Positions 1 through 64,000 of a DNA stretch of 64,000 bases are shown here, one piece after another. A program made the translations under genes and the position numbers. The notes below the pieces were generated by a model. That model saw only the letters and a program-made list of their open reading frames with translations. It did not search any database and had not been told where the DNA came from. How positions within the stretch are numbered: position 1 is the stretch's first letter; each line of letters opens with the position of its first letter. Source of the DNA: a virus; IMG/VR virus record IMGVR_UViG_3300035670_000034, positions 62,001-126,000 of that record; one strand, given 5' to 3'.

Positions 1-129
1 GAGAACGACAAAATGTTTTTTGGAGTTCTATCATCCGTGGCAACTTTTATTACTGGAACACTTGCTGGATTAATGATTTCAACTGGAAGAAATGGAAAAA
101 ATGATGATGAACAACAAGACTTGGGCTGA
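1..129 (+). CDS. Small membrane protein, C-terminal part (cut by window edge)
   Basis: The frame is open from base 1 and ends with TGA at 127-129. Residues from about MFFGVLSS onward form one hydrophobic transmembrane stretch rich in G, A, L and I, followed by a short polar tail (NGKNDDEQQ). It overlaps the next gene. The true start may be the ATG at 13 or lie before the window. No function is recognised. Confidence 0.5.
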   Translation, partial: ENDKMFFGVLSSVATFITGTLAGLMISTGRNGKNDDEQQDLG

Positions 130-493
130 ATATAAGGGCGAAATAAAGGGGGTTCGATTTGAATCCCACGAAATGCAGGAGATGGCTGACCCCACCTCCA
201 CCAAGCCACCGTATTACCCCCCAGCAGAACAGGAATTCATTTCCGCAATGCAAGTTATTGCCAGGAGGTTCGGGAAATTAGCCGACAATGATGGCAACGG
301 GATTTGGGTTGGCTACGTTGACAAGAAGAACAACGACAACTACTCAAAGGGCATTTACTGTGAGCACTGCGCACACTACGAATCAGAAAAAGTATGCAAG
401 ATTATTGCGGCAAAGATAGAGCCGGGTGGCTACTGCAGACTGGCTGCAATCCCTTCGGAAAAAGTGACTATAAAAGGCAAAAAGAAGAACTAA
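92..493 (+). CDS. Cys-rich phage protein, HiPIP-like C-terminus
   Basis: About 133 residues. The C-terminal part has the spacing C-x2-C-x8-C-x12-C (CEHC, KVC, GGYC), resembling the high-potential iron-sulfur-like cysteine pattern found in some phage structural proteins. The basic tail ends KGKKKN. ATG codons at 92, 101, 104 and 107 are all possible starts; a GGAA-type Shine-Dalgarno lies upstream of each. The cysteine pattern is seen; iron-sulfur binding is inference. Confidence 0.7.
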   Translation: MEKMMMNNKTWAEYKGEIKGVRFESHEMQEMADPTSTKPPYYPPAEQEFISAMQVIARRFGKLADNDGNGIWVGYVDKKNNDNYSKGIYCEHCAHYESEKVCKIIAAKIEPGGYCRLAAIPSEKVTIKGKKKN

Positions 494-594
494 ATCTTAA
501 TCTGCCCATAATCTCCGTCATAATTCTCAACTGCTCTCTTGACGGCAACATGCAGGGCCCCATACATGGTCAGTGCGATTAGTGCTAAAATCAT
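490..594 (-). CDS. Possible 34-residue membrane protein
   Basis: A short frame beginning MILALIALTMYGAL gives one transmembrane helix and then a charged tail. It converges on and overlaps the stop of the preceding + gene by three bases. No clear Shine-Dalgarno is present, so it may be chance, but similar single-TM miniproteins recur through this window. Confidence 0.35.
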   Translation of the reverse strand: MILALIALTMYGALHVAVKRAVENYDGDYGQIKI

Positions 595-665
595 AGGGAA
601 AGATTATGGACAAAAACCCACCCACCATGGTGGAACTATGGGGTAGCATTTGTCACTAGGCACTT

Positions 666-803
666 ATGAAAAAAATTAAAGACGACATAACGGTTATGGC
701 AAAATTCTTTGTATTTCTGCCTTTTATCGTTTTCTCAATGCTGAAAATGGCCATAAAGGTGCGCAAGGATATGAGCCACCCCAATCCGGAAATGTGGGAG
801 TAA
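666..803 (+). CDS. 45-residue single-TM protein
   Basis: MKKIKDDITVMAKFF... holds a central hydrophobic helix (FFVFLPFIVFSML) between a basic N-terminus and a polar tail ending EMWE. Its stop TAA sits three bases before the ATG of the MazG-like gene, so the two are probably translationally linked. The GGGAG near its 3' end serves as the next gene's ribosome binding site. Function unknown. Confidence 0.6.
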   Translation: MKKIKDDITVMAKFFVFLPFIVFSMLKMAIKVRKDMSHPNPEMWE

Positions 804-805
804 AC

Positions 806-1135
806 ATGGTCGGATTTAACGATTATCAAGCAGCAACAGAATCAACTGCCGTATACCCAAAGGACAAGGCTCTTGAGTATCTAGTTCTTGGATTGACGTC
901 CGAGGCTGGCGAGGTGGCAGGAAAATTAAAGAAAATCATTAGAGATAATGAGTCTGTTGTCGGCATCCATGAGCAACAGGTGATTTGCAAAGAACTTGGT
1001 GATGTCCTTTGGTACATCGCCCAGATTGCTCTGGAACTTAACACAACCCTAGAAACAGTGGCGATGATGAACATCGAAAAATTATCTGACCGAAAGACGC
1101 GAGGCGTAATTGGTGGCAGCGGCGATAGTCGCTAA
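806..1135 (+). CDS. MazG-like nucleotide pyrophosphohydrolase
   Basis: 109 residues. The MazG metal-binding signature is visible as EAGEVAGKLKK and, about 35 residues later, ELGDVLWYIAQIA; the C-terminus GVIGGSGDSR is typical of phage short MazG proteins. Family members hydrolyse (d)NTPs to monophosphates and are thought to modulate nucleotide pools or alarmones during infection. I prefer the ATG at 806 (GGGAG six bases upstream) to the GTG at 794. It ends tail to tail with the next - gene (4-bp overlap). Confidence 0.88.
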   Translation: MVGFNDYQAATESTAVYPKDKALEYLVLGLTSEAGEVAGKLKKIIRDNESVVGIHEQQVICKELGDVLWYIAQIALELNTTLETVAMMNIEKLSDRKTRGVIGGSGDSR

Positions 1136-1380
1136 CCAAGTATTTTTCTATATAGGTCTGAAAGGGCTTCGTTTGGCGTTTTGCCAAGTCCAATCTTTTC
1201 TTTATTTTCAATAAACCAGTTATTGCATTCCGAGTCGTCGCCGTGTGCGTCAAATGGAACGGCATCACACTCAGCAACCGCAAACCAATTGGCGCCGAAT
1301 TCGTATGTCCCCTGATAGCGAGCCTCGAATATCGCAATTGGCCAAAGGGAGAGTTTTGAAGATTCCGAGTATTCTTCCAT
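1132..1380 (-). CDS. Hypothetical protein, 82 residues
   Basis: Acidic protein (MEEYSESSKLSLWPIAIFEAR...) with several aromatic residues. The centre (FAVAECDAVPFDAHGDD) and the end (KTPNEALSDLYRKILG) suggest a small alpha/beta fold. It sits next to the tRNA-Arg gene and converges on the MazG-like gene. Not recognised. Confidence 0.65.
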   Translation of the reverse strand: MEEYSESSKLSLWPIAIFEARYQGTYEFGANWFAVAECDAVPFDAHGDDSECNNWFIENKEKIGLGKTPNEALSDLYRKILG

Positions 1381-1395
1381 CCAGACAGTCTAGCG

Positions 1396-1468
1396 CGCCC
1401 CCGCCAGGGCTCGAACCTGGAACCTACTGATTAGAAGTCAGTTGCGCTATCCATTGCGCCACGAGGGC
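1396..1468 (-). tRNA. tRNA-Arg (anticodon UCU)
   Basis: Read on the - strand, a 7-bp acceptor stem GCCCTCG pairs with CGGGGGC (one G-U). The D-arm GGCGCAATGGATAGCGC, the anticodon arm CTGA-CTTCTAA-TCAG and the T-arm with GGTTCGAGCCC are all present. CCA is not encoded. UCU reads AGA/AGG, which are rare in most actinobacteria. Confidence 0.95.
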
Positions 1469-1479
1469 CTACCGAAATA

Positions 1480-3399
1480 TTACTTAATCGGGCAGGCGCC
1501 AGTCGCGCAGTCATCCATGGTCAGTTCGCCGTCAAAAGAACGCTGAACAAGCGGAATCGACATGTCAATCTTTGATACTGCCTTTTCGTATTCCTCTTTT
1601 GTTGTCTCCTCGTATGGGGGGAGCGGGAAATTGTGGTCGGTATGCAAAAGGAACGACACGGATTTCACCGAACTGTCGTAGTTTTTGGACAGCCATTCCT
1701 TGATTTCAGGTAGTTCCTCAAGTCGGTAGTAAACGGTAACCGACACGGCGTTGTCGGCCCAAATCGTCTGCATTTTCTTCACCCACTCCAACTGCTGAAC
1801 GGCGGTCATCTCAGAAGCGAGGATTGCGTTGTCTGGAGACTTGCACGGGAAGTCAACCACGTAACGCGTGTGGTCTTCTCGGCCATCGATACCAATATCC
1901 CACTGCACTTTGTAGCCACGCTTGCGGCAAGCCTCAACAAGTGGGTCAGAAGACCCGAATCGAACACGGCGCGTGTAGTACTTAGCGTATGCGGGGTGGA
2001 TTCCTGGCGTAACGCCTGGAAGAAGGCTCAGGGTCCCAGACGGTTGGACCGTGGTGAGACGCACCGACTTTGGAAGGCTCTTAGAAACGCTCCAAGAAGC
2101 GTCGAACTTCTCCAAGTTCGTATAGGTGTCGTCAAGCCATGAAATCTGCTCCTCCGAACACTGGAGGATTCCCGTAATCGACTGACCCAATCGAGCATTC
2201 TTCCTAACGATGTTTGTCGTTTTTTCATATGGGTAAGACATTGTCGTAATGTGCTTCTGCACCTTGTAGAGCAACTGTGAGATATCCATCAACTGCTCTT
2301 TATCCTCGACATTTGGAAGGAAGATAGTTGCCAGGTTGCAGGACTCACCGTCAGCAAGGCCGATTTCTGCACATGGGTTGAATCCCTCGATTGAGTTATC
2401 TGTTTTTTGTTCGCCAAGTCGGCCGTACTTACGCGCCAACTTGCGATTTACGAGACCGTATGGCTCACCGGAGCCGTCATAGCCCTTCCACAACTCCGGC
2501 ATGATTTCTTCGTATGCATCTGCGTAAATGCTGTTATTGCTGTTTGCGCGCCATGCGGGAACAGAGCCAGATGACCAATTCTTGGCGCGAATGAAAAGAA
2601 CGTCATCCGGGTCGCCAATTGCAATTTGAGCAGAGCGGCGCGATGAGCCAGAAACAACGATGCGCCCGATGATATTGCAAATATCCAAAACATCAATTGA
2701 ACGGAGTTTCTTGCCGACTCGATTTTCCATGACCTTGCAAATATCCGAAACACCATCAATGAGCGCGCCAGGTCCGCTTGCTGTTCCGCCAAATGTCTTA
2801 AGCGGCGCTCCATATTCGCGCACCAGAATTGTGGAGTAAGTGAACGACTTTCCAGTGTCAAAATAAGATTTCAAAACAGCATGAAGCAAGCGCTTCCATC
2901 CGTGTCGTGAGTCTGGGACGATAATGTCAGCGTCATTGCTGCGTTCGTGAGTGATTGATACACCAGCCTTGACTTTTGGAAGTTCGTGTATTTTGGAGCG
3001 CTCAACGGAGAAGCCAACACCGCCACCCAACATGAGGTACTCGAACAGCATCTCAAAATCTTCGATTGATTCAATGTTGGTGAAGTAACAGTTATTGAGC
3101 GACGTGGCATTGAACTTCTTTACAAGAGGTGTTCCCATTTGCCAAAGTGAGCGACCCGAAAAAGAACAGCGAAGATTAAAGCAGTGGTCAAATAGACGTT
3201 CGGCCTCGGCATCTGTCAATGGCACGCCAGACTCAATGGCGCCATTAATAACTCGCTGAAGAGTTTCGGTCCATGTCTCGTTGTCGCCGTTGTCCTTCTT
3301 GCGACTATATGTACGCAAGAAAACTATTTCCCCAAGACCACCAAAACCCCAAGGGGGTGTTTTTTGAGAATATGAGTCCACAAATGATTGTTCAAGCAT
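1480..3399 (-). CDS. nrdJ: Class II (adenosylcobalamin-dependent) ribonucleoside-triphosphate reductase
   Basis: 639 residues from ATG 3399, chosen because GGGGA lies six bases upstream. It reduces ribonucleotides to deoxyribonucleotides for phage DNA synthesis. Residues that match the Lactobacillus-type monomeric enzyme: Cys104 (NNCYF) and Cys354 as the active disulfide pair, Cys343 and Glu345 in NPCAEIG as thiyl radical site and base, and the C-terminal shuttle pair Cys631/Cys636 in CATGACPIK. The spacing of the last four cysteines equals that of the family (11 and 5). The class II type implies dependence on host vitamin B12. It is transcribed away from the 3463-3783 gene with tRNA-Arg just downstream. 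Confidence 0.95.
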   Translation of the reverse strand: MLEQSFVDSYSQKTPPWGFGGLGEIVFLRTYSRKKDNGDNETWTETLQRVINGAIESGVPLTDAEAERLFDHCFNLRCSFSGRSLWQMGTPLVKKFNATSLNNCYFTNIESIEDFEMLFEYLMLGGGVGFSVERSKIHELPKVKAGVSITHERSNDADIIVPDSRHGWKRLLHAVLKSYFDTGKSFTYSTILVREYGAPLKTFGGTASGPGALIDGVSDICKVMENRVGKKLRSIDVLDICNIIGRIVVSGSSRRSAQIAIGDPDDVLFIRAKNWSSGSVPAWRANSNNSIYADAYEEIMPELWKGYDGSGEPYGLVNRKLARKYGRLGEQKTDNSIEGFNPCAEIGLADGESCNLATIFLPNVEDKEQLMDISQLLYKVQKHITTMSYPYEKTTNIVRKNARLGQSITGILQCSEEQISWLDDTYTNLEKFDASWSVSKSLPKSVRLTTVQPSGTLSLLPGVTPGIHPAYAKYYTRRVRFGSSDPLVEACRKRGYKVQWDIGIDGREDHTRYVVDFPCKSPDNAILASEMTAVQQLEWVKKMQTIWADNAVSVTVYYRLEELPEIKEWLSKNYDSSVKSVSFLLHTDHNFPLPPYEETTKEEYEKAVSKIDMSIPLVQRSFDGELTMDDCATGACPIK

Positions 3400-3462
3400 G
3401 ATTTTCCCCGTGATATTGTTTTGAGTTGCCCAGAGTACCACAGGGCCAAATACAGAAAGAGT

Positions 3463-3783
3463 CTAAATTAGACCTAAATTTTTTGCTTGCGTGACGGATA
3501 TGACTTTTCCTGCCACCGCCACCAAAACTCTGGTTTTTGTTGTTGGGGTTAATTGTCTTTCGACGTAAACATCTTCTTTGACAACAAATTGTTGAGCATC
3601 TGGGTTGGGTTCTTCGACCCCAAAGCCTATGATGTGGTCTGGTTCTGCTGTGCTTTCCCCAACGCAATCTCCAGTTGGGTGCCCGCAGACTGGGCAAGGC
3701 TGCCTATCGGCAGGGCTTATTTTGATATTGTCACCAATTGAGTATGGTCTCAAAAAATTATTTTTATAAAAAACCATGAACAA
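3463..3783 (-). CDS. Conserved actinophage zinc-motif protein
   Basis: 106 residues. The N-terminal half carries CPVCGHPTGDC, a likely zinc knuckle. The C-terminal half (VKEDVYVERQLTPTTKTRV... SVTQAKNLGLI) resembles a short conserved tail I associate with actinobacterial phage proteins of unknown role. It lies upstream of the ribonucleotide reductase on the same strand, so they may be co-transcribed. Confidence 0.75.
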   Translation of the reverse strand: MFMVFYKNNFLRPYSIGDNIKISPADRQPCPVCGHPTGDCVGESTAEPDHIIGFGVEEPNPDAQQFVVKEDVYVERQLTPTTKTRVLVAVAGKVISVTQAKNLGLI

Positions 3784-3795
3784 TTATAACCCTCC

Positions 3796-3868
3796 GGGCC
3801 AGTAACTCAGTGGTTAGAGTAGCACTCTTATAAAGTGCAAGTCGCGGGTTCAATTCCCGTCTGGCCCA
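3796..3868 (+). tRNA. tRNA-Ile (anticodon UAU)
   Basis: Acceptor GGGCCAG/CTGGCCC is perfect. The D-loop has AGTGGTTAGAGT, the anticodon arm is GCACT-CTTATAA-AGTGC and the T-arm is GCGGGTTCAATTCCCGT. UAU reads AUA directly without lysidine modification; AUA is rare in high-GC hosts but frequent in this phage, for example in the giant gene. Confidence 0.93.
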
Positions 3869-4495
3869 CTAAAATTCTTGTATCAAAAACCCACTTCCTG
3901 TTATGTCGTATGCTATTTCTGGTGTTAGTTGGGTATCTGCAATATCTTTATCTATTTGCCTTCTAAAAGCACTGTGAAGCATGGATGGATATGCATATCT
4001 TTGCACAGTATGTATGGCGTTCTGGGAAAACTCCATTAAGTGCCCCCAGTCGACCCTTCTCCCCAATCCATATTTGTATGGCATGGAAAAAAGATATATA
4101 TCCGGTACACCAACCAATTCGTTTTCCTCACAATGTATAACGGTTAGGCACTCTTTGACTTTGGTCTCGGGTTCCAGAAAAGCCAAGGACAGTTCCCTGT
4201 TTTGCGGTTCGTCCGCAACATACCCCTCGGCAATAAAAGTCAAAGACGTTACACCCAATTGAAATCTTAGAATTTTCATTAACTCATAACACCTGGCAAA
4301 CCTTTTTTGATGGGGCTCTTTCATAAACTTTGATTCAAGTTGGGCACACAAAAATGGCCTATTATCACGCCACGCAAAAAAGTTAAAGGACAGGTCCTCC
4401 CCAACACCTTCGGATTTAACAATTAGATTTTTTGCAAGTTGCGACGCAGTAAGTGTCAATGCAATCTTTGAAAAAGGGTCAAGATATTTGTCCAC
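3869..4495 (-). CDS. Hypothetical protein, 208 residues
   Basis: Soluble protein without signal peptide or TM segment. A central segment (LTFIAEGYVADEPQNRELSLAFLEPETKVKECL) has alternating strands and the C-terminal half is helical. It starts opposite the Lys-rich gene at 4557, so 4496-4556 should hold divergent promoters. I do not recognise a family. Confidence 0.75.
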   Translation of the reverse strand: MDKYLDPFSKIALTLTASQLAKNLIVKSEGVGEDLSFNFFAWRDNRPFLCAQLESKFMKEPHQKRFARCYELMKILRFQLGVTSLTFIAEGYVADEPQNRELSLAFLEPETKVKECLTVIHCEENELVGVPDIYLFSMPYKYGLGRRVDWGHLMEFSQNAIHTVQRYAYPSMLHSAFRRQIDKDIADTQLTPEIAYDITGSGFLIQEF

Positions 4496-4556
4496 GCGCT
4501 ACGACATTAGCAATAGTTGCAATGACGATGGGGGATAATGGATTAAGGTTCAATTT

Positions 4557-4799
4557 ATGAGCAAAAAGAAAACATCCAGCAAGAAGCCTTCGACTGCAAA
4601 GAAGAAGCCTTCGACCGCAAAGAAGAAGCCTGCCAATAAGGTCCCACAAAAAATTGAAGTTGATGTGCCGACCGTCGATGAAGTGAAGGACCTTGTTTCC
4701 GACACACTCAACGCCGTGAAGGACAACAACTGGCAAATCACGCCAGCCGTCAAAAAGGGATTTTTGGCAAGAGTTAAGTCTTGGTTTAAGGTAAGTTGA
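4557..4799 (+). CDS. Lys/Ala/Pro-rich basic protein with KPSTAKK repeats
   Basis: 80 residues. The N-terminal third is a histone-H1-like basic tail built from a 21-bp direct repeat (4584-4604 and 4605-4625) that encodes KPSTAKK twice plus a degenerate third unit. The rest is an acidic then amphipathic domain ending ARVKSWFKVS. A DNA-compacting or nucleic-acid-binding role is plausible but inferred. Its stop overlaps the TTG start of the next gene (TTGA). Confidence 0.8.
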   Translation: MSKKKTSSKKPSTAKKKPSTAKKKPANKVPQKIEVDVPTVDEVKDLVSDTLNAVKDNNWQITPAVKKGFLARVKSWFKVS

Positions 4800-4954
4800 A
4801 GAAAAAGAGCAAAAACCCTTCAGGTTTGCTCGCCTCAAACCTGGTTGGTGAAAAACTTGCTCGTCGCATGCAGTATGACGACGCTCAAGAACTCATCAAA
4901 TCAGTTACGTTGAGGAACGGCGCGTTCCGAAAAGTCGCCAAGAAGCGTTCTTAA
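4796..4954 (+). CDS. Small basic protein, 52 residues
   Basis: Starts at TTG 4796 overlapping the previous stop (TTGA). The product KKKSKNPSGLLASNLVGEK...RKVAKKRS is strongly basic at both ends. It ends with a 4-bp overlap with the convergent ParB-like gene. Translational coupling with the Lys-rich gene suggests they act together. Confidence 0.55.
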   Translation: MKKKSKNPSGLLASNLVGEKLARRMQYDDAQELIKSVTLRNGAFRKVAKKRS

Positions 4955-5793
4955 TCGACAACTTCTGGGAAGTTCTCCCATGCACCGCCAAAAGGCTTTA
5001 TGACGAGCGTCTTTTCGCGCGTCATCCACTTATTGAATGCGCTGATATAGACGGCAATATTTGTCTTGCTGGCCTGTCGTGACCATTGGCCACGCTGGCG
5101 AGACAGCCAATTGCGCAAGGCTAGGGGTGATTCTCCCGGCTTCAGCCCTGCTCCATCAATGACCAGATTGATAAATGTGTCAACCTTTTCTCGCCCGTGC
5201 TTCTGAGCAGCAAGAATTGCAAACACGCCCCATGCGTGGCGAATGCCACCAACGGCACCATCAGCACGTCGGCTAAGCGAAAGCGCCCAATCCAGCATCT
5301 CGTCGTTTTTGTTGACGTATTCGACAATGTCGTGTCGCTGAACCAAGGACATTGAATTTGAATCCATCGGATTGAGGCCTGCCTCCATGCAAATCATGGT
5401 GCGAGCCATTGGGGTGATGTGTGTTGCGTTGGCTGGCATTCCCGCAGCAGCAAGAGCATCATTCACCGAGCGACCCAGACCCGAGTCAATTGACGTGTAT
5501 GCGGAATCATCAACACCACGCAAGACAAGGCACTGACATGGCTGATTTGACTCAACAATTGCAGTGAGGCGATGCTGACCATTCAGCAATTTGCCACTCT
5601 TGGAGATGGTGATTGCGTCGTTCTGGATTTCCCACAAACCACGCTTCATTGCGTCCGTGTATTGGGCGACACGGTGTTTGCGCAATTTGCGGTTATCGGT
5701 GTTGCCCTCAAGCAACTTTTTGGCAGAAGAGGGAGTGATTACCTCAATTGCAACGGTTATGTCGGATGGGATTGTGTAGTTTTTGTTTGTCAT
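4951..5793 (-). CDS. ParB/sulfiredoxin-fold phage protein
   Basis: 280 residues. The N-terminal 110 residues show the ParB-like core: W-E-I-Q-N-D-A-I, then GKLLNGQHRLTAI (box II-like, with the conserved Gln-His-Arg) and VLRGVDDSAYTSIDSGLGR. The C-terminal part is helical and ends in a conserved-looking PFGGAWENFP. Related stand-alone phage proteins are common and mostly of unknown role; they lack a separate HTH and are unlikely to be true partition proteins. No ParA is present nearby. Confidence 0.75.
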   Translation of the reverse strand: MTNKNYTIPSDITVAIEVITPSSAKKLLEGNTDNRKLRKHRVAQYTDAMKRGLWEIQNDAITISKSGKLLNGQHRLTAIVESNQPCQCLVLRGVDDSAYTSIDSGLGRSVNDALAAAGMPANATHITPMARTMICMEAGLNPMDSNSMSLVQRHDIVEYVNKNDEMLDWALSLSRRADGAVGGIRHAWGVFAILAAQKHGREKVDTFINLVIDGAGLKPGESPLALRNWLSRQRGQWSRQASKTNIAVYISAFNKWMTREKTLVIKPFGGAWENFPEVVD

Positions 5794-5846
5794 AGTAAGT
5801 TGTACCCTATCGGTGTTACGGACCTATTCCAACCTGTTGGGAGGAA

Positions 5847-6062
5847 TTATTTCGCGCTCTCTGTGACTCCGGTCATTGACGCCAACTCCTGCTCTATTAG
5901 TGCCTCGAACTCATCACGGTGGTTGTGCTGGAGAACCAGGGAAGCCCGTCTGCGCGCCTCGGCCCTAATTCGGTATTTTTCATGATTGGGCTTGGTTTCT
6001 CCTTTTGCCTTACGTCCACGAGAGATGACTCCGTCTCGCTTTAATTGCTCAAAATTACTCAT
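5847..6062 (-). CDS. Hypothetical basic helical protein, 71 residues
   Basis: MSNFEQLKRDGVISRGRKAKGE... has a basic centre and a C-terminal amphipathic helix (RDEFEALIEQELASMTG). It probably belongs with the ParB-like gene 53 bases downstream. Not recognised. Confidence 0.65.
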   Translation of the reverse strand: MSNFEQLKRDGVISRGRKAKGETKPNHEKYRIRAEARRRASLVLQHNHRDEFEALIEQELASMTGVTESAK

Positions 6063-6120
6063 TAGTTGTTAATCCTTTATTAGTAGGTGATTTAAACCTA
6101 CAGGTAACGCAGAATAAAAA

Positions 6121-6156
6121 CAACCCCATAATTACCTATTTATGGGATTGGGTTGC
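6121..6156. other. Nested inverted repeat between divergent genes
   Basis: An outer CAACCC/GGGTTG and an inner CCATAA/TTATGG stem form a hairpin in the gap between the - gene at 5847-6062 and the + gene at 6191. It lies upstream of both, so an operator or attenuator is more likely than a terminator. Confidence 0.4.
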
Positions 6157-6190
6157 AAAAGCCCTTTTATGCCTGTTGAATGTAGGCACT

Positions 6191-6415
6191 ATGGCAAGAC
6201 AACACGGCTCAAAGCAAATAAGAAGATTTCTTTCCGAAATCCAAAAACTTGGTTTCAGGGTAGAAAACATGAACAATAAGTACAAAATCACACCGCCAAG
6301 GCATCTTGGAACACGTGTGTACTTCACGCATGGAACACCAAAGGCAATCAAACCTTTATGCGCTGATTTTAGGAAAATTTACGGAGTTGAACTTGACTGG
6401 CAAGACTTTGTTTAA
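6191..6415 (+). CDS. HicA-like small protein
   Basis: 74 residues from ATG 6191 (TAGG six bases upstream). RRFLSEIQKLGFRV followed by KYKITPPRHLG and RVYFTHGTPK resembles the double-stranded-RNA-binding fold of HicA-like proteins seen in phages. No HicB partner is adjacent, so a toxin role is not supported. Confidence 0.6.
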   Translation: MARQHGSKQIRRFLSEIQKLGFRVENMNNKYKITPPRHLGTRVYFTHGTPKAIKPLCADFRKIYGVELDWQDFV

Positions 6416-6708
6416 GTGTTTCTCCTGAGCGGTTTAATTCCCATTTTTTCTGCCGCGCGTTCAAGTCTTTCCGGCAAATCAGAAGATGTTCTGAACTTCG
6501 GAAAAACTTTCGGATACCCAAATCTCGTGTCCATTACAGAAACCCGACCATCGACAGATGTTTTCCAATCTGGAATATTTTTATTCAACCACGCCTCTCC
6601 GTTGCCATTTTTCACGTTTGCCTTGCGAAGTCGCTGATTGAGAACATTTGCATGCTCAGTTAATTTAAGCATCGACTCAATTGACTCTGGCTCGAATGTG
6701 GATGACAT
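6412..6708 (-). CDS. Hypothetical protein, 98 residues
   Basis: Helical protein, basic at the C-terminus (ERLERAAEKMGIKPLRRNT). It is the last gene of a two-gene - unit; its start touches the stop of the 6708-7133 gene. Not recognised. Confidence 0.65.
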   Translation of the reverse strand: MSSTFEPESIESMLKLTEHANVLNQRLRKANVKNGNGEAWLNKNIPDWKTSVDGRVSVMDTRFGYPKVFPKFRTSSDLPERLERAAEKMGIKPLRRNT

Positions 6709-7133
6709 TACTTTTTACCGTTGGCCATGATTTCATCAACGATGATTGTGGAATACTTTTTTCTTAGACGCCATATTTTGCTATTCATCTCCATAATGGC
6801 CTCCGTCTGGCGAGCCTTACTGCAAATTTGCGGGTCATACACACCATACTTCTTGAACAACACATCATCAAAATCAGAATTCTCAATGAGGATGTCGGAA
6901 ATCCATTGACCTTTATTATCTATTTGAATCATCAGATTGCAAAGCCCCTCATAACCAAAATCATCAAATACCTTATGAACCACTAATTCACAAAAGTTAT
7001 CGCGGAACATTCTCTCTGCGTGACGACCATCTTTCATGAACTCAGATAAAAAGTCCATTATTTGTTCTTTGTCGTACCTATCGGCATCCGGGTCTTGTGC
7101 ATCGCCTTCGATGTTTTCATTTTCATCTGACAT
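6708..7133 (-). CDS. Hypothetical acidic protein, 141 residues
   Basis: The N-terminus is very acidic (MSDENENIEGDAQDPDADRYD); a helical body with a FGYEGLCNLMIQIDN segment follows. I place the start at ATG 7133, with the alternative ATG at 7142. It is coupled to the downstream 98-residue gene. No family recognised. Confidence 0.65.
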   Translation of the reverse strand: MSDENENIEGDAQDPDADRYDKEQIMDFLSEFMKDGRHAERMFRDNFCELVVHKVFDDFGYEGLCNLMIQIDNKGQWISDILIENSDFDDVLFKKYGVYDPQICSKARQTEAIMEMNSKIWRLRKKYSTIIVDEIMANGKK

Positions 7134-7182
7134 ATGAACCACCGCCTAAGAGTGACTTAAAACATTATCTCACTAAGCGACG

Positions 7183-8202
7183 TCACGCAAACGACAGTAG
7201 TAGTGCCTCTGTCTGTTTTTTGGTTTTTGTAACCCACGAATAGGTGCTCATGGAAGCATTCGCTTTATTATTAACAGTTGCGTCTCGGTAGTGGTCAAGA
7301 TATTCACCAACTGAGTTGAGCATTGACCAAGCATTATTGCCATATCCGCCAGCGTTATTGGAATTTACGTACAGGCCCTTTACCGTTGACCAGGTTTCCT
7401 CGCGATTTTTCTTTTGACGCTCACTTTCTTCATTTTTCATTGGAAAAATATTGTTGAGGACCTTGTCAATCTTGATTGGATTCATGTCAATTTTCAACAA
7501 TTTCTCCGCCGTGGCGGAGAATGCCTTTGCCCACTCAACGGACATTCCAAGAATTGTCCTAGCCTCTTCCATGGCATTGTCTGCGTTGCGTGTGTGGCGG
7601 GCAGTAAAAACACTCTGAGCAGAACTGAGGCCTGCTATTACCGTGTTCTTGCAAACCGCCCTGATGCTGGTATTGGCAAATGTAATCGGGGTTTTCCCAT
7701 CATGGCCATTGCGAACAAGCAGATAGCGCTGAATCTCGTCCTTAACGCCAATTGGGTCAATAATCAGAGAGCCCAAATCAATGCAGGCAAAAAATTCTCG
7801 CCCTTCATCGAGTACTCCGCATGTATCAACAACAGCGTCGCCACCGGAAGCACCGACAACGTCCAGTGCTCTATCCATAACCTCTCGATTTTGCTGAACA
7901 GTAAAACGTGTTCCAACGGTGGAGAGGCCGTCAAAACTGCCATCTGCGTTAATTCTGATGGTGGCCCTAGAGTCATTGACCCTCACAATCTGCCCATCTG
8001 GATTGCGCAAGATTTCTCCGTTTGCATCCACTGCCGCCACTTCGGCCAGCACGACATCAAAGTCCGCTTCGGCAGCAGCAAGCATTGCCTCTGCTGTTTG
8101 CAAACCCCTCATCGCAACGCCCAACCTGTGCCAGGGGATTTCCCTATCGGCGTAGGCCATTTTTGCTTTTCCTGCTTTGTTTATTTCTATGTTGTGAGCC
8201 AT
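7183..8202 (-). CDS. DUF932-type phage/plasmid-like protein (TIGR03299 family)
   Basis: 339 residues with the family hallmarks: N-terminal MAYADREIPWHRLGVAM, then VGTRFTVQQNREVMDRALDVV, LLVRNGHDGKTPITFANTSIRAVCKNTV and the C-terminal LNSVGEYLDHYRD. The family is widespread in phages and plasmids, usually near replication functions; its activity is not established. One copy of the 15-bp repeat GGATAAATCTAACCA lies 16 bp before the start codon. Confidence 0.88.
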   Translation of the reverse strand: MAHNIEINKAGKAKMAYADREIPWHRLGVAMRGLQTAEAMLAAAEADFDVVLAEVAAVDANGEILRNPDGQIVRVNDSRATIRINADGSFDGLSTVGTRFTVQQNREVMDRALDVVGASGGDAVVDTCGVLDEGREFFACIDLGSLIIDPIGVKDEIQRYLLVRNGHDGKTPITFANTSIRAVCKNTVIAGLSSAQSVFTARHTRNADNAMEEARTILGMSVEWAKAFSATAEKLLKIDMNPIKIDKVLNNIFPMKNEESERQKKNREETWSTVKGLYVNSNNAGGYGNNAWSMLNSVGEYLDHYRDATVNNKANASMSTYSWVTKTKKQTEALLLSFA

Positions 8203-8278
8203 ACCCTCAACTATATCGGATAAATCTAACCAAAAACAACGGTTGTCAAGTTGGTTTGGGTGCGGGTAGGCTGAAAAT

Positions 8279-8485
8279 ATGAATAATTATGAAAAAGAAA
8301 CTAATGTTTACAAATTTATTGATAAACAAATTGGAGATTTATTATCAATGAGTATTAGAAATACGCATAAACGAATTCCAGTTTTACAAGTAATTAAATT
8401 ACTTTGTGAAATAGAAGATTTGATTCCAGAAGTTGTTATTGATGGCGATGAAATGGTTAAGTATTTTAATAAAAAGAGTCACTAG
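8279..8485 (+). CDS. Hypothetical AT-rich small protein, 68 residues
   Basis: MNNYEKETNVYKFIDKQIGDLLSM... is helical with a C-terminal EVVIDGDEMVKYFNKK. The coding sequence is much more AT-rich than its neighbours, suggesting separate acquisition. Not recognised. Confidence 0.6.
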   Translation: MNNYEKETNVYKFIDKQIGDLLSMSIRNTHKRIPVLQVIKLLCEIEDLIPEVVIDGDEMVKYFNKKSH

Positions 8486-8589
8486 GGGAGCAAATCTGCT
8501 AAACTGGTACTAGTCTGTTAGAGAGATAATACGGCGGTTTTTACTAACCAATCGCCAGTTCATATTCCCGACACTCAGGAGAGACACAC

Positions 8590-9204
8590 TTGAATACGTT
8601 TATGGGTTGGGGTTTATCTTTTACCCTATTTTTCCTAGGTATAAACATTCCCGCAAGAGCCGACGCCCCCATGTCGGCCGTTGAGGCCCCAGCAACCCCA
8701 TCGGTACCCGAAGGGCTCGAACACCAATGGTCCCCATGGCCAAGTGAAAAACTTGAGACGTCTAGGGCCGAGGCAAATAAGCCACCAGAGACGGTTTTTA
8801 AATGGGGCGACATTTCCTGGTTGCCGAAACTGGCAACCGAGGCTGGCTGGCCGCCCGAAACCCACAAAAAACTTGGCCAAATCATTCTGAGAGAATCCGG
8901 GGGGTGTCCAAATAGGCGTGGCGGTGATGCCGTTGACCCAAATTGCAATATCACCCACGTAACCACGTGGACTCATCGTTCTGATACTGGATTGTTGCAA
9001 ATCAATGGCGTAAATTACAACACCAAACGCAATAAGTGGGCGCGTGTCTGCCTTGACATGGGCATCTGTTCGCAAGAACCGCTTCTAGACCCCCTCCTAA
9101 ACCTTAAGGCTGGCTATCTTCTCTACACCTACTCAGGCTGGGACCCATGGGACCCCTGTGCGTGGGGTGAAGCGTGGGCGCACCGTTGCAAAAAGAAACC
9201 GTAA
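8590..9204 (+). CDS. Secreted lytic transglycosylase/lysozyme-like protein
   Basis: 204 residues from TTG 8590 (AGGAG nine bases upstream). The N-terminus GWGLSFTLFFLGINIPARADA is a signal peptide with an AxA-type cleavage site. The globular part carries IILRESGG (probable catalytic Glu102), THRSDTGLLQIN (residues 128-139) and a Trp-rich end WDPWDPCAWGEAW, matching the SLT/lysozyme pattern E-S-G and GLxQIN. It may be a phage egress or host-wall modifying enzyme separate from the M15 endolysin at 62396. Confidence 0.8.
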   Translation: MNTFMGWGLSFTLFFLGINIPARADAPMSAVEAPATPSVPEGLEHQWSPWPSEKLETSRAEANKPPETVFKWGDISWLPKLATEAGWPPETHKKLGQIILRESGGCPNRRGGDAVDPNCNITHVTTWTHRSDTGLLQINGVNYNTKRNKWARVCLDMGICSQEPLLDPLLNLKAGYLLYTYSGWDPWDPCAWGEAWAHRCKKKP

Positions 9205-9231
9205 CGGGTTTCTGCGGCTAGTATTTGCCGC

Positions 9232-9540
9232 GTGACAAAGAAAAACATCAGGGGAGAAATCCTAAACGAAACAGAAGCCATCATTAATGGCAAACGCAAC
9301 AGAGACTATGGCGACCCAGTAGAGGACTTTACGACAACTGCCGCACTCTGGCAGACGTATCTTGCCAGAATTTATGCGCGTAGGGGAGAATTAACACTTC
9401 TGCCCCACGATATTGCAGCCATGATGATGCTCCTTAAGATGGCGCGACTTACTTGGACGCCGGAAGAAAAAGACCACTGGATGGACACAATCGGATATGG
9501 GGCACTTGGGTGGGAATGCGCGGTTAGAGAAGATGACTAG
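9232..9540 (+). CDS. DUF6378-like phage protein
   Basis: 102 residues from GTG 9232. KRNRDYGDPVEDFTTTA, ALWQTYLARIY, LTLLPHDIAAMMMLLKMARL and DHWMDTIGYGALG follow the pattern of a small helical family common in phages beside nucleotide-metabolism genes. Function unknown. The next gene starts inside its 3' end. Confidence 0.75.
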   Translation: MTKKNIRGEILNETEAIINGKRNRDYGDPVEDFTTTAALWQTYLARIYARRGELTLLPHDIAAMMMLLKMARLTWTPEEKDHWMDTIGYGALGWECAVREDD

Positions 9541-9721
9541 CCGAGACACTCACGACATTATTGCCTACGAAACAGAATTGGGTACAAAAGAACCCACCTA
9601 TAGTCCCCCAAGGGAACTGTATGAAGCATATTTGAGGCATATCAATGCAGCAATTATCCATTCCTCCGAGCAGGTTAAGTACTTCGAGGAACTTTTCGAG
9701 GAAACTGACCAAAATGCCTGA
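9533..9721 (+). CDS. Hypothetical protein, 62 residues
   Basis: Starts at ATG 9533 overlapping the previous stop by eight bases. MTSRDTHDIIAYETELGT... ends in a helix with HINAAIIHSSEQVKYFEELFEE. Coupled to the following gene by an eight-base overlap. Not recognised. Confidence 0.6.
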   Translation: MTSRDTHDIIAYETELGTKEPTYSPPRELYEAYLRHINAAIIHSSEQVKYFEELFEETDQNA

Positions 9722-10139
9722 CGAAAAAGAAGAAGAACTTCTTACCCCTGACGAAATTAAGTCAGTTTTAGTCGAAATAATCGACAAAATTCAACCGCCG
9801 TGGGGCAAAACGATTGCATGCGATGATGGTTGGCATCAATTGGTCGCAAAATGCCACTTGGAACTCAAGGCCATGGACCCCAACTATGAGATTTTTCAAA
9901 TAAAAGAGAAGTTTGGGACACTTCGTTTCTATTTTTTGACTCGAAAAAACGATTATGTCGAATTGGAAATGTGGAAAATATCCCAAAAATATGAATTGGC
10001 TTCAGCCGAGATATGTGAAATAACTGGAAAACCTGGAAAATTGATGCATAAAAATGGCCGCTACAAAACTCTTGCAGAGGAATACGCCCAGGATGGTTGG
10101 ATGGTAGTCGAAACTGCAACTACCGACCAATTATCATAG
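9714..10139 (+). CDS. Conserved phage/bacterial protein with QIKEKFGTLRFYF motif
   Basis: 141 residues from ATG 9714. CDDGWHQLVAKCHLELKAMDP, then QIKEKFGTLRFYF and a cysteine near ICEITGKPGK follow a pattern I recognise as a widely distributed small family of unknown function. It overlaps its upstream neighbour. Confidence 0.7.
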   Translation: MPDEKEEELLTPDEIKSVLVEIIDKIQPPWGKTIACDDGWHQLVAKCHLELKAMDPNYEIFQIKEKFGTLRFYFLTRKNDYVELEMWKISQKYELASAEICEITGKPGKLMHKNGRYKTLAEEYAQDGWMVVETATTDQLS

Positions 10140-10143
10140 TGAA

Positions 10144-10542
10144 GTGACCACGGAACACAGAAAAGCACCGCGTAAAAAAGTTATCTCAATTCATAGAGTC
10201 GGAGCATGGGGCCACATACTCTACGAACATAGACTTGAGTGTGGTCACACAGAGAGGAGGCCCAGGGCGGCTTCTTCTGAAACCCTTGCTTGCGCTTGGT
10301 GCTTTCGCTCACAAGCAAAAGAAATAGAAATAAGAGCGCTTGGCACACCCGCAAAGTCGGTAGATTTTGACGCTGCAGACAATGAAATAGATATTGCACG
10401 AATAAAAGCACAACTTGCGCACGTCCTTAGCGTGGCGCTTGAGCAGGTCGAAATATCCGTGGTTGACAAACTTGGCGAGCAAAAAATATCTGGCGCCGTT
10501 GTGTTCCTGTCGGAGGGGAATGTACGTAAACTAATCGGCTAA
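10144..10542 (+). CDS. Hypothetical Cys/His protein, 132 residues
   Basis: From GTG 10144. The N-terminal half has ECGHTERRPRA followed by LACAWC, a possible C-x-H/C-x2-C zinc site. The C-terminal half is a predicted beta segment (QVEISVVDKLGEQKISGAVVFL). It is followed after 16 bases by the WhiB gene. Confidence 0.65.
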   Translation: MTTEHRKAPRKKVISIHRVGAWGHILYEHRLECGHTERRPRAASSETLACAWCFRSQAKEIEIRALGTPAKSVDFDAADNEIDIARIKAQLAHVLSVALEQVEISVVDKLGEQKISGAVVFLSEGNVRKLIG

Positions 10543-10558
10543 TGGGAAAGGGGACAAA

Positions 10559-11167
10559 ATGAGCAAGCGCAAAGAGTTCACCGAAGAGCAAAAGCAGGAG
10601 ATAATCCGATATCGGAGGGAAGGAAAATCATGCGAACTTATCGCCTTCTTTTTGCATTGCGGAAAAGAACGGGTTCGTAGATTCTGCAAGGAAAACGACA
10701 TTCCAGTCGGCCAACCATCACGACAAAATAGTCATTATCCATCAAAATCCGTAGCAGAAGCGCAGATAATCTACACGCCATATCCGGATTTCTCGCTTGC
10801 CGCATGTCGAGGAGAAAGTATTCAAACGTTTTTTCCATCTGCGCGAATGGCAAATGGGAATAAATCGGAAAAATTAAATTACTCGAGAGTTGTTATTAGG
10901 GCAAAAAAATTTTGTTCAGATTGTCCAGTGCAAGAAAAATGTCTTGATTATGCACTGCTTGCAGAGCCACATGGGATATGGGGTGGGACAACCGAAGAGG
11001 AGCGCGAATACCTTCGTTTAAAACTAAACATTAAATGCGAACGTGATTCTGGCCTTTCTACACGAATGGTTCGTCGCCATCTGGGCACGCATACATTCAA
11101 AATGAACAATTTGACCAAGTATGACTTGAATCCGATTGTTTCTTCGAGGCTTTCAACACGTGTCTAG
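10559..11167 (+). CDS. WhiB-family iron-sulfur regulator with N-terminal HTH
   Basis: 202 residues. Residues 1-50 resemble a Hin/Sigma-like helix-turn-helix (EIIRYRREGKSCELIAFFL...KERVRRFCKEN). Residues 78-150 form a WhiB domain: Cys83, Cys119, Cys122 and Cys128 (the four [4Fe-4S] ligands) and the GIWGG turn at 139-143. WhiB proteins are specific to actinobacteria and their phages, so this fixes the likely host phylum. The HTH-WhiB fusion could tune host sigma factor or WhiB regulation. Its stop overlaps the primase-helicase start by eight bases. Confidence 0.9.
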   Translation: MSKRKEFTEEQKQEIIRYRREGKSCELIAFFLHCGKERVRRFCKENDIPVGQPSRQNSHYPSKSVAEAQIIYTPYPDFSLAACRGESIQTFFPSARMANGNKSEKLNYSRVVIRAKKFCSDCPVQEKCLDYALLAEPHGIWGGTTEEEREYLRLKLNIKCERDSGLSTRMVRRHLGTHTFKMNNLTKYDLNPIVSSRLSTRV

Positions 11168-12878
11168 CATTTCGCCACAACTACAGAATGTTCTTGACCG
11201 CCTACAGGGCGTCGTGCGCATTTCTGGAGGGTTTCAGGCGAAGTGCCCATGTCGCAACGATGACGACAATCCATCGTTTTCAGTATCCGAAGGTGAGGGT
11301 GGTAAGGTCGTTGTTTACTGTCATGCAGGGCGATGCAACACCCAGCAGGCGTGCGAGGCGATGGGCATAAAAATGGCAGACCTTTATCCGCAGAAAGCAA
11401 AAAAAGAACTTGACTTTGTTGCCAAGTATCAATACCTTGACGCTGACGGAACTCTACTTTTTGAAAAGTTGCGCTACATAGATAGGTCGTCTGGGAAAAA
11501 GGAATTTCGTCAGCGCAAGCCAGATGGCAATGGTGGCTGGGAGTACAAACTTGGCGAAACTCCTCGGGTGCTTTACAACCTGCCAGCAGTTCTTAAAGCA
11601 AAACAGAATGGCGAACCAGTTTGGCTGGTCGAGGGGGAAAAAGATGCAGACACTCTCATCAAAATGGGTATATGTGCGACGACTATGCCCAATGGGGCTG
11701 GAACATGGTTGCCCATCCACACCGAAGCCCTCTCTGGTGCAGTTGTGGAAATTATCGCCGACAAAGACGAAGCAGGGCTCGAACACGCAAAGTCGGTTTA
11801 TCAGGAGTTAATAGATTCCGGTTGCGACGTTCAGGTGTGGACGTGCACACATGGCAAGGACATGACCGAGCATGTTGGTGCTGGGGGTCAGATTGACGAA
11901 TTGGAAACTGTAAATCTCGATGCGATTGTCATTCCTAAGCCAACCGAAAATAAGTTGCAATCGGACACGCACGAGGGTCGGGCGATGAATGAAATAACCG
12001 ACATGTTTTTGCGCGACGACATGTCGGAAAGTCAAAAATTACAGCGCGCACAACTTATTATTTCTCGCACGACTAGCACAAAAATAGTCGACACCGGAAG
12101 GCTTGTAACTTGGTCAGATTTCGTTGGTGAATCAGACGACGATTCATACGATTGGGTAATTCCTGGTTTATTGGAGCGCAACGAGAGGGTCATTATTGTT
12201 GCCGCAGAGGGTGTTGGCAAGACCATGCTTGCTCGCCAAGTGGCAATATGTGTTGGAATGGGAATACACCCATTTACATATCAACCAATAAAACCTCAAG
12301 TAACACTTTCTGTTGACCTTGAAAACCCGGAAAGAATCATTAGGCGCACATCACGCTCGATATATGGGGCAGCAAAATCAGTGTCTCGTAATCCAAGCCC
12401 GCAAGCACATTTGCTAATAAAGCCCCAGGGTCTTGACCTTTTGCGAGCAGAAGACAGGGCAGTGTTGGAAGAAATGCTGGAAAAGACCAGGCCATCAATT
12501 CTGGTGATGGGTCCCCTGTACAAGGCATTTATAGACCCAGGCGGGAGAACCAGTGAGGCTGTAGCAATTGAAGTTGCCAGATACCTTGACACCATTAGGG
12601 ATGTTTTCCAGTGCGCAATGTGGCTCGAACATCACGCACCGCTTGGAACATCGATGACAACCAGGGAACTTCGCCCATTTGGTTCTGCGGTTTGGTCTAG
12701 GTGGCCAGAATTTGGCGTATCACTTCAGCCCGACTCAACTGGAATGCCATTCCATTACGATGTGCGACACTTCAGGGGTGCTCGCGATGAGCGCCAATGG
12801 CCAACTAGAATTAAGAGAGGCAAACGTTTCCCATTTGAGGTGGTCGAATGGCCATCCTCCATTAAGGCACCAACATGA
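11160..12878 (+). CDS. Primase-helicase (zinc finger, TOPRIM, RepA-like ATPase)
   Basis: 572 residues from GTG 11160. A CHC2-like zinc finger uses Cys29, Cys31, Cys54 and Cys59. The TOPRIM domain shows EGEKD (158-162) and DKDEAG (201-206). A RepA/DnaB-like ATPase follows, with Walker A AEGVGKT (349-355) and Walker B ILVMGP (447-452). The architecture is that of phage bifunctional primase-helicases that prime and unwind at the fork. Upstream is WhiB and downstream an HTH protein with an ATGA overlap. Confidence 0.87.
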   Translation: MSSISPQLQNVLDRLQGVVRISGGFQAKCPCRNDDDNPSFSVSEGEGGKVVVYCHAGRCNTQQACEAMGIKMADLYPQKAKKELDFVAKYQYLDADGTLLFEKLRYIDRSSGKKEFRQRKPDGNGGWEYKLGETPRVLYNLPAVLKAKQNGEPVWLVEGEKDADTLIKMGICATTMPNGAGTWLPIHTEALSGAVVEIIADKDEAGLEHAKSVYQELIDSGCDVQVWTCTHGKDMTEHVGAGGQIDELETVNLDAIVIPKPTENKLQSDTHEGRAMNEITDMFLRDDMSESQKLQRAQLIISRTTSTKIVDTGRLVTWSDFVGESDDDSYDWVIPGLLERNERVIIVAAEGVGKTMLARQVAICVGMGIHPFTYQPIKPQVTLSVDLENPERIIRRTSRSIYGAAKSVSRNPSPQAHLLIKPQGLDLLRAEDRAVLEEMLEKTRPSILVMGPLYKAFIDPGGRTSEAVAIEVARYLDTIRDVFQCAMWLEHHAPLGTSMTTRELRPFGSAVWSRWPEFGVSLQPDSTGMPFHYDVRHFRGARDERQWPTRIKRGKRFPFEVVEWPSSIKAPT

Positions 12879-13546
12879 GCAATACCCCAATGACAAAAGA
12901 GTTTCTCGCAGAAAGAGACACAAGAATTTTCAAGATGAAACAGGCTGGTGTCTCAATTTCAGAGATAGCCAAGCGATTTAATGTCTCCACAAAAGTTGTT
13001 TCAATGGCCATTTCGCGCCAATTGGAAAAATTAAATAAAGAAAACGTCCTTGTTTACCCAGAAGTCCTTCGAATGGAACTGGAGAGGCTTGACGCAATGC
13101 AGGCAGCCCTATGGCCAATGACTCAGCACAGGAAGATAACACTGGATGACGGAACAGAAGTTGCCGTTGAGCCAGACATGAAAGCCGTAGACAAGGTTTT
13201 GGCGATAATAAACACAAGAACAAGGCTGCTGGGCATGGAGCAGACCAAGGTAAGCATTCATACGGACGCAGTCCCAGATGGTGGCGGCGCTCCAATTAGG
13301 GCCTCTCTTGCCGGTCAGTCTGGAAATATTGGGGAAATAGATTCCTTTGACCCGGAGTCTGAGGCCAAAAAATTGCTCGAACTTATGGCTATTTCCGGTG
13401 TTCTTCCAGAGGAAACTGTCACCAAAATGCTTGGACAAGCGCCTATTATCGATGCCGAGGTGATTGAAAATGACGAATCAGGAGCAGGACAATCAGGAAC
13501 AGGACAACTTGCAAGCGGCAGTGAGCAAGGTGGCGGAAACCCTTAA
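12875..13546 (+). CDS. HTH protein, possibly small-terminase-like
   Basis: 223 residues, ATGA overlap with the primase-helicase. Residues about 20-50 (FKMKQAGVSISEIAKRFNVSTKVVSMAISR) form a clear helix-turn-helix; a helical middle and a Gly/Ser/Gln-rich tail follow. The layout (HTH, coil, disordered tail) fits small terminase subunits, but no large subunit is in the window, so this stays a guess. The last 77 bases also encode the start of the next gene in another frame. Confidence 0.7.
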   Translation: MSNTPMTKEFLAERDTRIFKMKQAGVSISEIAKRFNVSTKVVSMAISRQLEKLNKENVLVYPEVLRMELERLDAMQAALWPMTQHRKITLDDGTEVAVEPDMKAVDKVLAIINTRTRLLGMEQTKVSIHTDAVPDGGGAPIRASLAGQSGNIGEIDSFDPESEAKKLLELMAISGVLPEETVTKMLGQAPIIDAEVIENDESGAGQSGTGQLASGSEQGGGNP

Positions 13547-13802
13547 TCCAACGGTTTCAACAATCAGCAAAGACGACAGCGGCCCTGCGGATAAACAGGT
13601 TTTAATTCGAACAACCGAGTCAGAAAAAGAAAAGTGGAAGAACGCAGCGGCAAAAGAAGGGATTCCGCTTTCCCAATTTGTTAGAGACACGCTTAACCAA
13701 AGGGCAACCGAACTTCTTGATTGTTCTCACCCAATTGAGCATCGACGATGGTATCCATGGGCTGAGTTTTGTCTTAAATGCGACACTAGATTGAGGGGAT
13801 GA
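13470..13802 (+). CDS. Ribbon-helix-helix/zinc protein
   Basis: 110 residues from ATG 13470. It begins with a repeat (NQEQDNQEQDN) and then QVLIRTTESEKEKWKNAAA...IPLSQFVRDTLNQRA, the strand-helix-helix of CopG/Arc-like DNA-binding proteins. The end CSHPIEHRRW..FCLKC looks like a zinc site. It overlaps the upstream gene by 77 bases in a different frame, an unusually long overlap. Confidence 0.7.
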   Translation: MTNQEQDNQEQDNLQAAVSKVAETLNPTVSTISKDDSGPADKQVLIRTTESEKEKWKNAAAKEGIPLSQFVRDTLNQRATELLDCSHPIEHRRWYPWAEFCLKCDTRLRG

Positions 13803-14296
13803 AAATAGTTGAACTTGAACCATTCGAATATGAATGGGCTTCGCATGTTGGTACGCGTCGATACATAGAAAACTGGCCCAAAAAGGATGCTCCGTACTAC
13901 AAAAAAGAACTTATGGAAGACGATAGAACGGCTCAAGTCGCGGCAGCCGTATGCGAGTTGGCTGTTGCAAAAATAACAAATCGCTATTGGTCTGGCCATG
14001 TATGGACTGCCAGTGAACACAACTACTACAAAAACAAGACTCAAGATGTTGGCAGAAATATAGAGGTTCGCCGTGTTCGCACCGGGGATTCTGCCGCTGT
14101 CAGAAAACGTGACATGGGCAAAGGGCTTGTTCTTTTTGTGGCGAAAGCAATAATGCCAGAATTACGACAAGTTGAGGTCTGGGGGTACATCGACTATGAC
14201 TACGCATGGGAAATTGGCGAGCCAGCGCCATATTCTCCGGAAGATACGAGACTCGTGCACCGCAGTCACCTCACTGTGCACTATGGTCATAACTGA
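13799..14296 (+). CDS. Probable PD-(D/E)XK-type phage nuclease-like protein
   Basis: 165 residues. DVGRNIEVRRVRTG gives a D...E-x-R arrangement like the PD-(D/E)XK active site, followed by strands (GLVLFVAKAI, QVEVWGYIDYDYAWEIG). The ATGA overlap with the previous gene places it in the same operon as the primase-helicase. Catalysis is inferred from the motif only. Confidence 0.6.
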   Translation: MKIVELEPFEYEWASHVGTRRYIENWPKKDAPYYKKELMEDDRTAQVAAAVCELAVAKITNRYWSGHVWTASEHNYYKNKTQDVGRNIEVRRVRTGDSAAVRKRDMGKGLVLFVAKAIMPELRQVEVWGYIDYDYAWEIGEPAPYSPEDTRLVHRSHLTVHYGHN

Positions 14297-14300
14297 TGTT

Positions 14301-14315
14301 GGATAAATCTAACCA
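14301..14315. repeat. 15-bp repeat GGATAAATCTAACCA (one of four copies)
   Basis: Identical copies lie at 8218-8232, 14301-14315, 17234-17248 and 17452-17466. Three sit at gene junctions; the copy at 17234 is within coding sequence (GINLTK). Four exact 15-mers in 64 kb are far above chance. All are on the + strand and confined to the first 17.5 kb. Confidence 0.7.
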
Positions 14316-14330
14316 GAAAGAGAGAACTTT

Positions 14331-14576
14331 ATGAATTTTATAGATAGCCATGAAGTATCGCTTGACGTTCTTGGTGACGGTAAAGATATTTGGACTTGCA
14401 AGTGGTCCGGTAGTGATAAGGTTCAGGTCTTCAGAGGTGACTTCATCAATAATCGCATCCTGTTCAATCACATGCTTACGCTTGATTGCGCTGCGACGAT
14501 GACGGTGGCAGAGTTCTGCGAGTGGGCTGAACAGTTGCTTTTGGGTCTAGTCAAACAGGAGTACAAAGAGATATGA
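14331..14576 (+). CDS. Hypothetical protein, 81 residues
   Basis: MNFIDSHEVSLDVLGDGKDIWTCKW... starts as beta strands and ends in helices (TVAEFCEWAEQLLLGLVKQEYKEI). A purine-rich GAAAGAGAG lies upstream of the ATG. It overlaps the SpeD-like gene by ATGA, so it may be a partner of that enzyme. Confidence 0.65.
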   Translation: MNFIDSHEVSLDVLGDGKDIWTCKWSGSDKVQVFRGDFINNRILFNHMLTLDCAATMTVAEFCEWAEQLLLGLVKQEYKEI

Positions 14577-15016
14577 GATATGTCGAAAAAAGGGCGCCGC
14601 AGCACAATCATTTGCTAATCAATGCAAAAACTCCGTTTCCGCTTACGAACAAGCGGAGAATGAAAAAGTGGCTAAAAGGGCTCGTTCACGATATTGGGAT
14701 GTACAGAATCGCTGGACCCTTTGTTCACTACGTTGACAAGCCTGGCAATAAGGGTTTGACGGCTGTTGTAATGATTGAGACAAGCCACATCGCCCTGCAC
14801 ATCTGGGATGAGCCGGTACCAGCACATATACAATTCGATATATACACCTGCAGTGGGCTTGATGTTGAATTGACTCTTTTGAAAATTGTTAGTGATTTCC
14901 AAATCACACAAATTGACTGGGTCTTCTATGACCGGGAAAAAGGCTTTAAGGAAGTCTCCAAGGGAAATTCAGTTGGCGACATTATGAAGGGCCGCAACAA
15001 GCCTCCAGTAATTTAG
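14573..15016 (+). CDS. S-adenosylmethionine decarboxylase-like (SpeD-family) pyruvoyl enzyme
   Basis: 147 residues. The segment VVMIETSHIALHIWDE contains the Ser71-His72 pair where SpeD proenzymes self-cleave to make the pyruvoyl group. QFDIYTCSG (Cys93) matches the conserved DxxTCG of bacterial SpeD, and His76 is also retained. Family members decarboxylate AdoMet for spermidine synthesis; some homologues act on ornithine or arginine. The Glu before the Ser is Thr here, so specificity is uncertain. It converges on the SNF2 gene (4-bp overlap). Confidence 0.83.
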   Translation: MRYVEKRAPQHNHLLINAKTPFPLTNKRRMKKWLKGLVHDIGMYRIAGPFVHYVDKPGNKGLTAVVMIETSHIALHIWDEPVPAHIQFDIYTCSGLDVELTLLKIVSDFQITQIDWVFYDREKGFKEVSKGNSVGDIMKGRNKPPVI

Positions 15017-16983
15017 TCGCTAACTTTATTCAAAAGCGACAAAACCAACTGCGTTCCAAGGTCAGATTCTTCGTCAAGAGAAGCGCCGTCAACTGCAGTG
15101 TTCACAACGCTTCGCTTGGAGGCAATGAGTGAGTAAATCTCCTCATCTATCGTTCCAGCACAAAGCGCATAGGTGGCGGTAACTGAACCCTTTTGGCCCA
15201 TTCGGTGAAGTCGCGAGTATGTTTGGTCAAGGTCGGCTGGTGTCCACGGCAATTCAACAAAGATGATGTCTTGGGCTGCCGTAAGGGTGTGTCCAGTCTT
15301 TGCAGCCTGAATTGAAATGGTTATCACTTGCGCTTTGGGGTCGCCCTGAAACTTTCGTTTGACGTCTTCGACTTCCTCAACACTCATTCCGCCTTGTATT
15401 TTCAAACCACCAAAACGATTAGCAAGTTCATCAACGATGTCTCTGTGATGAGCGGCAATAACGACTTTGGCGCCACCTTCAGTTCGTTGCTGAACCCACT
15501 CAATGACGCTCTCCATCTTTGCTTTGGCGGCCAAGCGCCGCAAAACCGACAGCCTGACCAAGTTCTGTGCGTGCTCTGCTTTTATCCTGGCTATTACTGC
15601 TGCAGACTTGGGATTTGTGCCTAGTTCTTTTGCTATTTCTTTTGCTCGCTCTACGAGATACAAAACAATGTCTTTTTCTGCCTTTGCATACTCCGCCATC
15701 GCTGCGGTTGTTCCAACCAGGGTCATTTCCTGATGAAACACTGGAGGCAATTCAGTCAAAACCTGGTCTTTTGTGCGGCGTATGTAGCAAACGGAACGAA
15801 GTTTGTCGTTTAATTCCTCCAAATTGGACGAACCCTCAAGATGCCACTGCCCCCATTTGTCTTGAAACGCAGCGCAATAACGGCGGTAAAAACCCCATAC
15901 CCCACCAAAATCCTTAATCTTGCCAAGTATGTCGAGTTGCGCCACATACTCTGCTGGTCGGTTGGTGACTGGTGTTCCAGTTAGGCAAAGAACAGGAGTT
16001 CCAGATGGAGAAGAGCCGACAATCTTTCTGGCTGACTTGGTGCGCTTGGCGGTCAAGGTCTTGCAGTAATGGCTCTCATCCAAAACATACGCATGATGTC
16101 CGATGAGGTGTGACTCCCAATATGAAATATTCGAATACCCAATCACCAAAACGTCGTAGTCGCCCTTTTGCGGAAATTCTTTTTGCCCTTTTCCGGCAAG
16201 CACCGTAGCCACTCGCCTAGCGGGTAGCCATTTGCCGTATTCGGCCTTCCAGTTAAGGACCAAGTTGGGTGGACACATTACTACCGCCGGGTAACAACCA
16301 GCACCATCTGCATACAACGCCTCTAACGTGGCTATTGCTTGTAGGGTTTTACCAAGACCCATCTCGTCTGCAATGAAACAGCGCTTGGCGCGCTTGGCGT
16401 ATGCAACTCCTGCCTTTTGGTACGGGAGCATGTTGTTTTCAAGGTTGGTATCGCCAATCTTTATTTCTGCTTCTGTGGCCCTGGATGCCTCATTGAGTTC
16501 CAGTAGTTGCGCATTGATTTGAGCAGCCATCATCGTGACATCGGCAGATACCGACTTGTTAAAGCGCTGCGCCCACTGGATGCTTTCGTTTATTGCGGTT
16601 AGCGGCGCACGCCACGCTCCGGTAGATTTATCCCAAGTGACAGAAGGTATCTGTTTAACCGACCTCACCATAACGGGGTCATACGGAAAGGATATGTAGA
16701 TGTCACCGTCTTTCTCATAGACCCCAACATCTTGGGCACTTCGCCTGGTCGGAAGTGTAAATACAAGCACCTCATTGTCTATGTCAAAGCCATGCTTGGT
16801 CGCAAATGAGCGCGCCTGGGACACCTGGGCAACTGGACAGCGCCACAAGCGAGCAACTTTGTCCCACTTGCAATCCGGTATCCGCTTTACCTCGGCTACC
16901 TGTTCTTGGTTGTATGGGAAATCCAAAGCAAGGGTGTCATTGTCCAAAAATAGCCGTGCCATCGGACTCAATTTTATCTCCAA
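15013..16983 (-). CDS. SNF2-family helicase, SMARCAL1-like
   Basis: 656 residues. Two tandem HARP-like repeats at about 20-68 and 98-142 (VKRIPDCKWDK...WRCP and VKQIPSVTWDK...WRAP) precede the motor. Helicase motifs: I DEMGLGKT (206-213), II DESH (302-305), III LTGTP (334-338), VI QTYSRLHRMGQKG near the C-terminus. SMARCAL1-type enzymes anneal RPA/SSB-coated strands and remodel forks. The start is TTG 16983; ATG 16962 is an alternative and neither has a strong Shine-Dalgarno. Divergent from 17002 with 18 bp between. Confidence 0.92.
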   Translation of the reverse strand: MEIKLSPMARLFLDNDTLALDFPYNQEQVAEVKRIPDCKWDKVARLWRCPVAQVSQARSFATKHGFDIDNEVLVFTLPTRRSAQDVGVYEKDGDIYISFPYDPVMVRSVKQIPSVTWDKSTGAWRAPLTAINESIQWAQRFNKSVSADVTMMAAQINAQLLELNEASRATEAEIKIGDTNLENNMLPYQKAGVAYAKRAKRCFIADEMGLGKTLQAIATLEALYADGAGCYPAVVMCPPNLVLNWKAEYGKWLPARRVATVLAGKGQKEFPQKGDYDVLVIGYSNISYWESHLIGHHAYVLDESHYCKTLTAKRTKSARKIVGSSPSGTPVLCLTGTPVTNRPAEYVAQLDILGKIKDFGGVWGFYRRYCAAFQDKWGQWHLEGSSNLEELNDKLRSVCYIRRTKDQVLTELPPVFHQEMTLVGTTAAMAEYAKAEKDIVLYLVERAKEIAKELGTNPKSAAVIARIKAEHAQNLVRLSVLRRLAAKAKMESVIEWVQQRTEGGAKVVIAAHHRDIVDELANRFGGLKIQGGMSVEEVEDVKRKFQGDPKAQVITISIQAAKTGHTLTAAQDIIFVELPWTPADLDQTYSRLHRMGQKGSVTATYALCAGTIDEEIYSLIASKRSVVNTAVDGASLDEESDLGTQLVLSLLNKVSD

Positions 16984-17001
16984 TCCATGTAGTGTGTCGG
17001 G

Positions 17002-17457
17002 GTGGGAAAAAACTCGGCGTACGACATTCCTTCTTTACGTTCTACTTTTCTCAAAGACCTGGAATACGGAGAGCAGGGAGAAGCACTCGTATCATCGTTC
17101 CTAGAATGCATTTCTGAAGGCGATTTTGAGGTAAAAAGCGACAGATACAGGAATGGGCGAATGGCAGTAGAAACTGACCAAAACCCGAGGGCAGCCCTAG
17201 ATGAACAAGGCAATCCTATCTGGGTAAAAAGCGGGATAAATCTAACCAAAGCGAAGTGGTGGGTATATATTTTTTCCCCTGATGGTGCTTTTATCGTCGT
17301 TTCAGTTGACAGGCTCAAAAAATACTTGCGAGCCAATAAACGCATATTCAATGAATCAACAAAAATCAATTTTGGTAAGCCAGACAATCCAGCAAAAGGA
17401 TTCCTTTTGTATCCACAGCATGTTCAGGACCTGATGACCAATCCTGCGTTTGGATAA
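17002..17457 (+). CDS. PD-(D/E)XK-like nuclease/resolvase-type protein
   Basis: 151 residues from GTG 17002. LKDLEYGEQGEALVSSFL, then FEVKSDRYRNGRMAVE and SGINLTKAKWWVYIF follow the E...E-x-K...T-x-A-x-x-W pattern of small phage endonucleases related to Holliday-junction resolvases. Its last codons coincide with a copy of the 15-bp repeat (FG-stop encoded by TTTGGATAA). It is the last gene before the non-coding repeat region. Confidence 0.65.
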   Translation: MGKNSAYDIPSLRSTFLKDLEYGEQGEALVSSFLECISEGDFEVKSDRYRNGRMAVETDQNPRAALDEQGNPIWVKSGINLTKAKWWVYIFSPDGAFIVVSVDRLKKYLRANKRIFNESTKINFGKPDNPAKGFLLYPQHVQDLMTNPAFG

Positions 17458-18835
17458 ATCTAACCAGAGTTTGGGAGTTCACAAATTGTGGTGTAGGTGC
17501 CCCCGCGCACACCGAGAGCGTCGAAAAAGTCCCGCACACTTTTGGTCTATGGGGTTGGCAAACGCCTGTTCGCTTACGGCAACGACGAACACTCGTTCGC
17601 ACCCTCCAAATAGCGTCCCGATGAGCGCAAGAGCAACGCTGAACAACACCACGCCCAACCATAGCACAGGTCAAATACACGTCCCGTTTGCCGAAGTGGT
17701 GCGCCACAAACCTGAGTGTGTCGCAGAAATAGTCGCACTCAACGCCATACACGCCCCGTTTGCCATATCAGTCGTGTATCGCAGTCGCAACACGCCGTTT
17801 CACTACGCCCCGTTAGGCGCATAGCATTGTGTGTTGTTACGCATACGCATACGAAGTTGCCCATCACCTAGCCCCGTAGCGCATAGCGTTTCGCATAGCG
17901 CAGCGCAGTCGCATACGCATACGCCCCGTATTCATTAGTCTTTTCGTGTGTGTCGCATACGCATTTCGTATCGCTTGTCGCATCTAGCCCCGTGAGCCAT
18001 AGCCATAGCAACACGCAGGCACACATACACGTCCCGTATGCGCCGTGCGCTGGTGTGTGTGAGCATACGCATAGCCAACCCATAGCCACTATGCCCCGTA
18101 TGTCGCATACGCATTCAGATACACACGCCCCGTTGAGTTTTTCGCAGGCTTCACGGGTGACCTACGGGCATACCCTACCTATGACAACACCACACACCAC
18201 CACGCATCTAGTCCCGTAGGTAGTGATAGGTATTTGTAATCAGTAGTCACGCACCATAGCAAGCCCATACCCCTACCCCTATGTGTGTCGCATCTAGCCC
18301 CGTAAGCACTACACCATAGGGATACCCCCACACCACGCCTACCGTGTGTGGCTTCATCTAGCCCCGTGACGCATACAACCTTTCGTAAAGGACTTGATAC
18401 TTAGCCGCCCCGTGTTTTCGCAAGGCTCACGGGTGGCTTACGGGTGCTTACACCTACCTACACCACTGCCTACACCACACACGCATCTAGCCCCGTAGGC
18501 ACTTGACTACACGCCACCTGCCCATAACCACATTTGGTCGTTGCTGAACATAGGCCCCGTAGTCGCCTATCGCAGTCAAGCGATACGACATCTCGCTTAT
18601 GAGAGTGCTTCACTATGCCCCGTATGGCGTGTGAGAGACTGAACACGGCGCAAGAGCCGTGTGTCTACTTGCGCCCCGCACAACATAGTCGCAGAACAGC
18701 ACTTGTAGACAAACGATAATCAGCCCCGTACAAAACACGGATTTTGAGGGTTTTTTCAGCGTTTTTAGTGCTGTACTCAGCGCACTCAGCCCCGTGCCAT
18801 AATAAAAGAACCCGATTACACCAAAAAGGACTTGT
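17458..18835 (+). repeat. 1.4-kb non-coding array of GYCCCG units
   Basis: No credible gene. The hexamer GCCCCG or GTCCCG occurs at 17529, 17615, 17681, 17753, 17807, 17871, 17923, 17987, 18031, 18093, 18127, 18211, 18297, 18361, 18407, 18490, 18554, 18617, 18673, 18723 and 18789, always on the + strand.
Spacing is 34-86 bp, usually near 60. A longer core CATCTAGYCCCGT is shared by five units (17981, 18205, 18291, 18355, 18484) and ACGCATACGC strings fill the spacers. Two longer stretches (about 18141-18215 and 18417-18495) are degenerate copies of one another. It leads straight into the giant gene. An origin, centromere, packaging or protein-loading region are options; none is proven. Confidence 0.8.
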
Positions 18836-21800
18836 GTGACGCAACTTGGCCCCGAAAACAAAGACATTTACGAAGTTGATGTAAAAGACGGCAACCGTCT
18901 AGGTCGTCGCTTGTCTCGGGGCTTGAGGTCACTATCCAGAAGTGTCGGAAACACGGCAAGGTCGGGACTCGTTGTGGAACCATTTGACCCAAACGCATAC
19001 GACGGTGATGGTGACGGCATAATCCAAGACGGAACACAGTGGGAACGCCCCGCAGTGCTAAGAAGTCAGTCAATACCAAACGCAGACTTGCCCAAAACAC
19101 CTGATGCCGGGACTGAAACAGAAACAGAAAAGACACAAAAAGAGACAAGAAAACTCGTTGACGCAGCAGAGCGAGCCGGGACTCGGATTTCGCCAGAACG
19201 CTCACGGGTGACTACGGGTGGACTACGCAGTACGACAGTAACGCCGTTGCTTGACCCAGAGTGGCGAAGAACAGCAACGCCCCGAGAACTCGCTGAAATA
19301 ATCGTGCCAGACACGCTTGATGAAGCAGACGCACTAGCAGAACAGTTGGCAGTGCCCCGAAGTGCTTATGAAACCGAAGCAGACTACCAAAACGCACTAA
19401 AACTACTCAGAAGAACTCGGGACGCAGAAAGAGCCGCATCCAAGCGTCGTATGGAAGCACTTATCGCGATTTACGAAAAAAGACACCCCAAAACAACCAA
19501 AACAGGCTCGTTTGAGCGGGACCTAAGAGATGACCCTATTGAGTGGGACAAAAACCTCAAAAAAATCTTTGGCGACCAAAATGAGTGGGGCGAACAACTC
19601 GGGGCAACAAACAAACGGAGCGTTGAGCGGGCTCAAATAGAGTTTTTGGTCGCTTACAGAACAGAACTGGAACGGGACCCAGTAACAAACAAAACACTAT
19701 TGGACATAATAAATGAAATAGAAAACGCCTATCGAAACGGAGTGAGGCTCACGCACGGGGCTTTTTGGAGAGACAGTACTCACATACCAATCAGTCCCGT
19801 TGAGTATGTGCTTGCTCGTTTGTTTATGGAACACTCAAACCACCCACAAGACCCGTTGTTCATAACCGGCATTCGGGACGTAGTAACGCCGTCGGGCGAC
19901 ACCGACGCAGTTATCAGATGGGCGACTGAGTTCCTTGATGGATACCAAAGGTTCTACGAAGCACGAAAGGGGTCCCGTGCTCTTTCCAAGCAACAAATAA
20001 AGAACAGAATAGAAGTAGCAATGAACTCTGGGTCAAGAGGAGGCTTTTTCGGGACCCTTTTTGGTAGGGCTATTCCAAACGAACAATACATACAAACACA
20101 CCAAATGGTGGAAAGCAACGACCCTCGGGACCTTGCGCTACTACGGGCACTGTTACAAAGAACGCTAGAACAAAACCCTGAGTTTTTGGAAGCAGTAAGG
20201 AAGTTTGGACACCCGCCTCTCTATGTCCCGCACCGCGCTTACCATTTCATTGCCCCGCCAAGAGAGTTCCAAGAAAAGTTTTTGCTTGTTCCAGAAAGCG
20301 AACTAACGCCATCTGAACTGCGGGACAAACTTATTTCAGGAAAAGAATACGAAAAAGGTTTGCTTGAAGCAATCCGCGCCCAAGAACTCGGAAAAGGAGA
20401 TGTCACGTTCGGGGCAGGTGGACTACTTGGTGTACGGGCGGGACTTGGTGGACAGTATTCATTTCCTGATGGGCAAATAACACTTACCCCAATGCAACTG
20501 AGAAACACAATACTCAACCGCCCCGAGGCTGATGAAAACATAATCAACATGACCGGGACACAAGGCGCATACACGCTTGTTGGAGAACCAGCAATTCTCA
20601 TACACGAATTTGGCCATCACGTTGATTGGACTTTGCGCAACACCTTGTACGGGGCCTTGTGGGAGAGACGCAAGAGGGCTATTCGTGACTTTGCCAACGA
20701 CCCAAATAGAAATACAAGCCCCGACGTGTTCAAAGATTTTGTTCGTCAGCAGATAGTAGATTTTCGTGACGAACTAAAAGGCTTCACGGGCTTGGTAGAC
20801 CCCGATAACCCAAGCAAGTTGTCCGGGGCATCAGATAGACAAAACATTCATAGAAGTCGCTTGAAGTACTTAGGAGTGAACGTCCCCAGACAAGGCCCCG
20901 ACGAAGTTCCTGTTGGTAGTCGTCTGTTTGACCCATCAACGCTAACCGACGAAGAACTAGATGACCAAATAAGGGAAATAGCGGGGCAACTAGATGAAAT
21001 TCACGGAATGGTCGACATGCTGACTGGTCGCCAGCAAATACGACGAATGAAAGAAAACGGCACGTGGCAACGTGGCATCCACCCATCAGAAGGAGACGTA
21101 GGCGATTACGCCATAAACAGCCCCGAACCTTATGTAACTACGCCATACGGAAATAGCAGTGCGATTGAGCGTTTTGCTGAAATAACAGCGTTTGTTTTGT
21201 CCCGCAACGGACAAAAACAGCCTGTTGCGGTGAATAACGCCGCCGTGCGTCTATGGGCTCGGATACTTGGCATAGATGTAGAACCACAAGATGTTGTTTC
21301 TCAGTCCCGTCGCAAAAGACTTCCTTCGGGTGGCTACTCAGACGAAATGGAAGACATAACAAACCGCATACTCTCAGACATAAAGATTGTTGCGCCAGAT
21401 GTTCAGAGGCAGCCAGACGGTCACCGCCCCGGTTTGCAATCATCAACGTCATCATCAGATTTTCGTTTTGACCCAGATGAACGAAGCATGTTGCAGTCCC
21501 GTAGCAACATAGGCTTGGACACAGACCAACGCCTGTACGCACAAGATGAGCCGATAGGCGTTATGGATTTCATGAATAGGCCCCGTGTCTACTCAATAGG
21601 CGACCATCATTTCTACGATAACGAAGTTCGCTATGGCTCGCAGATGAGTTTTGCGATGAGAAAGCGACTTGGAGAACAAGCGGGACGCAGATACATCAAC
21701 AGAAACAGACCCCATCACGGAGATATGGTGCGGGCGATTTCAGCAACGCAGTTTGGACTGTTTATTGACGACCTTCCAACTTACGACACAACTACATCGG

Positions 21801-24800
21801 GGCAAATGAACGTTCTTCGTGGACTTGTTACGGGCAGAATAGCCAAACTACGCCCCGAAGAACGCTCACAAATAGAAGAAGCACTTAGAGACGCAACGAG
21901 AATACACTCGGCTATTTACGGCGCAACTCCGAACAAACGGGACACATACAGAGCGATAAAGACTGATAGAAAAACATTTTTGGAAAGCGTTGCCGTTGGC
22001 GACGAAATACCTATGCCGATTACGGCCTTCAGCCCCGATAAGCCCGACAACAACGAGAATGTGATTATCCGACTAGAAAAAGGCGCAAAAACCATAGATG
22101 TCGGCAACAGGCAAGTTCTTACTCAGGGCAATTTTGAGGTCGTTTCGGTTGATGACGACGGGACCCGTGTCATTGCCACGTTGCGCCATAAGGAAACATT
22201 TGACCCACGCCACGACGCACTTAGACCCGTGGACAAGTTTTCGGATAAGCCGAACGCAATGCGCAAGATGGGCAGTCCAATGCCCCGATACACCAGAGAC
22301 GAACAACAAAAGATGGAAGTTGATTTGGAGCGCAGACAGGACAAAGACAAAGTGTTTGGCTTGCGCTCAACAACGGGTATGGTCCCGGAGGATTTGAGCG
22401 AAAAAGAGATTGACGATTTCCTTGATGAAGAAGTGAACCTGTTTGAGGAAAAGCGGGTCCCGAAAGAAGTAGTTGATAAAGCGAAAAAGAATTTGCGTGA
22501 TTACTTGCAGAGAAGTGCTATTCGTCGTTTTGTCAAGACAAAGCAAGCCCTTATCCAAAAGTACGGGGCCGATAAGCCGTGGGAAAGAGACGCAGACGCA
22601 ATACGCAAATGGAGAGCAATCGACAGGGAAACCGCCGCACGGGTAAGCACAGTCCTGAGACGCAGCCTAAGAAACGCAATTGACAATAGAACTCGGGACA
22701 TGATGGATGCCGACACGGGCGAATTGTTTGACGACGCAAAGGTTGGCTTGTCCAGAGTACTGGACAGGTTCAACTATTACATAAACGACTACGAAGGTAT
22801 TGACTTGTCAGCGGGGCAGATTAGGCATCTTCTCGAAACTGGTCAGTTCGTTTACTGGAGACGGGACGACGAACTGTTCCCAACTGAGAAAATGGTAATC
22901 AATTTGCCAATCAACTCACCAGAAATGGCAGAACTCAAACAGGTTTTGGAGACGACACTTCCAGCATTGGAGGCGATGTCTCGGGCTTACTTGCTCGATG
23001 GTTCGGTCGACGTCCCGAATGCCAACAGAAGCATTTGGGAAGACCCAAAGATTGGCGGAAAGATAATCCTCAACAACGAGGAGTTGAACATAGTCCCGAA
23101 CGGTAAGGGCGTTTATGCAATATTCCAGCCAGATGGTTCTGAAAGCATAAGCCTTGTTGCGAACGCATCTTTTGGAGTTGGCAGCCAACGACCCAATGGA
23201 ACAACTGGTTTTACTCGCAAAATAGGGCTAGACCGGGACGGGAATATTGTCATTGGTCATGACCGTTTCTGGATGGGCAGCAAGGACAGAGAACGCAAAG
23301 GTTCTGGTGTGGCGACGCTATTCAACCAGCATTCGTTTTTGTGGTGGAAGCAGCATGAGGGCACTGAGGTTGTGGTCCCGAATGCCGTGAGTGACGGCGT
23401 GATTGTGTGGCCACGTCAAGGTTTCCGTCGGATTGGTCAAGCACGACGGGACGCATTGGAAGAACAAGAAGGATTTTTCCATATGGTCAGGGCTTTGGTG
23501 CTGAAATCAAAACGACAAGAACTGTTTGACGCAAACCGTCCCGAACGCGGGGGAACGGCAGAATACGAAGCGGCGCAGTTGGTGAAATACGTTGATGATG
23601 TTGATAGTAAATACGGACTTGATAATCCAGAGTTTGCAAAACGCCTAGTGAACTGGCTTGCGCTTGCTCGCACAGCAAATGATAATCAAAGCCCCGAAAC
23701 AGACCTCATCAACATATTGGCAAACATTATTGAGCCAAGAGAATTGAACGACAGCCAACGCCTGAGTTGGGCTGAACTGTTTGGACAAGTAGCGAAAAGC
23801 AATAGTTTCAGCATGTTTTTGAATCGGGACGAAAGCGACAATGACTACCTACCATCATTCGTCATCCCAGACCCGACTGACGACCTAGACCCGATGGAAG
23901 TACAACGCCAAATAGAGCGTGGCAGATTGTTGCGCCAAGAGTTGGAGAACTCACAGGCCCCGAGCGAAGTATCAAGAGATATTTACTTCCCAGAAGATGA
24001 CAAGGAAATTTCTAGCAACCGACTGCTTGGGGAAAGACAAGCGGGACGCCTATTTGCAGCCGTGAACATAGACGAAGCGACCAGTTCGGATACACGAACT
24101 TTTTCCTCAGCACGGGCATTCATGTATGCGAGAGAGGGTTCTGGCTTCAACGTCCCGCCAAGACTTCTCACACGGGTGGAAACAGAGGAACGAATTAGCA
24201 GGGGTGAAATACCCCTCTATGGTTGGATTGACCTCAATCGTGTCGGCATTTACACGAGCGACAGAAACAACATGCAAGAACTTTACGAGCAACGAGTTCG
24301 CAACAATATGGTCGGACTGGCGGGGCCGAGTGAAGTCATGCGTTTCACCGATAAGCCATTTGACCACATTGACGATTTCCACGACACGAACAATCCAGTT
24401 ACAGACCCAGCAGCAGTTCGCAGTGGAATGCTTGGCTACCTAGCCCCGTGGGCTCGTGTTTACAAAGGTAAGCGAAATGCTTTGCCAGAAATGTTTTGGG
24501 GCAACAGCACGGAGATTTCAATCGCAAGAGACATGCGGGACAGGGGCGATTTTGATGGTTTGATGGCTTTGCTTGTCAATAAGTTTGGCGAGGAGGTAGA
24601 TAACTCGGTGATGGGCACGGACGTTGCGTTAGTAGAAACCCTAGATGGATTTTTGCCAAATGGAAACTCCGAAACAGCACAGACGGGACGCCGAGTGTTG
24701 GGGGCATTGTTCCAAATTGAAAATAATCGAAGAATGGCCGAAGCAGGTATCTCAACGGCAATTAGGCAAGATAAGATACAAGGACTTAGAGATGGCTTGC

Positions 24801-27800
24801 TTGCCATCATGGCAACAGAGTTTGACCAATCATTGCTGGTTTTGATGGGATATGACGCAATACAGCACAAAGACGGGGAGTTCACAATCCTCAACAACAT
24901 GGCTGTCGAACTAATGGATGAGCCAGTTTCGTTCGCCCAAGCAGCGAGGATGATTGACGACCCGAGATTCAGAGCCATACCGTCCGATAGGTCCCGTTAC
25001 TCAACGTTCATTGAAACAAGACTTGTGGATAACCCTGACTGGTTTAGTGGCGACGACCCACGCCTGCTTGCCGACGAACCCATTTCTCTTACAAAAGCGG
25101 GTTTGAACAGTTCGACATACATAAGGTCTGTGCGTCAAGACCACAACATCAACCTAGAACGGGGACTACGCAGTAGAACACGGGGCTCGATTGCAAGCGC
25201 AAGAGAAAGACAGCGCCGAGAATCAGCAAGAGAAGGTAAGTCAGATGGGTGGGTAAATCCTGACGACGCATCATTCAAACAAGAAGTTGTAGAACTCGAG
25301 GGTCGCTTCAACGCGTTGGTTGCCCAACTTGAGGAGTGGGACGATAGGAACCTTGAACTCGACCGCCCCGATTGGGCCGGCCGCGAAGAAATCAAGAAGC
25401 AAATGGATGAAATCTCGGACCAGTTTGCGTCACTCATCAACACATCTAACATCGTCATTGAGAAATCCATGGAACACCAGGCGCTCATTGACGCCCTTGA
25501 CGCCATAATCAACGAGCGGGACGCCGACTACCTAGACGGGCGACCAAAGGTGAAAGATATTTCGCCAGAAATGCTTGACAAGATAAGGGCGTTGCGGGAT
25601 AAACTGGTACAAGAGAAGCAAGATAATCCAGGCTTGCTTGACTTCACACGGGCACGTGTCAGACACAAGACAATCAAGAACGCAATGGAAAACTTCGACC
25701 TTCAGTACGAGGTTCGTTGGTTCAATAATGAACCTGACACAGTTGAACTTGAAGACGTAGTCAAAGCGGATGTTTCCGACAAGGCCGAGGCTTTCGTAGA
25801 ACACATTTATCGTGGTCTGTTCGACGAAAGATACGACGCTTGGAGGGAGTACATGAAGCCGACGATGGCATTCGGCGTACCCCTTTACGACTCGACTTGG
25901 GAGTTGGGCCACAAGAGAGTTGGCGAACTGTTTGACGGGGTGAGCCCTGATGAACGGGACGCTTGGAGGGCGGCGCACAAGGACTTCCTCGATAGTGAAT
26001 ACAACGCAGAATACGAAGAGGACATCATCGACTCAACACCAGTCGGTGGTTCGACCAGACCACGTGACGTCCCCGCCCCGATTTGGCGTAAAGTCAGGGC
26101 TGCCATGTCACGGGCACGCTCAACTCCATACAACGGCGAGAAAGAGGCTGCCACAAACGCAGCGATACGACTCCTCAATCCACACCGACCAGATTTGGCT
26201 AACGAAGACTTTGTTTCGGGCATTAGGTCGCACACTATTGTCAGCACACCTCGGTCGGTAGTGAACTTCTCTTCCAAGCAAATGCGGGGCGCCAGCCCAA
26301 CCTCTCCAACAACCGCAATTGAGAACCACGCATTCTCACGCATCATTGATGAGGTGAGGAGCCAAGGCATAGAAATAGAAGAAGCAGACCTATTGCCCAC
26401 TGGTAAGTACGGAAGCAAGTTGCGCCAGATTATGGACGACAACCAATCCACACAGTCGGTTAATTGGTTGATTAGACAAACAGAAGACGACCCAGTTCTT
26501 TCTGCCGTCGTAAATGCGGCGATAAAGCAGGCTCGACTCACAATGGGCATAACCCCAATCGAGGGTCACAGAATCAAAAAGGTGAACGGCCCCGTTGATG
26601 AGGAGATTGCTGATGTTCTCGTAGACGACATCGACTTGGCTTTGTTGCGTAATCAGGGTGCGCCAACCTATGACCAAATTATCCAAATAGCAGCAGCAAA
26701 ATACATAGAACACGATAGACTGAACAAAGCATTCGGTTCTTACCAAGACCCAGAAGGCAAACTCATCGGCGCTGGCTTTACCCGCATCGACAAAAACAGC
26801 ACTGCCTACCTGACGACGATGACCAGCGCCCCAGACGTTGATGGGAAAGACTACGTCTATAGGGACATTCGGGGCAACGAGGTTGCCCGCTTAAAGCGTT
26901 ATGACAGCGTGAAGTCAGATAACGTTGCAAGTCGCAAACCAAAAACCTTGAGTAATTTCGCCACGCAACACTCACTCATCAAGACCAATGACGCCATTTT
27001 CGGGGTAATGGCGGAGGCGGTTGAGTTTACGGGTGACTACGAAAATGCAAGTTTGAAGAAACTAAGGGCGACTATAGAAGAACTACAAAGCATTTACAGG
27101 AACTTTGAGTTTGCCCCGACTCCAGCGGGCCAACACCTGAAAAAACTATTTGAAGCGAACCTTGAAAGCGAAGTAAAAACTTTAGAACTTCTGGAAAGAA
27201 TTGGGCAGCGATATGTACACCTGTTGCGTGAGCGGGGCATTTCGGACAAAGAAATAAGAGAGATGCTCTCAACCGTCAGGAAACAAACACTCAAGACAGC
27301 CGTTGACCCCGTGGGGAGGGAGGACCTATTCCTGAATGGCAGCCCGATTCCAATCGGCAGTTCCAATGACGGAACAGTCGCAGAGCAGGCACTTTATGGC
27401 TTTTTGAACAGCAAACTCGGTAGTGCCATGCTGCCCCGTTTCGCCGACTCAGACGCACCTGCTGGTTTTCACGAGATTGGTCACTTTTCTTTTGGCCAAG
27501 CCTTCTCACGTCACGGTGAGTTCGTCGCCAATGCTTGGCCATTCTTTGTGCATGGCGACGCATTCTGGAGGTCGTTTGTCGCCTTACAGCGCAATCAGGC
27601 ACCCACCTTTGACAAGTGGACAATATCTGAGCATCTTGGGAAAGCCCTGAGCCCCGAACAGAAAGCAGCCTTCAAGGATGCCTCAAGGCTCATAGGCAAA
27701 ACACTTAGCCGAGACTTCGTCGCTGCATTTGAGAGAGAAAGATACATATCTCTTGGCGATTCAGAACGACAAATAATAGCCTCGGATGTCATTGCGGCAG

Positions 27801-28903
27801 TTCGGGGCAATGACACGCTTGGCGATAAAGAAAAAGAAGAGTTAATCACACAAATTCAAAAAGAGATAGACGGGGATATGTTCTTTATTGGTGTGCCCAG
27901 AACAGGACGACACAGCGAAGAAGAAAAGAAATTCCTTCGGGAATTGGGATTACCTGAAGACGCAGTCCCGGACAACGGCATAACTGTGGGCACTTGGAAA
28001 CTTTATGATTCGCTAATTCCGCTTAATCCAAGCGTGTTTGGGTGGCAGCGTCGTGATGGACTCAGGAGTACCACCAACGAGGAGAGACAAAAATTAAAAG
28101 ATGATGTTGTTGAGCATGTTCTTGCTGGAAATACACTCAAGGCAACGGCAAAGAAGTTTAATATCAGCATAGAATCAGTCTCAAGATACCTGAGACAGGC
28201 TGGCGTCCCGAATCTTGGACAACGCCCGATTGGGATTGCGACGACAGACGATTCCTATCGTGAAACTGGCAAAATGGTTCGCGCCGATGCCCCTGATGTC
28301 CTGAAGGCAAAGTTTGATGCCTTGACACAGATGATTGCCGGCGGGACCGACCTGCGTGAGAGTTTGGAATCCATAAACTTTTCTGGCGTTGATATTGATT
28401 CCGTGATTGACTTTATGGATAACTTGCCAGAACTCCCAGAACGTTGGTCTGGTACTAGAGGACCATTTACCGATAACGCTCTTTACCGAGCGATTTCTCT
28501 GATGGCTGCGCTTGGATTCTCAACAAACCTTACATCTGAAACATTGGGGTCAAGCCCCGTAACCGTCACCAAGTACAGGAAGCATTCAGGCTTTGTCCCA
28601 CCAAAGATTCGGGGCGGGAATCCAACCCATAGAGGGCTCAGCAGCACAACTGCCACCTCTCGACAGCGCCGTGAGTTTGCGACATTGCTCAGGTCTGTAC
28701 ACTCGCTGATGGGCGGGCGCCCCGTGTTCTTTGGCAACGAAACTGATGAAGAAATGGCTATTGCTGAGCGTTTGTTCCGTCAGAAAAGAACGGCTGCTAA
28801 GCGTCGTTTGTCGCCTATCATTGATGCTCTGAGGGGTATGGCTCAGAGATACCCAGAACTGAGCAAGGATTTCGCTGACGAACTGAAGGAGATTTCCAGA
28901 TGA
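18836..28903 (+). CDS. Giant polyvalent-type protein, 3355 residues
   Basis: From GTG 18836 with AAGGA seven bases upstream; a single uninterrupted 10-kb frame. Near the N-terminus is DPNAYDGDGDG (51-61), an Asp-rich calcium-binding-like loop. Zincin motif 1 is IHEFGHH (His590, Glu591, His594) with FAEITA about 185 residues on; motif 2 is FHEIGHF (His2879, Glu2880, His2883). Residues about 1440-1540 (KGSGVATLFNQHSF then WPRQGFRRI) resemble a GNAT acetyltransferase. Two HTH segments lie near 3081-3121 and 3214-3250. The motif GL[RQS]S[TSR]T recurs at 129, 866, 1175, 2110, 3075 and 3267, plus GLRSLS at 29, usually between domains. Giant multi-domain proteins with metallopeptidase domains are known in phages as polyvalent proteins that may enter with the DNA. 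The gene is studded with CGGGRC/GYCCCG. Confidence 0.92.
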   Translation: MTQLGPENKDIYEVDVKDGNRLGRRLSRGLRSLSRSVGNTARSGLVVEPFDPNAYDGDGDGIIQDGTQWERPAVLRSQSIPNADLPKTPDAGTETETEKTQKETRKLVDAAERAGTRISPERSRVTTGGLRSTTVTPLLDPEWRRTATPRELAEIIVPDTLDEADALAEQLAVPRSAYETEADYQNALKLLRRTRDAERAASKRRMEALIAIYEKRHPKTTKTGSFERDLRDDPIEWDKNLKKIFGDQNEWGEQLGATNKRSVERAQIEFLVAYRTELERDPVTNKTLLDIINEIENAYRNGVRLTHGAFWRDSTHIPISPVEYVLARLFMEHSNHPQDPLFITGIRDVVTPSGDTDAVIRWATEFLDGYQRFYEARKGSRALSKQQIKNRIEVAMNSGSRGGFFGTLFGRAIPNEQYIQTHQMVESNDPRDLALLRALLQRTLEQNPEFLEAVRKFGHPPLYVPHRAYHFIAPPREFQEKFLLVPESELTPSELRDKLISGKEYEKGLLEAIRAQELGKGDVTFGAGGLLGVRAGLGGQYSFPDGQITLTPMQLRNTILNRPEADENIINMTGTQGAYTLVGEPAILIHEFGHHVDWTLRNTLYGALWERRKRAIRDFANDPNRNTSPDVFKDFVRQQIVDFRDELKGFTGLVDPDNPSKLSGASDRQNIHRSRLKYLGVNVPRQGPDEVPVGSRLFDPSTLTDEELDDQIREIAGQLDEIHGMVDMLTGRQQIRRMKENGTWQRGIHPSEGDVGDYAINSPEPYVTTPYGNSSAIERFAEITAFVLSRNGQKQPVAVNNAAVRLWARILGIDVEPQDVVSQSRRKRLPSGGYSDEMEDITNRILSDIKIVAPDVQRQPDGHRPGLQSSTSSSDFRFDPDERSMLQSRSNIGLDTDQRLYAQDEPIGVMDFMNRPRVYSIGDHHFYDNEVRYGSQMSFAMRKRLGEQAGRRYINRNRPHHGDMVRAISATQFGLFIDDLPTYDTTTSGQMNVLRGLVTGRIAKLRPEERSQIEEALRDATRIHSAIYGATPNKRDTYRAIKTDRKTFLESVAVGDEIPMPITAFSPDKPDNNENVIIRLEKGAKTIDVGNRQVLTQGNFEVVSVDDDGTRVIATLRHKETFDPRHDALRPVDKFSDKPNAMRKMGSPMPRYTRDEQQKMEVDLERRQDKDKVFGLRSTTGMVPEDLSEKEIDDFLDEEVNLFEEKRVPKEVVDKAKKNLRDYLQRSAIRRFVKTKQALIQKYGADKPWERDADAIRKWRAIDRETAARVSTVLRRSLRNAIDNRTRDMMDADTGELFDDAKVGLSRVLDRFNYYINDYEGIDLSAGQIRHLLETGQFVYWRRDDELFPTEKMVINLPINSPEMAELKQVLETTLPALEAMSRAYLLDGSVDVPNANRSIWEDPKIGGKIILNNEELNIVPNGKGVYAIFQPDGSESISLVANASFGVGSQRPNGTTGFTRKIGLDRDGNIVIGHDRFWMGSKDRERKGSGVATLFNQHSFLWWKQHEGTEVVVPNAVSDGVIVWPRQGFRRIGQARRDALEEQEGFFHMVRALVLKSKRQELFDANRPERGGTAEYEAAQLVKYVDDVDSKYGLDNPEFAKRLVNWLALARTANDNQSPETDLINILANIIEPRELNDSQRLSWAELFGQVAKSNSFSMFLNRDESDNDYLPSFVIPDPTDDLDPMEVQRQIERGRLLRQELENSQAPSEVSRDIYFPEDDKEISSNRLLGERQAGRLFAAVNIDEATSSDTRTFSSARAFMYAREGSGFNVPPRLLTRVETEERISRGEIPLYGWIDLNRVGIYTSDRNNMQELYEQRVRNNMVGLAGPSEVMRFTDKPFDHIDDFHDTNNPVTDPAAVRSGMLGYLAPWARVYKGKRNALPEMFWGNSTEISIARDMRDRGDFDGLMALLVNKFGEEVDNSVMGTDVALVETLDGFLPNGNSETAQTGRRVLGALFQIENNRRMAEAGISTAIRQDKIQGLRDGLLAIMATEFDQSLLVLMGYDAIQHKDGEFTILNNMAVELMDEPVSFAQAARMIDDPRFRAIPSDRSRYSTFIETRLVDNPDWFSGDDPRLLADEPISLTKAGLNSSTYIRSVRQDHNINLERGLRSRTRGSIASARERQRRESAREGKSDGWVNPDDASFKQEVVELEGRFNALVAQLEEWDDRNLELDRPDWAGREEIKKQMDEISDQFASLINTSNIVIEKSMEHQALIDALDAIINERDADYLDGRPKVKDISPEMLDKIRALRDKLVQEKQDNPGLLDFTRARVRHKTIKNAMENFDLQYEVRWFNNEPDTVELEDVVKADVSDKAEAFVEHIYRGLFDERYDAWREYMKPTMAFGVPLYDSTWELGHKRVGELFDGVSPDERDAWRAAHKDFLDSEYNAEYEEDIIDSTPVGGSTRPRDVPAPIWRKVRAAMSRARSTPYNGEKEAATNAAIRLLNPHRPDLANEDFVSGIRSHTIVSTPRSVVNFSSKQMRGASPTSPTTAIENHAFSRIIDEVRSQGIEIEEADLLPTGKYGSKLRQIMDDNQSTQSVNWLIRQTEDDPVLSAVVNAAIKQARLTMGITPIEGHRIKKVNGPVDEEIADVLVDDIDLALLRNQGAPTYDQIIQIAAAKYIEHDRLNKAFGSYQDPEGKLIGAGFTRIDKNSTAYLTTMTSAPDVDGKDYVYRDIRGNEVARLKRYDSVKSDNVASRKPKTLSNFATQHSLIKTNDAIFGVMAEAVEFTGDYENASLKKLRATIEELQSIYRNFEFAPTPAGQHLKKLFEANLESEVKTLELLERIGQRYVHLLRERGISDKEIREMLSTVRKQTLKTAVDPVGREDLFLNGSPIPIGSSNDGTVAEQALYGFLNSKLGSAMLPRFADSDAPAGFHEIGHFSFGQAFSRHGEFVANAWPFFVHGDAFWRSFVALQRNQAPTFDKWTISEHLGKALSPEQKAAFKDASRLIGKTLSRDFVAAFERERYISLGDSERQIIASDVIAAVRGNDTLGDKEKEELITQIQKEIDGDMFFIGVPRTGRHSEEEKKFLRELGLPEDAVPDNGITVGTWKLYDSLIPLNPSVFGWQRRDGLRSTTNEERQKLKDDVVEHVLAGNTLKATAKKFNISIESVSRYLRQAGVPNLGQRPIGIATTDDSYRETGKMVRADAPDVLKAKFDALTQMIAGGTDLRESLESINFSGVDIDSVIDFMDNLPELPERWSGTRGPFTDNALYRAISLMAALGFSTNLTSETLGSSPVTVTKYRKHSGFVPPKIRGGNPTHRGLSSTTATSRQRREFATLLRSVHSLMGGRPVFFGNETDEEMAIAERLFRQKRTAAKRRLSPIIDALRGMAQRYPELSKDFADELKEISR

Positions 28904-29082
28904 ATACTGAAAAACGCCCTGAGATTATCACTCAGTTTCTCAATAGTTTTAGCGACCAAGAGAAGAATGACTTGATGGACTTGGAGGATGAAGCACGGGA
29001 AGTTTCCGCACTTCGTTCCAAACTCCTCAAGAAAAACCTTACAGGCAATAATGAGGTAGAACAAGATGTATCGGGAGAATAG
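28900..29082 (+). CDS. Small acidic helical protein, 60 residues
   Basis: ATGA overlap with the giant gene. MNTEKRPEIITQFLNSFSDQEKND...EVSALRSKLLKKNL is one long helix rich in Glu and Lys. Its 3' end is overlapped by the next gene by 17 bases. A partner or chaperone of the giant protein is plausible from coupling only. Confidence 0.7.
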   Translation: MNTEKRPEIITQFLNSFSDQEKNDLMDLEDEAREVSALRSKLLKKNLTGNNEVEQDVSGE

Positions 29083-29563
29083 AAACAGCCAAAGAACCCC
29101 CCAATGGGTGAGAATGTCGGTTAAAGACTTCGTTGCGAACGCCCCGATGGAGTACAAGGGCGGTGGCTACACCAAGCCGATGTTGAGGGAAAGCATAAAG
29201 AACCGCATTATGCGTGGCGGTAAGGGAGGAAGACCAGGTCAGTGGTCGGCACGTAAGGCGCAGTTGCTTGCTCAGGAATACAGAAAGGCTGGGGGCGGTT
29301 ACCGCACGGGCAGACCATCACGGGCGCAACGTTCGTTGAAGAAATGGACTAAGCAGAGATGGAGAACTTCTGATGGGAAGCCGGCTGAGCGGGGCGGTCG
29401 GATGCGAAGGTACTTGCCAGATGCGGTGTGGAAGCGACTGACACCAGAACAACGAAAGGCGACCAATCGCAAGAAACTTGCTGGCGACAAGAAGGGCAAG
29501 CAGTTTGTAAAGAACACAGAAACTGTCGGCAAGATTTCTGCTAGATACAGGGCCAAGAAATGA
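29066..29563 (+). CDS. DUF5872-like basic protein
   Basis: 165 residues, very basic. SLKKWTKQRWRTSDGKPAE, then MRRYLPDAVWKRLTPEQRKATNRKK fits the DUF5872 pattern found in phages and large DNA viruses. The N-terminal half (KGGRPGQWSARKAQLLAQEYRKAGGGY) repeats a similar theme. Nucleic-acid or virion packaging is plausible given the charge. Coupled on both sides to neighbours. Confidence 0.78.
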   Translation: MYRENRNSQRTPQWVRMSVKDFVANAPMEYKGGGYTKPMLRESIKNRIMRGGKGGRPGQWSARKAQLLAQEYRKAGGGYRTGRPSRAQRSLKKWTKQRWRTSDGKPAERGGRMRRYLPDAVWKRLTPEQRKATNRKKLAGDKKGKQFVKNTETVGKISARYRAKK

Positions 29564-29841
29564 GTGACGAACAGGAACGATACGTCCCGCCGCACGAGCG
29601 AGAACACCTGTATCTCATGGAACTCGGAAAGTTTCCACCACTCACGTCACGTAAGGTCAGAAACCGCTATCGTGATTTGGTCAAGACTTGGCGACACGAC
29701 ACCGCAAGATACAGATACAAAGAGATGATTAGGGAAGCAGAGGAGTACTTTACTCTCTCGCAAGGCGACCCAGACAATGCTCACTTGTTCTATTTTCAGC
29801 GCAATAAGGACGCTAAACCAGACGACTACCTATTTTTCTGA
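29560..29841 (+). CDS. Degenerate J-domain-like protein, 93 residues
   Basis: ATGA overlap with the DUF5872-like gene. SRKVRNRYRDLVKTWRHDTARYRYKEMIREAEEYFTLSQ resembles helices II-III of a DnaJ J-domain, but the HPD tripeptide is replaced by RHD. It may be a structural relic or a non-canonical DnaK contact. It converges on the next gene with a 16-bp overlap. Confidence 0.7.
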   Translation: MSDEQERYVPPHEREHLYLMELGKFPPLTSRKVRNRYRDLVKTWRHDTARYRYKEMIREAEEYFTLSQGDPDNAHLFYFQRNKDAKPDDYLFF

Positions 29842-30137
29842 CTTGTCTGACGAATTCGCAGTTTGCCTTCGTCGTCGCCACTTTTTACCCAGTCCTCATG
29901 ATTGGCATAAAAAGTCCAACCATCAAAAACCATCTCCTCAAGGAGGTGCATGGTTGACTTGTTGGGTGCCCCGTCAAGCCATGAAAACCATTGAACCTCA
30001 TAATGGTCGCCGTGTTGGGCAGTGATTTTGCCCTGTTTATCTATGGGTCGATAATTCGGGAATCCCTCATACTCGCCCTTTTGCCTGTGGGTGTGAACGA
30101 AGCGACCAACTAAAGAATCTGCTGATTGACTATCCAT
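29826..30137 (-). CDS. Hypothetical protein, 103 residues
   Basis: Contains YEVQWFSWLDGAPNKSTMHLLEEMVFDGWTFY, a beta-rich stretch with many aromatics, and a basic tail. Last gene of the long - strand accessory block; separated from the SSB gene by a strong hairpin at 30157-30195. Not recognised. Confidence 0.7.
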   Translation of the reverse strand: MDSQSADSLVGRFVHTHRQKGEYEGFPNYRPIDKQGKITAQHGDHYEVQWFSWLDGAPNKSTMHLLEEMVFDGWTFYANHEDWVKSGDDEGKLRIRQTSQKNR

Positions 30138-30156
30138 AATCCCCTTTGTGCTGAGA

Positions 30157-30195
30157 TGCTTCGTGTCAGACTCTCAGGACTGACTTAACGAAGCA
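30157..30195 (-). terminator. Hairpin downstream of SSB
   Basis: Perfect outer stem TGCTTCGT/ACGAAGCA with an inner stem GTCAG/CTGAC, placed 16 bases after the SSB stop and 20 bases before the next - gene. No U-tract, so it may act as a processing site or attenuator rather than a simple terminator. Confidence 0.55.
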
Positions 30196-30210
30196 CTGCT
30201 CAGTCGGACC

Positions 30211-30666
30211 TTAGAAGGGTTCGCTCTCGTCACCCACGGATGCTGCCACCTTGGCGGTTGCGGGTCGCGTGCGCGGGGCCGCCTGCGTGCGGGCGGGCTG
30301 TGAGTTCTCCTGCTTCACACGGCGCTGAACTGATTCCAGCGAACGGGTGGCGATACCGATTTCATCGGCAATGAGGTCCACGACGGACTTCTTGTTGCCT
30401 TCCTTGTCCTCGTATGAACGCTGTTCCAAGCGACCAGTGACGACGACTCCGATGCCCTTTTCAAGAACACGGGCTGAGTTCTCTGCCAGATAACGCCATG
30501 CGGTCACGTTGAAGTAGGAAGTCTTTTCCTGCTTCTCTCCGTTTGCGTCGGTGTATCCGTAGTTCACTGCTACGCCAAATGCGAGGCGAGGCGCCCCGCT
30601 CTGTGTGTATTCAAGTTTCGGGTCGTTGGTGACGTTCCCCGAAATGGTGAGTGTTGCTGTTGCCAT
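30211..30666 (-). CDS. ssb: Single-stranded DNA-binding protein
   Basis: 151 residues from ATG 30666 (AAGG upstream). The OB-fold is recognisable: ATLTISGNVTNDPKLEYT, APRLAFGVAV, SYFNVTAWRYLAENSARVLEKG, VVVTGRLEQRSYEDKEGNKK. A disordered Pro/Ala/Thr linker leads to the acidic tip DESEPF that recruits replication partners in SSBs. It acts at the phage fork, plausibly with the SNF2 and primase-helicase proteins. Confidence 0.95.
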   Translation of the reverse strand: MATATLTISGNVTNDPKLEYTQSGAPRLAFGVAVNYGYTDANGEKQEKTSYFNVTAWRYLAENSARVLEKGIGVVVTGRLEQRSYEDKEGNKKSVVDLIADEIGIATRSLESVQRRVKQENSQPARTQAAPRTRPATAKVAASVGDESEPF

Positions 30667-30728
30667 TACCTTGTTTCTCGCTTCCTTGTTGTTTCGTTTA
30701 GCGGGAGTGAATACCCCCGACACCTAAT

Positions 30729-30965
30729 CTACTTGCTCTCGTCTAGAAAATCAGCGAGCAAGTCGTCGATGGGGACAAGTTTCATCGTCGCCGTGATAAC
30801 GCCGTTCTCGTCAATGCTCGTTGTATCAAGCGTGACGGCTTCCAGCATCGTTGAGGCGAAGTCCAAGCAGGCGTCCCGGTCTTCCTCGCCGACCAACTTG
30901 CCGATGAACTCAGCGAAGTGGTCAAGAACGTTGAGCCTGATTTCCTCTGGGGATAGGTCGCTCAT
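30729..30965 (-). CDS. Hypothetical acidic protein, 78 residues
   Basis: From ATG 30965 (ATGA overlap with the upstream gene). MSDLSPEEIRLNVLDHFAEFIGKLVGEEDRDACLDF... ends in strands and LLADFLDESK. It precedes SSB on the same strand and is likely co-transcribed with it. Not recognised. Confidence 0.7.
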   Translation of the reverse strand: MSDLSPEEIRLNVLDHFAEFIGKLVGEEDRDACLDFASTMLEAVTLDTTSIDENGVITATMKLVPIDDLLADFLDESK

Positions 30966-31162
30966 TGTAGACCCCACGCCCTAAGCCACGCATTTGCGAC
31001 TGACTCGGCTTGTTCGTTGCTTTGGCATGGAATGTGGAGAATGTGGCTGTCGGAACTGTCGCCCGTTGGGCTACTAATCCAGACTTCCACAAGGTTTCCG
31101 TTGGTTGTGATTGTCGTTGGAATGCCTTTGAGCGCACCCCTAGACGAAATGATTGTGGTCAT
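30962..31162 (-). CDS. Hypothetical protein, 66 residues
   Basis: First gene of the SSB operon; a start-associated element (first base 31170) lies directly upstream. MTTIISSRGALKGIPTTITTNGNLVEVWISS... is beta-rich and ends in a helix QAESVANAWLRAWGLQ. Not recognised. Confidence 0.7.
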   Translation of the reverse strand: MTTIISSRGALKGIPTTITTNGNLVEVWISSPTGDSSDSHILHIPCQSNEQAESVANAWLRAWGLQ

Positions 31163-31198
31163 GCCAACACCTTACAGGCAAAAATGGTGTAAGGCAAG

Positions 31199-32126
31199 TT
31201 ATGCGCCCGCCATTGCCGACAGCCCCGCCCGCGACCGGCGAAGAAGGTGTGGCGCTGCGAAAGCCGTGATAGTCGCCAAGTGAAGTGGCACTATGTCCTC
31301 GTAACTGCCATAACCGCCAGCCATGACGATAACCGTACGGGCCCCGAGATTGAGGATGCGCTCTGCGACCATTGCTTCACGGCGCTCAACGACATCTGGC
31401 TCAATGAATGGGAATACATCCACACCAGCGTTGTAGAACACAATTGCGGGACCGATGGACGCAAGCCTGTTAAGCGCATCGCCAACACCGAGTAGGTATC
31501 TGTCTGGGTCGTCACACAGAATGGCCTGGCTGTTGTAGTTGCTTTCGTAGCCGTCAAAGTCAGAGGTGGAAAGGTCTACCTGTTTGATTTCTGTACCACC
31601 GATGTAGTCGTTGGTCCCGCCGCCGAAGTGGGCGTCAAGGTCAAGAATGGCGACTTGCTGCCCTGTAAGTTTCGCAGCGTACATAGCACCAATCGCTAGC
31701 GAGTTCACCGTACAGTAGCCACGACCCACATTCCGACGGGCGTGGTGAAGCCCACTAGAAAGTGAGCATGAATGGTCATAGCCAGCAAGAACATCATCCA
31801 CAGCGCACAATACGCCTGCGGTTGAGTTCAGGACTGAGTGATACACGCCGTTATCCCAACTGAATGAGTTGCTCTCCGCCAACGCGCGGGGCCGTCCAGT
31901 CATCACTGCTTGTAAGTACTCAGCATCAACGCCGTCAGCAATAGATGACTGCGCCTTTGCCAGCGCACTAGGAATACTTGCTGGGTCTTTGACCCTCACC
32001 CACTCGGACAAGCCAACTTCTGGCATTTGTAGCGAGCGAGCAATGTATCGGGATTTCTGGAATGTCTCAAACTGAGTGTCCGTCCCGCAATAATCTTCGT
32101 TCCAATAAACATTCATGTTAGTCATA
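31199..32126 (-). CDS. Histone-deacetylase-fold deacylase (AcuC/acetylpolyamine amidohydrolase-like)
   Basis: 308 residues from ATG 32126. All catalytic elements of the HDAC/arginase-like fold are visible: the His127-His128 pair in GLHHARR, metal ligands Asp164 and His166 in DLDAHFGGGT, Asp236 in NAGVDVF and the GGY tyrosine at 272. Family enzymes remove acetyl groups from lysines, polyamines or acetoin-related substrates using zinc. The second His of the canonical HH after the ligand is Phe here. Next to SSB and preceded by a hairpin. An active enzyme is likely; substrate unknown. Confidence 0.85.
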
Positions 32127-32163
32127 GTGATAACAATGATACGGCGCAAGAGGGGTAAAGCCA

Positions 32164-32208
32164 ACCCCCACCAACGCCTCGGGGGGACATTTGGGCGTTG
32201 ATGGGGGT
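32164..32208. terminator. Strong GC hairpin
   Basis: CCCCCACCAACGCC pairs with GGCGTTGATGGGGG around a 15-base loop. It separates the TM miniprotein at 32221 from the deacylase gene, both on the - strand. No long U-tract follows. Confidence 0.65.
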
Positions 32209-32220
32209 GACTTTGTTGCC

Positions 32221-32319
32221 TTACTGCTTTCTAAAGCGAGTAAGAAGCACCGTGACTAGCACGGTTGCCACAATAAGCGAATACGAGACATACTCGCTAA
32301 TGCGAATGGTCAAGTCCAC
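32221..32319 (-). CDS. 32-residue single-TM miniprotein
   Basis: GTG start at 32319 with AAAGGGGG seven bases upstream. The product DLTIRISEYVSYSLIVATVLVTVLLTRF is one hydrophobic helix with a basic end. An E1 element lies 33 bases upstream. Coding is supported by the ribosome binding site and by many similar miniproteins in this block. Confidence 0.55.
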   Translation of the reverse strand: MDLTIRISEYVSYSLIVATVLVTVLLTRFRKQ

Positions 32320-32380
32320 TTTGTTCCCCCTTTCTTAGTAGGTACGCTATCACCTTACAGGCAATAATGAGATACCGCAA

Positions 32381-32455
32381 CTAGTTCCTTACGACCAGCC
32401 ACAAGAAGTAAAAGAATATAAAGGCACCGAAGCCCACAATCTCATGCGTCAGCAT
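32381..32455 (-). CDS. 24-residue single-TM miniprotein
   Basis: MLTHEIVGFGAFIFFYFLWLVV is a nearly perfect membrane helix. The start ATG lies inside the 3' end of the zinc-motif gene at 32442-32627, so it would be translationally coupled. Too short for certainty. Confidence 0.45.
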   Translation of the reverse strand: MLTHEIVGFGAFIFFYFLWLVVRN

Positions 32456-32627
32456 TGCCGAGGGCCCCGTCTATGCGGGGTATCCACTGTCCGCCAACAC
32501 GATAGAAGCCCATCAGTTCGGCGTAATCAGTATCATCATGAAACACGACTTCACGGCAATAGTCGCATATCTCAGACTGAGAATATATGCGCTCAACGGG
32601 GCAGGTACAGGTATTTTTGTCTGTCAT
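32442..32627 (-). CDS. Zinc-ribbon-like protein, 61 residues
   Basis: CTCP near the N-terminus and CDYC about 12 residues later give a four-cysteine zinc site, followed by FYRVGGQWIPRIDG. It lies 10 bases downstream of the LysM gene on the same strand. Function unknown. Confidence 0.7.
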   Translation of the reverse strand: MTDKNTCTCPVERIYSQSEICDYCREVVFHDDTDYAELMGFYRVGGQWIPRIDGALGNADA

Positions 32628-32637
32628 ATCGCCCCGC

Positions 32638-32970
32638 TCAGCAACTTTCCCAGACTTCGCCGTTGCGCAGTTCTAGGCGACAGTCGTTACTTGTTGGTAA
32701 CCAGATTTGCCAACCAGCCTGAATGGTGGTCCCGTAGGTGTTCACCAGATTATCTGTGACTGCCTGAATGTTGCCGTCGCACTTGGCTTGGGCAATAGCC
32801 CAGAGTGTGTCACCATACTGAACCGTGTGTGGCTCAGGGTCGCAAGTGAACCTATCGGCGTTGGCTGATGCCAACCCGATTACGCCCACAAGCCCGACGC
32901 AGGCAGCAACCCACGCCAAGGCGTGACGAACCTGCCTAGTCCGATAGTTGTGAATGTTGAGTTGTTTCAT
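32638..32970 (-). CDS. LysM-domain membrane/secreted protein
   Basis: 110 residues. A signal-anchor (HALAWVAACVGLVGVIGLASANA) is followed by a LysM repeat: HTVQYGDTLWAIAQAKCDG, then YGTTIQAGWQIWLPT. LysM binds peptidoglycan, so the protein probably sits at the host wall. E1 element just upstream; 10 bp to the next gene. Confidence 0.8.
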   Translation of the reverse strand: MKQLNIHNYRTRQVRHALAWVAACVGLVGVIGLASANADRFTCDPEPHTVQYGDTLWAIAQAKCDGNIQAVTDNLVNTYGTTIQAGWQIWLPTSNDCRLELRNGEVWESC

Positions 32971-33039
32971 ACTCCCACCTTACAGGCAATAATGAGATAC
33001 GCCGACCTCACCATTTGGTGGGTCGGCGCACCTCAGCCA

Positions 33040-33210
33040 CTAGCAAGCGAGGTCGGGGTCACCCTCGCAAGGCAAGCCCTTGGCAACGCTGTTACTGTCG
33101 CAGGCACACATGACGCAAGTAGGACCGTCATTTTCTGGCAAGATATGCCAGAGGTGACTGTCGTGTATGTCGTTGTGTAGCCCAACCATGTGGTTAGTGT
33201 CGTTGTTCAT
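33040..33210 (-). CDS. Cys/His miniprotein, 56 residues
   Basis: ATG 33210 lies eight bases after an E1 element. MNNDTNHMVGLHNDIHDSHLWH is His-rich and CVMCACDS plus GLPCEG suggest a metal site. Not recognised. Confidence 0.65.
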   Translation of the reverse strand: MNNDTNHMVGLHNDIHDSHLWHILPENDGPTCVMCACDSNSVAKGLPCEGDPDLAC

Positions 33211-33371
33211 GCGACCACCTTACAGGCAATAATGCCATAAACCTACCTACACGGGCGACCGCCCCGATGCCTCGCCCAACGAACCCAAGCAAACATAACT
33301 AACGCGGGGCCCCCAGGGGAAAGCGCTTTTTCTATACCTTACGGTGGCGGAAAGGCTTTGTGAACGCCCCG

Positions 33372-33557
33372 CTATTCGGTCAACTCGTCGTTGAGTTCCG
33401 CCGTCACGAGTGCCATGTGGCAGAAAAAGTACAGGAGTAGTGTACCGAACATCCACATGCCCAGCAGTGGTGGTGATGGCATGATTATCGCCCCCACCAA
33501 CATCAGCAACAGGTGTGCTGTTACCAGCATCGCTAATAGTTTTGAGTATCTATCCAT
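33372..33557 (-). CDS. 61-residue two-TM membrane protein
   Basis: Two hydrophobic helices (KLLAMLVTAHLLLMLVGAII and GMWMFGTLLLYFFCHMALV) and a short acidic tail. E1 lies immediately upstream and E2 fifteen bases downstream. A holin-like or membrane-modifying role is possible but unsupported. Confidence 0.65.
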   Translation of the reverse strand: MDRYSKLLAMLVTAHLLLMLVGAIIMPSPPLLGMWMFGTLLLYFFCHMALVTAELNDELTE

Positions 33558-33589
33558 GCTCTTACCTTACAGGCAATAATAGTATTGCG

Positions 33590-33868
33590 CTACAGCCAGA
33601 ACCATGCGGTTTCTCGTGCGGTGCCGAAGGCCCCGTCGGTTTGCTCGCCAAGCCATTTATGCGCTTTGTCTTTGCACGAACTCCCCCTGAATACTTCCAC
33701 GGTTTGCGTGTTCGTCTGCAAGTTTGTAAGGGTTAGGCGACGAACCATGTCGGGGTACAGGGTTCCGTTCTGACGCAAGTCGCCACGCTCAATCTTTACA
33801 CTCCAATGTTCGGCTCGGGGCTCCGCCGCAAGTGCCAAGTTCACTATCTCGACTTTGTTGATGCTCAC
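33590..33868 (-). CDS. Hypothetical protein, 92 residues
   Basis: I place the start at GTG 33868, overlapping the upstream stop (GTGA). INKVEIVNLALAAEPRAEHWSVKIERG... is beta-rich with a Lys/Trp-containing C-terminal helix. Not recognised. Confidence 0.65.
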   Translation of the reverse strand: MSINKVEIVNLALAAEPRAEHWSVKIERGDLRQNGTLYPDMVRRLTLTNLQTNTQTVEVFRGSSCKDKAHKWLGEQTDGAFGTARETAWFWL

Positions 33869-34041
33869 TTGTCCAGCACCCACTCGATTACTTCGGCTTG
33901 TTCGTCAGTGACATCGTCGGTGAGTGGGGCAGAGAAGTAGTCCTCCAACTGGCCAGTAGCCCACTCGTAGAACTGCTCCATTACCTGCTCAGCCTCTTCA
34001 GGGTTGAGCCCTTCCAGATTTACCTTTGGCATTTTGTTCAT
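33865..34041 (-). CDS. Acidic helical protein, 58 residues
   Basis: MNKMPKVNLEGLNPEEAEQVMEQFYEWATGQLEDYF... is nearly all helix and strongly acidic. ATG 34041 sits eight bases after an E1 element; coupled to the next gene by GTGA. Confidence 0.68.
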   Translation of the reverse strand: MNKMPKVNLEGLNPEEAEQVMEQFYEWATGQLEDYFSAPLTDDVTDEQAEVIEWVLDK

Positions 34042-34050
34042 ACCTCAACC

Positions 34051-34287
34051 TTACAGGCAATAATCGTCTTGTGCAACCAAGTCACTTATAGTGACGATGC
34101 GACCACGCCACAGCGACTTCCACGGCGACCGCCCCGCTGACCGGAGGCCCTGGGCGTGTTCCCAACGACATTGTTCTTCCCAATAGCAGTCGTATTCCTC
34201 TTCAGACATTGCCTCCAAGTCGGCGTCAGTTGGGTCGTAGTAGCGGGGCCAGCGCTGCCACTTGTAAACGGGTTCAAGCAACTTCAT
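34051..34287 (-). CDS. Hypothetical Trp/Tyr-rich protein, 78 residues
   Basis: MKLLEPVYKWQRWPRYYDPTDADLEAMSEEEYDCYWEEQCRWEH... The last residues VAQDDYCL are encoded by the E1 element of the next operon, whose TGTAA supplies the stop. So the element overlaps coding DNA here. Not recognised. Confidence 0.65.
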   Translation of the reverse strand: MKLLEPVYKWQRWPRYYDPTDADLEAMSEEEYDCYWEEQCRWEHAQGLRSAGRSPWKSLWRGRIVTISDLVAQDDYCL

Positions 34288-34396
34288 CGTCAATAAGCCT
34301 TTTGACTAGATAGCCAATCGCTGCACAAGACACCACGAGTATTGCGATGAACAGGTCCCATTCGCCCCAATGGGACCTCCAGTGCCCCGCCAGCAT
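34274..34396 (-). CDS. 40-residue single-TM miniprotein
   Basis: Start ATG overlaps the upstream stop (TAATG). EWDLFIAILVVSCAAIGYLVKRLIDDEVA is one membrane helix with a basic then acidic end. The next gene starts inside it. Confidence 0.55.
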   Translation of the reverse strand: MLAGHWRSHWGEWDLFIAILVVSCAAIGYLVKRLIDDEVA

Positions 34397-34935
34397 TACT
34401 GGGAGACGAACTTCTGGAAGTCAGAGATGACGTCTGCTATTGCGCCCTGAACATCATCCCCACTTTCGGTAATCTCCTCGCCAAACAACGGCAGTCCGTT
34501 GTCGCCATACTTGTAAGAGATTACGGTGTTGGTGCGCCGCCCCGAGATGTCAAACACCATTACCGAGAGAACTTCACCAACTGAAGGGTCTACTTCTTGC
34601 GTAAACGCCCTCTGTAAGTCGCCACGCCGAATCTCCTCATTTGGATTTTTGTTTTCCTTGATGTATGCCTCAACAATAATTCCCACCATTCGGGGCACCC
34701 CATGTTCCATAAACGCTTGCTGAAGTTCATGGTGTAGTACGTCTGGGGCTGGGACTTCTTCACTTGGTGGAGTCATGGCGATAATGGTTATTGCGTCGTC
34801 AGTCTGCCAGATTAGGAATGGCGGTGCGTCCGCTGGCCCCGAGGAATCAGAACACATAATCAACTTGGCTCCCTTGGCGAAGGTTACGGCTGATTCGGCA
34901 AAACGCTTGAATTTCCGAGAGTTGCCTTTAGCCAT
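34396..34935 (-). CDS. Hypothetical protein, 179 residues
   Basis: From ATG 34935, overlapping the upstream gene by eight bases. A basic N-terminus (MAKGNSRKFKRFAESA) precedes an alpha/beta body with FLIWQTDDAITIIAMT, LSVMVFDISGRRTNTVISY. No family recognised. Confidence 0.7.
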   Translation of the reverse strand: MAKGNSRKFKRFAESAVTFAKGAKLIMCSDSSGPADAPPFLIWQTDDAITIIAMTPPSEEVPAPDVLHHELQQAFMEHGVPRMVGIIVEAYIKENKNPNEEIRRGDLQRAFTQEVDPSVGEVLSVMVFDISGRRTNTVISYKYGDNGLPLFGEEITESGDDVQGAIADVISDFQKFVSQ

Positions 34936-35143
34936 TCTGCTGCGCCTTTGAGTAGCGATAGTTCTCATACAAGTCGTGAGCGTGGGCAAAGATGATTTCT
35001 TCGTACTTGTCGCTCTCATACACTTCTTCAGTATGGGGCAAGCGGGCGCTATCAACTAGTTCGTGAAGCGCCTTTTCGTACCAATACTCCACGACTTCGT
35101 CAGGTTGGTCGCACAGGGCGAACGTAATGGGGTTGTCATTCAT
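34928..35143 (-). CDS. Hypothetical acidic protein, 71 residues
   Basis: MNDNPITFALCDQPDEVVEYWYEKALHELVDSA... is helical with many Tyr/Glu. ATG 35143 follows an E1 element by eight bases. Coupled to the 179-residue gene. Confidence 0.68.
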   Translation of the reverse strand: MNDNPITFALCDQPDEVVEYWYEKALHELVDSARLPHTEEVYESDKYEEIIFAHAHDLYENYRYSKAQQNG

Positions 35144-35221
35144 AATCTGACCTTACAGGCAATAACTCATTATTCCAACTGTCCGGTTTATGCGGGGCCC
35201 GTCGTCGGGCCGTGTTGGCGC

Positions 35222-35500
35222 TCACACCGCCCTCAGTCGCTCGACGTACTCGCACTGGTCGTTTATGGGCGCATCAGTAAAGTCCTGAGCAGTCAGTTCT
35301 CGGTCTATGCGGCCAGTCAGGCAAGACAGGCACAGCATTCCCTCGCCAGCCCCGTGCTTGTCCCACAGTTCGTCGTGAACCATGTAATACTCGCCGTACT
35401 CGGCGGTGTGGATACCGCAGTCGTGGCAGTCAAACGCCCCACTCCAATAGAAGTCATCATGCTCATCTAGGTAGGCATCTAGGTCAGCGTCGGTCATCAT
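35222..35500 (-). CDS. Zinc-binding protein, 92 residues
   Basis: MMTDADLDAYLDEHDDFYWSGAFDCHDCGIH... has CHDC early and CLSC later, the four ligands of a zinc ribbon. The start overlaps the stop of the 45-residue gene at 35500. Function unknown. Confidence 0.7.
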   Translation of the reverse strand: MMTDADLDAYLDEHDDFYWSGAFDCHDCGIHTAEYGEYYMVHDELWDKHGAGEGMLCLSCLTGRIDRELTAQDFTDAPINDQCEYVERLRAV

Positions 35501-35637
35501 CACCCCTCTCCCTCGTGGAAAGGATACCAACCCCAACCGCCGTCGTTGCAGCAGTCGCATTCGTTGTCTGCGATTTCCCGATAGCAGGAGTCGCAGTATC
35601 CAGGGTTGTATGGGTTGTTGCTCGGTGTGTTCTCCAT
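35500..35637 (-). CDS. 45-residue zinc miniprotein (paralogue of 36189-36326)
   Basis: NNPYNPGYCDSCYREIADNECDCCNDGGWGWYPFHE. It shares NNPYN, YCDxC, ECxC and NDGGWGWYPFH with the + strand gene at 36189, so the two are paralogues. Cysteines C-x2-C and C-x-C-C fit one zinc. E1 element 8-9 bases upstream of ATG. Confidence 0.75.
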   Translation of the reverse strand: MENTPSNNPYNPGYCDSCYREIADNECDCCNDGGWGWYPFHEGEG

Positions 35638-35869
35638 GCCTACACCTTACAGGCAATAATGGTATAGTCCTACCGCACAACCGCACAAGGTTATCCACAG
35701 GCTGTACACAGGTTATCCACAGGCGCACCCCAGCCGCCGCCATGCGGCAGCCCCGTGGTCACGCCACGTGCGGAAACCAATAAATACAAAAAGCGGGACA
35801 ACCCCCAAAAAATGTGTTTCTCTATGTCTTACGGTGGCGGAAAGGCCTTGGGGCTAGGCCCCGTTTCGT
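35638..35869. promoter_or_regulatory. 232-bp gap with two DnaA boxes, E1 and E2
   Basis: Holds E1 at 35645, perfect DnaA boxes TTATCCACA at 35691-35699 and 35713-35721 (same orientation, 22 bp apart) and E2 at 35821. Such twin boxes could seat host DnaA as a replication start or as a regulator. Confidence 0.6.
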
Positions 35870-35889
35870 CTATGAGACATAGAACCTGA
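35812..35889 (+). CDS. Possible 25-residue peptide encoded across E2
   Basis: ATG 35812 reads MCFSMSYGGGKALGLGPVSS and stops at 35889, antisense to the 3' end of the 35870 gene. Related frames at 38671 (GTG, MCFSMPHGGGK) and 44652 (GTG, MCFSIPYGGGN) share the N-terminus. No convincing Shine-Dalgarno. Confidence 0.3.
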   Translation: MCFSMSYGGGKALGLGPVSSMRHRT

Positions 35890-36115
35890 CGGCCTCTTTG
35901 GTGGTCAGCAGGTCTCGGTCGTAGCGGTGGTCATACCAAGCCCCGGAGAAGCGATAGAGAACGCTCGTCAGGGCCTTGTAGAGGATTTCTTCTTTCTCCT
36001 CTGGCCACTGCGTATCGTCTGCCTCGGCCCCGGCCGCCTCAAGGGTGGCCATAGCCTCGGTCAGTAGGAACTTCAGTTGTTCTACTCGTTCGGTCAGTTT
36101 CTGTGTCTCTTCCAT
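35870..36115 (-). CDS. Hypothetical coiled-coil protein, 81 residues
   Basis: MEETQKLTERVEQLKFLLTEAMATLEAAGAEADDTQW... starts with a heptad-like coil and continues into a helical domain with YRFSGAWYDHRYDRD. E1 upstream of ATG. Not recognised. Confidence 0.7.
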   Translation of the reverse strand: MEETQKLTERVEQLKFLLTEAMATLEAAGAEADDTQWPEEKEEILYKALTSVLYRFSGAWYDHRYDRDLLTTKEAVRFYVS

Positions 36116-36122
36116 ACTGTCA

Positions 36123-36182
36123 TCTTACAGGCAATAATGATGTACCACAACTGTAGCCTTATCCCATTATTGCCTGTAAGGT
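36123..36182. promoter_or_regulatory. Back-to-back E1 pair driving divergent genes
   Basis: One E1 copy (36123-36153) faces the - gene at 35870-36115 and another (36151-36182) faces the + gene at 36189. They meet at ACAACTG. This is the clearest evidence that E1 is directional and belongs to the downstream start codon. Confidence 0.8.
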
Positions 36183-36188
36183 CTTGGT

Positions 36189-36326
36189 ATGACACCGACC
36201 AACAATCCATACAACAGCGAGTATTGCGATGCCTGCGACACCTACCTCAAGGGTGACGAGTGCGCCTGCCACAATGACGGTGGCTGGGGCTGGTATCCAT
36301 TCCACAACGAAGAAACCGAGGACTAA
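36189..36326 (+). CDS. 45-residue zinc miniprotein (paralogue of 35500-35637)
   Basis: TNNPYNSEYCDACDTYLKGDECACHNDGGWGWYPFHNE. Same length and motif order as the - strand paralogue. It is one of the few + genes in this block and is served by its own E1. The terminator at 36411-36454 follows. Confidence 0.72.
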   Translation: MTPTNNPYNSEYCDACDTYLKGDECACHNDGGWGWYPFHNEETED

Positions 36327-36410
36327 GTTCCGGACAGGGGCTTGGTGAGCAGTAGTGAAAGCCCGAGGCATTGGGTGAAAGCCGACTGTCGCCTAGATGC
36401 TCATCAGGCT

Positions 36411-36454
36411 GGGGGGTTGGGGCCGCATCATTGGATGCGACAACCTCAACCCCC
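36411..36454. terminator. Bidirectional-type hairpin between convergent genes
   Basis: GGGGGTTG...CAACCTCAACCCCC with an inner GCATC-ATTG-GATGC stem. It lies between the + gene ending at 36326 and the - gene ending at 36472, the expected place for a shared terminator. Confidence 0.65.
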
Positions 36455-36471
36455 ACCTGCGGGACGTATCG

Positions 36472-36672
36472 CTAGAACAGTTTCTCTTGCTGTTCTCTAG
36501 TTTCTTTGGTGAAACAGAAGTCGTGGCGATAACGGTAATGCTCTTGCTCTACTGAGAACATGGTCTTGCCTTGTCTTATCCAGCAAGTGGCGAGCCGCAC
36601 GGTCGTCCCGCCCTTTGGGTCAATCTCGTACCCACACAGTTCACAAGTGTAAAGGGGTGGCACACCTACCAC
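36472..36672 (-). CDS. Zinc-site protein, 66 residues
   Basis: YTCELCGYEIDPKGG gives a C-x2-C knuckle; one further cysteine follows in ATCW and another in FCFTK. GTG start at 36672 overlaps the upstream stop. Last gene of a seven-gene - operon that includes the XRE regulator. Confidence 0.68.
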   Translation of the reverse strand: MVGVPPLYTCELCGYEIDPKGGTTVRLATCWIRQGKTMFSVEQEHYRYRHDFCFTKETREQQEKLF

Positions 36673-36893
36673 AGCAACTCAACTTTCTCCATTGTCTCAT
36701 CTGCGACTTCATCTTGATAAAACGGGTCAAACTCGCTTCCTCGTATTGAGTCGGCAACATCGGGGCGTCGCTCAGCGAGCATGTTGAAGAATACTTGACC
36801 TGCTCGCATCGCCTTGTTGGGCGAAGTGCTTCTCAGGTGATGCTCAAAGTTGATGGCGAAGTCCAACAGGAACTGATTGAAGGAATCACTCAT
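36666..36893 (-). CDS. Hypothetical helical protein, 75 residues
   Basis: MSDSFNQFLLDFAINFEHHLRSTSPNKAMRAGQVFFNMLAERRPDVADS... helical throughout, acidic end. Overlaps both neighbours by about eight bases. Not recognised. Confidence 0.7.
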   Translation of the reverse strand: MSDSFNQFLLDFAINFEHHLRSTSPNKAMRAGQVFFNMLAERRPDVADSIRGSEFDPFYQDEVADETMEKVELLW

Positions 36894-37164
36894 TGAGGGC
36901 GTCTAAACGATGAAGAATGTGGGGTGTGCGCTCCCCCACCCAAGCACCTTGACAGTTGAACTCAATGTATTCAACCGCCTCGTCGTAGGACAGACCGTCC
37001 CGCGTCATCAACACGCTCACCATCTTGTCAAAGTCATAAACTGCCGTTTCTGGCTCGTTTATTCGTGTGGTGTAGCCGAGAAACGCGTCATCAAACCCAT
37101 CCATCAGAAGAAGGTTCATGTCAGCGTCTTTCAGCGCCCTGTCAATCGCGGGACGGGTCGGCAC
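36886..37164 (-). CDS. Conserved phage protein (MDGFDDAFLGY family)
   Basis: 92 residues from GTG 37164 (TAGTG overlap with the regulator) or 77 from ATG 37119. LLLMDGFDDAFLGYTTRINEPETAVYDFDKMVSVLM and YDEAVEYIEFNCQGAWVGERTP follow a family I recognise from many phages, whose role is unknown. Confidence 0.78.
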   Translation of the reverse strand: MPTRPAIDRALKDADMNLLLMDGFDDAFLGYTTRINEPETAVYDFDKMVSVLMTRDGLSYDEAVEYIEFNCQGAWVGERTPHILHRLDALNE

Positions 37165-37385
37165 TATTTCAGAACTTCTGCTGGCTTTACCGACAGCGTT
37201 TCGCACAGACGAAACAGCGTGTTGAGGTTTGGCGAGAAGTGGTTGTTCTCAATGCGGTTCACAGTCTTGCGGTCAATGCCAGACTTGTCGGCAAGTGCGT
37301 TCTGCGACATGCCCCGCTCGATACGAAGGTCTTTGAGTTTCTCGGCAACTCGTCGTTCCTTCTTTATGATTTCTGATTTCTTCAT
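37164..37385 (-). CDS. XRE/Cro-type HTH repressor
   Basis: 73 residues from ATG 37385 (AGGAG five bases upstream). LKDLRIERGMSQNALADKSGIDRKTVNRIENNHFSPNLNTLFRLCETL is a textbook HTH_3 domain; nothing else is present, so it is a Cro-like single-domain regulator. A near-consensus promoter with an overlapping palindrome lies just upstream, arguing for autoregulation. Confidence 0.88.
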   Translation of the reverse strand: MKKSEIIKKERRVAEKLKDLRIERGMSQNALADKSGIDRKTVNRIENNHFSPNLNTLFRLCETLSVKPAEVLK

Positions 37386-37422
37386 TTCTTCTCCTATGGG
37401 TGTGTGTATTGCTAGGTCAGTC

Positions 37423-37452
37423 ATAGTACAGTCTCATTTCTTGCTTTGCAAG
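37423..37452 (-). promoter_or_regulatory. Sigma-A-type promoter with overlapping palindrome
   Basis: On the - strand TTGCAA (37451-37446) and TACTAT (37428-37423) are separated by exactly 17 bases, and the -35 sits in the perfect palindrome CTTGCAAAGCAAG (37452-37440). It precedes the XRE gene by 38 bases. Probable self-operator. Confidence 0.68.
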
Positions 37453-37457
37453 TCGTG

Positions 37458-37538
37458 TTATTGCTCCTTCATTATGAAGTAGTTTGCGACAACTACGAAC
37501 ACGCCATAAGTGACTAGGAATACCGCAACATAGTTCAT
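37458..37538 (-). CDS. 26-residue single-TM miniprotein
   Basis: MNYVAVFLVTYGVFVVVANYF is one membrane helix ending in a charged tail. ATGA overlap with the upstream basic gene. Its stop abuts the XRE promoter. Confidence 0.55.
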   Translation of the reverse strand: MNYVAVFLVTYGVFVVVANYFIMKEQ

Positions 37539-37672
37539 ACGCCGTTCCACTTCCACTTGCGACAAGCCTGCTTGTCAGCCTGCTTGCGCTTGTCGGTGTG
37601 GGTCTGCGCTCTGGTGCGTGAGCCGTCAGCGAAGGCTTGACGGTCTGTCTCGTTCCACTTGCGTCGTTTCAT
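37535..37672 (-). CDS. Basic protein, 45 residues
   Basis: MKRRKWNETDRQAFADGSRTRAQT... is strongly basic with a Lys/Gln-rich helix and a terminal CRKWKWNGV. AGGGGGAA lies eight bases upstream of ATG. A nucleic-acid-binding role is inferred from charge. Confidence 0.65.
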   Translation of the reverse strand: MKRRKWNETDRQAFADGSRTRAQTHTDKRKQADKQACRKWKWNGV

Positions 37673-37681
37673 AGAGTTCCC

Positions 37682-37718
37682 CCTGCCACCCCCCTATCAG
37701 GCAAGGGGGGTTGGCAGG
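37682..37718 (-). terminator. Hairpin between E1 and gene (possible attenuator)
   Basis: CCTGCCA-CCCCCC pairs with GGGGGG-T-TGGCAGG around ATCAGGCA. It lies downstream of E1 at 37745 and upstream of the ATG at 37672, so transcripts from E1 must cross it. Confidence 0.6.
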
Positions 37719-37856
37719 ATTAGTAGTTACGCCTGATACCTAAACCTTACAGGCAATAATGCGATAAGGCGACTTGGGCTGGGGTTGCCCCCGTGCTTGG
37801 GGCGACAGCCCCGAGGGGGCCGGCGACGGGGTTCGTGATAGGCTATTATGACGATT

Positions 37857-38123
37857 ATGAGTAATAACACCAATGACATGGATGATTTCCGGGACTGGCG
37901 CTTTGATGCGCCCAATCGCGAGCACATGCTTGAACGCAGAGTCAAGGAACTTGAAGACACTGTGTCTCGCTTGGAGAAGGAACTAAGCCGTATGAAGTCA
38001 AAAGACTTTGACGCCATTGCTTACAGAAATGAAAAGACAATTAGCGGGGCAGGCAACAAGACGATTGGTGCTTTGGCTGGCACCATTAGCATTCTTCCAG
38101 AATCACCGCACAAGGCTGACTAA
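37857..38123 (+). CDS. Coiled-coil protein, 88 residues
   Basis: From ATG 37857 (ATG 37848 in frame). REHMLERRVKELEDTVSRLEKELSRMKSK is a leucine-zipper-like coil followed by a Gly/Ala-rich tail. One of few + genes in the block; TAATG-coupled to the next. Confidence 0.7.
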   Translation: MSNNTNDMDDFRDWRFDAPNREHMLERRVKELEDTVSRLEKELSRMKSKDFDAIAYRNEKTISGAGNKTIGALAGTISILPESPHKAD

Positions 38124-38251
38124 TGGCCGAAGAGAAGCCACAGCAGCCCCGCGAGACTGTCGTGCGGGTTACTTCGGATGACAAGAAGAAGCAAGTGCCT
38201 CGCTTTGTCGAGCCCCGCCCACGCGGGTCGTCTTGCTGCCCAGGCCGATAA
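38123..38251 (+). CDS. Small Pro/Arg-rich protein, 42 residues
   Basis: TAATG overlap. MAEEKPQQPRETVVRVTSDDKKKQVPRF... ends with GSSCCPGR; probably disordered. A hairpin follows at 38281-38300. Confidence 0.5.
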   Translation: MAEEKPQQPRETVVRVTSDDKKKQVPRFVEPRPRGSSCCPGR

Positions 38252-38280
38252 AAGCATAGAACGGGGCCGCGCTGTGGCGG

Positions 38281-38300
38281 TCTGGGGGTTTCCCCCCAGA
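38281..38300. terminator. Compact hairpin between convergent genes
   Basis: TCTGGGGG-TTT-CCCCCCAGA-type stem (one bulge) between the + gene ending at 38251 and the - gene ending at 38312. Confidence 0.6.
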
Positions 38301-38311
38301 CCCACGCTGCC

Positions 38312-38449
38312 CTATTGGGCGAGCGTGTCGGCTACCAGCCGCGCTACGTGAGCGCGTAGGCGTGCCGTCGCGTGCCAGCCGCGCTCTGCGACCGCCGCGT
38401 CAAGCGCGGCGAGCAGGGCGAGCGCGAGCGCTATGCGCTGCGACTTCAT
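38312..38449 (-). CDS. Hypothetical protein, 45 residues
   Basis: ATG 38449 has AAGGGGGGA just upstream. MKSQRIALALALLAALDAAVAERGWH... begins like a short signal or amphipathic helix and is Ala/Arg-rich. High-GC coding unlike the neighbours. Confidence 0.5.
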   Translation of the reverse strand: MKSQRIALALALLAALDAAVAERGWHATARLRAHVARLVADTLAQ

Positions 38450-38528
38450 GTCCCCCCTTGTCCCCCCCACCCCCCACCGCGTCGGGCGCTGCGGCGGGGG
38501 CGGGGGCTTGGTTGGTGATGCCCGACAC
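38400..38528 (-). CDS. Possible E1-served small protein overlapping 38312-38449
   Basis: GTG 38528 lies six bases after the E1 copy at 38534 and opens a 42-residue frame rich in Ala, Pro and Gly. It overlaps the next gene in another frame. Supported only by the E1-to-start rule. Confidence 0.28.
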   Translation of the reverse strand: MSGITNQAPAPAAAPDAVGGGGDKGGHEVAAHSARARPARRA

Positions 38529-38757
38529 CAACATCTTACAGGCAATAATGGTGTACCACAACTAGCCCCATTCGTGCGCGGGCGCACAAGCGCGGGCGCA
38601 CACACGCGCACGCGGGGCCGCAGGCGCGTACGCGCATACGTGCGCGCGAACGCGGGACAAAGGGCAAAAAGTGTGTTTCTCTATGCCTCACGGTGGTGGA
38701 AAGCACCACGCGCCAGCCCCGTGCGAGCCGGCCTTGCCGTATGTGAGATTGCTAACT
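38529..38757. other. Intergenic gap with E1, E2 and a CpG-alternating tract
   Basis: Contains E1 at 38534, then about 38567-38655 dominated by alternating GCGCGC/CGCGCA/TACGCGCATACG purine-pyrimidine steps, and E2 at 38680. I see no gene apart from the E2 frame. Such alternation is a Z-DNA-prone composition. Confidence 0.55.
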
Positions 38758-38949
38758 TTATGTAGGTATCTCGTCTGCGTATTCCAGCGCAATGTCCAAC
38801 TCATCACGATTGGTGACGGCCCCGTTCACGACGGCCCAAGCGAGTTGCTGTGCTTCTTGTTCGCTTCTCGCATACACAGTTGTCGTCAGACTGAAACAGA
38901 CATGGAATGGCGCTCGAGCGGGGCCCCCCGCCGTGGGGTCACCGCTCAT
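38758..38949 (-). CDS. Hypothetical protein, 63 residues
   Basis: From ATG 38949 (ATGA overlap). APFHVCFSLTTTVYARSEQEAQQLAWAVVNGAV resembles small beta-alpha-beta domains; acidic end. Not recognised. Confidence 0.7.
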   Translation of the reverse strand: MSGDPTAGGPARAPFHVCFSLTTTVYARSEQEAQQLAWAVVNGAVTNRDELDIALEYADEIPT

Positions 38950-39197
38950 TTCGGCTGCCACCCTTGCGGAGTGCGGATGTGATGTAGTCGGCCTGCCCTG
39001 ATGATGTCGTTGGTGATGCTGAGTAGTGCGCCCACCCACTCAACTTCGGTAAGGCCTTGCTCTGCAATGTAGTCATCCTGACGGCCTGCAGCGAAGTCTC
39101 CCCACAGGGCAGCGATGGCATCCTTGCCGACTGCGCCTATGCCGAGATAGTCGTCGGCCAGAACTGAGATGAGTGAGTTGTCGTGTGTCGTGGTCAT
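38946..39197 (-). CDS. Hypothetical protein, 83 residues
   Basis: MTTTHDNSLISVLADDYLGIGAVGKDAIAALWGDFAAGRQDDYIAEQG... helical; E1 at 39205 serves the ATG. Coupled to the next gene by ATGA. Confidence 0.7.
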   Translation of the reverse strand: MTTTHDNSLISVLADDYLGIGAVGKDAIAALWGDFAAGRQDDYIAEQGLTEVEWVGALLSITNDIIRAGRLHHIRTPQGWQPK

Positions 39198-39233
39198 ACC
39201 CTTACCTTACAGGCAATAATGGATTAGTGCTAC

Positions 39234-39398
39234 TCAGGGCCGCTGGGGTGCGGCCGCCCCGCTGCGCGGGTGCTTAGCGCACCACCAGCACACTATGTTG
39301 TCGTGGTGGTCACTCCATGTTGGCAAGTAGTTGTCGTGCGCCACGGTCATTGCGTCGCCACAGTCAGGGCAGGGCTTACCCTCGTCGGAGTGCGTCAC
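39234..39398 (-). CDS. Zinc-ribbon protein, 54 residues
   Basis: GTG 39398 overlaps the upstream stop (GTGA). GKPCPDCGDAM and, 23 residues later, CWWCAKH give a four-cysteine ribbon. Function unknown. Confidence 0.65.
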   Translation of the reverse strand: MTHSDEGKPCPDCGDAMTVAHDNYLPTWSDHHDNIVCWWCAKHPRSGAAAPQRP

Positions 39399-39721
39399 TT
39401 GGCTAACTCTCGCCAAAGACGGAACTCAAAGAGTCCTGCGATGGGGTTCGGGTATCCGACTATCTCATTGACCCAGCGTTCAGCGTCGGAGTGCTGAGTC
39501 TCACAGTTGCGGAATGACTTGCCATAAGTGCCAATAAGGGTGCGGTCACGCTTACCTCGCTGGATGTTGATGTGTATCTCGTCAGTCTCAGGGCTATGGA
39601 GAACTGCGAGTATCCATGTTGCCGAGTAACCGCCCCATAGGTCAGTTGTCTCAAACTCCACCGAGTAGGTGGCGATGTCTAGGGGTTCAAGTTGGTGTTC
39701 GGTGATTACTTCCATGCTCAT
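39395..39721 (-). CDS. Hypothetical protein, 108 residues
   Basis: A beta-rich body (YSVEFETTDLWGGYSATWILAVLHSPETDEIHINIQRG) ends in a helix FEFRLWRELAK. E1 directly upstream. Not recognised. Confidence 0.7.
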   Translation of the reverse strand: MSMEVITEHQLEPLDIATYSVEFETTDLWGGYSATWILAVLHSPETDEIHINIQRGKRDRTLIGTYGKSFRNCETQHSDAERWVNEIVGYPNPIAGLFEFRLWRELAK

Positions 39722-39741
39722 ACCTTACAGGCAATAATGCC

Positions 39742-39903
39742 CTAAGCCAACTCTCCGCAGTGTCGGCATACAAACTGACTGTCGTTCTCCACACAGCCGT
39801 ACCAGCCGTCATAGCGTGAGTCAGTCTGGGCATGGTCATCGCAACAGTAGGTGGCGATGTCTACGGTGTCTCCGTTGGTGTCGGTGATAATGACTATGTT
39901 CAT
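39742..39903 (-). CDS. Zinc-site miniprotein, 53 residues
   Basis: MNIVIITDTNGDTVDIATYCCDDH... FVCRHCGELA: CC early and C-x2-C at the end. ATG 39903 eight bases from E1. Confidence 0.65.
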   Translation of the reverse strand: MNIVIITDTNGDTVDIATYCCDDHAQTDSRYDGWYGCVENDSQFVCRHCGELA

Positions 39904-40087
39904 GCCCCTACCTTACAGGCAATAATGGGATAGGGCAACTGCCGTGTCGCACCGCCCGCCGCAGGTGGCGGCGGCCCCGCCCTCGGCTCGAACGTACAAA
40001 CAACAAACCCTGAAAACCGGGACTAGGCCAAAAAGTTGTTGTCTCTATCCTCTACGGTGGCGGAAAGGGCCAACGCGGGACCCCTCG

Positions 40088-40285
40088 TTAGATTTCCACA
40101 CACTCTTTCACGATTATTTCTAGGTTGTCTCTGCCCCATCTACCATCAGCGTCGTCGCCGTGCGCAAAGGTGTCACCCAAAGCGTCGCTCGCCAAGTCAA
40201 GGGCTATCATGCCACTCTCGTCGGGGGTCCCGTCCATTTCGTCTAGAAGTATGGTTACTTCCATGACCACTTTATGAAGTGCCAC
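40088..40285 (-). CDS. Acidic protein, 65 residues
   Basis: GTG 40285 has GAGG seven bases upstream; ATG 40264 is an alternative. MEVTILLDEMDGTPDESGMIALDLASDALGDTF... is acidic and beta/alpha. E2 lies 20 bases downstream. Confidence 0.65.
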   Translation of the reverse strand: MALHKVVMEVTILLDEMDGTPDESGMIALDLASDALGDTFAHGDDADGRWGRDNLEIIVKECVEI

Positions 40286-40294
40286 AACTCAACC

Positions 40295-40489
40295 TCAGAT
40301 ACGCCGTGCCACACTTGACGGTGGGCAGTCTATGTATGGGTAATGAATAGGCTCGGTGTCCTCGCATAGGCAGAACCCGAAGATACCCACTTGCGTTTCG
40401 TGCGTGAGCGTGGCTAAGTCACCCCAACTCATCTGCTCGCCCCGCTCGTGGGCTTCACGCCAATAGGCAATAAACTCTTGTGGGGTCAT
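40295..40489 (-). CDS. Hypothetical protein, 64 residues
   Basis: MTPQEFIAYWREAHERGEQMSWGDLATLTHET... helical, then a Cys-containing C-terminal part (FCLCEDTEPIHYPYIDCPP). ATGA overlap with the upstream gene. Confidence 0.68.
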   Translation of the reverse strand: MTPQEFIAYWREAHERGEQMSWGDLATLTHETQVGIFGFCLCEDTEPIHYPYIDCPPSSVARRI

Positions 40490-40623
40490 TTCTTCTCCTC
40501 AGCGTCGTCGCTCAGCATTTCGCTCAGCATTTCTTGGTTCTTTTCGTGGAGTTCTTGGGCTGGTCGCATTATTTCTCCAACCAACTCAAGCACAAGTTCG
40601 TGTATGGTCTTGCTTTCGCTCAT
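40486..40623 (-). CDS. Acidic helical protein, 45 residues
   Basis: MSESKTIHELVLELVGEIMRPAQELHEKNQEMLSEMLSDDAEEKK is one or two amphipathic helices. ATG follows an E1 element by eight bases. Confidence 0.68.
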   Translation of the reverse strand: MSESKTIHELVLELVGEIMRPAQELHEKNQEMLSEMLSDDAEEKK

Positions 40624-40625
40624 AC

Positions 40626-41009
40626 CTACACCTTACAGGCAATAATAGTATTAGACACTTTACCAGCATCTATCCATGTTTCGCCGTTAGAAGCCCACAA
40701 TCCGAACTGTCGCATGACTGCGAGACGCCCCGCATCTCCGAGTTCGTCGTTTAGCACGGCAAGGTCAGCGTTCACCTCATCAAGTTCTTCCTGAGTGCCT
40801 TCATCTTCCAATCGCCAACGGTTGAGTATCGCAAGTATGAACGCCTCGTATGCGCTCAACTTGTAGTAGCCCTCGCCGTCTGGCGCAATAGACAGAACCA
40901 AACTCATAAACTCATCAAGCGTGGCATAGGTTGGCAATACCCCTGATACCGGGGCCCCACCGTCACCCCCTTGCGGAGTGGCGGTTGGGGTTGTAGTGGG
41001 GGCGGTCAT
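40626..41009 (-). CDS. Hypothetical protein, 127 residues
   Basis: A disordered Thr/Pro/Gly N-terminus is followed by a helical domain (YATLDEFMSLVLSIAP, YKLSAYEAFILAILNRWRLE, LDEVNADLAVLNDELG). The last residues NTIIACKV are read through the E1 element of the next operon. ATGA overlap upstream. Confidence 0.72.
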   Translation of the reverse strand: MTAPTTTPTATPQGGDGGAPVSGVLPTYATLDEFMSLVLSIAPDGEGYYKLSAYEAFILAILNRWRLEDEGTQEELDEVNADLAVLNDELGDAGRLAVMRQFGLWASNGETWIDAGKVSNTIIACKV

Positions 41010-41368
41010 ACCGCCACCCCCACCGTGACCCTCGTATGTGGTTTCAGCGTGACAACTTGGTTCACAGCGTCGTTGGTAATGTCACCTGACGCAACCGCCT
41101 TGTCAAACTTCTTGGTATCCACTTTCAGGGCAGTCACCTTGTCAAAGGCGTTAGGTGCGACCATGCGGAGAGTGTCAAGGTCAAAGACCCTATTGTTCAC
41201 TTCCTCAATGGCGACCATGTGACCGTCGCTAGTGGCGTGTCGGGTAATGCCTGCTAGGGCAAAGTCTGCTTCCAGCGTCGCACGGTGCTTCGCTAGTGCT
41301 TCCTCAGCCTCTTTCAGGTTGTCGTAGGCTCGCTTGTAAGCGTCAGCCGTTTCGGTGAGTGTTGTCAT
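41006..41368 (-). CDS. Hypothetical protein, 120 residues
   Basis: An N-terminal coil (KRAYDNLKEAEEALAKHRATLEADFA) precedes a domain with HMVAIEEVNNRVFDLDTLRMVAPNAFDKVTALKVDTKKFD. Similar Lys-binding phage tails exist but I do not recognise the family. E1 upstream. Confidence 0.7.
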   Translation of the reverse strand: MTTLTETADAYKRAYDNLKEAEEALAKHRATLEADFALAGITRHATSDGHMVAIEEVNNRVFDLDTLRMVAPNAFDKVTALKVDTKKFDKAVASGDITNDAVNQVVTLKPHTRVTVGVAV

Positions 41369-41446
41369 GCTATGACCTTACAGGCAATAATGGGATTACG
41401 CAACCTACGCTGAGTGGTCGCCTGACCACAGAACTAGCGCACAAAG

Positions 41447-41464
41447 TTATCCACAGGCTATCCA
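41447..41464 (+). promoter_or_regulatory. DnaA box plus near-box
   Basis: TTATCCACA at 41447-41455 followed by CTATCCACA, in the 183-bp gap between 41368 and 41552 that also holds E1 and E2. Confidence 0.5.
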
Positions 41465-41551
41465 CACCCGCCGTAGTCGGCTGCCCCGCTTCGCTGGGGC
41501 TGGGGTGTTGCGCCTGCTGCCGAAACCCGGGGCCGGTGGGTGCGCTTATCT

Positions 41552-41719
41552 CTATCCTCTACGGTGGTGGAAAGCGTACTTGATGCGGTAGTAAGCCGAC
41601 ATAACTTTATCCCAAAGCGTCATTCTGTGGTCGTCTCCGCCCCGCATGATGGCATCAAGCAACCGCTTCATTTCGTCGTTGGTCATTTCTTCTATTGGTT
41701 TGATGTGTGGTTTATTCAT
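41552..41719 (-). CDS. Hypothetical basic protein, 55 residues
   Basis: ATG 41719 (AGG upstream). MNKPHIKPIEEMTNDEMKRLLDAIMRGG... and a basic tail YAFHHRRG that is encoded by the E2 copy read on the opposite strand. So E2 overlaps coding DNA here. Confidence 0.62.
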   Translation of the reverse strand: MNKPHIKPIEEMTNDEMKRLLDAIMRGGDDHRMTLWDKVMSAYYRIKYAFHHRRG

Positions 41720-41726
41720 AGTCCTA

Positions 41727-42011
41727 TTACGCACGACCTACCCCGAACTGTGACACTTCGGCGTAGATAAGTTCGTATGACTTTATCCGAAAGTCCTCGT
41801 TGTCGTGCTTCTTGCTCAGGTGTTCTAGTTCGGCTACGCCCTCGGCGTAGTAGAAGATTTCTGTGTCGGTCACCCCGAACTCGTCTGAGATTACGTCGCC
41901 GTTATCGTCGGCAAGTTCCTTGCCCAGCGAGATGTAGCGTGCGTGCGCCCCGTTGGTCGGGTCGTCGTTCCAGATAATCTCGCACTCAGCCCCAATGGCT
42001 ACCTCAGTCAT
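41727..42011 (-). CDS. Hypothetical protein, 94 residues
   Basis: ATGA overlap with the 169-residue gene. MTEVAIGAECEIIWNDDPTNGAHARYISLGKE... beta-rich, then an acidic helical part with LEHLSKKHDNEDFRIKSYELIYAEV. Not recognised. Confidence 0.7.
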   Translation of the reverse strand: MTEVAIGAECEIIWNDDPTNGAHARYISLGKELADDNGDVISDEFGVTDTEIFYYAEGVAELEHLSKKHDNEDFRIKSYELIYAEVSQFGVGRA

Positions 42012-42517
42012 GCTGCGCCCCTCTTTCGCCAAGTGGTCGGGTCAAGTGGGCATACTGCTGGCTCGCTAAACACCTTCTCGTAAAGGTCACGCCCTGCCTG
42101 CCAATCGGTTGCCCAATCGCCGTCTGAGCCAATGTCCACAATGTCGCCGTAGATGACTTTCGCACGAATGAGTATGGCGGTCACTACTGCGTCGTAGGGC
42201 TTCTGGGCGGTCTTACAGAAGTCAAATATTTCGTTCTCCTGAACCGTGCCACGCTTGTAGGCTCGCTGGTGGTCAGGTTGCTCAGGTGCGCCTTCCCACG
42301 CAAATCCCTCGTAGGCTAAGCCGTCTTTCTCAGAGCCGTTGAGTGCGAAGTAGGACTCGGTGAACTCAGGTTCGCCGTCGCCCCACGCCCCACAGATTTC
42401 CAAGCCTTGCGCCTGAGCCTCGGCAATAATCGCCTTAGCGTCAAGGGCAAGCCTGCCATACTGCTCGGCAGTACCGACATTTCGCTTGTCTCGGGTGAAG
42501 TAATGTGTGTATCCCAT
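42008..42517 (-). CDS. Conserved phage protein (MGYTHY family)
   Basis: 169 residues. MGYTHYFTRDKR, ICGAWGDGEPEF, YFALNG and FCKTAQKPYDAVVTAILI match a family I recognise from many phages and plasmids; function unknown. E1 upstream. Confidence 0.85.
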   Translation of the reverse strand: MGYTHYFTRDKRNVGTAEQYGRLALDAKAIIAEAQAQGLEICGAWGDGEPEFTESYFALNGSEKDGLAYEGFAWEGAPEQPDHQRAYKRGTVQENEIFDFCKTAQKPYDAVVTAILIRAKVIYGDIVDIGSDGDWATDWQAGRDLYEKVFSEPAVCPLDPTTWRKRGAA

Positions 42518-42557
42518 ACTTAGAACTTACAGGCAATAATGATGTAAGCCAACTCGA

Positions 42558-42917
42558 TTACAGCGTGGCTTCGTGAGCGTCGTCTAGGCACTCAGCGCAA
42601 GTCCCGTCGCCGTTCATTACAGATGCGTCACGATGTATCGGGCATACTTCGTTGCCCTGTGCGTCTGCGTATTTCAACTGAATACTGACTACCTCATCGT
42701 CGGGGCAGGTGAACCGAATGTCCACGCTGAACCAACCCATAACAGTCCTCAGTAGGTTGTCATAATCTGATTGCGTCGCCTCTGTGTGAAAGGCTTGCCA
42801 CTCGCTATCGGGCAGCCCCGCTCGTTCCATGATGCGCTTGATGCGCCCCAGAATGGCGAAAGCATTTCCATCTTCGCCCACCATAGGGATAACTATGTTT
42901 GGATACTTAGTTTTCAC
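42558..42917 (-). CDS. Hypothetical protein, 119 residues, C-terminal zinc site
   Basis: GTG 42917 after E1. Alpha/beta N-terminal part; the end shows CPIHRDASVMNGDGTCAECL, a probable zinc site. Not recognised. Confidence 0.7.
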   Translation of the reverse strand: MKTKYPNIVIPMVGEDGNAFAILGRIKRIMERAGLPDSEWQAFHTEATQSDYDNLLRTVMGWFSVDIRFTCPDDEVVSIQLKYADAQGNEVCPIHRDASVMNGDGTCAECLDDAHEATL

Positions 42918-42954
42918 GCTTTGACCTTACAGGCAATAATGGTGTAACGCAACC

Positions 42955-43482
42955 TCAGCAGATTTGGAAACCACCACAGCCCTCTAAGAACTCGCAGAAC
43001 TCAGCGACATTTTCCGTTGAGAACGGATACTCAGCCTCAAAGCCAAGCCTAGAACCTTCGCCGTTACAGCCATTACACGAGCCGTGTGTGCGACCTGTAA
43101 GTATCTGTATTTCAGTAGGCAGTTCCTTAGTTGGCATTTCGTGTGCCACCCCCACCTCGTCGGTGCGGATACCTGTTCCGTCACACCAATCGCATTTCTC
43201 TCTGGGCAGGCTCGCCAAGTATTCGTTGTATTTGCGCTGATACTCAGCAGTAATGCCGTTATCCAAGTCGTAACGAAGTGCTTTGGCAAGTTCCAACGCC
43301 TTTTCAGCGTCTAGACCTGCGCCGTCGTTGCTATGCCAATACTCAGGGTCGCAACCGCTTGTGGCGATTTCGCCGTGTTGCGACAAGATGTAGTCGGCTA
43401 ACGGTCTCCACCACCAGACATTATTGCGGAAGTAGTGACCTTTTTCAGTTGTCGGCTCTATGCCGTAGACATCCATTCCCAT
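42955..43482 (-). CDS. Conserved phage protein (MGMDVYG family) with DnaJ-type zinc motifs
   Basis: 175 residues. MGMDVYGIEPTTEKGHYFRNNVWWWRPLADYI is the family's signature. CDWCDGTG and CNGCNGEG are CxxCxGxG repeats as in the DnaJ zinc centre. Role unknown; frequent in phage accessory blocks. E1 upstream. Confidence 0.86.
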   Translation of the reverse strand: MGMDVYGIEPTTEKGHYFRNNVWWWRPLADYILSQHGEIATSGCDPEYWHSNDGAGLDAEKALELAKALRYDLDNGITAEYQRKYNEYLASLPREKCDWCDGTGIRTDEVGVAHEMPTKELPTEIQILTGRTHGSCNGCNGEGSRLGFEAEYPFSTENVAEFCEFLEGCGGFQIC

Positions 43483-43511
43483 AGCAGTACCTTACAGGCA
43501 ATAATGCCTTA

Positions 43512-43745
43512 TCACAACTCCACGCCTTCGGCTATCGCCAAGAAGCCGGGGCCATTCATTTCGGGGTCTCTCGTAGGAAGAACTACCGTGCCGTCAGTCA
43601 TCACGATTTGTATGACAGGCTCATTTATGTCATCCCAGCCCAAAGCCTCAAGTTCTAGGGGTTGAACAAGTCGCACCGAGCGCACCTTTTTGCCAACGAT
43701 GGCCCCGTAATACTCAAGTGCGCTTATCTCTGTTTCGGTAATCAT
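43512..43745 (-). CDS. Hypothetical protein, 77 residues
   Basis: ATGA overlap. MITETEISALEYYGAIVGKKVRSVRLVQPLELEALGWDD... VIQIVMTDGTVVLPTRDPEMNG is a small beta barrel-like sequence. Not recognised. Confidence 0.7.
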   Translation of the reverse strand: MITETEISALEYYGAIVGKKVRSVRLVQPLELEALGWDDINEPVIQIVMTDGTVVLPTRDPEMNGPGFLAIAEGVEL

Positions 43746-44032
43746 TCGCACTCCTCTTCGTATGGCTCGCCCTCAGCCTCAATCCAACAGTCAAGGTGGT
43801 GACCCTCTGCGATTGCGTGGGCTGGTGCTTGCGTCTTGCCTCGCCATGACACGCCCTCAGGCAGGTCAATCTGGCGGTCATAATCGCCCTCGTTACACGC
43901 CTGAATAGCCTCAATACACGGCTCAATCATGCTCGTAGGCACAGGTGGGTAGTGATTATTCGTTAGGTGGATTGCGAGTGCTTGGCGCATACTCAGCGAG
44001 TGCGCCAACTCGTCTGCCATAAGCCTGCCCAT
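43742..44032 (-). CDS. Hypothetical protein, 96 residues
   Basis: MGRLMADELAHSLSMRQALAIHLTNNHYPPVP... helical with an acidic C-terminus (CWIEAEGEPYEEECE). One base separates it from the KTSC gene. Not recognised. Confidence 0.7.
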   Translation of the reverse strand: MGRLMADELAHSLSMRQALAIHLTNNHYPPVPTSMIEPCIEAIQACNEGDYDRQIDLPEGVSWRGKTQAPAHAIAEGHHLDCWIEAEGEPYEEECE

Positions 44033-44033
44033 T

Positions 44034-44267
44034 TCAGTTCACCTTCAGGAAGTTGAAGTTGGGCTTGACGATTGAGTTCACGGCTTTGCCGTATCCCTCT
44101 TCTTTGCCTGCCTTGCGGATAAGCCCCCACACAGCGTCGCTAACACCTGCGTAGATGTAGCGACCACCGTTGAGATACTGAACCGTGAGTGTGCGCTCAC
44201 GCTTCTCGTATCGGATTTCGGCAATCGCCGTTGAGTGCTTGGGTTTGATTGTGTTTCGCTTGAACAT
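44034..44267 (-). CDS. KTSC-domain protein
   Basis: 77 residues. STAIAEIRYEKRERTLTVQYLNGGRYIYAGVSDAVWGLIRKAGKEEGYGKAVNSIVKPNF follows the KTSC pattern (small beta-alpha domain, widely found in phages). Role unknown. E1 upstream. Confidence 0.82.
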   Translation of the reverse strand: MFKRNTIKPKHSTAIAEIRYEKRERTLTVQYLNGGRYIYAGVSDAVWGLIRKAGKEEGYGKAVNSIVKPNFNFLKVN

Positions 44268-44293
44268 ACTTAGACCTTACAGGCAATAATGAG

Positions 44294-44512
44294 TTATGCC
44301 AACTCGTTGTCTTTGCCAAACTGCAACATGGGCAGTTCCTCAATGACAGGCGAGTTCACACCGTAGAACACGGTAACCTCATCTACCTTATTGCCCTCAG
44401 CGTCATAGACATAGAGTGCGACAACAGAGAAGTCCACACTGCCGTCTTTGCGGAAGTAGGTCTTGACCTGCTTGGTGATTTTAGTTGCGTTGTGAATGTC
44501 AATGTTTGCCAT
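44294..44512 (-). CDS. Hypothetical beta-rich protein, 72 residues
   Basis: MANIDIHNATKITKQVKTYFRKDGSVDFSVVALYVYDAEGNKVDEVTVFYG shows regular strands. E1 upstream of ATG. Not recognised. Confidence 0.7.
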   Translation of the reverse strand: MANIDIHNATKITKQVKTYFRKDGSVDFSVVALYVYDAEGNKVDEVTVFYGVNSPVIEELPMLQFGKDNELA

Positions 44513-44555
44513 GCCACCACCTTACAGGCAATAATGGGATAACGCTACTTTGACA

Positions 44556-44578
44556 GTTATCCACAGCCTGTGGATAAC
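44556..44578. promoter_or_regulatory. Perfect palindrome of two DnaA boxes
   Basis: GTTATCCACAG-C-CTGTGGATAAC: two perfect DnaA boxes in inverted orientation with one base between. It lies in the 211-bp gap 44513-44723 with E1 (44520) on one side and E2 (44661) on the other. Confidence 0.65.
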
Positions 44579-44690
44579 TCCTGCGTGCCGCCGGCCCCGC
44601 AGTCGCATCACAGCCGCACCGCCAAGAAACCGGCTCGAGCCGGGACTCGTCGTGTGTTTCTCTATCCCCTACGGTGGTGGAAACGGTTGT

Positions 44691-44712
44691 CGGGTGGGGT
44701 TTCCCCCACCCG
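44691..44712 (-). terminator. Hairpin after 44724-45146 gene
   Basis: CGGGTGGGG-TTT-CCCCCACCCG stem directly downstream of the coiled-coil gene's stop codon; the following - strand bases are not U-rich. Confidence 0.65.
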
Positions 44713-44723
44713 AACTTCACCGA

Positions 44724-45146
44724 TTACAGGTACTCGGATACCGAACGGAGAGTGTTTGCTGAAACATACTCATCATCTGAGAGTTCCAACATACGCAGGG
44801 CGTTGGTAATCGCTTCCTTGTCTTGTCGCCAGCGATAGTCCTCGTAGGTCTTGGGCTGTTCTGGCTGTTCTGGCACAAGTGACTTCGGAATAGAGACAGT
44901 CACTTGGAACTCTTTGGTGGTCTTGCGCCGACCACCGTAATAACGGTTTTCGTCTGCGCTTTCCAGAGTTGCCTTGCCAGACTTGACGAGTTTGAGAATG
45001 GTGGCGGTGTACGCTTCCATTTCCTTGTCGTACTGAGCCTGCTTCTTGTCGTTGTTCTTGTAGTCGGCTTCCAACTCTTTCAGTTTTGCTTCCAGAGTGG
45101 TAATCAACTTGGCTTTCTTGATTTTCAGGTTGAGCGACCTAGCCAT
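44724..45146 (-). CDS. Coiled-coil protein, 140 residues
   Basis: LKIKKAKLITTLEAKLKELEADYKNNDKKQAQYDKEMEAY is a long coil; the middle has FQVTVSIPKSLVP and the end a helical segment ITNALRMLELSDDEYVSANTL. Served by a nine-residue leader (45146-45175) that is E1-adjacent. No family recognised. Confidence 0.75.
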   Translation of the reverse strand: MARSLNLKIKKAKLITTLEAKLKELEADYKNNDKKQAQYDKEMEAYTATILKLVKSGKATLESADENRYYGGRRKTTKEFQVTVSIPKSLVPEQPEQPKTYEDYRWRQDKEAITNALRMLELSDDEYVSANTLRSVSEYL

Positions 45147-45175
45147 TATCGCTTACCTCTTGTGGTGGTGTTCAT
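45146..45175 (-). CDS. Nine-residue leader peptide MNTTTRGKR
   Basis: ATG 45175 is at the standard distance after E1 (45183), whereas the main gene is not. The leader's TAA overlaps the main ATG (TAATG) and its own AGAGG serves as the ribosome binding site of the main gene. This arrangement suggests translational coupling or leader control. Confidence 0.5.
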   Translation of the reverse strand: MNTTTRGKR

Positions 45176-45254
45176 ACCTGAACCTTACAGGCAATAATGC
45201 TTTATCGCAACTTTCGTCGTGGGACACAAGTGACGGCCCCGGTGGGTGCGCTTC

Positions 45255-45288
45255 GCCCACTCCACGCACTTCTCGTCGTGGAGTGGGC
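45255..45288 (-). terminator. Perfect 12-bp hairpin downstream of 45309-45761
   Basis: GCCCACTCCACG/CGTGGAGTGGGC around a 10-base loop, 20 bases after the stop of the - gene. Rho-independent activity is uncertain because no U-tract follows. Confidence 0.65.
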
Positions 45289-45308
45289 TAGGCGTTGGGG
45301 GGACTTGT

Positions 45309-45761
45309 TTAGTTGTCCCAGATTGCGAGTGCGCTATCTCGTAGCGCACCTTGCCCATCGTTCTGAACCATCAGTTCGGTGTTGGTCGGGTCGCCGTAGA
45401 AACGGAGTGCCGAACCGAAGTCGCCGTTCTTGCCAACTAGGCACAGCATAGCGACACGCCGACGCTCAGGGTGTTGCGAAGGCGCAACCGTCTCGTCGTC
45501 GTTCTCGTCGGTGGGCGCAGCCCAACCTGCCGTGTAGAACGCAAGTTCGTCGTTGTTGGAGAGCATATCCCCTGCCGTTGCCAGCAGTTGATAAATGTCG
45601 CTATCCACCAACTTCTCGTCGTGACGAATAACAGGATTACCGTTCTCGTCATAGGAGACAGGCGCAATCCACGCCTTGACCTTGGGACTTGGGGGTGTAT
45701 CGGGCGACAAGGCGACTGCCCCCAGCAGGTTCATCTTGTCGGTGAGTGTGAGTGTGTTCAT
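45309..45761 (-). CDS. Hypothetical protein, 150 residues
   Basis: MNTLTLTDKMNLLGAV..., then a beta-rich body with KAWIAPVSYDENGNPVIRHDEKLV and RRVAMLCLVGKNGDFGSALRFYGDP. No TM. E1 upstream, terminator downstream: a single-gene operon. Not recognised. Confidence 0.72.
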   Translation of the reverse strand: MNTLTLTDKMNLLGAVALSPDTPPSPKVKAWIAPVSYDENGNPVIRHDEKLVDSDIYQLLATAGDMLSNNDELAFYTAGWAAPTDENDDETVAPSQHPERRRVAMLCLVGKNGDFGSALRFYGDPTNTELMVQNDGQGALRDSALAIWDN

Positions 45762-45970
45762 ACCACGACCTTACAGGCAATAATGGTTTACGACAACCCT
45801 TGTGTGTGCGAAGCAGGATTGCCCACCCCCCTTGAGCCGTTGGCCCCGAAACTTTGAACTTTCTGGTTTGGGCTGCCATTTTTGCCTTCAACGCAACAAC
45901 CTGCTGTTTGTCACTGCCGCACGCGCGCGGCGGGGCCAATCGGTATATGGCTATGTCTTACGGTGGTGGA

Positions 45971-46081
45971 TAGCACAGGGGGACGACTGTTTATTTCAGC
46001 AGCCTATTCAGCATCGGCAACGACATCTATTGCTAGAAGTAGCGGCGTCCCGCCCCAGCCATGTCATCTGCCCCTGTGCTA
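45971..46081 (-). ncRNA. Possible structured RNA closed by an 11-bp inverted repeat
   Basis: TAGCACAGGGG (45971-45981) pairs perfectly with CCCCTGTGCTA (46071-46081) around about 90 bases rich in GC dinucleotides. The 317-bp gap 45762-46078 has E1 (45769) and E2 (45951) but no convincing gene. It could equally be the extended terminator of the 46079 gene. Confidence 0.35.
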
Positions 46082-46384
46082 CATCTCCACTTCGTAGAAG
46101 TGTGTAGGGTCTGGTGCTTTCTTGGTAATCAAGTACCCAATGCGATTGACGTAATGGTAGCCATCTACGATTACCGTGCCGTCCTCGCCATCTATGTAAG
46201 TCCAAACATAGTGGGTTGGTTCGCTTGCGTTAGAGGTGGTGACGACGAATAGAACTTCCTCGCCGTAGGTCTCAAACAACAAACCACCCAAGCCTGCGTC
46301 ATCCGACAGGTGGTTCTCAATGGGCTGAAACTCTTTTTCCCAAGCCTCAAAGTCCATCTTCTTGATAGTTAGTTTTACGCTCAT
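46079..46384 (-). CDS. Hypothetical protein, 101 residues
   Basis: MSVKLTIKKMDFEAWEKEFQPIENHLSDDAGLGGLLFETYGEEVLFVV..., a small alpha/beta protein with YVWTYIDGEDGTVIVDGYHYVNRIGYLIT. I associate this shape with a conserved phage family but cannot name it. E1 upstream. Confidence 0.72.
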   Translation of the reverse strand: MSVKLTIKKMDFEAWEKEFQPIENHLSDDAGLGGLLFETYGEEVLFVVTTSNASEPTHYVWTYIDGEDGTVIVDGYHYVNRIGYLITKKAPDPTHFYEVEM

Positions 46385-46410
46385 GGATAAATCTTACAGG
46401 CAATAATGAG

Positions 46411-46620
46411 TTATGCCGACCCAAGCCTTGCCATCAGGGTTGCATGCATATCGGAATCACGATTTACATCTTCTTGTGTGGTGATGTCTTCCCACTGCTC
46501 GGTCTCGTCATCCCAGATGGCCCCGTCTGGGAAACGTGCATCAAGAGAGTTGTGGTCAATATGGAAGACAGGCTGTCCGTTTTCCATCCAGCACTCAACG
46601 ATGAAGTAGTGCTTTTTCAT
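46411..46620 (-). CDS. Hypothetical protein, 69 residues
   Basis: ATGA overlap. MKKHYFIVECWMENGQPVFHIDHNSLDARFPDGAIWDDETEQWEDI is beta-rich and acidic. Not recognised. Confidence 0.7.
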   Translation of the reverse strand: MKKHYFIVECWMENGQPVFHIDHNSLDARFPDGAIWDDETEQWEDITTQEDVNRDSDMHATLMARLGSA

Positions 46621-46811
46621 TTCTTGCCACCCATGTAATGCTCAATGATGCGACGAAGCCCTGCTCCGTGTTCATACCACTCGCCGTGTGGGTCTGCGCC
46701 CTGTTCATACTCGGCTTTGAGTTCTGCTGGCAACTCGTCGGTGTTGATGATTATTGCTTCATCAACAGCGAAGTAGGTGTCAGTTCCTGGGTGTACGACG
46801 ATTAAGTTCAT
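46617..46811 (-). CDS. Hypothetical protein, 64 residues
   Basis: MNLIVVHPGTDTYFAVDEAIIINTDELPAELKAEYEQGADPHGEW... short alpha/beta protein with a His/Gly-rich end. E1 upstream; coupled to the next gene. Confidence 0.7.
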   Translation of the reverse strand: MNLIVVHPGTDTYFAVDEAIIINTDELPAELKAEYEQGADPHGEWYEHGAGLRRIIEHYMGGKK

Positions 46812-46837
46812 GTTTGTACCTTACAGGCAATAATGCT

Positions 46838-47017
46838 CTATGCCAACTCTGCTTCTATGCGGAAGTTGGAAATGTCCATCGGAAGTAGGTCGTCGCTAAT
46901 AACGGCGTCCATCGCCTTGCTCTCGGCGTCGGCCCCGTCCTCGGCGAACACCGTGACGGTTGTGATGTGGTAGTCGGCAACGAAATGCACGTTCCAACGA
47001 GTTAGGGTGTCAGTCAT
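46838..47017 (-). CDS. Hypothetical protein, 59 residues
   Basis: ATG 47017, two bases after the upstream stop. WNVHFVADYHITTVTVFAEDGADAESKAMDAVISDDLLPMDISNFRIE resembles the same ferredoxin-like mini-domain as 38758-38949 (strand, AESKA helix). Not named. Confidence 0.68.
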   Translation of the reverse strand: MTDTLTRWNVHFVADYHITTVTVFAEDGADAESKAMDAVISDDLLPMDISNFRIEAELA

Positions 47018-47019
47018 AC

Positions 47020-47499
47020 TCACCATGAAGCCTGATAGGCGAAGTACCACTCGCTGGGCATTGACACGGCTTTTTCAAGTATCTTGACCGTATCTTCAAG
47101 GTCGGAGAAGTAATACTCATCGTATTCGGTACTCCCGAAGAAGAACCCAGACTGTGTTGGCAGTAGTTCCTCGGCTCTACCCTGCTCGGCAAGAACTTCT
47201 TTGACCGTAGCCAACAGTTCTTCAAGTTTCTCACGAGACACATAGACTTCTCGGCAGTCATCTTCGCCATTGGCGCAGTTGTCCACGAACCATTGGTGTA
47301 CGGCATTGACCTTGCGCCAATAACCGATTTTCATGTCAATGATGATGGTTCCGCCAAAAGTAGTGTCAAGGTACTGTGTGTCCTCGCCAATGGCTTCCTT
47401 CAACTTCTGGAAGTCGGCATTTTTCTTCTGCCATGTCGGCTCCTCAAAGTCGTTGCTGAACGTATATTTCTTTGCGTATAAGTATTGGTCTAATCCCAT
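47020..47499 (-). CDS. Conserved phage protein (MGLDQYLY family)
   Basis: 159 residues. MGLDQYLYAKKY, IGYWRKVNAVHQWFVDNCANGEDDCREV and SGFFFGSTEYDEYYFSDLEDT match a family I recognise across many phages; unknown function. E1 upstream. Confidence 0.86.
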   Translation of the reverse strand: MGLDQYLYAKKYTFSNDFEEPTWQKKNADFQKLKEAIGEDTQYLDTTFGGTIIIDMKIGYWRKVNAVHQWFVDNCANGEDDCREVYVSREKLEELLATVKEVLAEQGRAEELLPTQSGFFFGSTEYDEYYFSDLEDTVKILEKAVSMPSEWYFAYQASW

Positions 47500-47535
47500 A
47501 CCTGCACCTTACAGGCAATAATGAAGTAAGACAAC

Positions 47536-47673
47536 TTATTGCTCGCTCTCGTATGGCGGCACTTGCCAAGTTTCGGGGTTGTCCAGACAGGCCCCGCAGA
47601 TGTCTTCGTCGTCGGTGTACTCTTCTGGCAACTTGTAGCCGCACCCTGCGGCGCAGTAGCGGGACTCACTCAT
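47536..47673 (-). CDS. Zinc-ribbon miniprotein, 45 residues
   Basis: MSESRYCAAGCGYKLPEEYTDDEDICGACLDNPETW: C-x3-C and C-x2-C ligands. Overlaps the upstream stop by eight bases. Confidence 0.65.
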   Translation of the reverse strand: MSESRYCAAGCGYKLPEEYTDDEDICGACLDNPETWQVPPYESEQ

Positions 47674-47950
47674 CGTCCCCACGCTCCTCAATGACGGCTC
47701 GGATTTCTTTAAGGCTGTCCCTGAAGTTCCTGCGCCATTCGTTCCACATGGCTTCGTCTTGCATCATGTGATTGGCGAGTTCTTCAAAGTCGCTCGGTGA
47801 GCGGTCTTTCCACCACTCAAGGTCGTCGGCATTGGGGGCGAGACGTGGATGTGTAGACGCAAGTCCAAGCATCTCACTGACTTCCTCCTTTAGGTCGGCC
47901 GGCATCATGCTGATGACGAACGCCGTCTCATAATGTGTTCTGTCGCTCAT
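47666..47950 (-). CDS. Hypothetical protein, 94 residues
   Basis: MSDRTHYETAFVISMMPADLKEEVSEMLGLASTHPRLAPNADDLEWW... helical, acidic. No E1 upstream; instead E2 starts three bases beyond its ATG, the only place where E2 sits at a - start codon. Not recognised. Confidence 0.7.
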   Translation of the reverse strand: MSDRTHYETAFVISMMPADLKEEVSEMLGLASTHPRLAPNADDLEWWKDRSPSDFEELANHMMQDEAMWNEWRRNFRDSLKEIRAVIEERGDDE

Positions 47951-47977
47951 GGCTATGTCCTACGGTGGTGGAAAGGG

Positions 47978-48352
47978 CTACTTGCCAGCAACCAGATACT
48001 CGGTTGCCATTGTCCACAGATGCTCTGCTGAGTCATAGAAAGATTGCTCAACATCTTCAAGCCTCATTGACGGAATGATTCTGACAACAGGCAAAGACTC
48101 AATGCCCTGCTCGTGGAATATGTTCCAACCGCCATCAGTAGCCCACACTTCAAGCCGTGCGTAAGACTGCTCGTCGTAGTAGTTGCGCCGAATGACGACA
48201 CGGATTTTGGTACGGAAGTGCTTGTGAATCCCACTAGGACCGAAAGCACGAATCTCGGTGTAATACCAAGACTGTTGGTGATTGCGGAATGTCACATCGT
48301 TGCCATCTTCGGTGACGGTGTGATACCCCATGTGATTTGTGGTTGTAATCAT
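47978..48352 (-). CDS. Hypothetical beta-rich protein, 124 residues
   Basis: GYHTVTEDGNDVTFRNHQQSWYYTEIRAFGPSGIHKHFRTKIRVVIRRNYYDEQSY... and a helical end. E1 upstream at 48360. Not recognised. Confidence 0.72.
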   Translation of the reverse strand: MITTTNHMGYHTVTEDGNDVTFRNHQQSWYYTEIRAFGPSGIHKHFRTKIRVVIRRNYYDEQSYARLEVWATDGGWNIFHEQGIESLPVVRIIPSMRLEDVEQSFYDSAEHLWTMATEYLVAGK

Positions 48353-48379
48353 ACTTGGACCTTACAGGCAATAATCACT

Positions 48380-48577
48380 TTAGACAACCTCTTCGTATGT
48401 ATCAAAGCAGTCGTATGCCTCAAAGTATTCGGTTCGGTTGGCGAGCAGTCCCGAGATGCGAGCCAGCAGGGCTGCGATTATCTTGTCGGACTCCTTGTTC
48501 CAAGCATCTTGGCTGTCTGCGTGTTCGCAGTTTGGCACGGCGAATGCGATGCTGTAGGCGTGATTGTATTTAGTCAT
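48380..48577 (-). CDS. Hypothetical protein, 65 residues
   Basis: MTKYNHAYSIAFAVPNCEHADSQDAWNKESDKIIAALLARISGLLANRTEYFEAYDCFDTYEEV; helical with an acidic aromatic end. ATGA coupled. Confidence 0.7.
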   Translation of the reverse strand: MTKYNHAYSIAFAVPNCEHADSQDAWNKESDKIIAALLARISGLLANRTEYFEAYDCFDTYEEVV

Positions 48578-48867
48578 GTCAGGACCTCAACTTCAAGTGC
48601 TTTGTGGGATTGATTGCCATTCATGAACTCTTCGTTATAGCGGTCCCAGAACTCGGGGGCATCTTCATCTATGGGGTATGTGAAGTCACCGCCATAGTCC
48701 TTCACCCACTCGCCATTCTTGTGGACGTGCTGATACTTATCTTCAAGTGTCATCTTGTCCCATCCGTCTGGCAGGGTCTTTAGCGACCAATACTCGGCTC
48801 GGTCGCTTCTCCACAGGTTGTTTTCGCTCACCTCTTCGGTGATGAAGCGCAGCACTATTTCGCTCAC
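48574..48867 (-). CDS. Hypothetical protein, 97 residues
   Basis: MSEIVLRFITEEVSENNLWRSDRAEYWSLKTLPDGWDKMTLEDKYQHVHKNGEWV... mixed alpha/beta with many Trp. ATGA overlaps both sides. Not recognised. Confidence 0.7.
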   Translation of the reverse strand: MSEIVLRFITEEVSENNLWRSDRAEYWSLKTLPDGWDKMTLEDKYQHVHKNGEWVKDYGGDFTYPIDEDAPEFWDRYNEEFMNGNQSHKALEVEVLT

Positions 48868-49142
48868 TTCACAGCCTCGTTTGCCAGAAACTCACTTGTT
48901 AGACCCTCGATGGCTTCCTTGACGCCATCGGCGGTGAAGTGCCTGTAATCCTTAGCATCTTCTTCGCTCACCTCAACGGCGTCCCATGGTCTGTCCCAAT
49001 CAAGTAGTTCAATCTCAACGATTGGGGCGGTTGAGTACGCACCCTCGTCGCTGAAACTAATGGTCGGGTCGTCGTCGTCCTCGCACTCGTAAAGGTACTG
49101 AACGTTGATTTCAACTGTCTGATGAATGATGTATTTCTTCAT
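48864..49142 (-). CDS. Hypothetical acidic protein, 92 residues
   Basis: MKKYIIHQTVEINVQYLYECEDDDDPTISFSDEGAYSTAPIVEIELLDWDRP... acidic beta-rich. First gene of a three-gene unit, E1 at 49150. Confidence 0.7.
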   Translation of the reverse strand: MKKYIIHQTVEINVQYLYECEDDDDPTISFSDEGAYSTAPIVEIELLDWDRPWDAVEVSEEDAKDYRHFTADGVKEAIEGLTSEFLANEAVK

Positions 49143-49168
49143 GCGTAGACCTTACAGGCAATAATGGT

Positions 49169-49336
49169 TTATGACAACGGCTGAACGTCGTGCCTCGTAC
49201 ACCAACCGTCATAGCAGTCGTCGCATAGAAGCACATTTTCCTCATACACGCGTTTGCCATCTTCGGTGGCCCCGGTGGGGGCTAGATTCCAGTGTTCGCC
49301 TAGGTCAACTTCGCACCAGTGGCAGGTTCGGTTCAT
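49169..49336 (-). CDS. Zinc-ribbon protein, 55 residues
   Basis: ATGA overlap. MNRTCHWCEVDLGEHWNLAP... LLCDDCYDGWC has two C-x2-C pairs. Function unknown. Confidence 0.68.
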   Translation of the reverse strand: MNRTCHWCEVDLGEHWNLAPTGATEDGKRVYEENVLLCDDCYDGWCTRHDVQPLS

Positions 49337-49737
49337 GACTTACCCTCCCATTTCAACCGCTCATCGCTTCCCTCTTCTGTCCAGAATGGGAACCCGACGA
49401 ACTCGTTAAAGATGCAGAAGTCGTCGTACTCGGTGCTTGGCTCTTCGCCCCACGATGTACCGCCAGTAATACGCAACTCACGATTGCCATCAAGTGTGAT
49501 GCCCGATACGTCACGATTGCCATCACAGCCGTACACAAGGTCTATTGCGTCAGAGATGCGTTCCTTGACACGGCGTTGTAGGTCATCAGACCATTCCTCG
49601 TCGGTAAAGCCGAAGAAACCGCAGTCCTCCATGCGACCCAAGTCAGTTTCGGTGATTACCAAGCGCTCAAGACGCTTACGGCAGTCTTCTATTGACTCCC
49701 GAATCTCAACGGTCGCAAGTATTAGGTCAGCACCCAT
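49333..49737 (-). CDS. Hypothetical protein, 134 residues
   Basis: ATG 49737, one base after the upstream stop. An N-terminal helix (TVEIRESIEDCRKRLERLV) precedes a Gly-rich alpha/beta part with ELRITGGTSWGEEPSTEYDDF and FPFWTEEG. Not recognised. Confidence 0.7.
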   Translation of the reverse strand: MGADLILATVEIRESIEDCRKRLERLVITETDLGRMEDCGFFGFTDEEWSDDLQRRVKERISDAIDLVYGCDGNRDVSGITLDGNRELRITGGTSWGEEPSTEYDDFCIFNEFVGFPFWTEEGSDERLKWEGKS

Positions 49738-49738
49738 T

Positions 49739-50020
49739 TCAGATGACTTCCCCATCAACAGTGGTCGTGAGACCGTGAGTGTGTTCGGAATGCATCTGCT
49801 GGTACTCGGGATAGGTGTTCCCAATAATTTCGTGCGGGTTGGACTCTTCGTAGCACTCCAGATTCAAAGAACCATCGTCGTTGAACGATAGGACAACGTT
49901 GTAGATGGTGTCTTTAGTGCCGTTGGAGCGGACGATGTTCACTTCTGCGACGCAGGGAGCATCATCCCAGTCAATAAGCGGAATGTCTGCAATTGGGATG
50001 TTTAGTTCGTGTTTCTTCAT
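49739..50020 (-). CDS. Hypothetical protein, 93 residues
   Basis: MKKHELNIPIADIPLIDWDDAPCVAEVNIVRSNGTKDTIYNVVLSFNDDGSLNLE... beta-rich. E1 upstream at 50028. First of a three-gene unit. Confidence 0.7.
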   Translation of the reverse strand: MKKHELNIPIADIPLIDWDDAPCVAEVNIVRSNGTKDTIYNVVLSFNDDGSLNLECYEESNPHEIIGNTYPEYQQMHSEHTHGLTTTVDGEVI

Positions 50021-50047
50021 ACCTGCAACTTACAGGCAATAATTAGT

Positions 50048-50251
50048 TTAAACAACCTCTTGGGTTTCGGCCGTCATCAGGTATAGGCGAATGTCCAGAA
50101 GAAGGTCGGTCATTTCAGACGAAGACACAAGGTCCCTACCCGAAATGTCGGCAATTGCCTTATCCACGAGTTTCAAGGCTTCGCCGATTTCCGGGACCCC
50201 GACACTTGTGCTATCCACTGCGGTGGTGGAAGACTCAACCATGGTATCCAT
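50048..50251 (-). CDS. Hypothetical protein, 67 residues
   Basis: MDTMVESSTTAVDSTSVGVPEIGEALKLVDKAIADISGRDLVSSSEMTDLLLDIRLYL... Ser/Thr-rich start, then helices. E2 at 50211 lies antisense within its first codons. Not recognised. Confidence 0.65.
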   Translation of the reverse strand: MDTMVESSTTAVDSTSVGVPEIGEALKLVDKAIADISGRDLVSSSEMTDLLLDIRLYLMTAETQEVV

Positions 50252-50586
50252 TATACAAACTTACACAGTATGGCGTGAGTATCTTCGCCATTCCACTCGA
50301 CATCAAAGCCCTCGTTGCGTAGTGCGGACACGATAATGTGCGCCCCGCCGTTGTCGTGATAAATGTATTGGTAATCATTGCGAGCATTGCCACTATCTCT
50401 GGCAAAGGCAAGGTAATTACCCTGGCCACCATACGTCCATGCAACAGGTGTGCCTGGTTTGTAGTTGGGTTCCATGTCGGCTGCTGCACATGTACGGCAA
50501 CAATCCATGCGATTTAGTTGGGTATAGACCCCAAGTTTTGCCACTGCTCTCCATGCAGCATTCCAGCGTTGTCGCTGAGTTCTCAC
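50251..50586 (-). CDS. DUF6891-like protein, 111 residues
   Basis: GTG 50586 overlaps the upstream stop. CCRTCAAADM, then YIYHDNGGAHIIVSALRNEGFDVEWNGEDTHAILC, follows the CC-x2-C and G[LF]xVxWxG pattern of a small bacterial family I recall as DUF6891. Identification is by memory of the pattern only. Confidence 0.65.
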   Translation of the reverse strand: MRTQRQRWNAAWRAVAKLGVYTQLNRMDCCRTCAAADMEPNYKPGTPVAWTYGGQGNYLAFARDSGNARNDYQYIYHDNGGAHIIVSALRNEGFDVEWNGEDTHAILCKFV

Positions 50587-50861
50587 AGCAGTTCCTCCAA
50601 GGCACTATCCCAATCAGTGTCGTTTTCGCCAAGGGTATTGACGAAGTAGTACATCTTGCTGAACCTCATTGACTGCTTGTGAAAGAAGTTGTAAAGTTCT
50701 TGCGAACCCTCGCCGTACTTATCGCAAAGTTGGGCGAACTCCTCCAGAATGGCGTCCCTCTCCTCTTCGGGAAGGTTGTTGAAAGACTCAACCACTTCGC
50801 TCCAGACCTTCGCCTGATAAGCCTCGTGGAGGAGGTTGATGAATTCGGTGTCGTTTTCCAT
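50583..50861 (-). CDS. Hypothetical helical protein, 92 residues
   Basis: MENDTEFINLLHEAYQAKVWSEVVESFNNLPEEERDAILEEFAQLCDKYGEGSQELYNFFH; fully helical and acidic. E1 at 50870. Possibly anti-sigma-like by length, but no evidence. Confidence 0.7.
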   Translation of the reverse strand: MENDTEFINLLHEAYQAKVWSEVVESFNNLPEEERDAILEEFAQLCDKYGEGSQELYNFFHKQSMRFSKMYYFVNTLGENDTDWDSALEELL

Positions 50862-51075
50862 GTGTTGCACCTTACAGGCAATAATTACTTATTCCAACCC
50901 CCATGTGCGCATCCGCGCGCCATGGAAGACTCATCCTACAGGCATTAATGGGTTAACGCTCGCGAGCCCCGGATATACCAGACGTGCTGACCGTCACAGA
51001 CATTGCAGGTTGTCAAACTACGTGGCTATCCACTACGGTGGTGGAAGACAGTTATAACCAATAAGGAGAAACCAC

Positions 51076-51471
51076 ATGAAACCACGGCTAGTTAGTACGC
51101 CATCAACAGAAGGGGCGCTGCACACAATTGCATATGCCCGTAATAAAGATGGCCGAATTGACCTTGATGCATACAAGGGCCTAACTGGGACTATTGAATC
51201 AAACAACCTAAAGATTGATGTAAAAATCAACAACGCTCGAGTTCGTTACGGGCATCTCGATTTGAATGTCAGTCCGATGTCCGGGGCTGGCGAGGTATGG
51301 GTTGAGCGAAAGAATATTGAAATCAACAACGACCCTGCGGCCAAGGCCCCCGTGGCAAAGATGAAAACTCGCAAAATTGACGAATCAAAACCGGAAAACG
51401 CGTTTCCGAAGAACGACATCAAGGAAATGATTCGGATGATGATTCAGGAAGAGCGCCAAAAGGCCGTCTAA
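51076..51471 (+). CDS. Hypothetical protein, 131 residues
   Basis: AAGGAG seven bases before ATG. N-terminal beta domain (YARNKDGRIDLDAYKGLTGTIESNNLKIDVKINNARVRYGHLD), linker, basic C-terminal helix. An E2 copy at 51026 precedes it by 28 bases. First + gene of region 4. Not recognised. Confidence 0.72.
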   Translation: MKPRLVSTPSTEGALHTIAYARNKDGRIDLDAYKGLTGTIESNNLKIDVKINNARVRYGHLDLNVSPMSGAGEVWVERKNIEINNDPAAKAPVAKMKTRKIDESKPENAFPKNDIKEMIRMMIQEERQKAV

Positions 51472-51689
51472 TAACGGCCCGGCCGCAAGTCTTCCCGAAG
51501 GTATACCACATCTCCGTCATCTTTGGATTCGATGGCGGAAGATGTGGGAACCTCATCTGTGTCTGCCTTCACAGGGGCCTCTTCTGATAATTCTTCAGAA
51601 CTTTCTTCTTCCGCCGCCGGCTGCGGCTCAAAATGAATTCGCTCAAGTTTTTGGTTGGACCCGAGGGCCCCGTGATTGTTCCCGGCCAT
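51468..51689 (-). CDS. Disordered acidic protein, 73 residues
   Basis: MAGNNHGALGSNQKLERIHFEP... followed by PAAEEESSEELSEEAP; Glu/Ser-rich tail ending REDLRPGRY. Convergent 4-bp overlap with 51076-51471. Not recognised. Confidence 0.6.
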   Translation of the reverse strand: MAGNNHGALGSNQKLERIHFEPQPAAEEESSEELSEEAPVKADTDEVPTSSAIESKDDGDVVYLREDLRPGRY

Positions 51690-51726
51690 GTTGTCTTACC
51701 TCATTATTGCCTGTAACGTGTTTGCC

Positions 51727-52161
51727 ATGCTAAATCTAACAGATGACTACATAGACAGTTTACCTGCGGACACACGACGCATCCCTGATGTTGAGCGTGG
51801 CCTATACGTATTACAGACGTGGCAGAAGAATGGGGCCAGTGGCTCACCTGCTTCATGGCTCAAAAATTACATGATTCGCTCAGAGGGTTTGATGTGGATA
51901 AATCAAAACATCATCCCAAAACTAGGCGTCGCCATCGTGGCCGAGGAAAAGACGGAAAAACGCAAGGACAAGTACGCCAAGTTGGAGAAACTTGCGCTGG
52001 ATAACCTGTATCACGAATTCACGACCCAGCAACTCGCTGATGAGTCGGGGCTCGGCGCACAAACCATTAGCAAGTGGGCAAAGACCACTGGTTACTTCCG
52101 AGTAATAGGGCGTGGCAAGTGGGAAGCCCGCAATCCAAAAGATGACCGCAAAAACGCCTAG
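51727..52161 (+). CDS. HTH-containing protein, 144 residues
   Basis: Start ATG 51727 follows a + strand E1 copy. The C-terminal part has FTTQQLADESGLGAQTISKWAKTTGYFRVIGRGKWEAR, a helix-turn-helix. The N-terminal part ends with MWINQNIIPKLGVAIVAEE. Likely transcription factor for the MoxR/VWA operon 38 bp downstream (inference). Confidence 0.75.
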   Translation: MLNLTDDYIDSLPADTRRIPDVERGLYVLQTWQKNGASGSPASWLKNYMIRSEGLMWINQNIIPKLGVAIVAEEKTEKRKDKYAKLEKLALDNLYHEFTTQQLADESGLGAQTISKWAKTTGYFRVIGRGKWEARNPKDDRKNA

Positions 52162-52198
52162 GGTTGTCTTAACTCATTATTGCCTGTAAGGTACAAGT

Positions 52199-52921
52199 AT
52201 GACAACTACAAACACCACCACCAAACTCCCCGAGTGCTGGCAAGCACTTGAGGATGTACTTACCAACAACATTGACCGAGTCATCTTGTTTGGTCCCCCA
52301 GGGACAGGCAAGACGTACGCAGGCATGAATTTCGGCAACGTGGGTAACGGCTCGTTCCGCATCACCTGCACCGAGGACATGACCAACCTGAACGTAGACG
52401 GCGCTTTCATGCCGACTAGTGACGGCAAGGCTTTCAAGTGGTATGAGGGTTCTGCTCTTAAGGCATGGCAGGCAGGCGGTCGTCTCGTCGTGGACGAGAT
52501 TGACAAGGCTGGCTCCGACGTGTTCGCCACGCTACTGAACTTCCTTGACTCTCCTGAGTCTGCATCGTGGGAGCATCCTGAGAACGGACAGATTATCCGT
52601 CCCTCCAATGGATTCTCCGCAGTGATGACCACCAACGTTGAGGACATGGACGAATTGCCCGAAGCGTTGGCCGACCGATTCCCTGTTCGGATTCGCATCA
52701 ACCAGCCACATCCCAATGCACTGCGTCGTCTCTCACGAGACCTGCGTGAGGTTGCGGTTAACTACGCCGACGCTGGACGAGACCGAATTTCACTGCGAAC
52801 GTTCATGGCCTTTGACAATCTCCGAAACTCAATGGGCGACGAACGTGCCAGCAAGATTGTCTTTGGGCATCGTGCTGACGGAATCATGGATGCTCTCAGG
52901 GTTAATGCGGTGGCATCGTGA
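52199..52921 (+). CDS. MoxR-type AAA+ ATPase
   Basis: 240 residues. Walker A GPPGTGKT (32-39), Walker B LVVDEID (96-102), then MTTNVEDMDELPEALADRF with the sensor and arginine-finger region. MoxR-family AAA+ proteins assemble rings that act with VWA partners as metal-insertase or chaperone complexes; CobS of the cobaltochelatase is a relative. E1 (+) lies upstream, GTGA overlap with the VWA gene. Confidence 0.9.
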   Translation: MTTTNTTTKLPECWQALEDVLTNNIDRVILFGPPGTGKTYAGMNFGNVGNGSFRITCTEDMTNLNVDGAFMPTSDGKAFKWYEGSALKAWQAGGRLVVDEIDKAGSDVFATLLNFLDSPESASWEHPENGQIIRPSNGFSAVMTTNVEDMDELPEALADRFPVRIRINQPHPNALRRLSRDLREVAVNYADAGRDRISLRTFMAFDNLRNSMGDERASKIVFGHRADGIMDALRVNAVAS

Positions 52922-54471
52922 CCACAAAAACCACGATTGAACCACACGCACTAACACGGCGTGATAGACCGACACTGCGCTGGAGCGTTGAAGAAGTCAT
53001 CGCCAAGCGTGGATACGCCAAGACCGACATCATCGGGCGCAAGATATATGCGCCTGCTGGATTGTCGGAACTTGAGCGTGTCGTACGTGCGCACGAGTTG
53101 ATGCATGCCAGAATCACACCTGCCGAAGAAATTGGTGATTGGATTAAACGTGGCGTTGCGTCAAAAGATTCAATCTATGCAGTTGAAGAAGTGCGTGTTA
53201 ACTACGCAATTCAAAAGGCTGGCTTTGATTTAAACGAACTGACCGACGGCAACGAAGATGCTGACGGCGAACTTGCAGTAATCCAAAACAATTGGGAGGG
53301 TGCCGTTCGTTTTGCGGTCGCTACCGCTGGCACTGCTGGCGGTAAACGATTTCTCGTCGGCGTGCGTCGCCAATCAAAACATTGGGCGAATGCTCTTCAA
53401 CGAATCCAAAAACATATTTGGAAACAAATTGAGGGTGCCGACACTGGTCGTATCGGCCGTAAGCGTGTAGTGAGGGAACCTTTGTTCTCAACCGAGGTAC
53501 ATAAGTACATCGGGCTTGCACCTGCTGGCTTTGCGTGGACCGAGCGTTGGGCTGAGTACCTTGACCGACTTGGTGCGATGCAACCGCCTGAAAAGAATCC
53601 GACCACGGCCAAGAAAACAAAGAAATCAAGCACCGAGGCCGAGGGTAAAGAAGATGAATCCGACAAGTCCGAGTCCGAGTCTGGCGACAAAACTGATTCT
53701 GAAGAATCAACAGAAATTGCCAATAAAGGTTCTGAGGATGACTTTGAAGAACGTATGCGTCGGATGAATCCGCTCTCATACAGCCGTGGTAGCGAAGAGT
53801 GGAGCAAACTCCTATGGGGCAAGACAAAATTGTCTCGTGTCTCAAAGGGTGCTCTTGGCAAGAAGCGCTATGCGATGCAATACGGTCGCAATCCACGACG
53901 CATCGGGCGACTCTACACTGACCCACAACGTCGTGTGTTTGACCACGAGCGTCGTGCCAAGGGTGGAATTGTCCTGATTGACGGTTCTGGCTCTATGGCA
54001 CTTGACCGTGATGACGTTCTCAAGATTCTGCAAGTGGCACCAGGTGCGACTGTCGCAATCTATTCCGACATGGATGAGGGTGAGGGCCGTTTGCCAAACA
54101 TCCACATTCTCGCAAAAGACGGAAAATGTGTTGAGGAAAAAGACATGCCAGATTTTGGCGCTGGCAACGGCGTTGACTTCCCTGCTCTTGATTGGGCGAT
54201 TAAGGAACGCAAGAAGAAGGAACCTGTCGTTTGGGTAACTGATGGCGGTGTGTGCGTTGCCAACAGCGGATTTAATCATTCGCTAGCGGTGCAGTGCATC
54301 AATCACGCCAAGCGCCATAAAGTAATCTGCGTTGACCACGTTGATTCGGCAATCAAACAATTGCAGGCTCTGAACAACGGACAGACTGTCCGAGTCAAGT
54401 ACCCTCAGTACTTCACTCAAGTCATCAACCACTTGGGCGGTATGGACGAAGAACAGGTAGTCAAGAAGTAA
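52918..54471 (+). CDS. VWA-domain protein with N-terminal metallopeptidase-like HELMH
   Basis: 517 residues from GTG 52918. AHELMH (58-63) is an HExxH zinc-peptidase signature as in DUF2201_N proteins. An acidic Ser/Lys linker follows (about residues 222-270), then the VWA fold with the MIDAS DGSGS (355-359) and VVWVTDGG. The pair MoxR plus this protein resembles CobS/CobT-type and DUF2201 systems. Acts presumably with the ATPase; the target is unknown. Confidence 0.85.
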   Translation: MTTKTTIEPHALTRRDRPTLRWSVEEVIAKRGYAKTDIIGRKIYAPAGLSELERVVRAHELMHARITPAEEIGDWIKRGVASKDSIYAVEEVRVNYAIQKAGFDLNELTDGNEDADGELAVIQNNWEGAVRFAVATAGTAGGKRFLVGVRRQSKHWANALQRIQKHIWKQIEGADTGRIGRKRVVREPLFSTEVHKYIGLAPAGFAWTERWAEYLDRLGAMQPPEKNPTTAKKTKKSSTEAEGKEDESDKSESESGDKTDSEESTEIANKGSEDDFEERMRRMNPLSYSRGSEEWSKLLWGKTKLSRVSKGALGKKRYAMQYGRNPRRIGRLYTDPQRRVFDHERRAKGGIVLIDGSGSMALDRDDVLKILQVAPGATVAIYSDMDEGEGRLPNIHILAKDGKCVEEKDMPDFGAGNGVDFPALDWAIKERKKKEPVVWVTDGGVCVANSGFNHSLAVQCINHAKRHKVICVDHVDSAIKQLQALNNGQTVRVKYPQYFTQVINHLGGMDEEQVVKK

Positions 54472-54482
54472 TGAAGAAGTCA

Positions 54483-54520
54483 GCCAGCGCACGTTTAGGT
54501 TGGTGTTCACGTGCGCTGGC
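54483..54520 (+). terminator. Perfect 12-bp hairpin after the VWA gene
   Basis: GCCAGCGCACGT/ACGTGCGCTGGC around a 14-base loop, 12 bases after the stop. A 50-codon frame (54471-54623, TAATG) also runs through it; I consider the hairpin more likely functional. Confidence 0.6.
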
Positions 54521-54640
54521 ACCAAAAGACGGTGTCACCGGCAGTGACCCAAGCCAGCAAATATGCTGGCCATGCGTCCTAGCGCACTTCCCGCTGTCGG
54601 TGGCACTGTCTTGCAATTACTAAACGAAAGGAAGACAATC

Positions 54641-54850
54641 ATGAATGGCAAGACTCTTGCAGGAGAGAGACGCGGCCAGGCGGCTCAGCGCAGAAACGTC
54701 AATTTCGCGTTGACGATGTCGCAGTTCGAAGAACTTCAAGACATGGCCATGATGGCGGACATGCAGATATCCGAATACATCAGATACGCGATTTTCGGGG
54801 CCGCCGCTGCCAGGCGGCCGCGCAACCAGAGGAGCGCGCCGCAGCAATGA
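54641..54850 (+). CDS. Ribbon-helix-helix-like protein, 69 residues
   Basis: ATG 54641 has AAGGAAG nine bases upstream. RRNVNFALTMSQFEELQDMAMMADMQISEYIRYAIFG is the strand-helix-helix of Arc/MobC-like proteins. ATGA overlap with the YGGGK miniprotein. Confidence 0.72.
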   Translation: MNGKTLAGERRGQAAQRRNVNFALTMSQFEELQDMAMMADMQISEYIRYAIFGAAAARRPRNQRSAPQQ

Positions 54851-54951
54851 GAAGTTCTAAAAAGTTTTTTTTCTTCTGGTTCACCCAGTTGATGTCGCGC
54901 GTCATTTCACCATACGGTGGTGGAAAGCAACGTCCTAACTCCGGCGCATGA
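54847..54951 (+). CDS. 34-residue miniprotein ending in SPYGGGKQRPNSGA
   Basis: ATGA overlap with the RHH gene. A hydrophobic N-terminal helix (KKFFFFWFTQLM) precedes the E2-encoded tail SPYGGGKQRP. It is one of two intact genes that translate E2. The 3' end overlaps the convergent membrane gene by 17 bases. Confidence 0.55.
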   Translation: MRSSKKFFFFWFTQLMSRVISPYGGGKQRPNSGA

Positions 54952-55180
54952 ACGCGCGGTCCCACACCCGTAGGAAGTTGAATCCCAAAATCAAACTCGT
55001 ACAATTAACCCAAGAAAGTTTCCATGAGATTGCATCGATTGACCAGAAGAGCCGCACCGCCAGGTAGAGGGCCAAAGAATAAACCAGGCTTGAGAACACG
55101 AAGTTCAAGAAACCAGACAAGATTTGCTGTTTTGCCTGTTCCTGGAATTTCCGGAACTCCTCCATCTCCGGATGGCTCAC
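54935..55180 (-). CDS. Two-TM membrane protein, 81 residues
   Basis: ILSGFLNFVFSSLVYSLALYLAVRLFW and KLSWVNCTSLILGFNFL are membrane helices after a charged N-terminus. ATGA overlap with the upstream HA-domain gene. Function unknown. Confidence 0.68.
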   Translation of the reverse strand: MSHPEMEEFRKFQEQAKQQILSGFLNFVFSSLVYSLALYLAVRLFWSIDAISWKLSWVNCTSLILGFNFLRVWDRAFMRRS

Positions 55181-55557
55181 TGGGAAACCTGAGAATTTTT
55201 GCGAACAATCTGGTGAACGCGTTGGCGAGAAAGTTCAAACTCATCAGCAATAAAGCGAAGAGATTTTCCGCCGCGATGCAAGTCCAATATCTTGGAGTTT
55301 CTGTCGGAGTTCGTAGCCGGCCCTGGGCGCAGCGGGCCCCATTGCCAGTCGCGAATTTGCTCGAGTCGCTGAATCTTTTCCTGGCTCAATTGCCCCTTGC
55401 GGCGACGCTGTCGAAGATACCCAACCCAAGAACCCAGCGGAACGGGGTTGCCATCGACCTCCTCGATGTGATTGGCCGGGACTCGACAGTGGTCTTCCCG
55501 CGCGACGAAGTTATTAAGGGCTGTAATTGTTGTGTTAAAACGGGTAACGTTGTCCAT
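55177..55557 (-). CDS. Helicase-associated (HA) domain plus HTH protein
   Basis: 126 residues. FNTTITALNNFVAREDHCRVPANHIEEVDGNPVPLGSWVGYLRQRRR...LEQIRDWQW is a helicase-associated domain; LHRGGKSLRFIADEFELSRQRVHQIVRK is a sigma70-region-4-like HTH. A DNA-binding regulator is likely. Confidence 0.8.
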   Translation of the reverse strand: MDNVTRFNTTITALNNFVAREDHCRVPANHIEEVDGNPVPLGSWVGYLRQRRRKGQLSQEKIQRLEQIRDWQWGPLRPGPATNSDRNSKILDLHRGGKSLRFIADEFELSRQRVHQIVRKNSQVSQ

Positions 55558-55679
55558 GTCGAAGACAATAGCAAATGCATTTAAGCCTCAAGTTGATATT
55601 TTGAAACTTTAATTAGAAATAGTTTTTGACAAACCTTTACGGTGGTGGAAAGCAACTCGTTGAGTGGTACTATCTAGGG

Positions 55680-56063
55680 ATGGAAGACCACGACGAACAA
55701 GATTTGGCTAGATTTGTCGAAAGAGTCAGAGAAGATATGGAGTTTGGGGAAACAGATGGCGGCCCCAATCGAATCATTGCTTCATGCCAAGACGTCGAGT
55801 CGGACATATACCTGCTGATAATGGCCGTGCCGCGCGAGTCCCTGTCCGATGGCGTGGGCCCCGAGTTATTCCAGACACCAGATGAACATAAGTTTCTGGC
55901 CTGCCTAAACGAGGAAGTTCTTTGGGCAAAAGCAGATGAAATAAGTGAAGAAAATATTTTCTACACAAGCCAGGAAAAAAATGACCTGATGGCTGAATTT
56001 ATTGCGGACTTTTTGCCGCCGCTATTCGAGCGCGCTCGAGAAATGATTCCGCTAGATATTTAA
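55680..56063 (+). CDS. Hypothetical acidic protein, 127 residues
   Basis: MEDHDEQDLARFVERVREDMEFGE... with central IYLLIMAVPRESL and helical end. The frame extends upstream through E2 to TTG 55626 (TNLYGGGKQLVEW), so the E2 peptide may be its N-terminus. Not recognised. Confidence 0.68.
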   Translation: MEDHDEQDLARFVERVREDMEFGETDGGPNRIIASCQDVESDIYLLIMAVPRESLSDGVGPELFQTPDEHKFLACLNEEVLWAKADEISEENIFYTSQEKNDLMAEFIADFLPPLFERAREMIPLDI

Positions 56064-56480
56064 GCGCCTTGGTGGTGGAAAGGTTGGGGACTGCCGCCAG
56101 AAGAACCCAACCACCGAAGAAACACACTTCGTGGCGGCAGCCCCGCTACGCGACCAAGGGGGAAAGGGGGGGAACACCCTGGCCACGCAATTATCGAAAG
56201 TACCACAGAGATTTGTTGTCCCAGTGTAACTTTTAAAAATTTTGTCGAAGTTGCATGTTTTGCCGCCGGGTGCTGCTAGCGTGAGCCCCGTTCCGCGTTT
56301 CGCGTTTCCTCCCTGGGGCAAGGGGCGCGGAACAACAAAATACTTCTGCGCAGGAAGACCAACCATCAAAAACAACACCCAAAACTGGGTGCCGGCGGAG
56401 CCTTGCCAAAAATCAAAAGTTTTAAGCAAAGGTTCCCCCGGACCCCCTCCAAAGTTCAACACTCTAAGAAGTGTTCAATT
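56064..56480. other. 417-bp gap with several hairpins
   Basis: No credible gene. Stems: CTGCCGCCA/TGGCGGCAG (56090-56139), GTTCCGCG/CGCGGAAC (56290-56333), CACCCA/TGGGTG (56376-56391) and AACACT/AGTGTT (56458-56475). Three GYCCCG/CGGGRC-type hexamers lie here or nearby. Structured leader or non-coding RNA is possible. Confidence 0.5.
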
Positions 56481-56567
56481 ATGAAGGGCCGTAAAAACAA
56501 CAAAAGAAACTTCGGTTCATTTACGTCCTCTATCTCATACGGTGGTGGAAGACCGAGGTTGCTATAA
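56481..56567 (+). CDS. 28-residue miniprotein ending SISYGGGRPRLL
   Basis: MKGRKNNKRNFGSFTSSISYGGGRPRLL, basic N-terminus and the E2-encoded C-terminus. Together with 54847-54951 it indicates that E2 can be translated as YGGG[KR]. A small hairpin lies just upstream. Confidence 0.45.
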   Translation: MKGRKNNKRNFGSFTSSISYGGGRPRLL

Positions 56568-56593
56568 ATACAGAAATGGTGTATCTTGAGGTG

Positions 56594-56950
56594 ATGATGA
56601 CGACTAAGCGTTTCAGACTCACCAAGGCTGAGAAACAAGAAAAAGCCATCTCTGACCGGAAGAAAGAAGAACTCGTTTCTCCCGAAGATATTTTGGCCGT
56701 TTTTAACCACTGGGTCGAAACCCACAAGAAAGACGCGCGCCGCAAACCTGTCCTTGATGCAAAGCGCCGCAGATTGCTAGCCGTTGCCATCTACGACTAC
56801 AGCGTCGATGACTGCATGGCGGCCATAGACGGCTGTGCCAACTCCCACTTCCACATGGGACAGAACAAGCAGGGAAAGGTCTACAACTCCCTGGAACTGA
56901 TATTCCGCTCTGCAGAGTACATCGAGCGATTTATTGGCTACAACGAATGA
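56594..56950 (+). CDS. Hypothetical protein, 118 residues
   Basis: GAGG precedes ATG 56594/56597. A Lys-rich N-terminal helix then SPEDILAVFNHWVETHKKDARRKPVLDAKRRRLLAVAIYDYSVDDCMAAIDGC...LIFRSAEYIERFIGY resembles phage replication-loader-like helical domains. Function not certain. Confidence 0.7.
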   Translation: MMTTKRFRLTKAEKQEKAISDRKKEELVSPEDILAVFNHWVETHKKDARRKPVLDAKRRRLLAVAIYDYSVDDCMAAIDGCANSHFHMGQNKQGKVYNSLELIFRSAEYIERFIGYNE

Positions 56951-57030
56951 GGACCGGGGCTATCGTGGTTGCCATGCTTGCTTTCTACGCAGCACTGGCG
57001 GTGGCGGATAGGAGAAAGGGCCGGCGATGA
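56947..57030 (+). CDS. 27-residue single-TM miniprotein
   Basis: ATGA overlaps at both ends. MRTGAIVVAMLAFYAALAVADRRK is a membrane helix with a basic tail. Perfect four-base couplings to two neighbours support that it is translated. Confidence 0.6.
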   Translation: MRTGAIVVAMLAFYAALAVADRRKGRR

Positions 57031-57488
57031 CAGAAGAAGAAATCGGCAAATTTATTAAAACCTTGTACTACACGTACGACCGGGTACTTGTCCCCAAGGA
57101 AGTCAAAGAGTTCAGCACGGCATGGAAGCCATACGTGGGCGAGTTTGACTATGAACTCGCCCAACAATTATTGCCCAACATTTGTATGGGTAAAGAATTT
57201 CCCCCACGGCCATGGGAGGTTAGAGTTTTCCTCGTAAATTACACCAAACAAATTACCCCTGCTCCATCACCCCAAGAAGCGTGGGGACAGTACCAAGAGA
57301 TAATGGCAGCAGTCACGAACGGGACTTCCGCAAACGTACGGATACATGATGCGTTGGTTGCGACCCTAAAGGCCATGGGGGGTATAGGGCTCAACAACCA
57401 GTTCGACGCCAAGCGATTTGAAGAACTTTACAAGGATAAGGTTAACCAATGGATGAAGAACACGTACTGGATGGGCGATAAGCAATGA
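57027..57488 (+). CDS. Hypothetical protein, 153 residues, replication-loader-like
   Basis: GKFIKTLYYTYDRVLVPKEVKEFSTAWKPYVGEFDYELAQQLLPNICMGKEFPPRPWEVRVFL has the layout of phage replisome organisers/helicase loaders (replicative helicase-loader fold). Only the pattern supports it. Neighbours: two TM miniproteins by ATGA. Confidence 0.65.
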   Translation: MTEEEIGKFIKTLYYTYDRVLVPKEVKEFSTAWKPYVGEFDYELAQQLLPNICMGKEFPPRPWEVRVFLVNYTKQITPAPSPQEAWGQYQEIMAAVTNGTSANVRIHDALVATLKAMGGIGLNNQFDAKRFEELYKDKVNQWMKNTYWMGDKQ

Positions 57489-57598
57489 CAAAACGACAAA
57501 AAAATGAAAAGACTGACACGGGCGCAGCACTTCTCTCACTTTTTGCCCTTTTGGCAATAACCACGGGATTTGCGATTCTGTTCGTATTGACCTTCTAG
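57485..57598 (+). CDS. 37-residue single-TM miniprotein
   Basis: ATGA overlap. A charged N-terminus (MTKRQKNEKTD) and one long membrane helix TGAALLSLFALLAITTGFAI. Function unknown. Confidence 0.6.
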   Translation: MTKRQKNEKTDTGAALLSLFALLAITTGFAILFVLTF

Positions 57599-57600
57599 TG

Positions 57601-57768
57601 ATGTCCATGAAGCGCAATGTCGGCAGACCCCCAAAGACCCCAACAGGGGAAAAGGTCGCCTTGACCCTCAAACTTCCTTCTGGGGTGAAGGCCAAGTTGA
57701 TAGCCGATGCCGATGCGGTTGGTTTAACCTTGACCGACTACCTGATTGCCCTTATCCAGCGAGGCTGA
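57601..57768 (+). CDS. Ribbon-helix-helix protein, 55 residues
   Basis: MSMKRNVGRPPKTPTGEKVALTLKLPSGVKAKLIADADAVGLTLTDYLIALIQRG: an AT-hook-like GRPPK and an RHH core. GTG 57598 in frame as alternative. Two bases before the next ATG. Confidence 0.7.
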   Translation: MSMKRNVGRPPKTPTGEKVALTLKLPSGVKAKLIADADAVGLTLTDYLIALIQRG

Positions 57769-57769
57769 C

Positions 57770-58111
57770 ATGGCCGAGCCTCAAAGAGCCAAATACGAAG
57801 ACCGCCTATACAACGTCGGCATACGAATATCAGGCAAACAAAAGAACCTCATTATTGACCATGCCAAATCAAAGGGTATTTCTGTATCCCAATTAATTGA
57901 GTACGCCGTTTGGGAGTTCATCAGAAACGACAAGGGAATCCCTTCCCCCGGCCCTTCTCAGTTCGCCAAGATAAACGAAGCCGATGAGATACGTGCCTAC
58001 CTGACGGGTGTGAACCTATTGCAACCCTGCGGACAGTTGACCTGCAAACAAGAAACTGTGATGTTTCAAGGCATGGAGTTCTGCGAAACCTGCAATCTGA
58101 GGATTGGTTAA
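57770..58111 (+). CDS. RHH-like DNA-binding protein with zinc site, 113 residues
   Basis: GAGG five bases before ATG 57770. RLYNVGIRISGKQKNLIIDHAKSKGISVSQLIEYAVWEFI is an RHH core; the C-terminal CGQLTCKQ...EFCETCNL gives two cysteine pairs. Convergent overlap of four bases with the WhiB gene. Confidence 0.72.
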   Translation: MAEPQRAKYEDRLYNVGIRISGKQKNLIIDHAKSKGISVSQLIEYAVWEFIRNDKGIPSPGPSQFAKINEADEIRAYLTGVNLLQPCGQLTCKQETVMFQGMEFCETCNLRIG

Positions 58112-58425
58112 TCGCCCCACATTTGAGCCAAAGTCGGCCTTGTGGGTCTTAATCCTCTTTTTCTTTGTTCTGCTGCCAGTTGTCTTGAAGTCAGTCCTGC
58201 CCATACCCCATGCATGTCTGCGGGTGGAAATTGCAAGGCATAATCCAAGCAATACCTTTGCACCAAGCAAGCACGGCATATGGCTCTTGCCTGTGCTATG
58301 TAGGTAATATCCTTATGTTCTTTGGGAAACATTAGTTTGGTCTTTCCCTTACAGTTAGCCATGTCCATCCACTTGTCGCCGTGTATATACGGTGCTGGAG
58401 TTACTTCTACCTTTTTCTTTGCCAT
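58108..58425 (-). CDS. WhiB-family iron-sulfur regulator
   Basis: 105 residues. Cys25, Cys50, Cys53 and Cys59 (ANCKGK, ICRACLVQRYC) and GVWAG (73-77) are the WhiB hallmarks. The lone Cys and C-x2-C-x5-C spacing agree with the family. It is the second WhiB of the window and lacks the HTH of the first. Last gene of the late - operon. Confidence 0.9.
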   Translation of the reverse strand: MAKKKVEVTPAPYIHGDKWMDMANCKGKTKLMFPKEHKDITYIAQARAICRACLVQRYCLDYALQFPPADMHGVWAGLTSRQLAAEQRKRGLRPTRPTLAQMWGD

Positions 58426-58440
58426 ATAAATTTATCCAAA

Positions 58441-59070
58441 TTAATATTTGGACTTGCTCTCTTTCCTGGTGTCTTGTATGTGCACATGGTACGGGCTCCC
58501 CGTATAAGGGTCAAACCGTGCTGCTGCTGCAAGGGCCTTTAGCGCCTGCTGTCTAGCCTTTTGAATATTCGGGCGCCCGCGAGCCGCCAAAGCATGCAAA
58601 GCCCCCATTGCGTATTGGGCTCCAGTTCCTATCGCATAGGTGCCATTGACATCCGAATACCACGAGTAATCCCCATCCACTGTGTACAGGGTTCCGTTTA
58701 CTGCCACTATTACAGAACTGCCCATTTCAGCCATATGGGTCTTTAAGTCATTATCGGGCATTGCGTACCCCTGCTGTTCAAAGCACTCTCGTAGTGCAGG
58801 GATAAATTTGACCGTAAAGAAGTGGTCGAGTTTCTTCCCTTTTAAATTAGGCGGCGCTGTTGGTGGCTGGAATGCATGATGCAGGATGTTGATGGCCCGC
58901 ACGTCCCCAGCCGCCCCTATCAAGTACCTGCCATTTGACTGGACCTTCCCAGTGCCCTCACGCATGGTAACCACCTGCGTCACGTAGCCGTGTTCGTCTA
59001 CATCTGAAACCTGGGAGTCAGTGCAAATGAGAGCAAAGGTATCTCCCTGTATCCCAACAATTGTTGTCAT
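58441..59070 (-). CDS. HslV/20S-proteasome-beta-like N-terminal-threonine hydrolase
   Basis: 209 residues. M-TTIVG exposes Thr2 after Met removal, exactly as in HslV; Asp18 is at the catalytic +16 position (ICTDSQ) and GKVQ, LIGAAGD and AIGTGAQYAMGAL match the Lys33, Gly47 and Ser129 regions, with an eight-residue insert before the Lys. Ntn hydrolases of this fold form a barrel protease. No ATPase partner of HslU type is next door. Enzyme activity is likely, target unknown. Confidence 0.85.
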   Translation of the reverse strand: MTTIVGIQGDTFALICTDSQVSDVDEHGYVTQVVTMREGTGKVQSNGRYLIGAAGDVRAINILHHAFQPPTAPPNLKGKKLDHFFTVKFIPALRECFEQQGYAMPDNDLKTHMAEMGSSVIVAVNGTLYTVDGDYSWYSDVNGTYAIGTGAQYAMGALHALAARGRPNIQKARQQALKALAAAARFDPYTGSPYHVHIQDTRKESKSKY

Positions 59071-59261
59071 CACTCCTGCCCGTTCAGTCTTTTTTCGTAA
59101 AACTCAATACCGGCAGGGGTCGCCTTGTATAACCACTCGCCGTTTTCATCTATGCCAACTATTTCTATGTATTTCTTGTCAACAAGTTCTTCCAAGGCTT
59201 CCTTGATGTGCTCCATGATTTGCTCATCATCCCCCCAGAACTCATCCCCAAGGGTGGACAT
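59070..59261 (-). CDS. Small winged-helix-like protein, 63 residues
   Basis: MSTLGDEFWGDDEQIMEHIKEALEELVDKKYIEIVGIDENGEWLYKATPAGIEFYEKRL looks like the two helices and wing of a small winged helix. Coupled to the proteasome-like gene by a one-base overlap. Not recognised. Confidence 0.7.
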   Translation of the reverse strand: MSTLGDEFWGDDEQIMEHIKEALEELVDKKYIEIVGIDENGEWLYKATPAGIEFYEKRLNGQE

Positions 59262-60460
59262 CAGTCTTTATCTGCGGCGTACTCTTTGCCGCGCAGAATT
59301 CCCCTACCCTCAAATATCCACATTGGTTCATAGTTGAACCATTCCCTACCAACACCAAATGGTTGATACTGAACGATTGCCAAACCCTGTTGCCAGTTTT
59401 CGCTTCCCTTGACAATGGGTCTACCAAAGTGGTCGCTACCAGAGTTCGTAGAGGGAACCACTCCATCAGTGCGGCACAAACAGCCAGGACTAGATGCCAT
59501 AACAGTACGCGGCCCGTTCGGGCTACGCCGTGTTCTATACAGGGTTTCAATTCTGTGTATGTGACCGTATATCAGAGACTGATGAGCATCGTTAAGGTAC
59601 TTTGCTGCAGTTGAGCCGTTGGAGTTAACTTTGTGGCCGTGAACGACCATCAAATTGCTATTGATGAAATAAGCATTTTCTGGATATCCAACCAGATACT
59701 GAACGTCAAAGTCTTCCATTCGACAAAGGAATGGAACAGAGTTAACGGGGAACTTGTCCCTATCGGAGTACTTGTCCTTGCCCCTGGTGACTCCTGAGGT
59801 TGGAGATGCGAAGTTATCAAGATACTTATGAAGGCGGGCTTCATGGTTACCCTCAAGCCACACAATTTCGGCAAATGGGGCGGCGCGGCGCAATTCCCGG
59901 CACAATTCAGCAGCCCTATCAATGGCTGGCTGAACCATGTTCCTGAATGGCATACGGTTCAGATACTTGCCAAAGTCGGCAAAATCAAGATTGTCGCCGT
60001 TCATGATTATCTTTGAGGGCTTGATATCACGAATAACGGCCACGGCAACGGCCAAAGCCTTTTCGTCGTGAATTGGCTCTAGTTCTACCTTGTTGGGGTC
60101 AACTGATTTGTCGTAGTAACCGATTTGTATATCAGGCAGTATTACTGCCGTTTCCCACCCACCGGGGTCGACCTTTTTTGCCTTTGACTTTTGTCGTTTA
60201 ATTTGTTCTTGTATCTGGGCTCGTTCCAGCAAGGAACCAGGGCCACCCTCAAACGTTGGGCTCAAGACGACCTGGTATGTCGTGGTCTGTTTCTCCGTCC
60301 CCTTTTCCTCATCATGCACCGACCTACCGGTAACGGCAACCTTTTTGATTGAGCCGATATCGTTTAGATTGAGTCCACTGGTATCCAGCATCTCCTTGAT
60401 TGCTTTCACAGTATTTTCTTTATGACTCTCTTTAACGAGGTCTTTTAGTTTTTTGTTCAT
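59261..60460 (-). CDS. Calcineurin-like metallophosphoesterase
   Basis: 399 residues. The metallophosphatase core: LPDIQIG (Asp110), GDN (155-157), GNHE (204-207), HGH (274-276) and GHIH (299-302), in the usual order. About 100 extra N-terminal residues include KAIKEMLDTSGLNLNDIGSIKK, a possible HTH-like segment. DNA repair nuclease or nucleotide phosphatase are options. Start touches the stop of the upstream gene. Confidence 0.88.
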   Translation of the reverse strand: MNKKLKDLVKESHKENTVKAIKEMLDTSGLNLNDIGSIKKVAVTGRSVHDEEKGTEKQTTTYQVVLSPTFEGGPGSLLERAQIQEQIKRQKSKAKKVDPGGWETAVILPDIQIGYYDKSVDPNKVELEPIHDEKALAVAVAVIRDIKPSKIIMNGDNLDFADFGKYLNRMPFRNMVQPAIDRAAELCRELRRAAPFAEIVWLEGNHEARLHKYLDNFASPTSGVTRGKDKYSDRDKFPVNSVPFLCRMEDFDVQYLVGYPENAYFINSNLMVVHGHKVNSNGSTAAKYLNDAHQSLIYGHIHRIETLYRTRRSPNGPRTVMASSPGCLCRTDGVVPSTNSGSDHFGRPIVKGSENWQQGLAIVQYQPFGVGREWFNYEPMWIFEGRGILRGKEYAADKD

Positions 60461-60732
60461 TTATTGCCAGCCTTAAAAGAAGGGCAGGCTCTGCTGCCGT
60501 TAATGCACTCCCTACGAGCCTCGCCTAATTGAAACCGTGAAAGTTTCAACCCCTCCGAGGTAATGGCGTCGGTTATTGCTTTTATTGAAACTGAAGAATG
60601 CATTACATCCGTAAATGCCTGCTTTGTTTCATCGTCCATATCTTGGTAGGCATTACAAACAGCACATCTATTGCGCAATTCGTTCTCTTTGAGACGTTTG
60701 AAAATTTCGCTGAGTTTGTCGTTGTTGTTCAT
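60457..60732 (-). CDS. Hypothetical Cys-containing helical protein, 91 residues
   Basis: From ATG 60732 (GGGGG upstream). RCAVCNAYQDMDDETKQAFTDVMHSSVSIKAITDAITSEGLKLSRFQLGEARRECINGSRAC has four cysteines; the middle resembles a small DNA-binding helical fold. First gene of the phosphoesterase operon. Confidence 0.68.
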   Translation of the reverse strand: MNNNDKLSEIFKRLKENELRNRCAVCNAYQDMDDETKQAFTDVMHSSVSIKAITDAITSEGLKLSRFQLGEARRECINGSRACPSFKAGNK

Positions 60733-60800
60733 GTGGCCCCCATGTGATTGATGGTGCACACATAATAGACCATCTGTGCTACGCTGTGCTGCAATTCTCT

Positions 60801-61232
60801 ATGCCAGACGAAAAAACAGAGAAACTAAAATTGGCCCTTCGTGACTCGCTTGGCAGCGCCGCGAGCGAGGAAGTTATACAAGGAATTCTTCAAACACTTG
60901 ACAAACAGAAGGTGTTTCGTTACCACAACGAGAACGTGGTTAATTTGTTGTCCACCCCAGGAAGAGTTCTTTGCGCAATCATGGAGGACAATAGCATGAC
61001 CCTTCGGGCGCTTGCCGTTTACCTCGACATGAGCGAAACGATGATTGACAAGACGGTAAAACTGCTTGTTGAATCAGGGCTTATTACAAAGACAAAAGTG
61101 AATCGACAAAATTTTTACAAAGTCCACACTGAGGCGGTCATAAAACACCCTGATATACAGCACATACTTGGGGCCACGAGCATCAATAAAGAATTGCCAA
61201 AACGGCAGGTTGTTGATAACGACCTGTTTTGA
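60801..61232 (+). CDS. MarR-like winged-helix protein, 143 residues
   Basis: ATG 60801. LLSTPGRVLCAIMEDNSMTLRALAVYLDMSETMIDKTVKLLVESGLITKTKVNRQNFYKV is a winged helix. Divergent from 60457-60732. Likely regulator of the late - operon (inference). Confidence 0.75.
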   Translation: MPDEKTEKLKLALRDSLGSAASEEVIQGILQTLDKQKVFRYHNENVVNLLSTPGRVLCAIMEDNSMTLRALAVYLDMSETMIDKTVKLLVESGLITKTKVNRQNFYKVHTEAVIKHPDIQHILGATSINKELPKRQVVDNDLF

Positions 61233-61245
61233 TAGGATGTTACCG

Positions 61246-61602
61246 ATGGGTAATCAAATAATTAGACAGAGAGTTCAGCATGGTTCGCTGGGTTACCAGA
61301 TTTTGAACTATGCCAGATTTAGGTCCAGACAAATGGATGGGACTTTTTCAATTCAGGAGTACCAAGAATTTAGGTACAACAGAGTAAAACCGTCCTACGT
61401 GAGCAGGGCCATTAACAGCCTTGTGAAGAATAAGCATTTACAGAAATTGCCAAACAACAGGTACAAATTTACAGATACCGGAGTCTTGGACGAATTGGGT
61501 ATTTTGTACAAAGACACACTATGGGTGAAGGTAAAAAGCAGCAAAAAGCGCTACAGCAAAGAGCGACAGGAAATAGAAGACATTCAGTCAGATGATTTCT
61601 GA
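61246..61602 (+). CDS. Winged-helix-like protein, 118 residues
   Basis: ATG 61246. SLGYQILNYARFRSR, then YNRVKPSYVSRAINSLVKNKHLQKLPNNRYKFTDTG is a winged helix; basic Lys/Ser-rich C-terminus. Same operon as the MarR-like gene. Confidence 0.72.
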   Translation: MGNQIIRQRVQHGSLGYQILNYARFRSRQMDGTFSIQEYQEFRYNRVKPSYVSRAINSLVKNKHLQKLPNNRYKFTDTGVLDELGILYKDTLWVKVKSSKKRYSKERQEIEDIQSDDF

Positions 61603-61922
61603 TTTAATTTGGACTCAAGCCAAGCGGCAAATACTTCGTCTGTTTTTGGCATGAACCACAACTGACATTCCTCAACTATTCTCGTATCGCCTATTACGGT
61701 CCAGCAGAGGTCTATCTGCTCTGATGCCGGACACGTGCCAGCATTGCAATCAAGGCCATACCTGCCAACAAAATGTTTAACCAAACACCCATACACAGGG
61801 TCTTTGCATTCGTCATCCCCCTTGTCAGGACAATGTATTTCCATTATCTCAAGTTCAGATTTCCAAATACGTAACCTAATAAAATGGCCATCATCATGCC
61901 ACGTCATCGTTTGGTCAATCAT
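61584..61922 (-). CDS. Hypothetical Cys-rich protein, 112 residues
   Basis: CPDKGDDECKDPVYGCLVKHFVGRYGLDCNAGTCPASEQIDLC: seven cysteines spaced for disulfides or metal. No signal peptide. Convergent overlap of 19 bases with the + gene. Not recognised. Confidence 0.68.
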   Translation of the reverse strand: MIDQTMTWHDDGHFIRLRIWKSELEIMEIHCPDKGDDECKDPVYGCLVKHFVGRYGLDCNAGTCPASEQIDLCWTVIGDTRIVEECQLWFMPKTDEVFAAWLESKLNQKSSD

Positions 61923-61931
61923 GTGACCAGA

Positions 61932-62117
61932 CTAGTCCTTTTGGGTTTTACCTACAGGACCGTGTAAATCGTGGGTTCTCAATGGGTGCCCAATTGGCAA
62001 ACGAGTTCTTTTCTTGCCAGCCTTTGTTCCAGAAACTGTTTCCATCTGTTTTGTCAGATAGTTAAACCTTGTTCTTTGCTGAGCGCCGCGACTTACTCTT
62101 TTATTCTTTTTACCCAT
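61932..62117 (-). CDS. Basic protein, 61 residues
   Basis: MGKKNKRVSRGAQQRTRFNYLTKQMETVSGTKAGKKRTRL... strongly basic, likely disordered. Next gene after the TM/coiled-coil lysis protein. Possibly nucleic-acid binding. Confidence 0.65.
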   Translation of the reverse strand: MGKKNKRVSRGAQQRTRFNYLTKQMETVSGTKAGKKRTRLPIGHPLRTHDLHGPVGKTQKD

Positions 62118-62134
62118 AGACAGACCTTATAAAT

Positions 62135-62395
62135 TTATTTCTTTTTGGCCGTCTTCTTTTTGCGATGGGCATCAGCATCGCCCATGTGTGCATCAAGTTT
62201 AGCATCAATAACAGCAAGGTCTTCGTCAAGGTATTCAATTTCCAAAGCAACTTCCTCGAGTTTTTCCATCACCATTCCATGGTCTCGGACGTTCTCTTCG
62301 CGGCTCTTTTTGACTTGATACACAACAGTCACAAAGCCAATCAATGCAACGACAATGATGCCGAATGTCTCGATGAGTGAGTTGGCAATATCCAT
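62135..62395 (-). CDS. TM/coiled-coil lysis-cassette protein
   Basis: 86 residues. N-terminal membrane helix (SLIETFGIIVVALIGFVTVVYQV), then a coil with EKLEEVALEIEYLDEDLAVIDAKLDAHMG and a Lys-rich tail. Such proteins follow endolysins in actinophages and act as holin-like or Rz-like partners. Stop/start distance to the endolysin is zero. Confidence 0.75.
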   Translation of the reverse strand: MDIANSLIETFGIIVVALIGFVTVVYQVKKSREENVRDHGMVMEKLEEVALEIEYLDEDLAVIDAKLDAHMGDADAHRKKKTAKKK

Positions 62396-63271
62396 TTACA
62401 TCCCCAAAAGTTCTTGTGCCTTCTTGCCGACTCTAGGGCCAGCAGGAAGTTTGTTGGCTGCCTTGAACTTCTTGACCGCTTCAGATGTCTTTGGGCCGAA
62501 GTCTCCGTCGCAATTTGCCTGGTAAAACCCCTTTTCCTTTAGTTTTTCTTGCAGGAGTCTTACTCTTTCTCCTTTTGCGCCTGGGGCTAGTTCCTCGTCC
62601 GCTTTTTCTGTTGCTGGTGCCGCTGGCTTTGGGGCTTGCGCCTTTGGCGCTTCGGCTTTTGGGGCTTCTGCTTTTGGCGTTTCTTTTCCAGGGACTGGTG
62701 GAGTAATTCCATTCTTTGCCATGTACTCAACTACCGCTGCTGGCGGATTGTCGCCTTCCGTGTAGCGCAGGTGCCATGGCTCCTCAGGGACAACTTCCCA
62801 ACTGAATCCAAACTTGCGAACGTTGTTGACAAGCCATTGAAGTCTCTTTGGCTCTGCTGCAGTGTGCACGTCAACAGCCAAACCGCTGTTGTGCTGAGAG
62901 GTGCCAGGTGCAGCAAGGCTCGCCAACTTCGGCGACTTCTTGTACCACTTCACGCCTTGAAACGTTCTCGTTGAAGCGCCAGGAATTGGTTCCTTCTGAT
63001 AGCGCGTAAGAAACGCACTCAACTGGCTTGCAAACGTTCTGTAGGTATCACCAGCAGAAACTGGCTTAAGAAGGATTCCGTCTTTTTCCGCGGCTTCACA
63101 CATTGCTGCCCACGCTGCTGCTGCCAACCAGTGCAACTGTCCACAGGGCTTGCCGCCCTCGCCGCGCGCTGGCCTTAGAAGATGACCAGGAAGTTTTCCT
63201 GGCTCAGTACCCTTGAGGTCTGCTGGCTGCTTTACTGGAACAACAATATCCCAAATAACTTTACTCGGCAT
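62396..63271 (-). CDS. Endolysin: M15/VanY-type D-Ala-D-Ala peptidase with PG-binding domain
   Basis: 291 residues. Catalytic domain has SQHNSGLAVDVH (His127, Asp134) and EEPWHLRY (Glu164, His167), the zinc ligands and base of VanY/M15 peptidases. A linker of APKAEAPKAEAPKAQ-type repeats joins a peptidoglycan-binding domain (229-288: LAPGAKGERVRLLQEKLKEKG, DGDFGPKTSEAVKKFK). It cleaves the host wall stem peptide at lysis; the holin lies upstream. Confidence 0.93.
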   Translation of the reverse strand: MPSKVIWDIVVPVKQPADLKGTEPGKLPGHLLRPARGEGGKPCGQLHWLAAAAWAAMCEAAEKDGILLKPVSAGDTYRTFASQLSAFLTRYQKEPIPGASTRTFQGVKWYKKSPKLASLAAPGTSQHNSGLAVDVHTAAEPKRLQWLVNNVRKFGFSWEVVPEEPWHLRYTEGDNPPAAVVEYMAKNGITPPVPGKETPKAEAPKAEAPKAQAPKPAAPATEKADEELAPGAKGERVRLLQEKLKEKGFYQANCDGDFGPKTSEAVKKFKAANKLPAGPRVGKKAQELLGM

Positions 63272-63273
63272 GG

Positions 63274-63534
63274 CTAAACTTCCTCTTTGGCTACTTTCTT
63301 TACTGATTTGTCTACTTGATTAAAAACTTGATTAATTTCTTCAACGCTGAGTTTGCCATCGTCGAGGAACGCTCTTGAGAGTCCTTCGATTACTGTGGCT
63401 ACGCCAGCAATTCCAGCCATGAAAACGGCTTTCCAAAGCGGAACTCCAGCAATTGTTCCAGCGCCAATGACACCAAGACCACTTGCAGCAAACGTTGCGA
63501 GAATTCTTAAAAGGATGTTCTTAAGTTGTTCCAT
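63274..63534 (-). CDS. Holin (r1t-type)
   Basis: 86 residues from ATG 63534 (GGAAG five bases upstream). Two membrane helices (NILLRILATFAASGLGVIGAGTIAG and LWKAVFMAGIAGVATVIEGL) then an acidic/Lys-rich tail, as in r1t-like actinophage holins. TAATG coupled to the upstream membrane gene; two bases from the endolysin start. Confidence 0.82.
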   Translation of the reverse strand: MEQLKNILLRILATFAASGLGVIGAGTIAGVPLWKAVFMAGIAGVATVIEGLSRAFLDDGKLSVEEINQVFNQVDKSVKKVAKEEV

Positions 63535-64000
63535 TAATCTTCCTTCTTCCACATCACCAAGTAGTAGTGGGCCGCAAAAGCAAGCAATGAAGCAATGATT
63601 GCCACACTTCTTGTAAAGCCAGACAAGGTCACCCAGAGGATGATTGACGACGAGATGGTAAACCCAATCCCGGCCGTTTCGTAGCCAAACTTTTTGAGAA
63701 ACTGTTTCATGCTGAACTTTCTTATTCCATTTACATATATCCACATGGAAATGGTGTCTAGCCATTCCCTGAGGTCGGTGGCTTCTATTTCACCAGCCTC
63801 TTCTTCTTCCTCTTCTTCCCGTCTAGCAGCATCATTGGGGTTTGAATTGGTAGAAGAACTGCCACCAATATTACCACTAGATGAAGCCATCATGGCTGTG
63901 GCAGCGGTTGCCTGAAGGGCAGCAACGGCTATTACTGACCTTCTGGTACCGACATCAATGGTAGAACCCAAAGCGACGTAGGTATCAAAGGCCCCAGCAA
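63534..64000 (-). CDS. Membrane protein of the lysis cassette (5' part outside window)
   Basis: The frame is open to the window edge. Ala/Thr-rich segment (STIDVGTRRSVIAVAALQATAATAMMAS), a poly-Glu linker, then TM helices TAGIGFTISSSIILWVTLSGF and SVAIIASLLAFAAHYYLVMW. The start is not visible; no ATG occurs near the edge in this frame, only a TTG at 63971. Possibly a second holin or a minor structural protein. Confidence 0.7.
   Translation of the reverse strand, partial: AGAFDTYVALGSTIDVGTRRSVIAVAALQATAATAMMASSSGNIGGSSSTNSNPNDAARREEEEEEEAGEIEATDLREWLDTISMWIYVNGIRKFSMKQFLKKFGYETAGIGFTISSSIILWVTLSGFTRSVAIIASLLAFAAHYYLVMWKKED

What the first reader, a model, noticed from the sequence alone, without database searches (positions are those of the whole stretch)
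17529..57325. GYCCCG/CGGGRC hexamer confined to one 40-kb compartment
Reading both strands I find no GCCCCG, GTCCCG, CGGGGC or CGGGAC in 1-17.4 kb or after about 57.4 kb, where chance would give about one per kb. From 17529 it is everywhere: 21 copies in the 1.3-kb gap, about one per 60 bp at the start of the giant gene in both orientations and all frames, then about one per 100-250 bp through 50 kb and fading by 57 kb (none seen in the MoxR/VWA genes). Coding and non-coding DNA share it, so DNA-level selection acts. Candidates: binding site of a phage chromosome-organising or replication protein, a recombination or exclusion signal, or a methylation/restriction mark. Avoidance outside is as striking as enrichment inside.
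Basis: seen in the sequence. Interest (0 to 1): 0.88.

Follow-up and report, generated by a model that had tools for sequence, protein, structure and literature searches.

The report
Evenly spaced DNA mark over phage region
A bacterial virus from lake water and its relatives carry about 40-200 copies of one six-letter DNA word, evenly spaced over a single block of the genome, through genes and gaps alike, and almost never use it elsewhere, which points to an unknown protein that marks or packs that part of the viral chromosome.

Summary
The window lies in a 136-kb actinobacteriophage record that holds 199 GYCCCG/CGGGRC sites, all between 17529 and 57325; the other ~96 kb hold none. Codon-preserving shuffles reject chance both ways: 84 sites against 11±3 in the 3355-codon gene, and 0 against 31±5 outside. 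Best reading: a binding-site field for a sequence-specific DNA protein that builds a nucleoprotein domain; the protein is unidentified. I found no known equivalent. Restriction, polar motifs, inserted repeats and composition fit poorly.

The parts
17529..18794 (+). Non-coding array: 21 GYCCCG sites, all on the + strand, spacing 34-86 bp (mean 63, CV 0.22), usually followed by T
   Evidence: homologous array in L017 (10 of 10 on +, spacing 44-86 bp); gaps weakly phased at ~10.2-10.5 bp in both arrays (P about 0.003-0.006); units between sites show little RNA structure (mean z -0.5)
18836..28903 (+). Giant gene (3355 aa, HEFGHH metallopeptidase-like motif, no Pfam, PHROGs or NCBIfam hit) with 84 sites in both orientations and all frames; spacing widens from ~73 bp to ~190-235 bp along the gene
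   Evidence: motif read in the sequence
28904..52198 (.). Accessory/early zone with 87 sites: many small minus-strand genes with start-associated sequences, SSB, HDAC-like gene; sites lie mainly upstream of the small genes
29037..52191 (-). 34 copies of the start-associated sequence TTGCCTGTAAGG (31 on the minus strand), most often 7 bp before a start codon; differs in each relative while GYCCCG is constant
52199..54471 (+). MoxR-type AAA ATPase gene (52199-52921) and companion 517-aa gene (52918-54471): site-free stretch inside the fading end
54796..57325 (.). Last seven sites; includes an O-like replication-initiation gene (56576-56950) and a helicase-loader-like gene (57027-57488); right limit of the field, matched in relative G024
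15013..16983 (-). SNF2-type helicase gene just outside the left edge: no sites here, but 9-10 evenly spaced sites in relatives G002, G003, G005, G006 and G007, where it lies inside the field
37164..37388 (-). XRE/Cro-type HTH gene with an invariant recognition helix in seven relatives; near the site median in G003, G005 and G006; weak candidate for the site-binding protein

Best explanation
GYCCCG/CGGGRC is the short recognition site of a sequence-specific double-stranded-DNA-binding protein, phage- or host-encoded, that builds a nucleoprotein domain over the accessory/early block of the phage chromosome. In this phage it is nucleated at the dense, same-strand non-coding array at 17.5-18.8 kb and carried outwards by evenly spaced single sites whose spacing widens with distance. 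Sites are kept off the rest of the chromosome so that the domain stays bounded. The most likely use is to insulate or silence the block as a unit (between small transcription units, not inside them) at some stage of infection. Shown: sites under selection at DNA level, even and distance-graded spacing, confinement, avoidance outside, orientation indifference in genes, conservation in relatives, exclusion from genes with start-associated sequences. Inferred: that a protein binds, that it forms a domain, that the array nucleates it, and that the outcome is insulation or silencing.
For: Codon shuffle: 84 against 11±3 inside, 0 against 31±5 outside. Protein-compatible position null: CV 0.22-0.30 against 0.76-0.85 in the first 4 kb of the giant gene; CV 0.14-0.15 against ~0.8 in three helicases. 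Gap grows with distance from the array (rho 0.75, P about 2e-20 over 11.5 kb; doubling about every 5.7 kb). Orientation 41:43 in the giant gene and 29:28 in helicases. Site conservation 93/160 against 23% for controls, above all 157 control hexamer families. One field over the homologous region in relatives at about 50-85% protein identity. Loss of sites when the helicase lies outside. Sites depleted in small genes with start-associated sequences and concentrated upstream of them. Weak helical phasing in two arrays and fixed AGCCCCG-N16-19-CGGGGCT pairs in G021/G023.
Against: No binding protein identified; the best gene candidate (XRE) fails as a predictor. No helical phasing inside the giant gene. 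The field peaks at the array in this phage but over the start-associated-sequence zone in relatives, so the array is not a universal nucleus. In distant relatives (G021, G023) the pattern is mostly intergenic inverted pairs. Silencing is not tested at all.
Confidence: 0.5

Rival explanations
1. Recombination or repair field: the sites are signals read by a recombinase or exonuclease (Chi-like), placed regularly so that ends or exchanges inside the accessory region are handled, and avoided elsewhere to protect core genes from exchange.
For: The field coincides with the gene-content-variable accessory region. Even spacing caps the distance to the nearest site.
Against: Known Chi-type signals are polar, whereas coding sites use both orientations equally. 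No exchange breakpoints at sites were shown. The smooth gradient away from an array is not expected.
Confidence: 0.12
2. DNA-entry signal: the field controls staged or ratcheted entry of the genome, with the array as a stop and the graded sites as a brake or pull, comparable to two-step transfer in T5.
For: One-sided gradient ending in a non-coding array at the boundary between the early block and the replication genes in this phage.
Against: Relatives have two-sided humps without a sharp edge. Circular contigs G011, G021 and G023 end at different genes, so no fixed physical end is visible. T5 itself was not examined here.
Confidence: 0.1
3. RNA-level elements: the sites are stems of intergenic hairpins (terminators or leaders) between small genes, and the coding copies are secondary.
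For: Convergent pairs with 22-54 bp spacing upstream of start-associated sequences; fixed inverted repeats in G021/G023. In L345 the units between 23 same-strand sites fold stably (mean z -3.3).
Against: 84 sites in one open reading frame and ~9 in helicases are single, both-stranded and evenly spaced. Units between sites in this phage's array, the giant gene and a helicase show little or no structure (mean z -0.5, 0.0, -0.3).
Confidence: 0.08
4. Restriction or modification mark: GYCCCG is a target of a host restriction/BREX-type system, avoided in most of the genome and tolerated or modified in one block.
For: Strong avoidance outside in several relatives (G016 1 against 23; G024 0 against 10; G021 9 against 38).
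Against: Restriction pressure does not make evenly spaced enrichment. No N6_N4_Mtase or C5 DNA-methylase hit in this record; one each in G009 and G011.
Confidence: 0.05
5. Compositional or assembly artefact, or spread of an inserted repeat.
For: The accessory block is somewhat richer in G+C.
Against: Codon shuffles keep composition. Independent contigs and related species show the same pattern. In helicase alignments the sites arise by substitution, not insertion.
Confidence: 0.01

Closest known systems
Stoperators of Cluster A mycobacteriophages (L5/Bxb1-type immunity repressor sites)
   Same: Many copies of one short asymmetric site across an actinobacteriophage genome; paper read: PMC9283540
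   Different: Stoperators are 13-bp sites, just over twenty per genome, oriented with transcription and losing function when reversed; here a 6-bp core, 199 copies, no orientation preference in genes, confined to one block and evenly spaced
Start-associated sequences and extended SAS of Cluster K mycobacteriophages
   Same: Repeated element just upstream of start codons of small genes, and an upstream inverted-repeat element with variable spacer whose consensus differs between phages (PMC3203893); TTGCCTGTAAGG-N7-start and the convergent GYCCCG pairs resemble these
   Different: ESAS repeats are 17 bp and intergenic, upstream of about half of the SAS genes; GYCCCG also fills long coding genes without SAS and keeps one sequence across relatives
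17-bp palindromic repeats of Cluster O mycobacteriophages (Corndog)
   Same: About 34 copies of a conserved short sequence in intergenic and coding DNA, no meaningful orientation (PMC4351075)
   Different: Palindromic and longer; no even spacing, gradient or confinement was described in the passages read
parS fields, KOPS/AIMS, Chi and GATC clusters of bacterial chromosomes (own knowledge)
   Same: Short sites that mark a chromosomal zone; parS and GATC are dense near the origin
   Different: KOPS, AIMS and Chi are polar; parS sites are few 16-bp palindromes; none combines even spacing, a smooth gradient from an array and near-absence elsewhere
phi29 protein p6 and other viral histone-like proteins (own knowledge)
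   Same: Phage-encoded protein that organises a large stretch of the genome in a phased complex
   Different: p6 reads DNA bendability, not a fixed hexamer

Membership tests
Stoperator-type repressor sites | Sites oriented with the direction of transcription | tested here: not met
   41:43 in the giant gene, 29:28 in helicases
Stoperator-type repressor sites | Bound by the phage immunity repressor | not testable with these tools
   No binding data; XRE gene found but not linked to site density
SAS/ESAS | Located immediately upstream of start codons of small genes | tested here: not met
   Met by TTGCCTGTAAGG and by the intergenic pairs, not by the 84 sites in the giant gene or the helicase sites
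Chi/KOPS/AIMS (polar DNA motifs) | Strand bias relative to a reference point | tested here: not met
   No bias in coding DNA; only the non-coding array has a single orientation
Restriction/modification target | Depletion genome-wide, with a cognate methylase where sites are kept | tested here: not met
   Depleted outside but strongly enriched inside; no hit in this record for the two methylase families searched
ParB-parS partition complex | ParB homologue with a site-reading HTH domain | tested here: inconclusive
   ParB_N-like proteins are encoded in all four complete or nearly complete genomes (G000, G011, G021, G023), in this record beside a PAPS-reductase-like gene; only the ParB_N domain was found
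Sequence-specific nucleoprotein domain | Sites act as double-stranded DNA, either orientation, with conserved positions and spacing | tested here: met
   Sequence signature only:
Sequence-specific nucleoprotein domain | A protein occupies the sites in vivo | not testable with these tools
   needs pull-down or ChIP-type data

The most novel reading that the evidence does not exclude
A phage chromosome carries a written domain code: a six-base site whose spacing is kept even and widened smoothly with distance from a nucleating array, laid over coding DNA without regard to frame or strand, and purged from the rest of the genome, so that an unknown protein builds a bounded, chromatin-like domain over the early genes.
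Probability: 0.35. Interest if true: 0.93.

Novelty: categorically new. Interest (0 to 1): 0.87.

Why it matters
Coding sequence is rarely seen to carry a second, spatially graded signal this strong: near the array about two thirds of all places where the protein sequence allows the hexamer are used. If a protein reads it, phages have a sequence-encoded chromosome domain with defined edges, a simple test system for how spacing and density set domain size. It also marks the early block of a group of uncultured actinobacteriophages found in many lake samples.

Tried and rejected
Helical phasing in the giant gene: none; weak in two non-coding arrays only. Search of viral contigs for dense GYCCCGT triplets: mostly collagen-like or tandem repeats and chance, no unrelated phage with a clear similar array. 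Separate TCGA pattern: palindrome avoidance that differs between relatives, not the same phenomenon. XRE regulator as the binding protein: its gene lies at the site median in G003, G005 and G006, but XRE relatives such as L270 (68% identical, 1 site in 13 kb) and G011 (gene outside the field) do not follow. Physical genome ends at the field: circular contigs end at different genes. Terminase-small-subunit reading of the HTH gene 12875-13546: not supported by profile hits. Rfam: only tRNAs and one sub-threshold hit. Literature searches for the hexamer or an evenly spaced phage motif found nothing. The genome-contig scan gave no clear integrated relative; the best hit is a 4.8-kb contig binned with an Acidimicrobiia MAG.

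Full report
What the window is. The window is positions 62001-126000 of a 136,198-bp virus record. It encodes a tailed phage: primase/helicase, B12-type ribonucleotide reductase, SSB, endolysin, with terminase, portal and tail sheath in the rest of the record. WhiB-like regulators and the closest cultured matches (Arthrobacter and Gordonia phages at 30-45% protein identity) point to an actinobacterial host. Relatives come from environmental metagenomes; the freshwater reading is inferred from sample context and is not proven.

All 199 sites lie between 17529 and 57325; the rest of the record, about 96 kb, has none. Codon shuffling that keeps each protein and its codon usage gives 11.2±3.0 for the giant gene against 84 observed, and 30.7±5.2 for genes outside against 0. 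Enrichment inside and avoidance outside are two separate facts, and both are far from chance.

Spacing. In the non-coding array the gaps average 63 bp with CV 0.22, against about 0.93 for random placement. In the giant gene I compared the observed sites with random choices among all positions where synonymous codons could make the hexamer. In the first 2 kb 28 of 44 such positions are used, no gap is shorter than 27 or longer than 106 bp, and CV is 0.30 against 0.76. The gap grows with distance from the array: 63, 73, 98, 133, then about 190-235 bp, a log-linear slope of 0.122 per kb, or a doubling every 5.7 kb. Beyond 11.5 kb the trend is looser. Coding sites use both strands (41:43) and all three frames (36, 26, 22). 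A signal read in RNA or in protein would not do this.

Relatives. A helicase search brought relatives whose contigs I read in full. G002, G003, G005, G006, G007, G009, G011, G021 and G024 each have a hump of the same hexamer over the homologous accessory block, and G023 a weaker one; outside it sites are few (G016 1 against 23 expected; G024 0 against 10; G011 10 against 31; G021 9 against 38). G023 (36 against 57) and the distant G012 (12 against 14) show little avoidance. The hump is smooth and in most relatives two-sided, lying over the zone of small genes; the sharp left edge and the array are specific to this phage and its nearest relatives (L017).

The helicase as a natural experiment. 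In G002, G003, G005, G006 and G007 the helicase gene lies inside the field and has 9-10 sites at ~210-bp spacing; in this phage and in L014-L015 the homologous gene is site-free (one site at its end in L017 and L018). The sites arise by substitution at aligned codons, sometimes in another register or orientation within a few bases. Over 14 pairwise comparisons 93 of 160 sites are conserved (58%), against 23% pooled for control hexamers, and no control family of 157 reaches the target. The pairs share genomes, so they are not independent.

Link to start-associated sequences. The block carries 34 copies of TTGCCTGTAAGG, most often 7 bp before start codons of small genes; each relative has its own version. 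GYCCCG sites are rare inside these small genes (0.4-1.3 per kb) and frequent elsewhere in the field (3-4.5 per kb), chiefly within 150 bp upstream. G021 and G023 have fixed inverted pairs AGCCCCG-N16-19-CGGGGCT in the block; others have convergent pairs at 29-54 bp. L345 has a second kind of array: 23 same-strand sites at ~160-bp spacing in 4.5 kb without convincing genes, with stably folding units. So the hexamer may have been recruited into several element types.

Mechanism. The facts fit a double-stranded-DNA-binding protein that needs its sites at a controlled spacing over one chromosomal block and must be kept off the rest. I commit to a nucleoprotein domain (0.5), with insulation or silencing of the early block as the most likely use (about 0.3). 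The protein is unknown. The XRE gene at 37164-37388 has an invariant recognition helix and sits at the hump median in three relatives, but a wider search shows that it does not predict the sites. No hit for two DNA-methylase families was found in this record. ParB_N-like proteins are present in the complete or nearly complete genomes, in this record beside a PAPS-reductase-like gene, without a recognised HTH domain.

Limits. Gene calls in relatives are simple open-reading-frame picks. Several relatives are fragments, so 'one hump per genome' rests on G000, G011, G021 and G023 as complete or nearly complete maps. Fold z-scores used 40 shuffles. Helical phasing is weak and limited to two related arrays. 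That the block is early is inferred from its gene content. Nothing about transcription, binding or timing was measured.

Novelty. I found no description of an evenly spaced, distance-graded, block-confined short motif in a phage or bacterial chromosome; the library searched holds only openly licensed papers, so earlier work may exist. The nearest relatives in spirit are stoperators, SAS/ESAS and the Cluster O repeats; stoperators and SAS/ESAS fail on a tested feature, and the Cluster O repeats differ in length and symmetry.

Noticed in passing
window 29037-52191: Start-associated sequence TTGCCTGTAAGG, 34 copies, most often 7 bp before start codons; relatives carry different versions (G003/G024 TATCGGTCAT-type, G006 TATCCGTTATTA, G021 ACTTATCTATTA) although G000 and G024 share genes at up to 92% identity, suggesting exchange of regulatory specificity.
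   Followed up: partly
window 33343, 35833, 38692, 40056, 41563, 47964, 54916, 55641, 56071: Conserved element GGTGGYGGAAAG, mostly preceded by TAC and often by CTCTAT, also present in several relatives; function unknown.
   Followed up: no
L345:100-4900: About 4.5 kb without convincing genes: 23 same-strand GTCCCG/GCCCCG sites at ~160-bp spacing separating units that fold as long hairpins; possible array of non-coding RNAs.
   Followed up: partly
window 18836-28903: 3355-aa protein with a HEFGHH zinc-peptidase-like motif and no family hit; its N-terminal part codes for the densest coding site stretch. May be a polyvalent protein injected with the DNA.
   Followed up: no
window 31199-32164: Histone-deacetylase-fold protein (Pfam PF00850) encoded by a phage, inside the site field.
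   Followed up: no
record positions 19594-22062 (L002/L003): Two ParB_N-like proteins flank a PAPS-reductase-like protein, an IbrA/IbrB-like cassette; ParB_N-like proteins recur in the complete or nearly complete relatives.
   Followed up: partly
L055-L057 (G006), L060-L062 (G009): TCGA is absent from all 44 kb of G006 and nearly absent from 28-51 kb of G009: strong palindrome avoidance that differs between relatives.
   Followed up: partly
window 1480-3441: Phage-encoded B12-dependent ribonucleotide reductase, about 77-97% identical in several relatives.
   Followed up: no

What the first reader, a model, noticed from the sequence alone, without database searches (positions are those of the whole stretch)
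31170..52192. 34-copy start-associated element (E1) governing a 21-kb miniprotein block
GTTG-N3-TA-N3-CATTATTGCCTGTAAGG precedes the first start codon of nearly every operon between 31.2 and 52.2 kb and is absent elsewhere. The core CCTTACAGGCAATAAT is almost invariant while surrounding genes differ. It recalls start-associated sequences of cluster K mycobacteriophages in position but not in sequence. One regulator (repressor, sigma or RNA-binding protein) could control the whole block at once.
Basis: seen in the sequence. Interest (0 to 1): 0.82.

Follow-up and report, generated by a model that had tools for sequence, protein, structure and literature searches.

The report
Phage-specific arrays of leaderless early promoters
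A virus that probably infects freshwater actinobacteria carries 34 copies of one promoter, each placed so that the messenger RNA would start at or next to the protein's start codon, and related viruses have the same layout but each lineage has its own different recognition word inside it.

Summary
In detail: 34 copies with at most one mismatch (0.34 expected), 33 in the stated block plus one antisense copy at 29037, none in the rest of the 136-kb virus record. The best reading is not a start-associated or ribosome-binding element but a promoter for leaderless mRNA: TTG (-35), 17-bp spacer, TAAGGT (-10; TAnnnT in 34/34), 6-7 nt, then ATG/GTG (30/34). Related phages lack this sequence but carry arrays of their own over the equivalent gene block. 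Five lineages share the frame GTTG-N20-TAnnnT and differ in the spacer box (ATTATTGCCTG here; CTTATTACGGG, AATAACGGA, ATAACCGA, ACCATTAGTACC). In the clearest lineage starts show no Shine-Dalgarno enrichment, so TAAGGT is a -10. Eight array promoters without ATG start H-type pseudoknot leaders whose first stem begins at the predicted +1. WhiB genes imply actinobacterial hosts; no integrase or sigma region 2 was found. The box carries about 22 bits that sigma-A should not need, implying a dedicated reader, which I did not identify: the candidates examined do not covary with the box. No transcription was measured. New variant of a known kind (repeated phage early promoters; ESAS of cluster K).

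The parts
29036..29065 (-). E1 copy, antisense/orphan, outside the stated range
   Evidence: exact 16-mer, TTG/TA/C present, no gene start downstream
31169..31198 (-). E1 promoter, leaderless start of 30962-31162
32352..32381 (-). E1 promoter with a leader and SD-type start (32221-32319)
32977..33006 (-). E1 promoter, leaderless start of 32638-32970 (probably the LysM-type protein)
33217..33246 (-). E1 promoter, leaderless start of 33040-33210
33564..33593 (-). E1 promoter, leaderless start of 33372-33557
34048..34077 (-). E1 promoter, leaderless start of 33865-34041
35150..35179 (-). E1 promoter, leaderless start of 34928-35143
35644..35673 (-). E1 promoter, leaderless start of 35500-35637
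36122..36151 (-). E1 promoter of a divergent pair, start of 35870-36115
36153..36182 (+). E1 promoter of a divergent pair, start of 36189-36326
37744..37773 (-). E1 promoter followed by a pseudoknot leader
37682..37737 (-). H-type pseudoknot leader RNA, stem 1 starts at predicted +1; gene 37535-37672 follows
   Evidence: no Rfam family
38533..38562 (-). E1 promoter followed by a pseudoknot leader
38464..38526 (-). H-type pseudoknot leader RNA; gene 38312-38449 follows
   Evidence: no Rfam family
39204..39233 (-). E1 promoter, leaderless start of 38946-39197
39722..39751 (-). E1 promoter, leaderless start of 39395-39715
39910..39939 (-). E1 promoter, leaderless start of 39742-39903
40630..40659 (-). 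E1 promoter, leaderless start of 40486-40623
41375..41404 (-). E1 promoter, leaderless start of 41006-41368
42524..42553 (-). E1 promoter, leaderless start of 42008-42517
42924..42953 (-). E1 promoter, leaderless GTG start of 42558-42917
43489..43518 (-). E1 promoter, leaderless start of 42955-43482
44274..44303 (-). E1 promoter, leaderless start of 44034-44267
44519..44548 (-). E1 promoter, leaderless start of 44294-44512
45182..45211 (-). E1 promoter, leaderless 9-codon ORF (MNTTTRGKR) whose TAATG joins gene 44724-45146
45768..45797 (-). E1 promoter, leaderless start of 45309-45761
46391..46420 (-). E1 promoter, leaderless start of 46079-46384
46818..46847 (-). E1 promoter, leaderless start of 46617-46811
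47506..47535 (-). E1 promoter, leaderless start of 47020-47499
48359..48388 (-). E1 promoter, leaderless start of 47978-48352
49149..49178 (-). E1 promoter, leaderless start of 48864-49142
50027..50056 (-). E1 promoter, leaderless start of 49739-50020
50869..50898 (-). E1 promoter, start of 50583-50861
50934..50949 (-). degenerate E1 (3 mismatches), not counted among the 34
51690..51719 (+). E1 promoter of 51727-52161, winged-helix candidate regulator
52163..52192 (+). E1 promoter, leaderless start of 52199-52921 (AAA_5 ATPase)
51727..52161 (+). 144-aa protein, C-terminal winged helix-turn-helix in the model; homologues in all nine array-bearing relatives tested

Best explanation
E1 is a promoter, repeated 34 times, that drives a block of small early-type genes mostly as leaderless mRNAs. 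Host RNA polymerase with sigma-A would contact TTG at -35..-33 and TAAGGT (TAnnnT) at -12..-7 across a 17-bp spacer; transcription would start at or next to the A of the ATG, so almost no 5' leader is made. The invariant part CATTATTGCCTG fills -24..-13, in the spacer just upstream of the -10. This box differs between related phages while the promoter frame around it stays the same, so it is most likely the binding site of a dedicated, lineage-specific DNA-binding factor that switches the whole block. I lean to an activator that works with sigma-A, because -35 and -10 are far from consensus, but a repressor is nearly as likely. Shown by sequence: copy number, register, TAnnnT and start-codon spacing, the parallel arrays in relatives, the pseudoknot leaders at predicted +1. 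Inferred: use of sigma-A, leaderless translation, existence and sign of the box reader. Rough sub-confidences: promoter 0.9, leaderless 0.85, dedicated box reader 0.6. The confidence below is for promoter plus leaderless.
For: TTG-N20-TAnnnT geometry with T11, A12 and T16 invariant in 34/34 and G15 variable. ATG/GTG 6-7 nt after the -10 in 30/34; the first T of TAnnnT is 12 nt from the start in most copies, the distance reported for leaderless genes of bacteria, common in actinobacteria (PMC3160421; also PMC3898074). Relatives: G028 26 copies GTTG..CTTATTACGGG|TAGngT with 23 starts at 5-8 nt; G027 31 copies GTTG..AATAACGGA|TACnnT, 26; G029 24 copies GTTGTCTTATACCATTAGTACCGC|TAnagT, 21; G003/G025/G026 17-18 copies GTTG..ATAACCGA|TAnnnT, 9-11, the rest with a leader and SD (bits per segment). 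G001 and G002: about 30 copies each with other boxes, the same -10, and mostly leaders with SD. More lineage-specific arrays in other contigs. No SD enrichment in G027: 11/25 starts have none, against 40% of random 20-mers. Eight array promoters lacking a gene start there begin H-type pseudoknots whose 5' arm starts at the predicted +1. WhiB genes in this record and 17 of 19 others tested. Flanking positions are at background, so the copies are not recent duplicates.
Against: No RNA data. In this phage itself TAAGG also matches the Shine-Dalgarno core at a workable distance, so the leaderless reading rests on the relatives. G029, G028 and the ATAACCGA group show some 4-6 nt SD-like matches. 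No box reader was found: the recognition helix of the XRE protein (37164-37385) is almost the same in phages with different boxes; that of the winged-helix protein (51727-52161) does not track the box cleanly; the helix-turn-helix of the WhiB fusion is near-constant. The host is inferred only. Several array motifs do not lie on a clear TAnnnT, so the wider class is not uniform.
Confidence: 0.8

Rival explanations
1. The array is a set of strong early promoters for unmodified host RNA polymerase, as phage T4 early promoters are. The box is conserved because it suits the host polymerase, and it differs between phages because their hosts differ; no phage factor reads it. (Rival only for the box, not for the promoter reading.)
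For: No phage sigma region 2. The -35/-10 frame is shared by all lineages while boxes differ, as different hosts could demand. High copy number over an early-type block.
Against: The box carries about 22 bits, far more than the spacer of any sigma-A promoter known to me; boxes differ even among phages that share early genes and probably related hosts; in G001/G002 the conserved block sits further upstream, over the -35.
Confidence: 0.3
2. The box is an operator for a phage repressor, so that the array is a distributed immunity or shut-off system, like stoperators of cluster A mycobacteriophages but placed in each promoter.
For: Lineage-specific words are typical of repressor specificity (cluster A, PMC6550527; monomeric repressor on an asymmetric site, PMC9283540; abstracts). 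Some relatives have palindromic words such as AGAATATTCT and AGAGATCTCT. A Cro/C1-type protein lies in the block.
Against: No tyrosine or serine recombinase in this record or the relatives tested. The Cro/C1-type protein has nearly the same recognition helix in phages with different boxes. Promoter hexamers are weak rather than consensus.
Confidence: 0.25
3. E1 is a translation element of the mRNA: TAAGG is a Shine-Dalgarno sequence and the rest binds a protein or RNA, as proposed for SAS of cluster K phages.
For: Position next to the start codon; TAAGG matches the SD core and E1-led genes of this phage have 3-5 nt matches, mostly 4-5.
Against: The last G of TAAGG varies while the following T, useless for SD, is invariant. 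The aligned element in G027 is TACnnT with no SD enrichment. In G001/G002 the same TAnnnT lies some tens of nt before a separate SD. Pseudoknot leaders start right after the element.
Confidence: 0.06
4. The copies are repeats spread and kept alike by recombination, without regulatory selection.
For: Near-identical short repeats between shuffling small genes.
Against: Bases between and around the conserved positions are random, and conserved positions follow a promoter frame shared with arrays of different sequence.
Confidence: 0.03

Closest known systems
Extended start-associated sequences (ESAS) and SAS of cluster K mycobacteriophages (PMC3203893, PMC11373665, PMC12699233)
   Same: Repeated conserved elements at starts of non-structural genes of actinophages; ESAS contain putative promoters, and their repeat consensus differs between subclusters, suggesting different protein specificities.
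   Different: SAS is GGGATAGGAGCCC with an AGGAG SD core, 11-19 copies; ESAS is a pair of 17-bp inverted repeats. E1 has no conserved inverted repeat, a single box between -35 and -10, 34 copies, and mostly leaderless starts.
Leaderless TANNNT promoters of actinobacteria (PMC3160421, PMC3898074)
   Same: TAnnnT -10 about 12 bp before the start codon, no SD needed.
   Different: Host promoters have little or no -35 and no conserved spacer; E1 has a TTG -35 and an invariant spacer box, in 34 copies.
T4 early and MotA-dependent middle promoters (own knowledge)
   Same: Tens of nearly identical promoters spread through a block of small phage genes; in the middle class a phage factor reads a box upstream of a plain -10.
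   Different: T4 genes have leaders with SD; the MotA box replaces the -35 at about -30, whereas the E1 box lies at -24..-13 with a -35 TTG kept.
Stoperators of cluster A mycobacteriophages (PMC6550527, PMC9283540)
   Same: Many asymmetric short sites per genome with lineage-specific sequence.
   Different: Stoperators are distributed across the genome and block elongation; every E1 except one forms a promoter at an operon start, and no integrase was found.

Membership tests
Actinobacterial leaderless sigma-A promoter | TAnnnT about 12 bp upstream of the start codon | tested here: met
   34/34 TAnnnT; start 6 nt after it in 28 and 7 nt in 2 of 34
Actinobacterial leaderless sigma-A promoter | No need for a Shine-Dalgarno sequence | tested here: inconclusive
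   In G027 SD complementarity is at random level; in this phage TAAGG doubles as an SD-like word
Actinobacterial leaderless sigma-A promoter | Mapped transcription start at the start codon | not testable with these tools
   no RNA data; pseudoknot leaders starting at predicted +1 are indirect support
Cluster K SAS/ESAS | 13-bp GGGATAGGAGCCC with AGGAG core next to the start codon | tested here: not met
   element sequence is different and has no AGGAG; definition from PMC3203893
Cluster K SAS/ESAS | 17-bp imperfect inverted repeats upstream | tested here: not met
   no conserved bases from 75 nt upstream of the core up to the GTTG among 34 copies
Cluster A stoperator system | Temperate phage with immunity repressor binding the sites | tested here: inconclusive
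   no tyrosine or serine recombinase found; a small Cro/C1-type protein exists but does not covary with the box
Phage sigma-factor regulon | Phage-encoded sigma factor | tested here: not met
   no Sigma70_r2 in this or seven related records; only a weak region-4-like match in a 70-aa protein
T4-type activator-dependent middle promoter | Phage activator that binds the box with host sigma | not testable with these tools
   candidates seen, none demonstrated

The most novel reading that the evidence does not exclude
A large group of actinobacterial phages runs its early genes from arrays of tens of leaderless promoters, each array locked by a lineage-specific spacer box and its own fast-evolving phage factor, so that co-infecting relatives cannot read each other's early block; a few array promoters make 5'-terminal pseudoknot leaders instead.
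Probability: 0.35. Interest if true: 0.85.

Novelty: new variant of a known kind. Interest (0 to 1): 0.7.

Why it matters
It would show that a group of phages common in freshwater metagenomes runs a large block of its genes from dense arrays of promoters for leaderless mRNA, a strategy I did not find described. It gives precise, testable start sites for dozens of uncharacterised small proteins, and a natural series of promoter boxes (at least five lineages in one frame) that makes the evolution of protein-DNA specificity between related phages directly testable. The 5'-terminal pseudoknots are a further candidate RNA class with no Rfam entry.

Tried and rejected
Exact search of IMG/VR for the 16-mer gave only one multi-copy record, identical to the window over all 35 flanked copies, so it adds nothing independent; the other contigs had single, probably chance, hits. 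Pattern search of 24 TerL-related records for E1 itself: none, though many are fragments. XRE protein as the box reader: rejected as specificity determinant, helix nearly identical across different boxes. Winged-helix protein 51727-52161: recognition helix nearly the same in phages with different boxes, and shared by this phage and G029, whose boxes differ; its fold matches are generic, no E-value below 0.02. WhiB-HTH fusion: helix near-constant. Rfam: nothing credible for the block, the pseudoknots or the ncRNA-like transcripts. A general pseudoknot scan over all loci was dominated by background, so only array promoters were counted. Annotated phage records: no close relative; DSL-LC01, which shares one block protein, is metagenome-assembled.
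Full report
WHAT IS THERE. The 16-mer CCTTACAGGCAATAAT occurs 34 times with at most one mismatch in the window, against 0.34 expected. The window is bases 62001-126000 of a 136,198-base virus record. The other stretches of the record hold none with up to 3 mismatches. 33 copies lie in 31.17-52.19 kb; one more lies at 29037, antisense within a predicted gene. Read in the direction of the genes the consensus is (A/G)GTTG-N3-TA-N3-C-ATTATTGCCTGTAAGG-T-N6-ATG. Bases before GTTG and between the fixed positions are random, so the copies are old and the fixed bases are held by selection.

PROMOTER READING. TTG at positions -12..-10 of the alignment and TAAGGT at 11..16 leave a 17-base spacer between hexamers, the normal sigma-70 spacing. 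T, A and the last T of TAAGGT are invariant in 34/34, while the second G varies; that is the pattern of a -10 box (TAnnnT), not of a Shine-Dalgarno sequence. ATG or GTG follows at exactly 6 nt in 28 and 7 nt in 2 of 34 copies. In bacteria, TANNNT about 12 bp before the start codon marks leaderless genes, common in actinobacteria (PMC3160421), and 26% of M. tuberculosis genes with a primary start site are leaderless (PMC3898074). In E1 the first T of the -10 is 12 nt from the ATG.

RELATIVES. The large terminase finds over 400 related IMG/VR stretches. None of 24 related records matched E1, but repeated words of their own stand out in the largest ones. G001 has about 30 copies of TTTTGTAAATCTGATATC and G002 33 of TTTTGGAAATTTGGTATC, each with TAnnnT at a fixed distance downstream, mostly followed by a leader and SD. 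Searches with two block proteins brought in more contigs, many with their own element. Fetching whole contigs of the closest ones gave a family in one frame: this phage GTTGnnnTAnnnCATTATTGCCTG|TAAGGT; G028 GTTGtnaTTAnncCTTATTACGGG|TAGngT; G027 GTTGtnatTgtncCtAATAACGGA|TACnnT; G003, G025, G026 GTTGtnaTTgtnnntTATAACCGA|TAAnnT; G029 GTTGTCTTATACCATTAGTaCCgc|TAnagT. Starts at 5-8 nt after the -10: 30/34, 23/26, 26/31, 9-11 of 17-18, 21/24. The frame is constant; the box is not. G003 and kin use the same promoter both for leaderless starts and for leaders with SD, which ties the leaderless reading to the promoter reading.

SHINE-DALGARNO TEST. In G027, SD complementarity upstream of these starts equals that of random 20-mers of the block in this phage (none in 11/25 against 40%). 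In this phage it is higher because AAGG is part of the -10. I therefore cannot exclude that TAAGG also helps ribosomes on read-through transcripts here.

PSEUDOKNOT LEADERS. Array promoters without a gene start at 6-7 nt are informative. Two in this phage (37745, 38534) and two each in G027, G028 and G029 start an RNA with (A/G)TC, whose first 6-8 bases pair with a downstream arm, while a loop segment pairs with a segment 3' of that arm: H-type pseudoknots ending near an SD and ATG. Stems differ in sequence between cases and stay paired (ATCAGC/GCTGAT, ATCGGC/GCCGAT, GTCGGGC/GCCCGAC, GTCACC/GGTGAC). A loose criterion found 9 among 167 array promoters, 1.7 expected from shuffled downstream sequence; I count 8 as real by eye and the ninth (G027 20677) as chance. 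The arms start where +1 was predicted from the -10, which supports the start-site assignment. No Rfam family matches. The leaders probably control translation of the gene behind them; that is inference.

HOST AND LIFE STYLE. WhiB genes, an actinobacterial family, are in this record and 17 of 19 other records tested (among 14 control genomes only Corynebacterium). No tyrosine or serine recombinase and no sigma-70 region 2 were found in the records tested, with the caveat that most are fragments. I infer a probably lytic phage of an actinobacterium that uses host sigma-A. That the block is early is inferred from its content and layout, not measured.

WHO READS THE BOX. The stretch -25..-13 holds 22 bits in this phage, in a region for which sigma-A needs little. 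A dedicated reader is the natural inference. Candidates examined: the Cro/C1-type protein 37164-37385, the E1-driven winged-helix protein 51727-52161 (homologues in all nine array phages tested, 33-57% identity; model pLDDT 87) and the HTH-WhiB fusion 10559-11167. None shows recognition residues that track the box. Ribbon-helix-helix-like proteins at 54641-58111 (sequence impression and a weak NikA-like match) were not tested this way. Activator or repressor cannot be decided from sequence.

NOVELTY. Repeated early promoters are known in phages; promoter-bearing, lineage-specific start elements are known in cluster K as ESAS. What differs is the scale, the leaderless layout, the box inside the spacer, and its turnover across related phages. 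My literature search covered only open-licence papers and found no description. I file it as a new variant of a known kind.

LIMITS. Genes come from a simple caller. Relatives are metagenome contigs, some possibly of the same population. Counts in G001-G003 include a few doubtful copies. No experiment supports any step.

Noticed in passing
window 37682-37737 and 38464-38526 (-); G027 13636, 15222; G028 3719, 6390; G029 19687, 22689: 5'-terminal H-type pseudoknot leader RNAs made from array promoters, unknown to Rfam.
   Followed up: partly
G003 19367, G025 13038, G027 17936, G001 111250, G002 92751: A conserved RNA-like transcript (GACTGAAGAGTGTCC..TAACGCTAATC..) starts at array promoters without an obvious ORF, in G027 followed by a terminator-like hairpin; the motif is absent from this phage.
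   Followed up: partly
window 10559-11167 (+): WhiB domain fused to an N-terminal helix-turn-helix; similar fusion in G007, G027, G029.
   Followed up: partly
window 31199-32164 (-): Histone-deacetylase-type protein (PF00850, E=7e-20) inside the block, with homologues in G027, G028, G029.
   Followed up: no
window 52199-54471 (+): AAA_5 ATPase and a downstream 517-aa protein, driven by E1, resembling a MoxR/VWA-type pair (the VWA part is an impression, no Pfam hit).
   Followed up: no
window 29036-29065 (-): A full E1 promoter antisense to gene 28900-29082 and pointing at the 3' end of the 3355-aa gene.
   Followed up: no
window 36122-36182: Two E1 promoters back to back, giving a divergent promoter pair.
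   Followed up: no
L188, L199, L224 and other loci: More distant contigs have high-copy early-block words that are palindromic (AGAATATTCT, AGAGATCTCT) or lie directly on TATAAT; not all fit the E1 frame.
   Followed up: partly
window 45146-45175 (-): E1 at 45183 would start a 9-codon leaderless ORF (MNTTTRGKR) whose stop overlaps the next start (TAATG).
   Followed up: no
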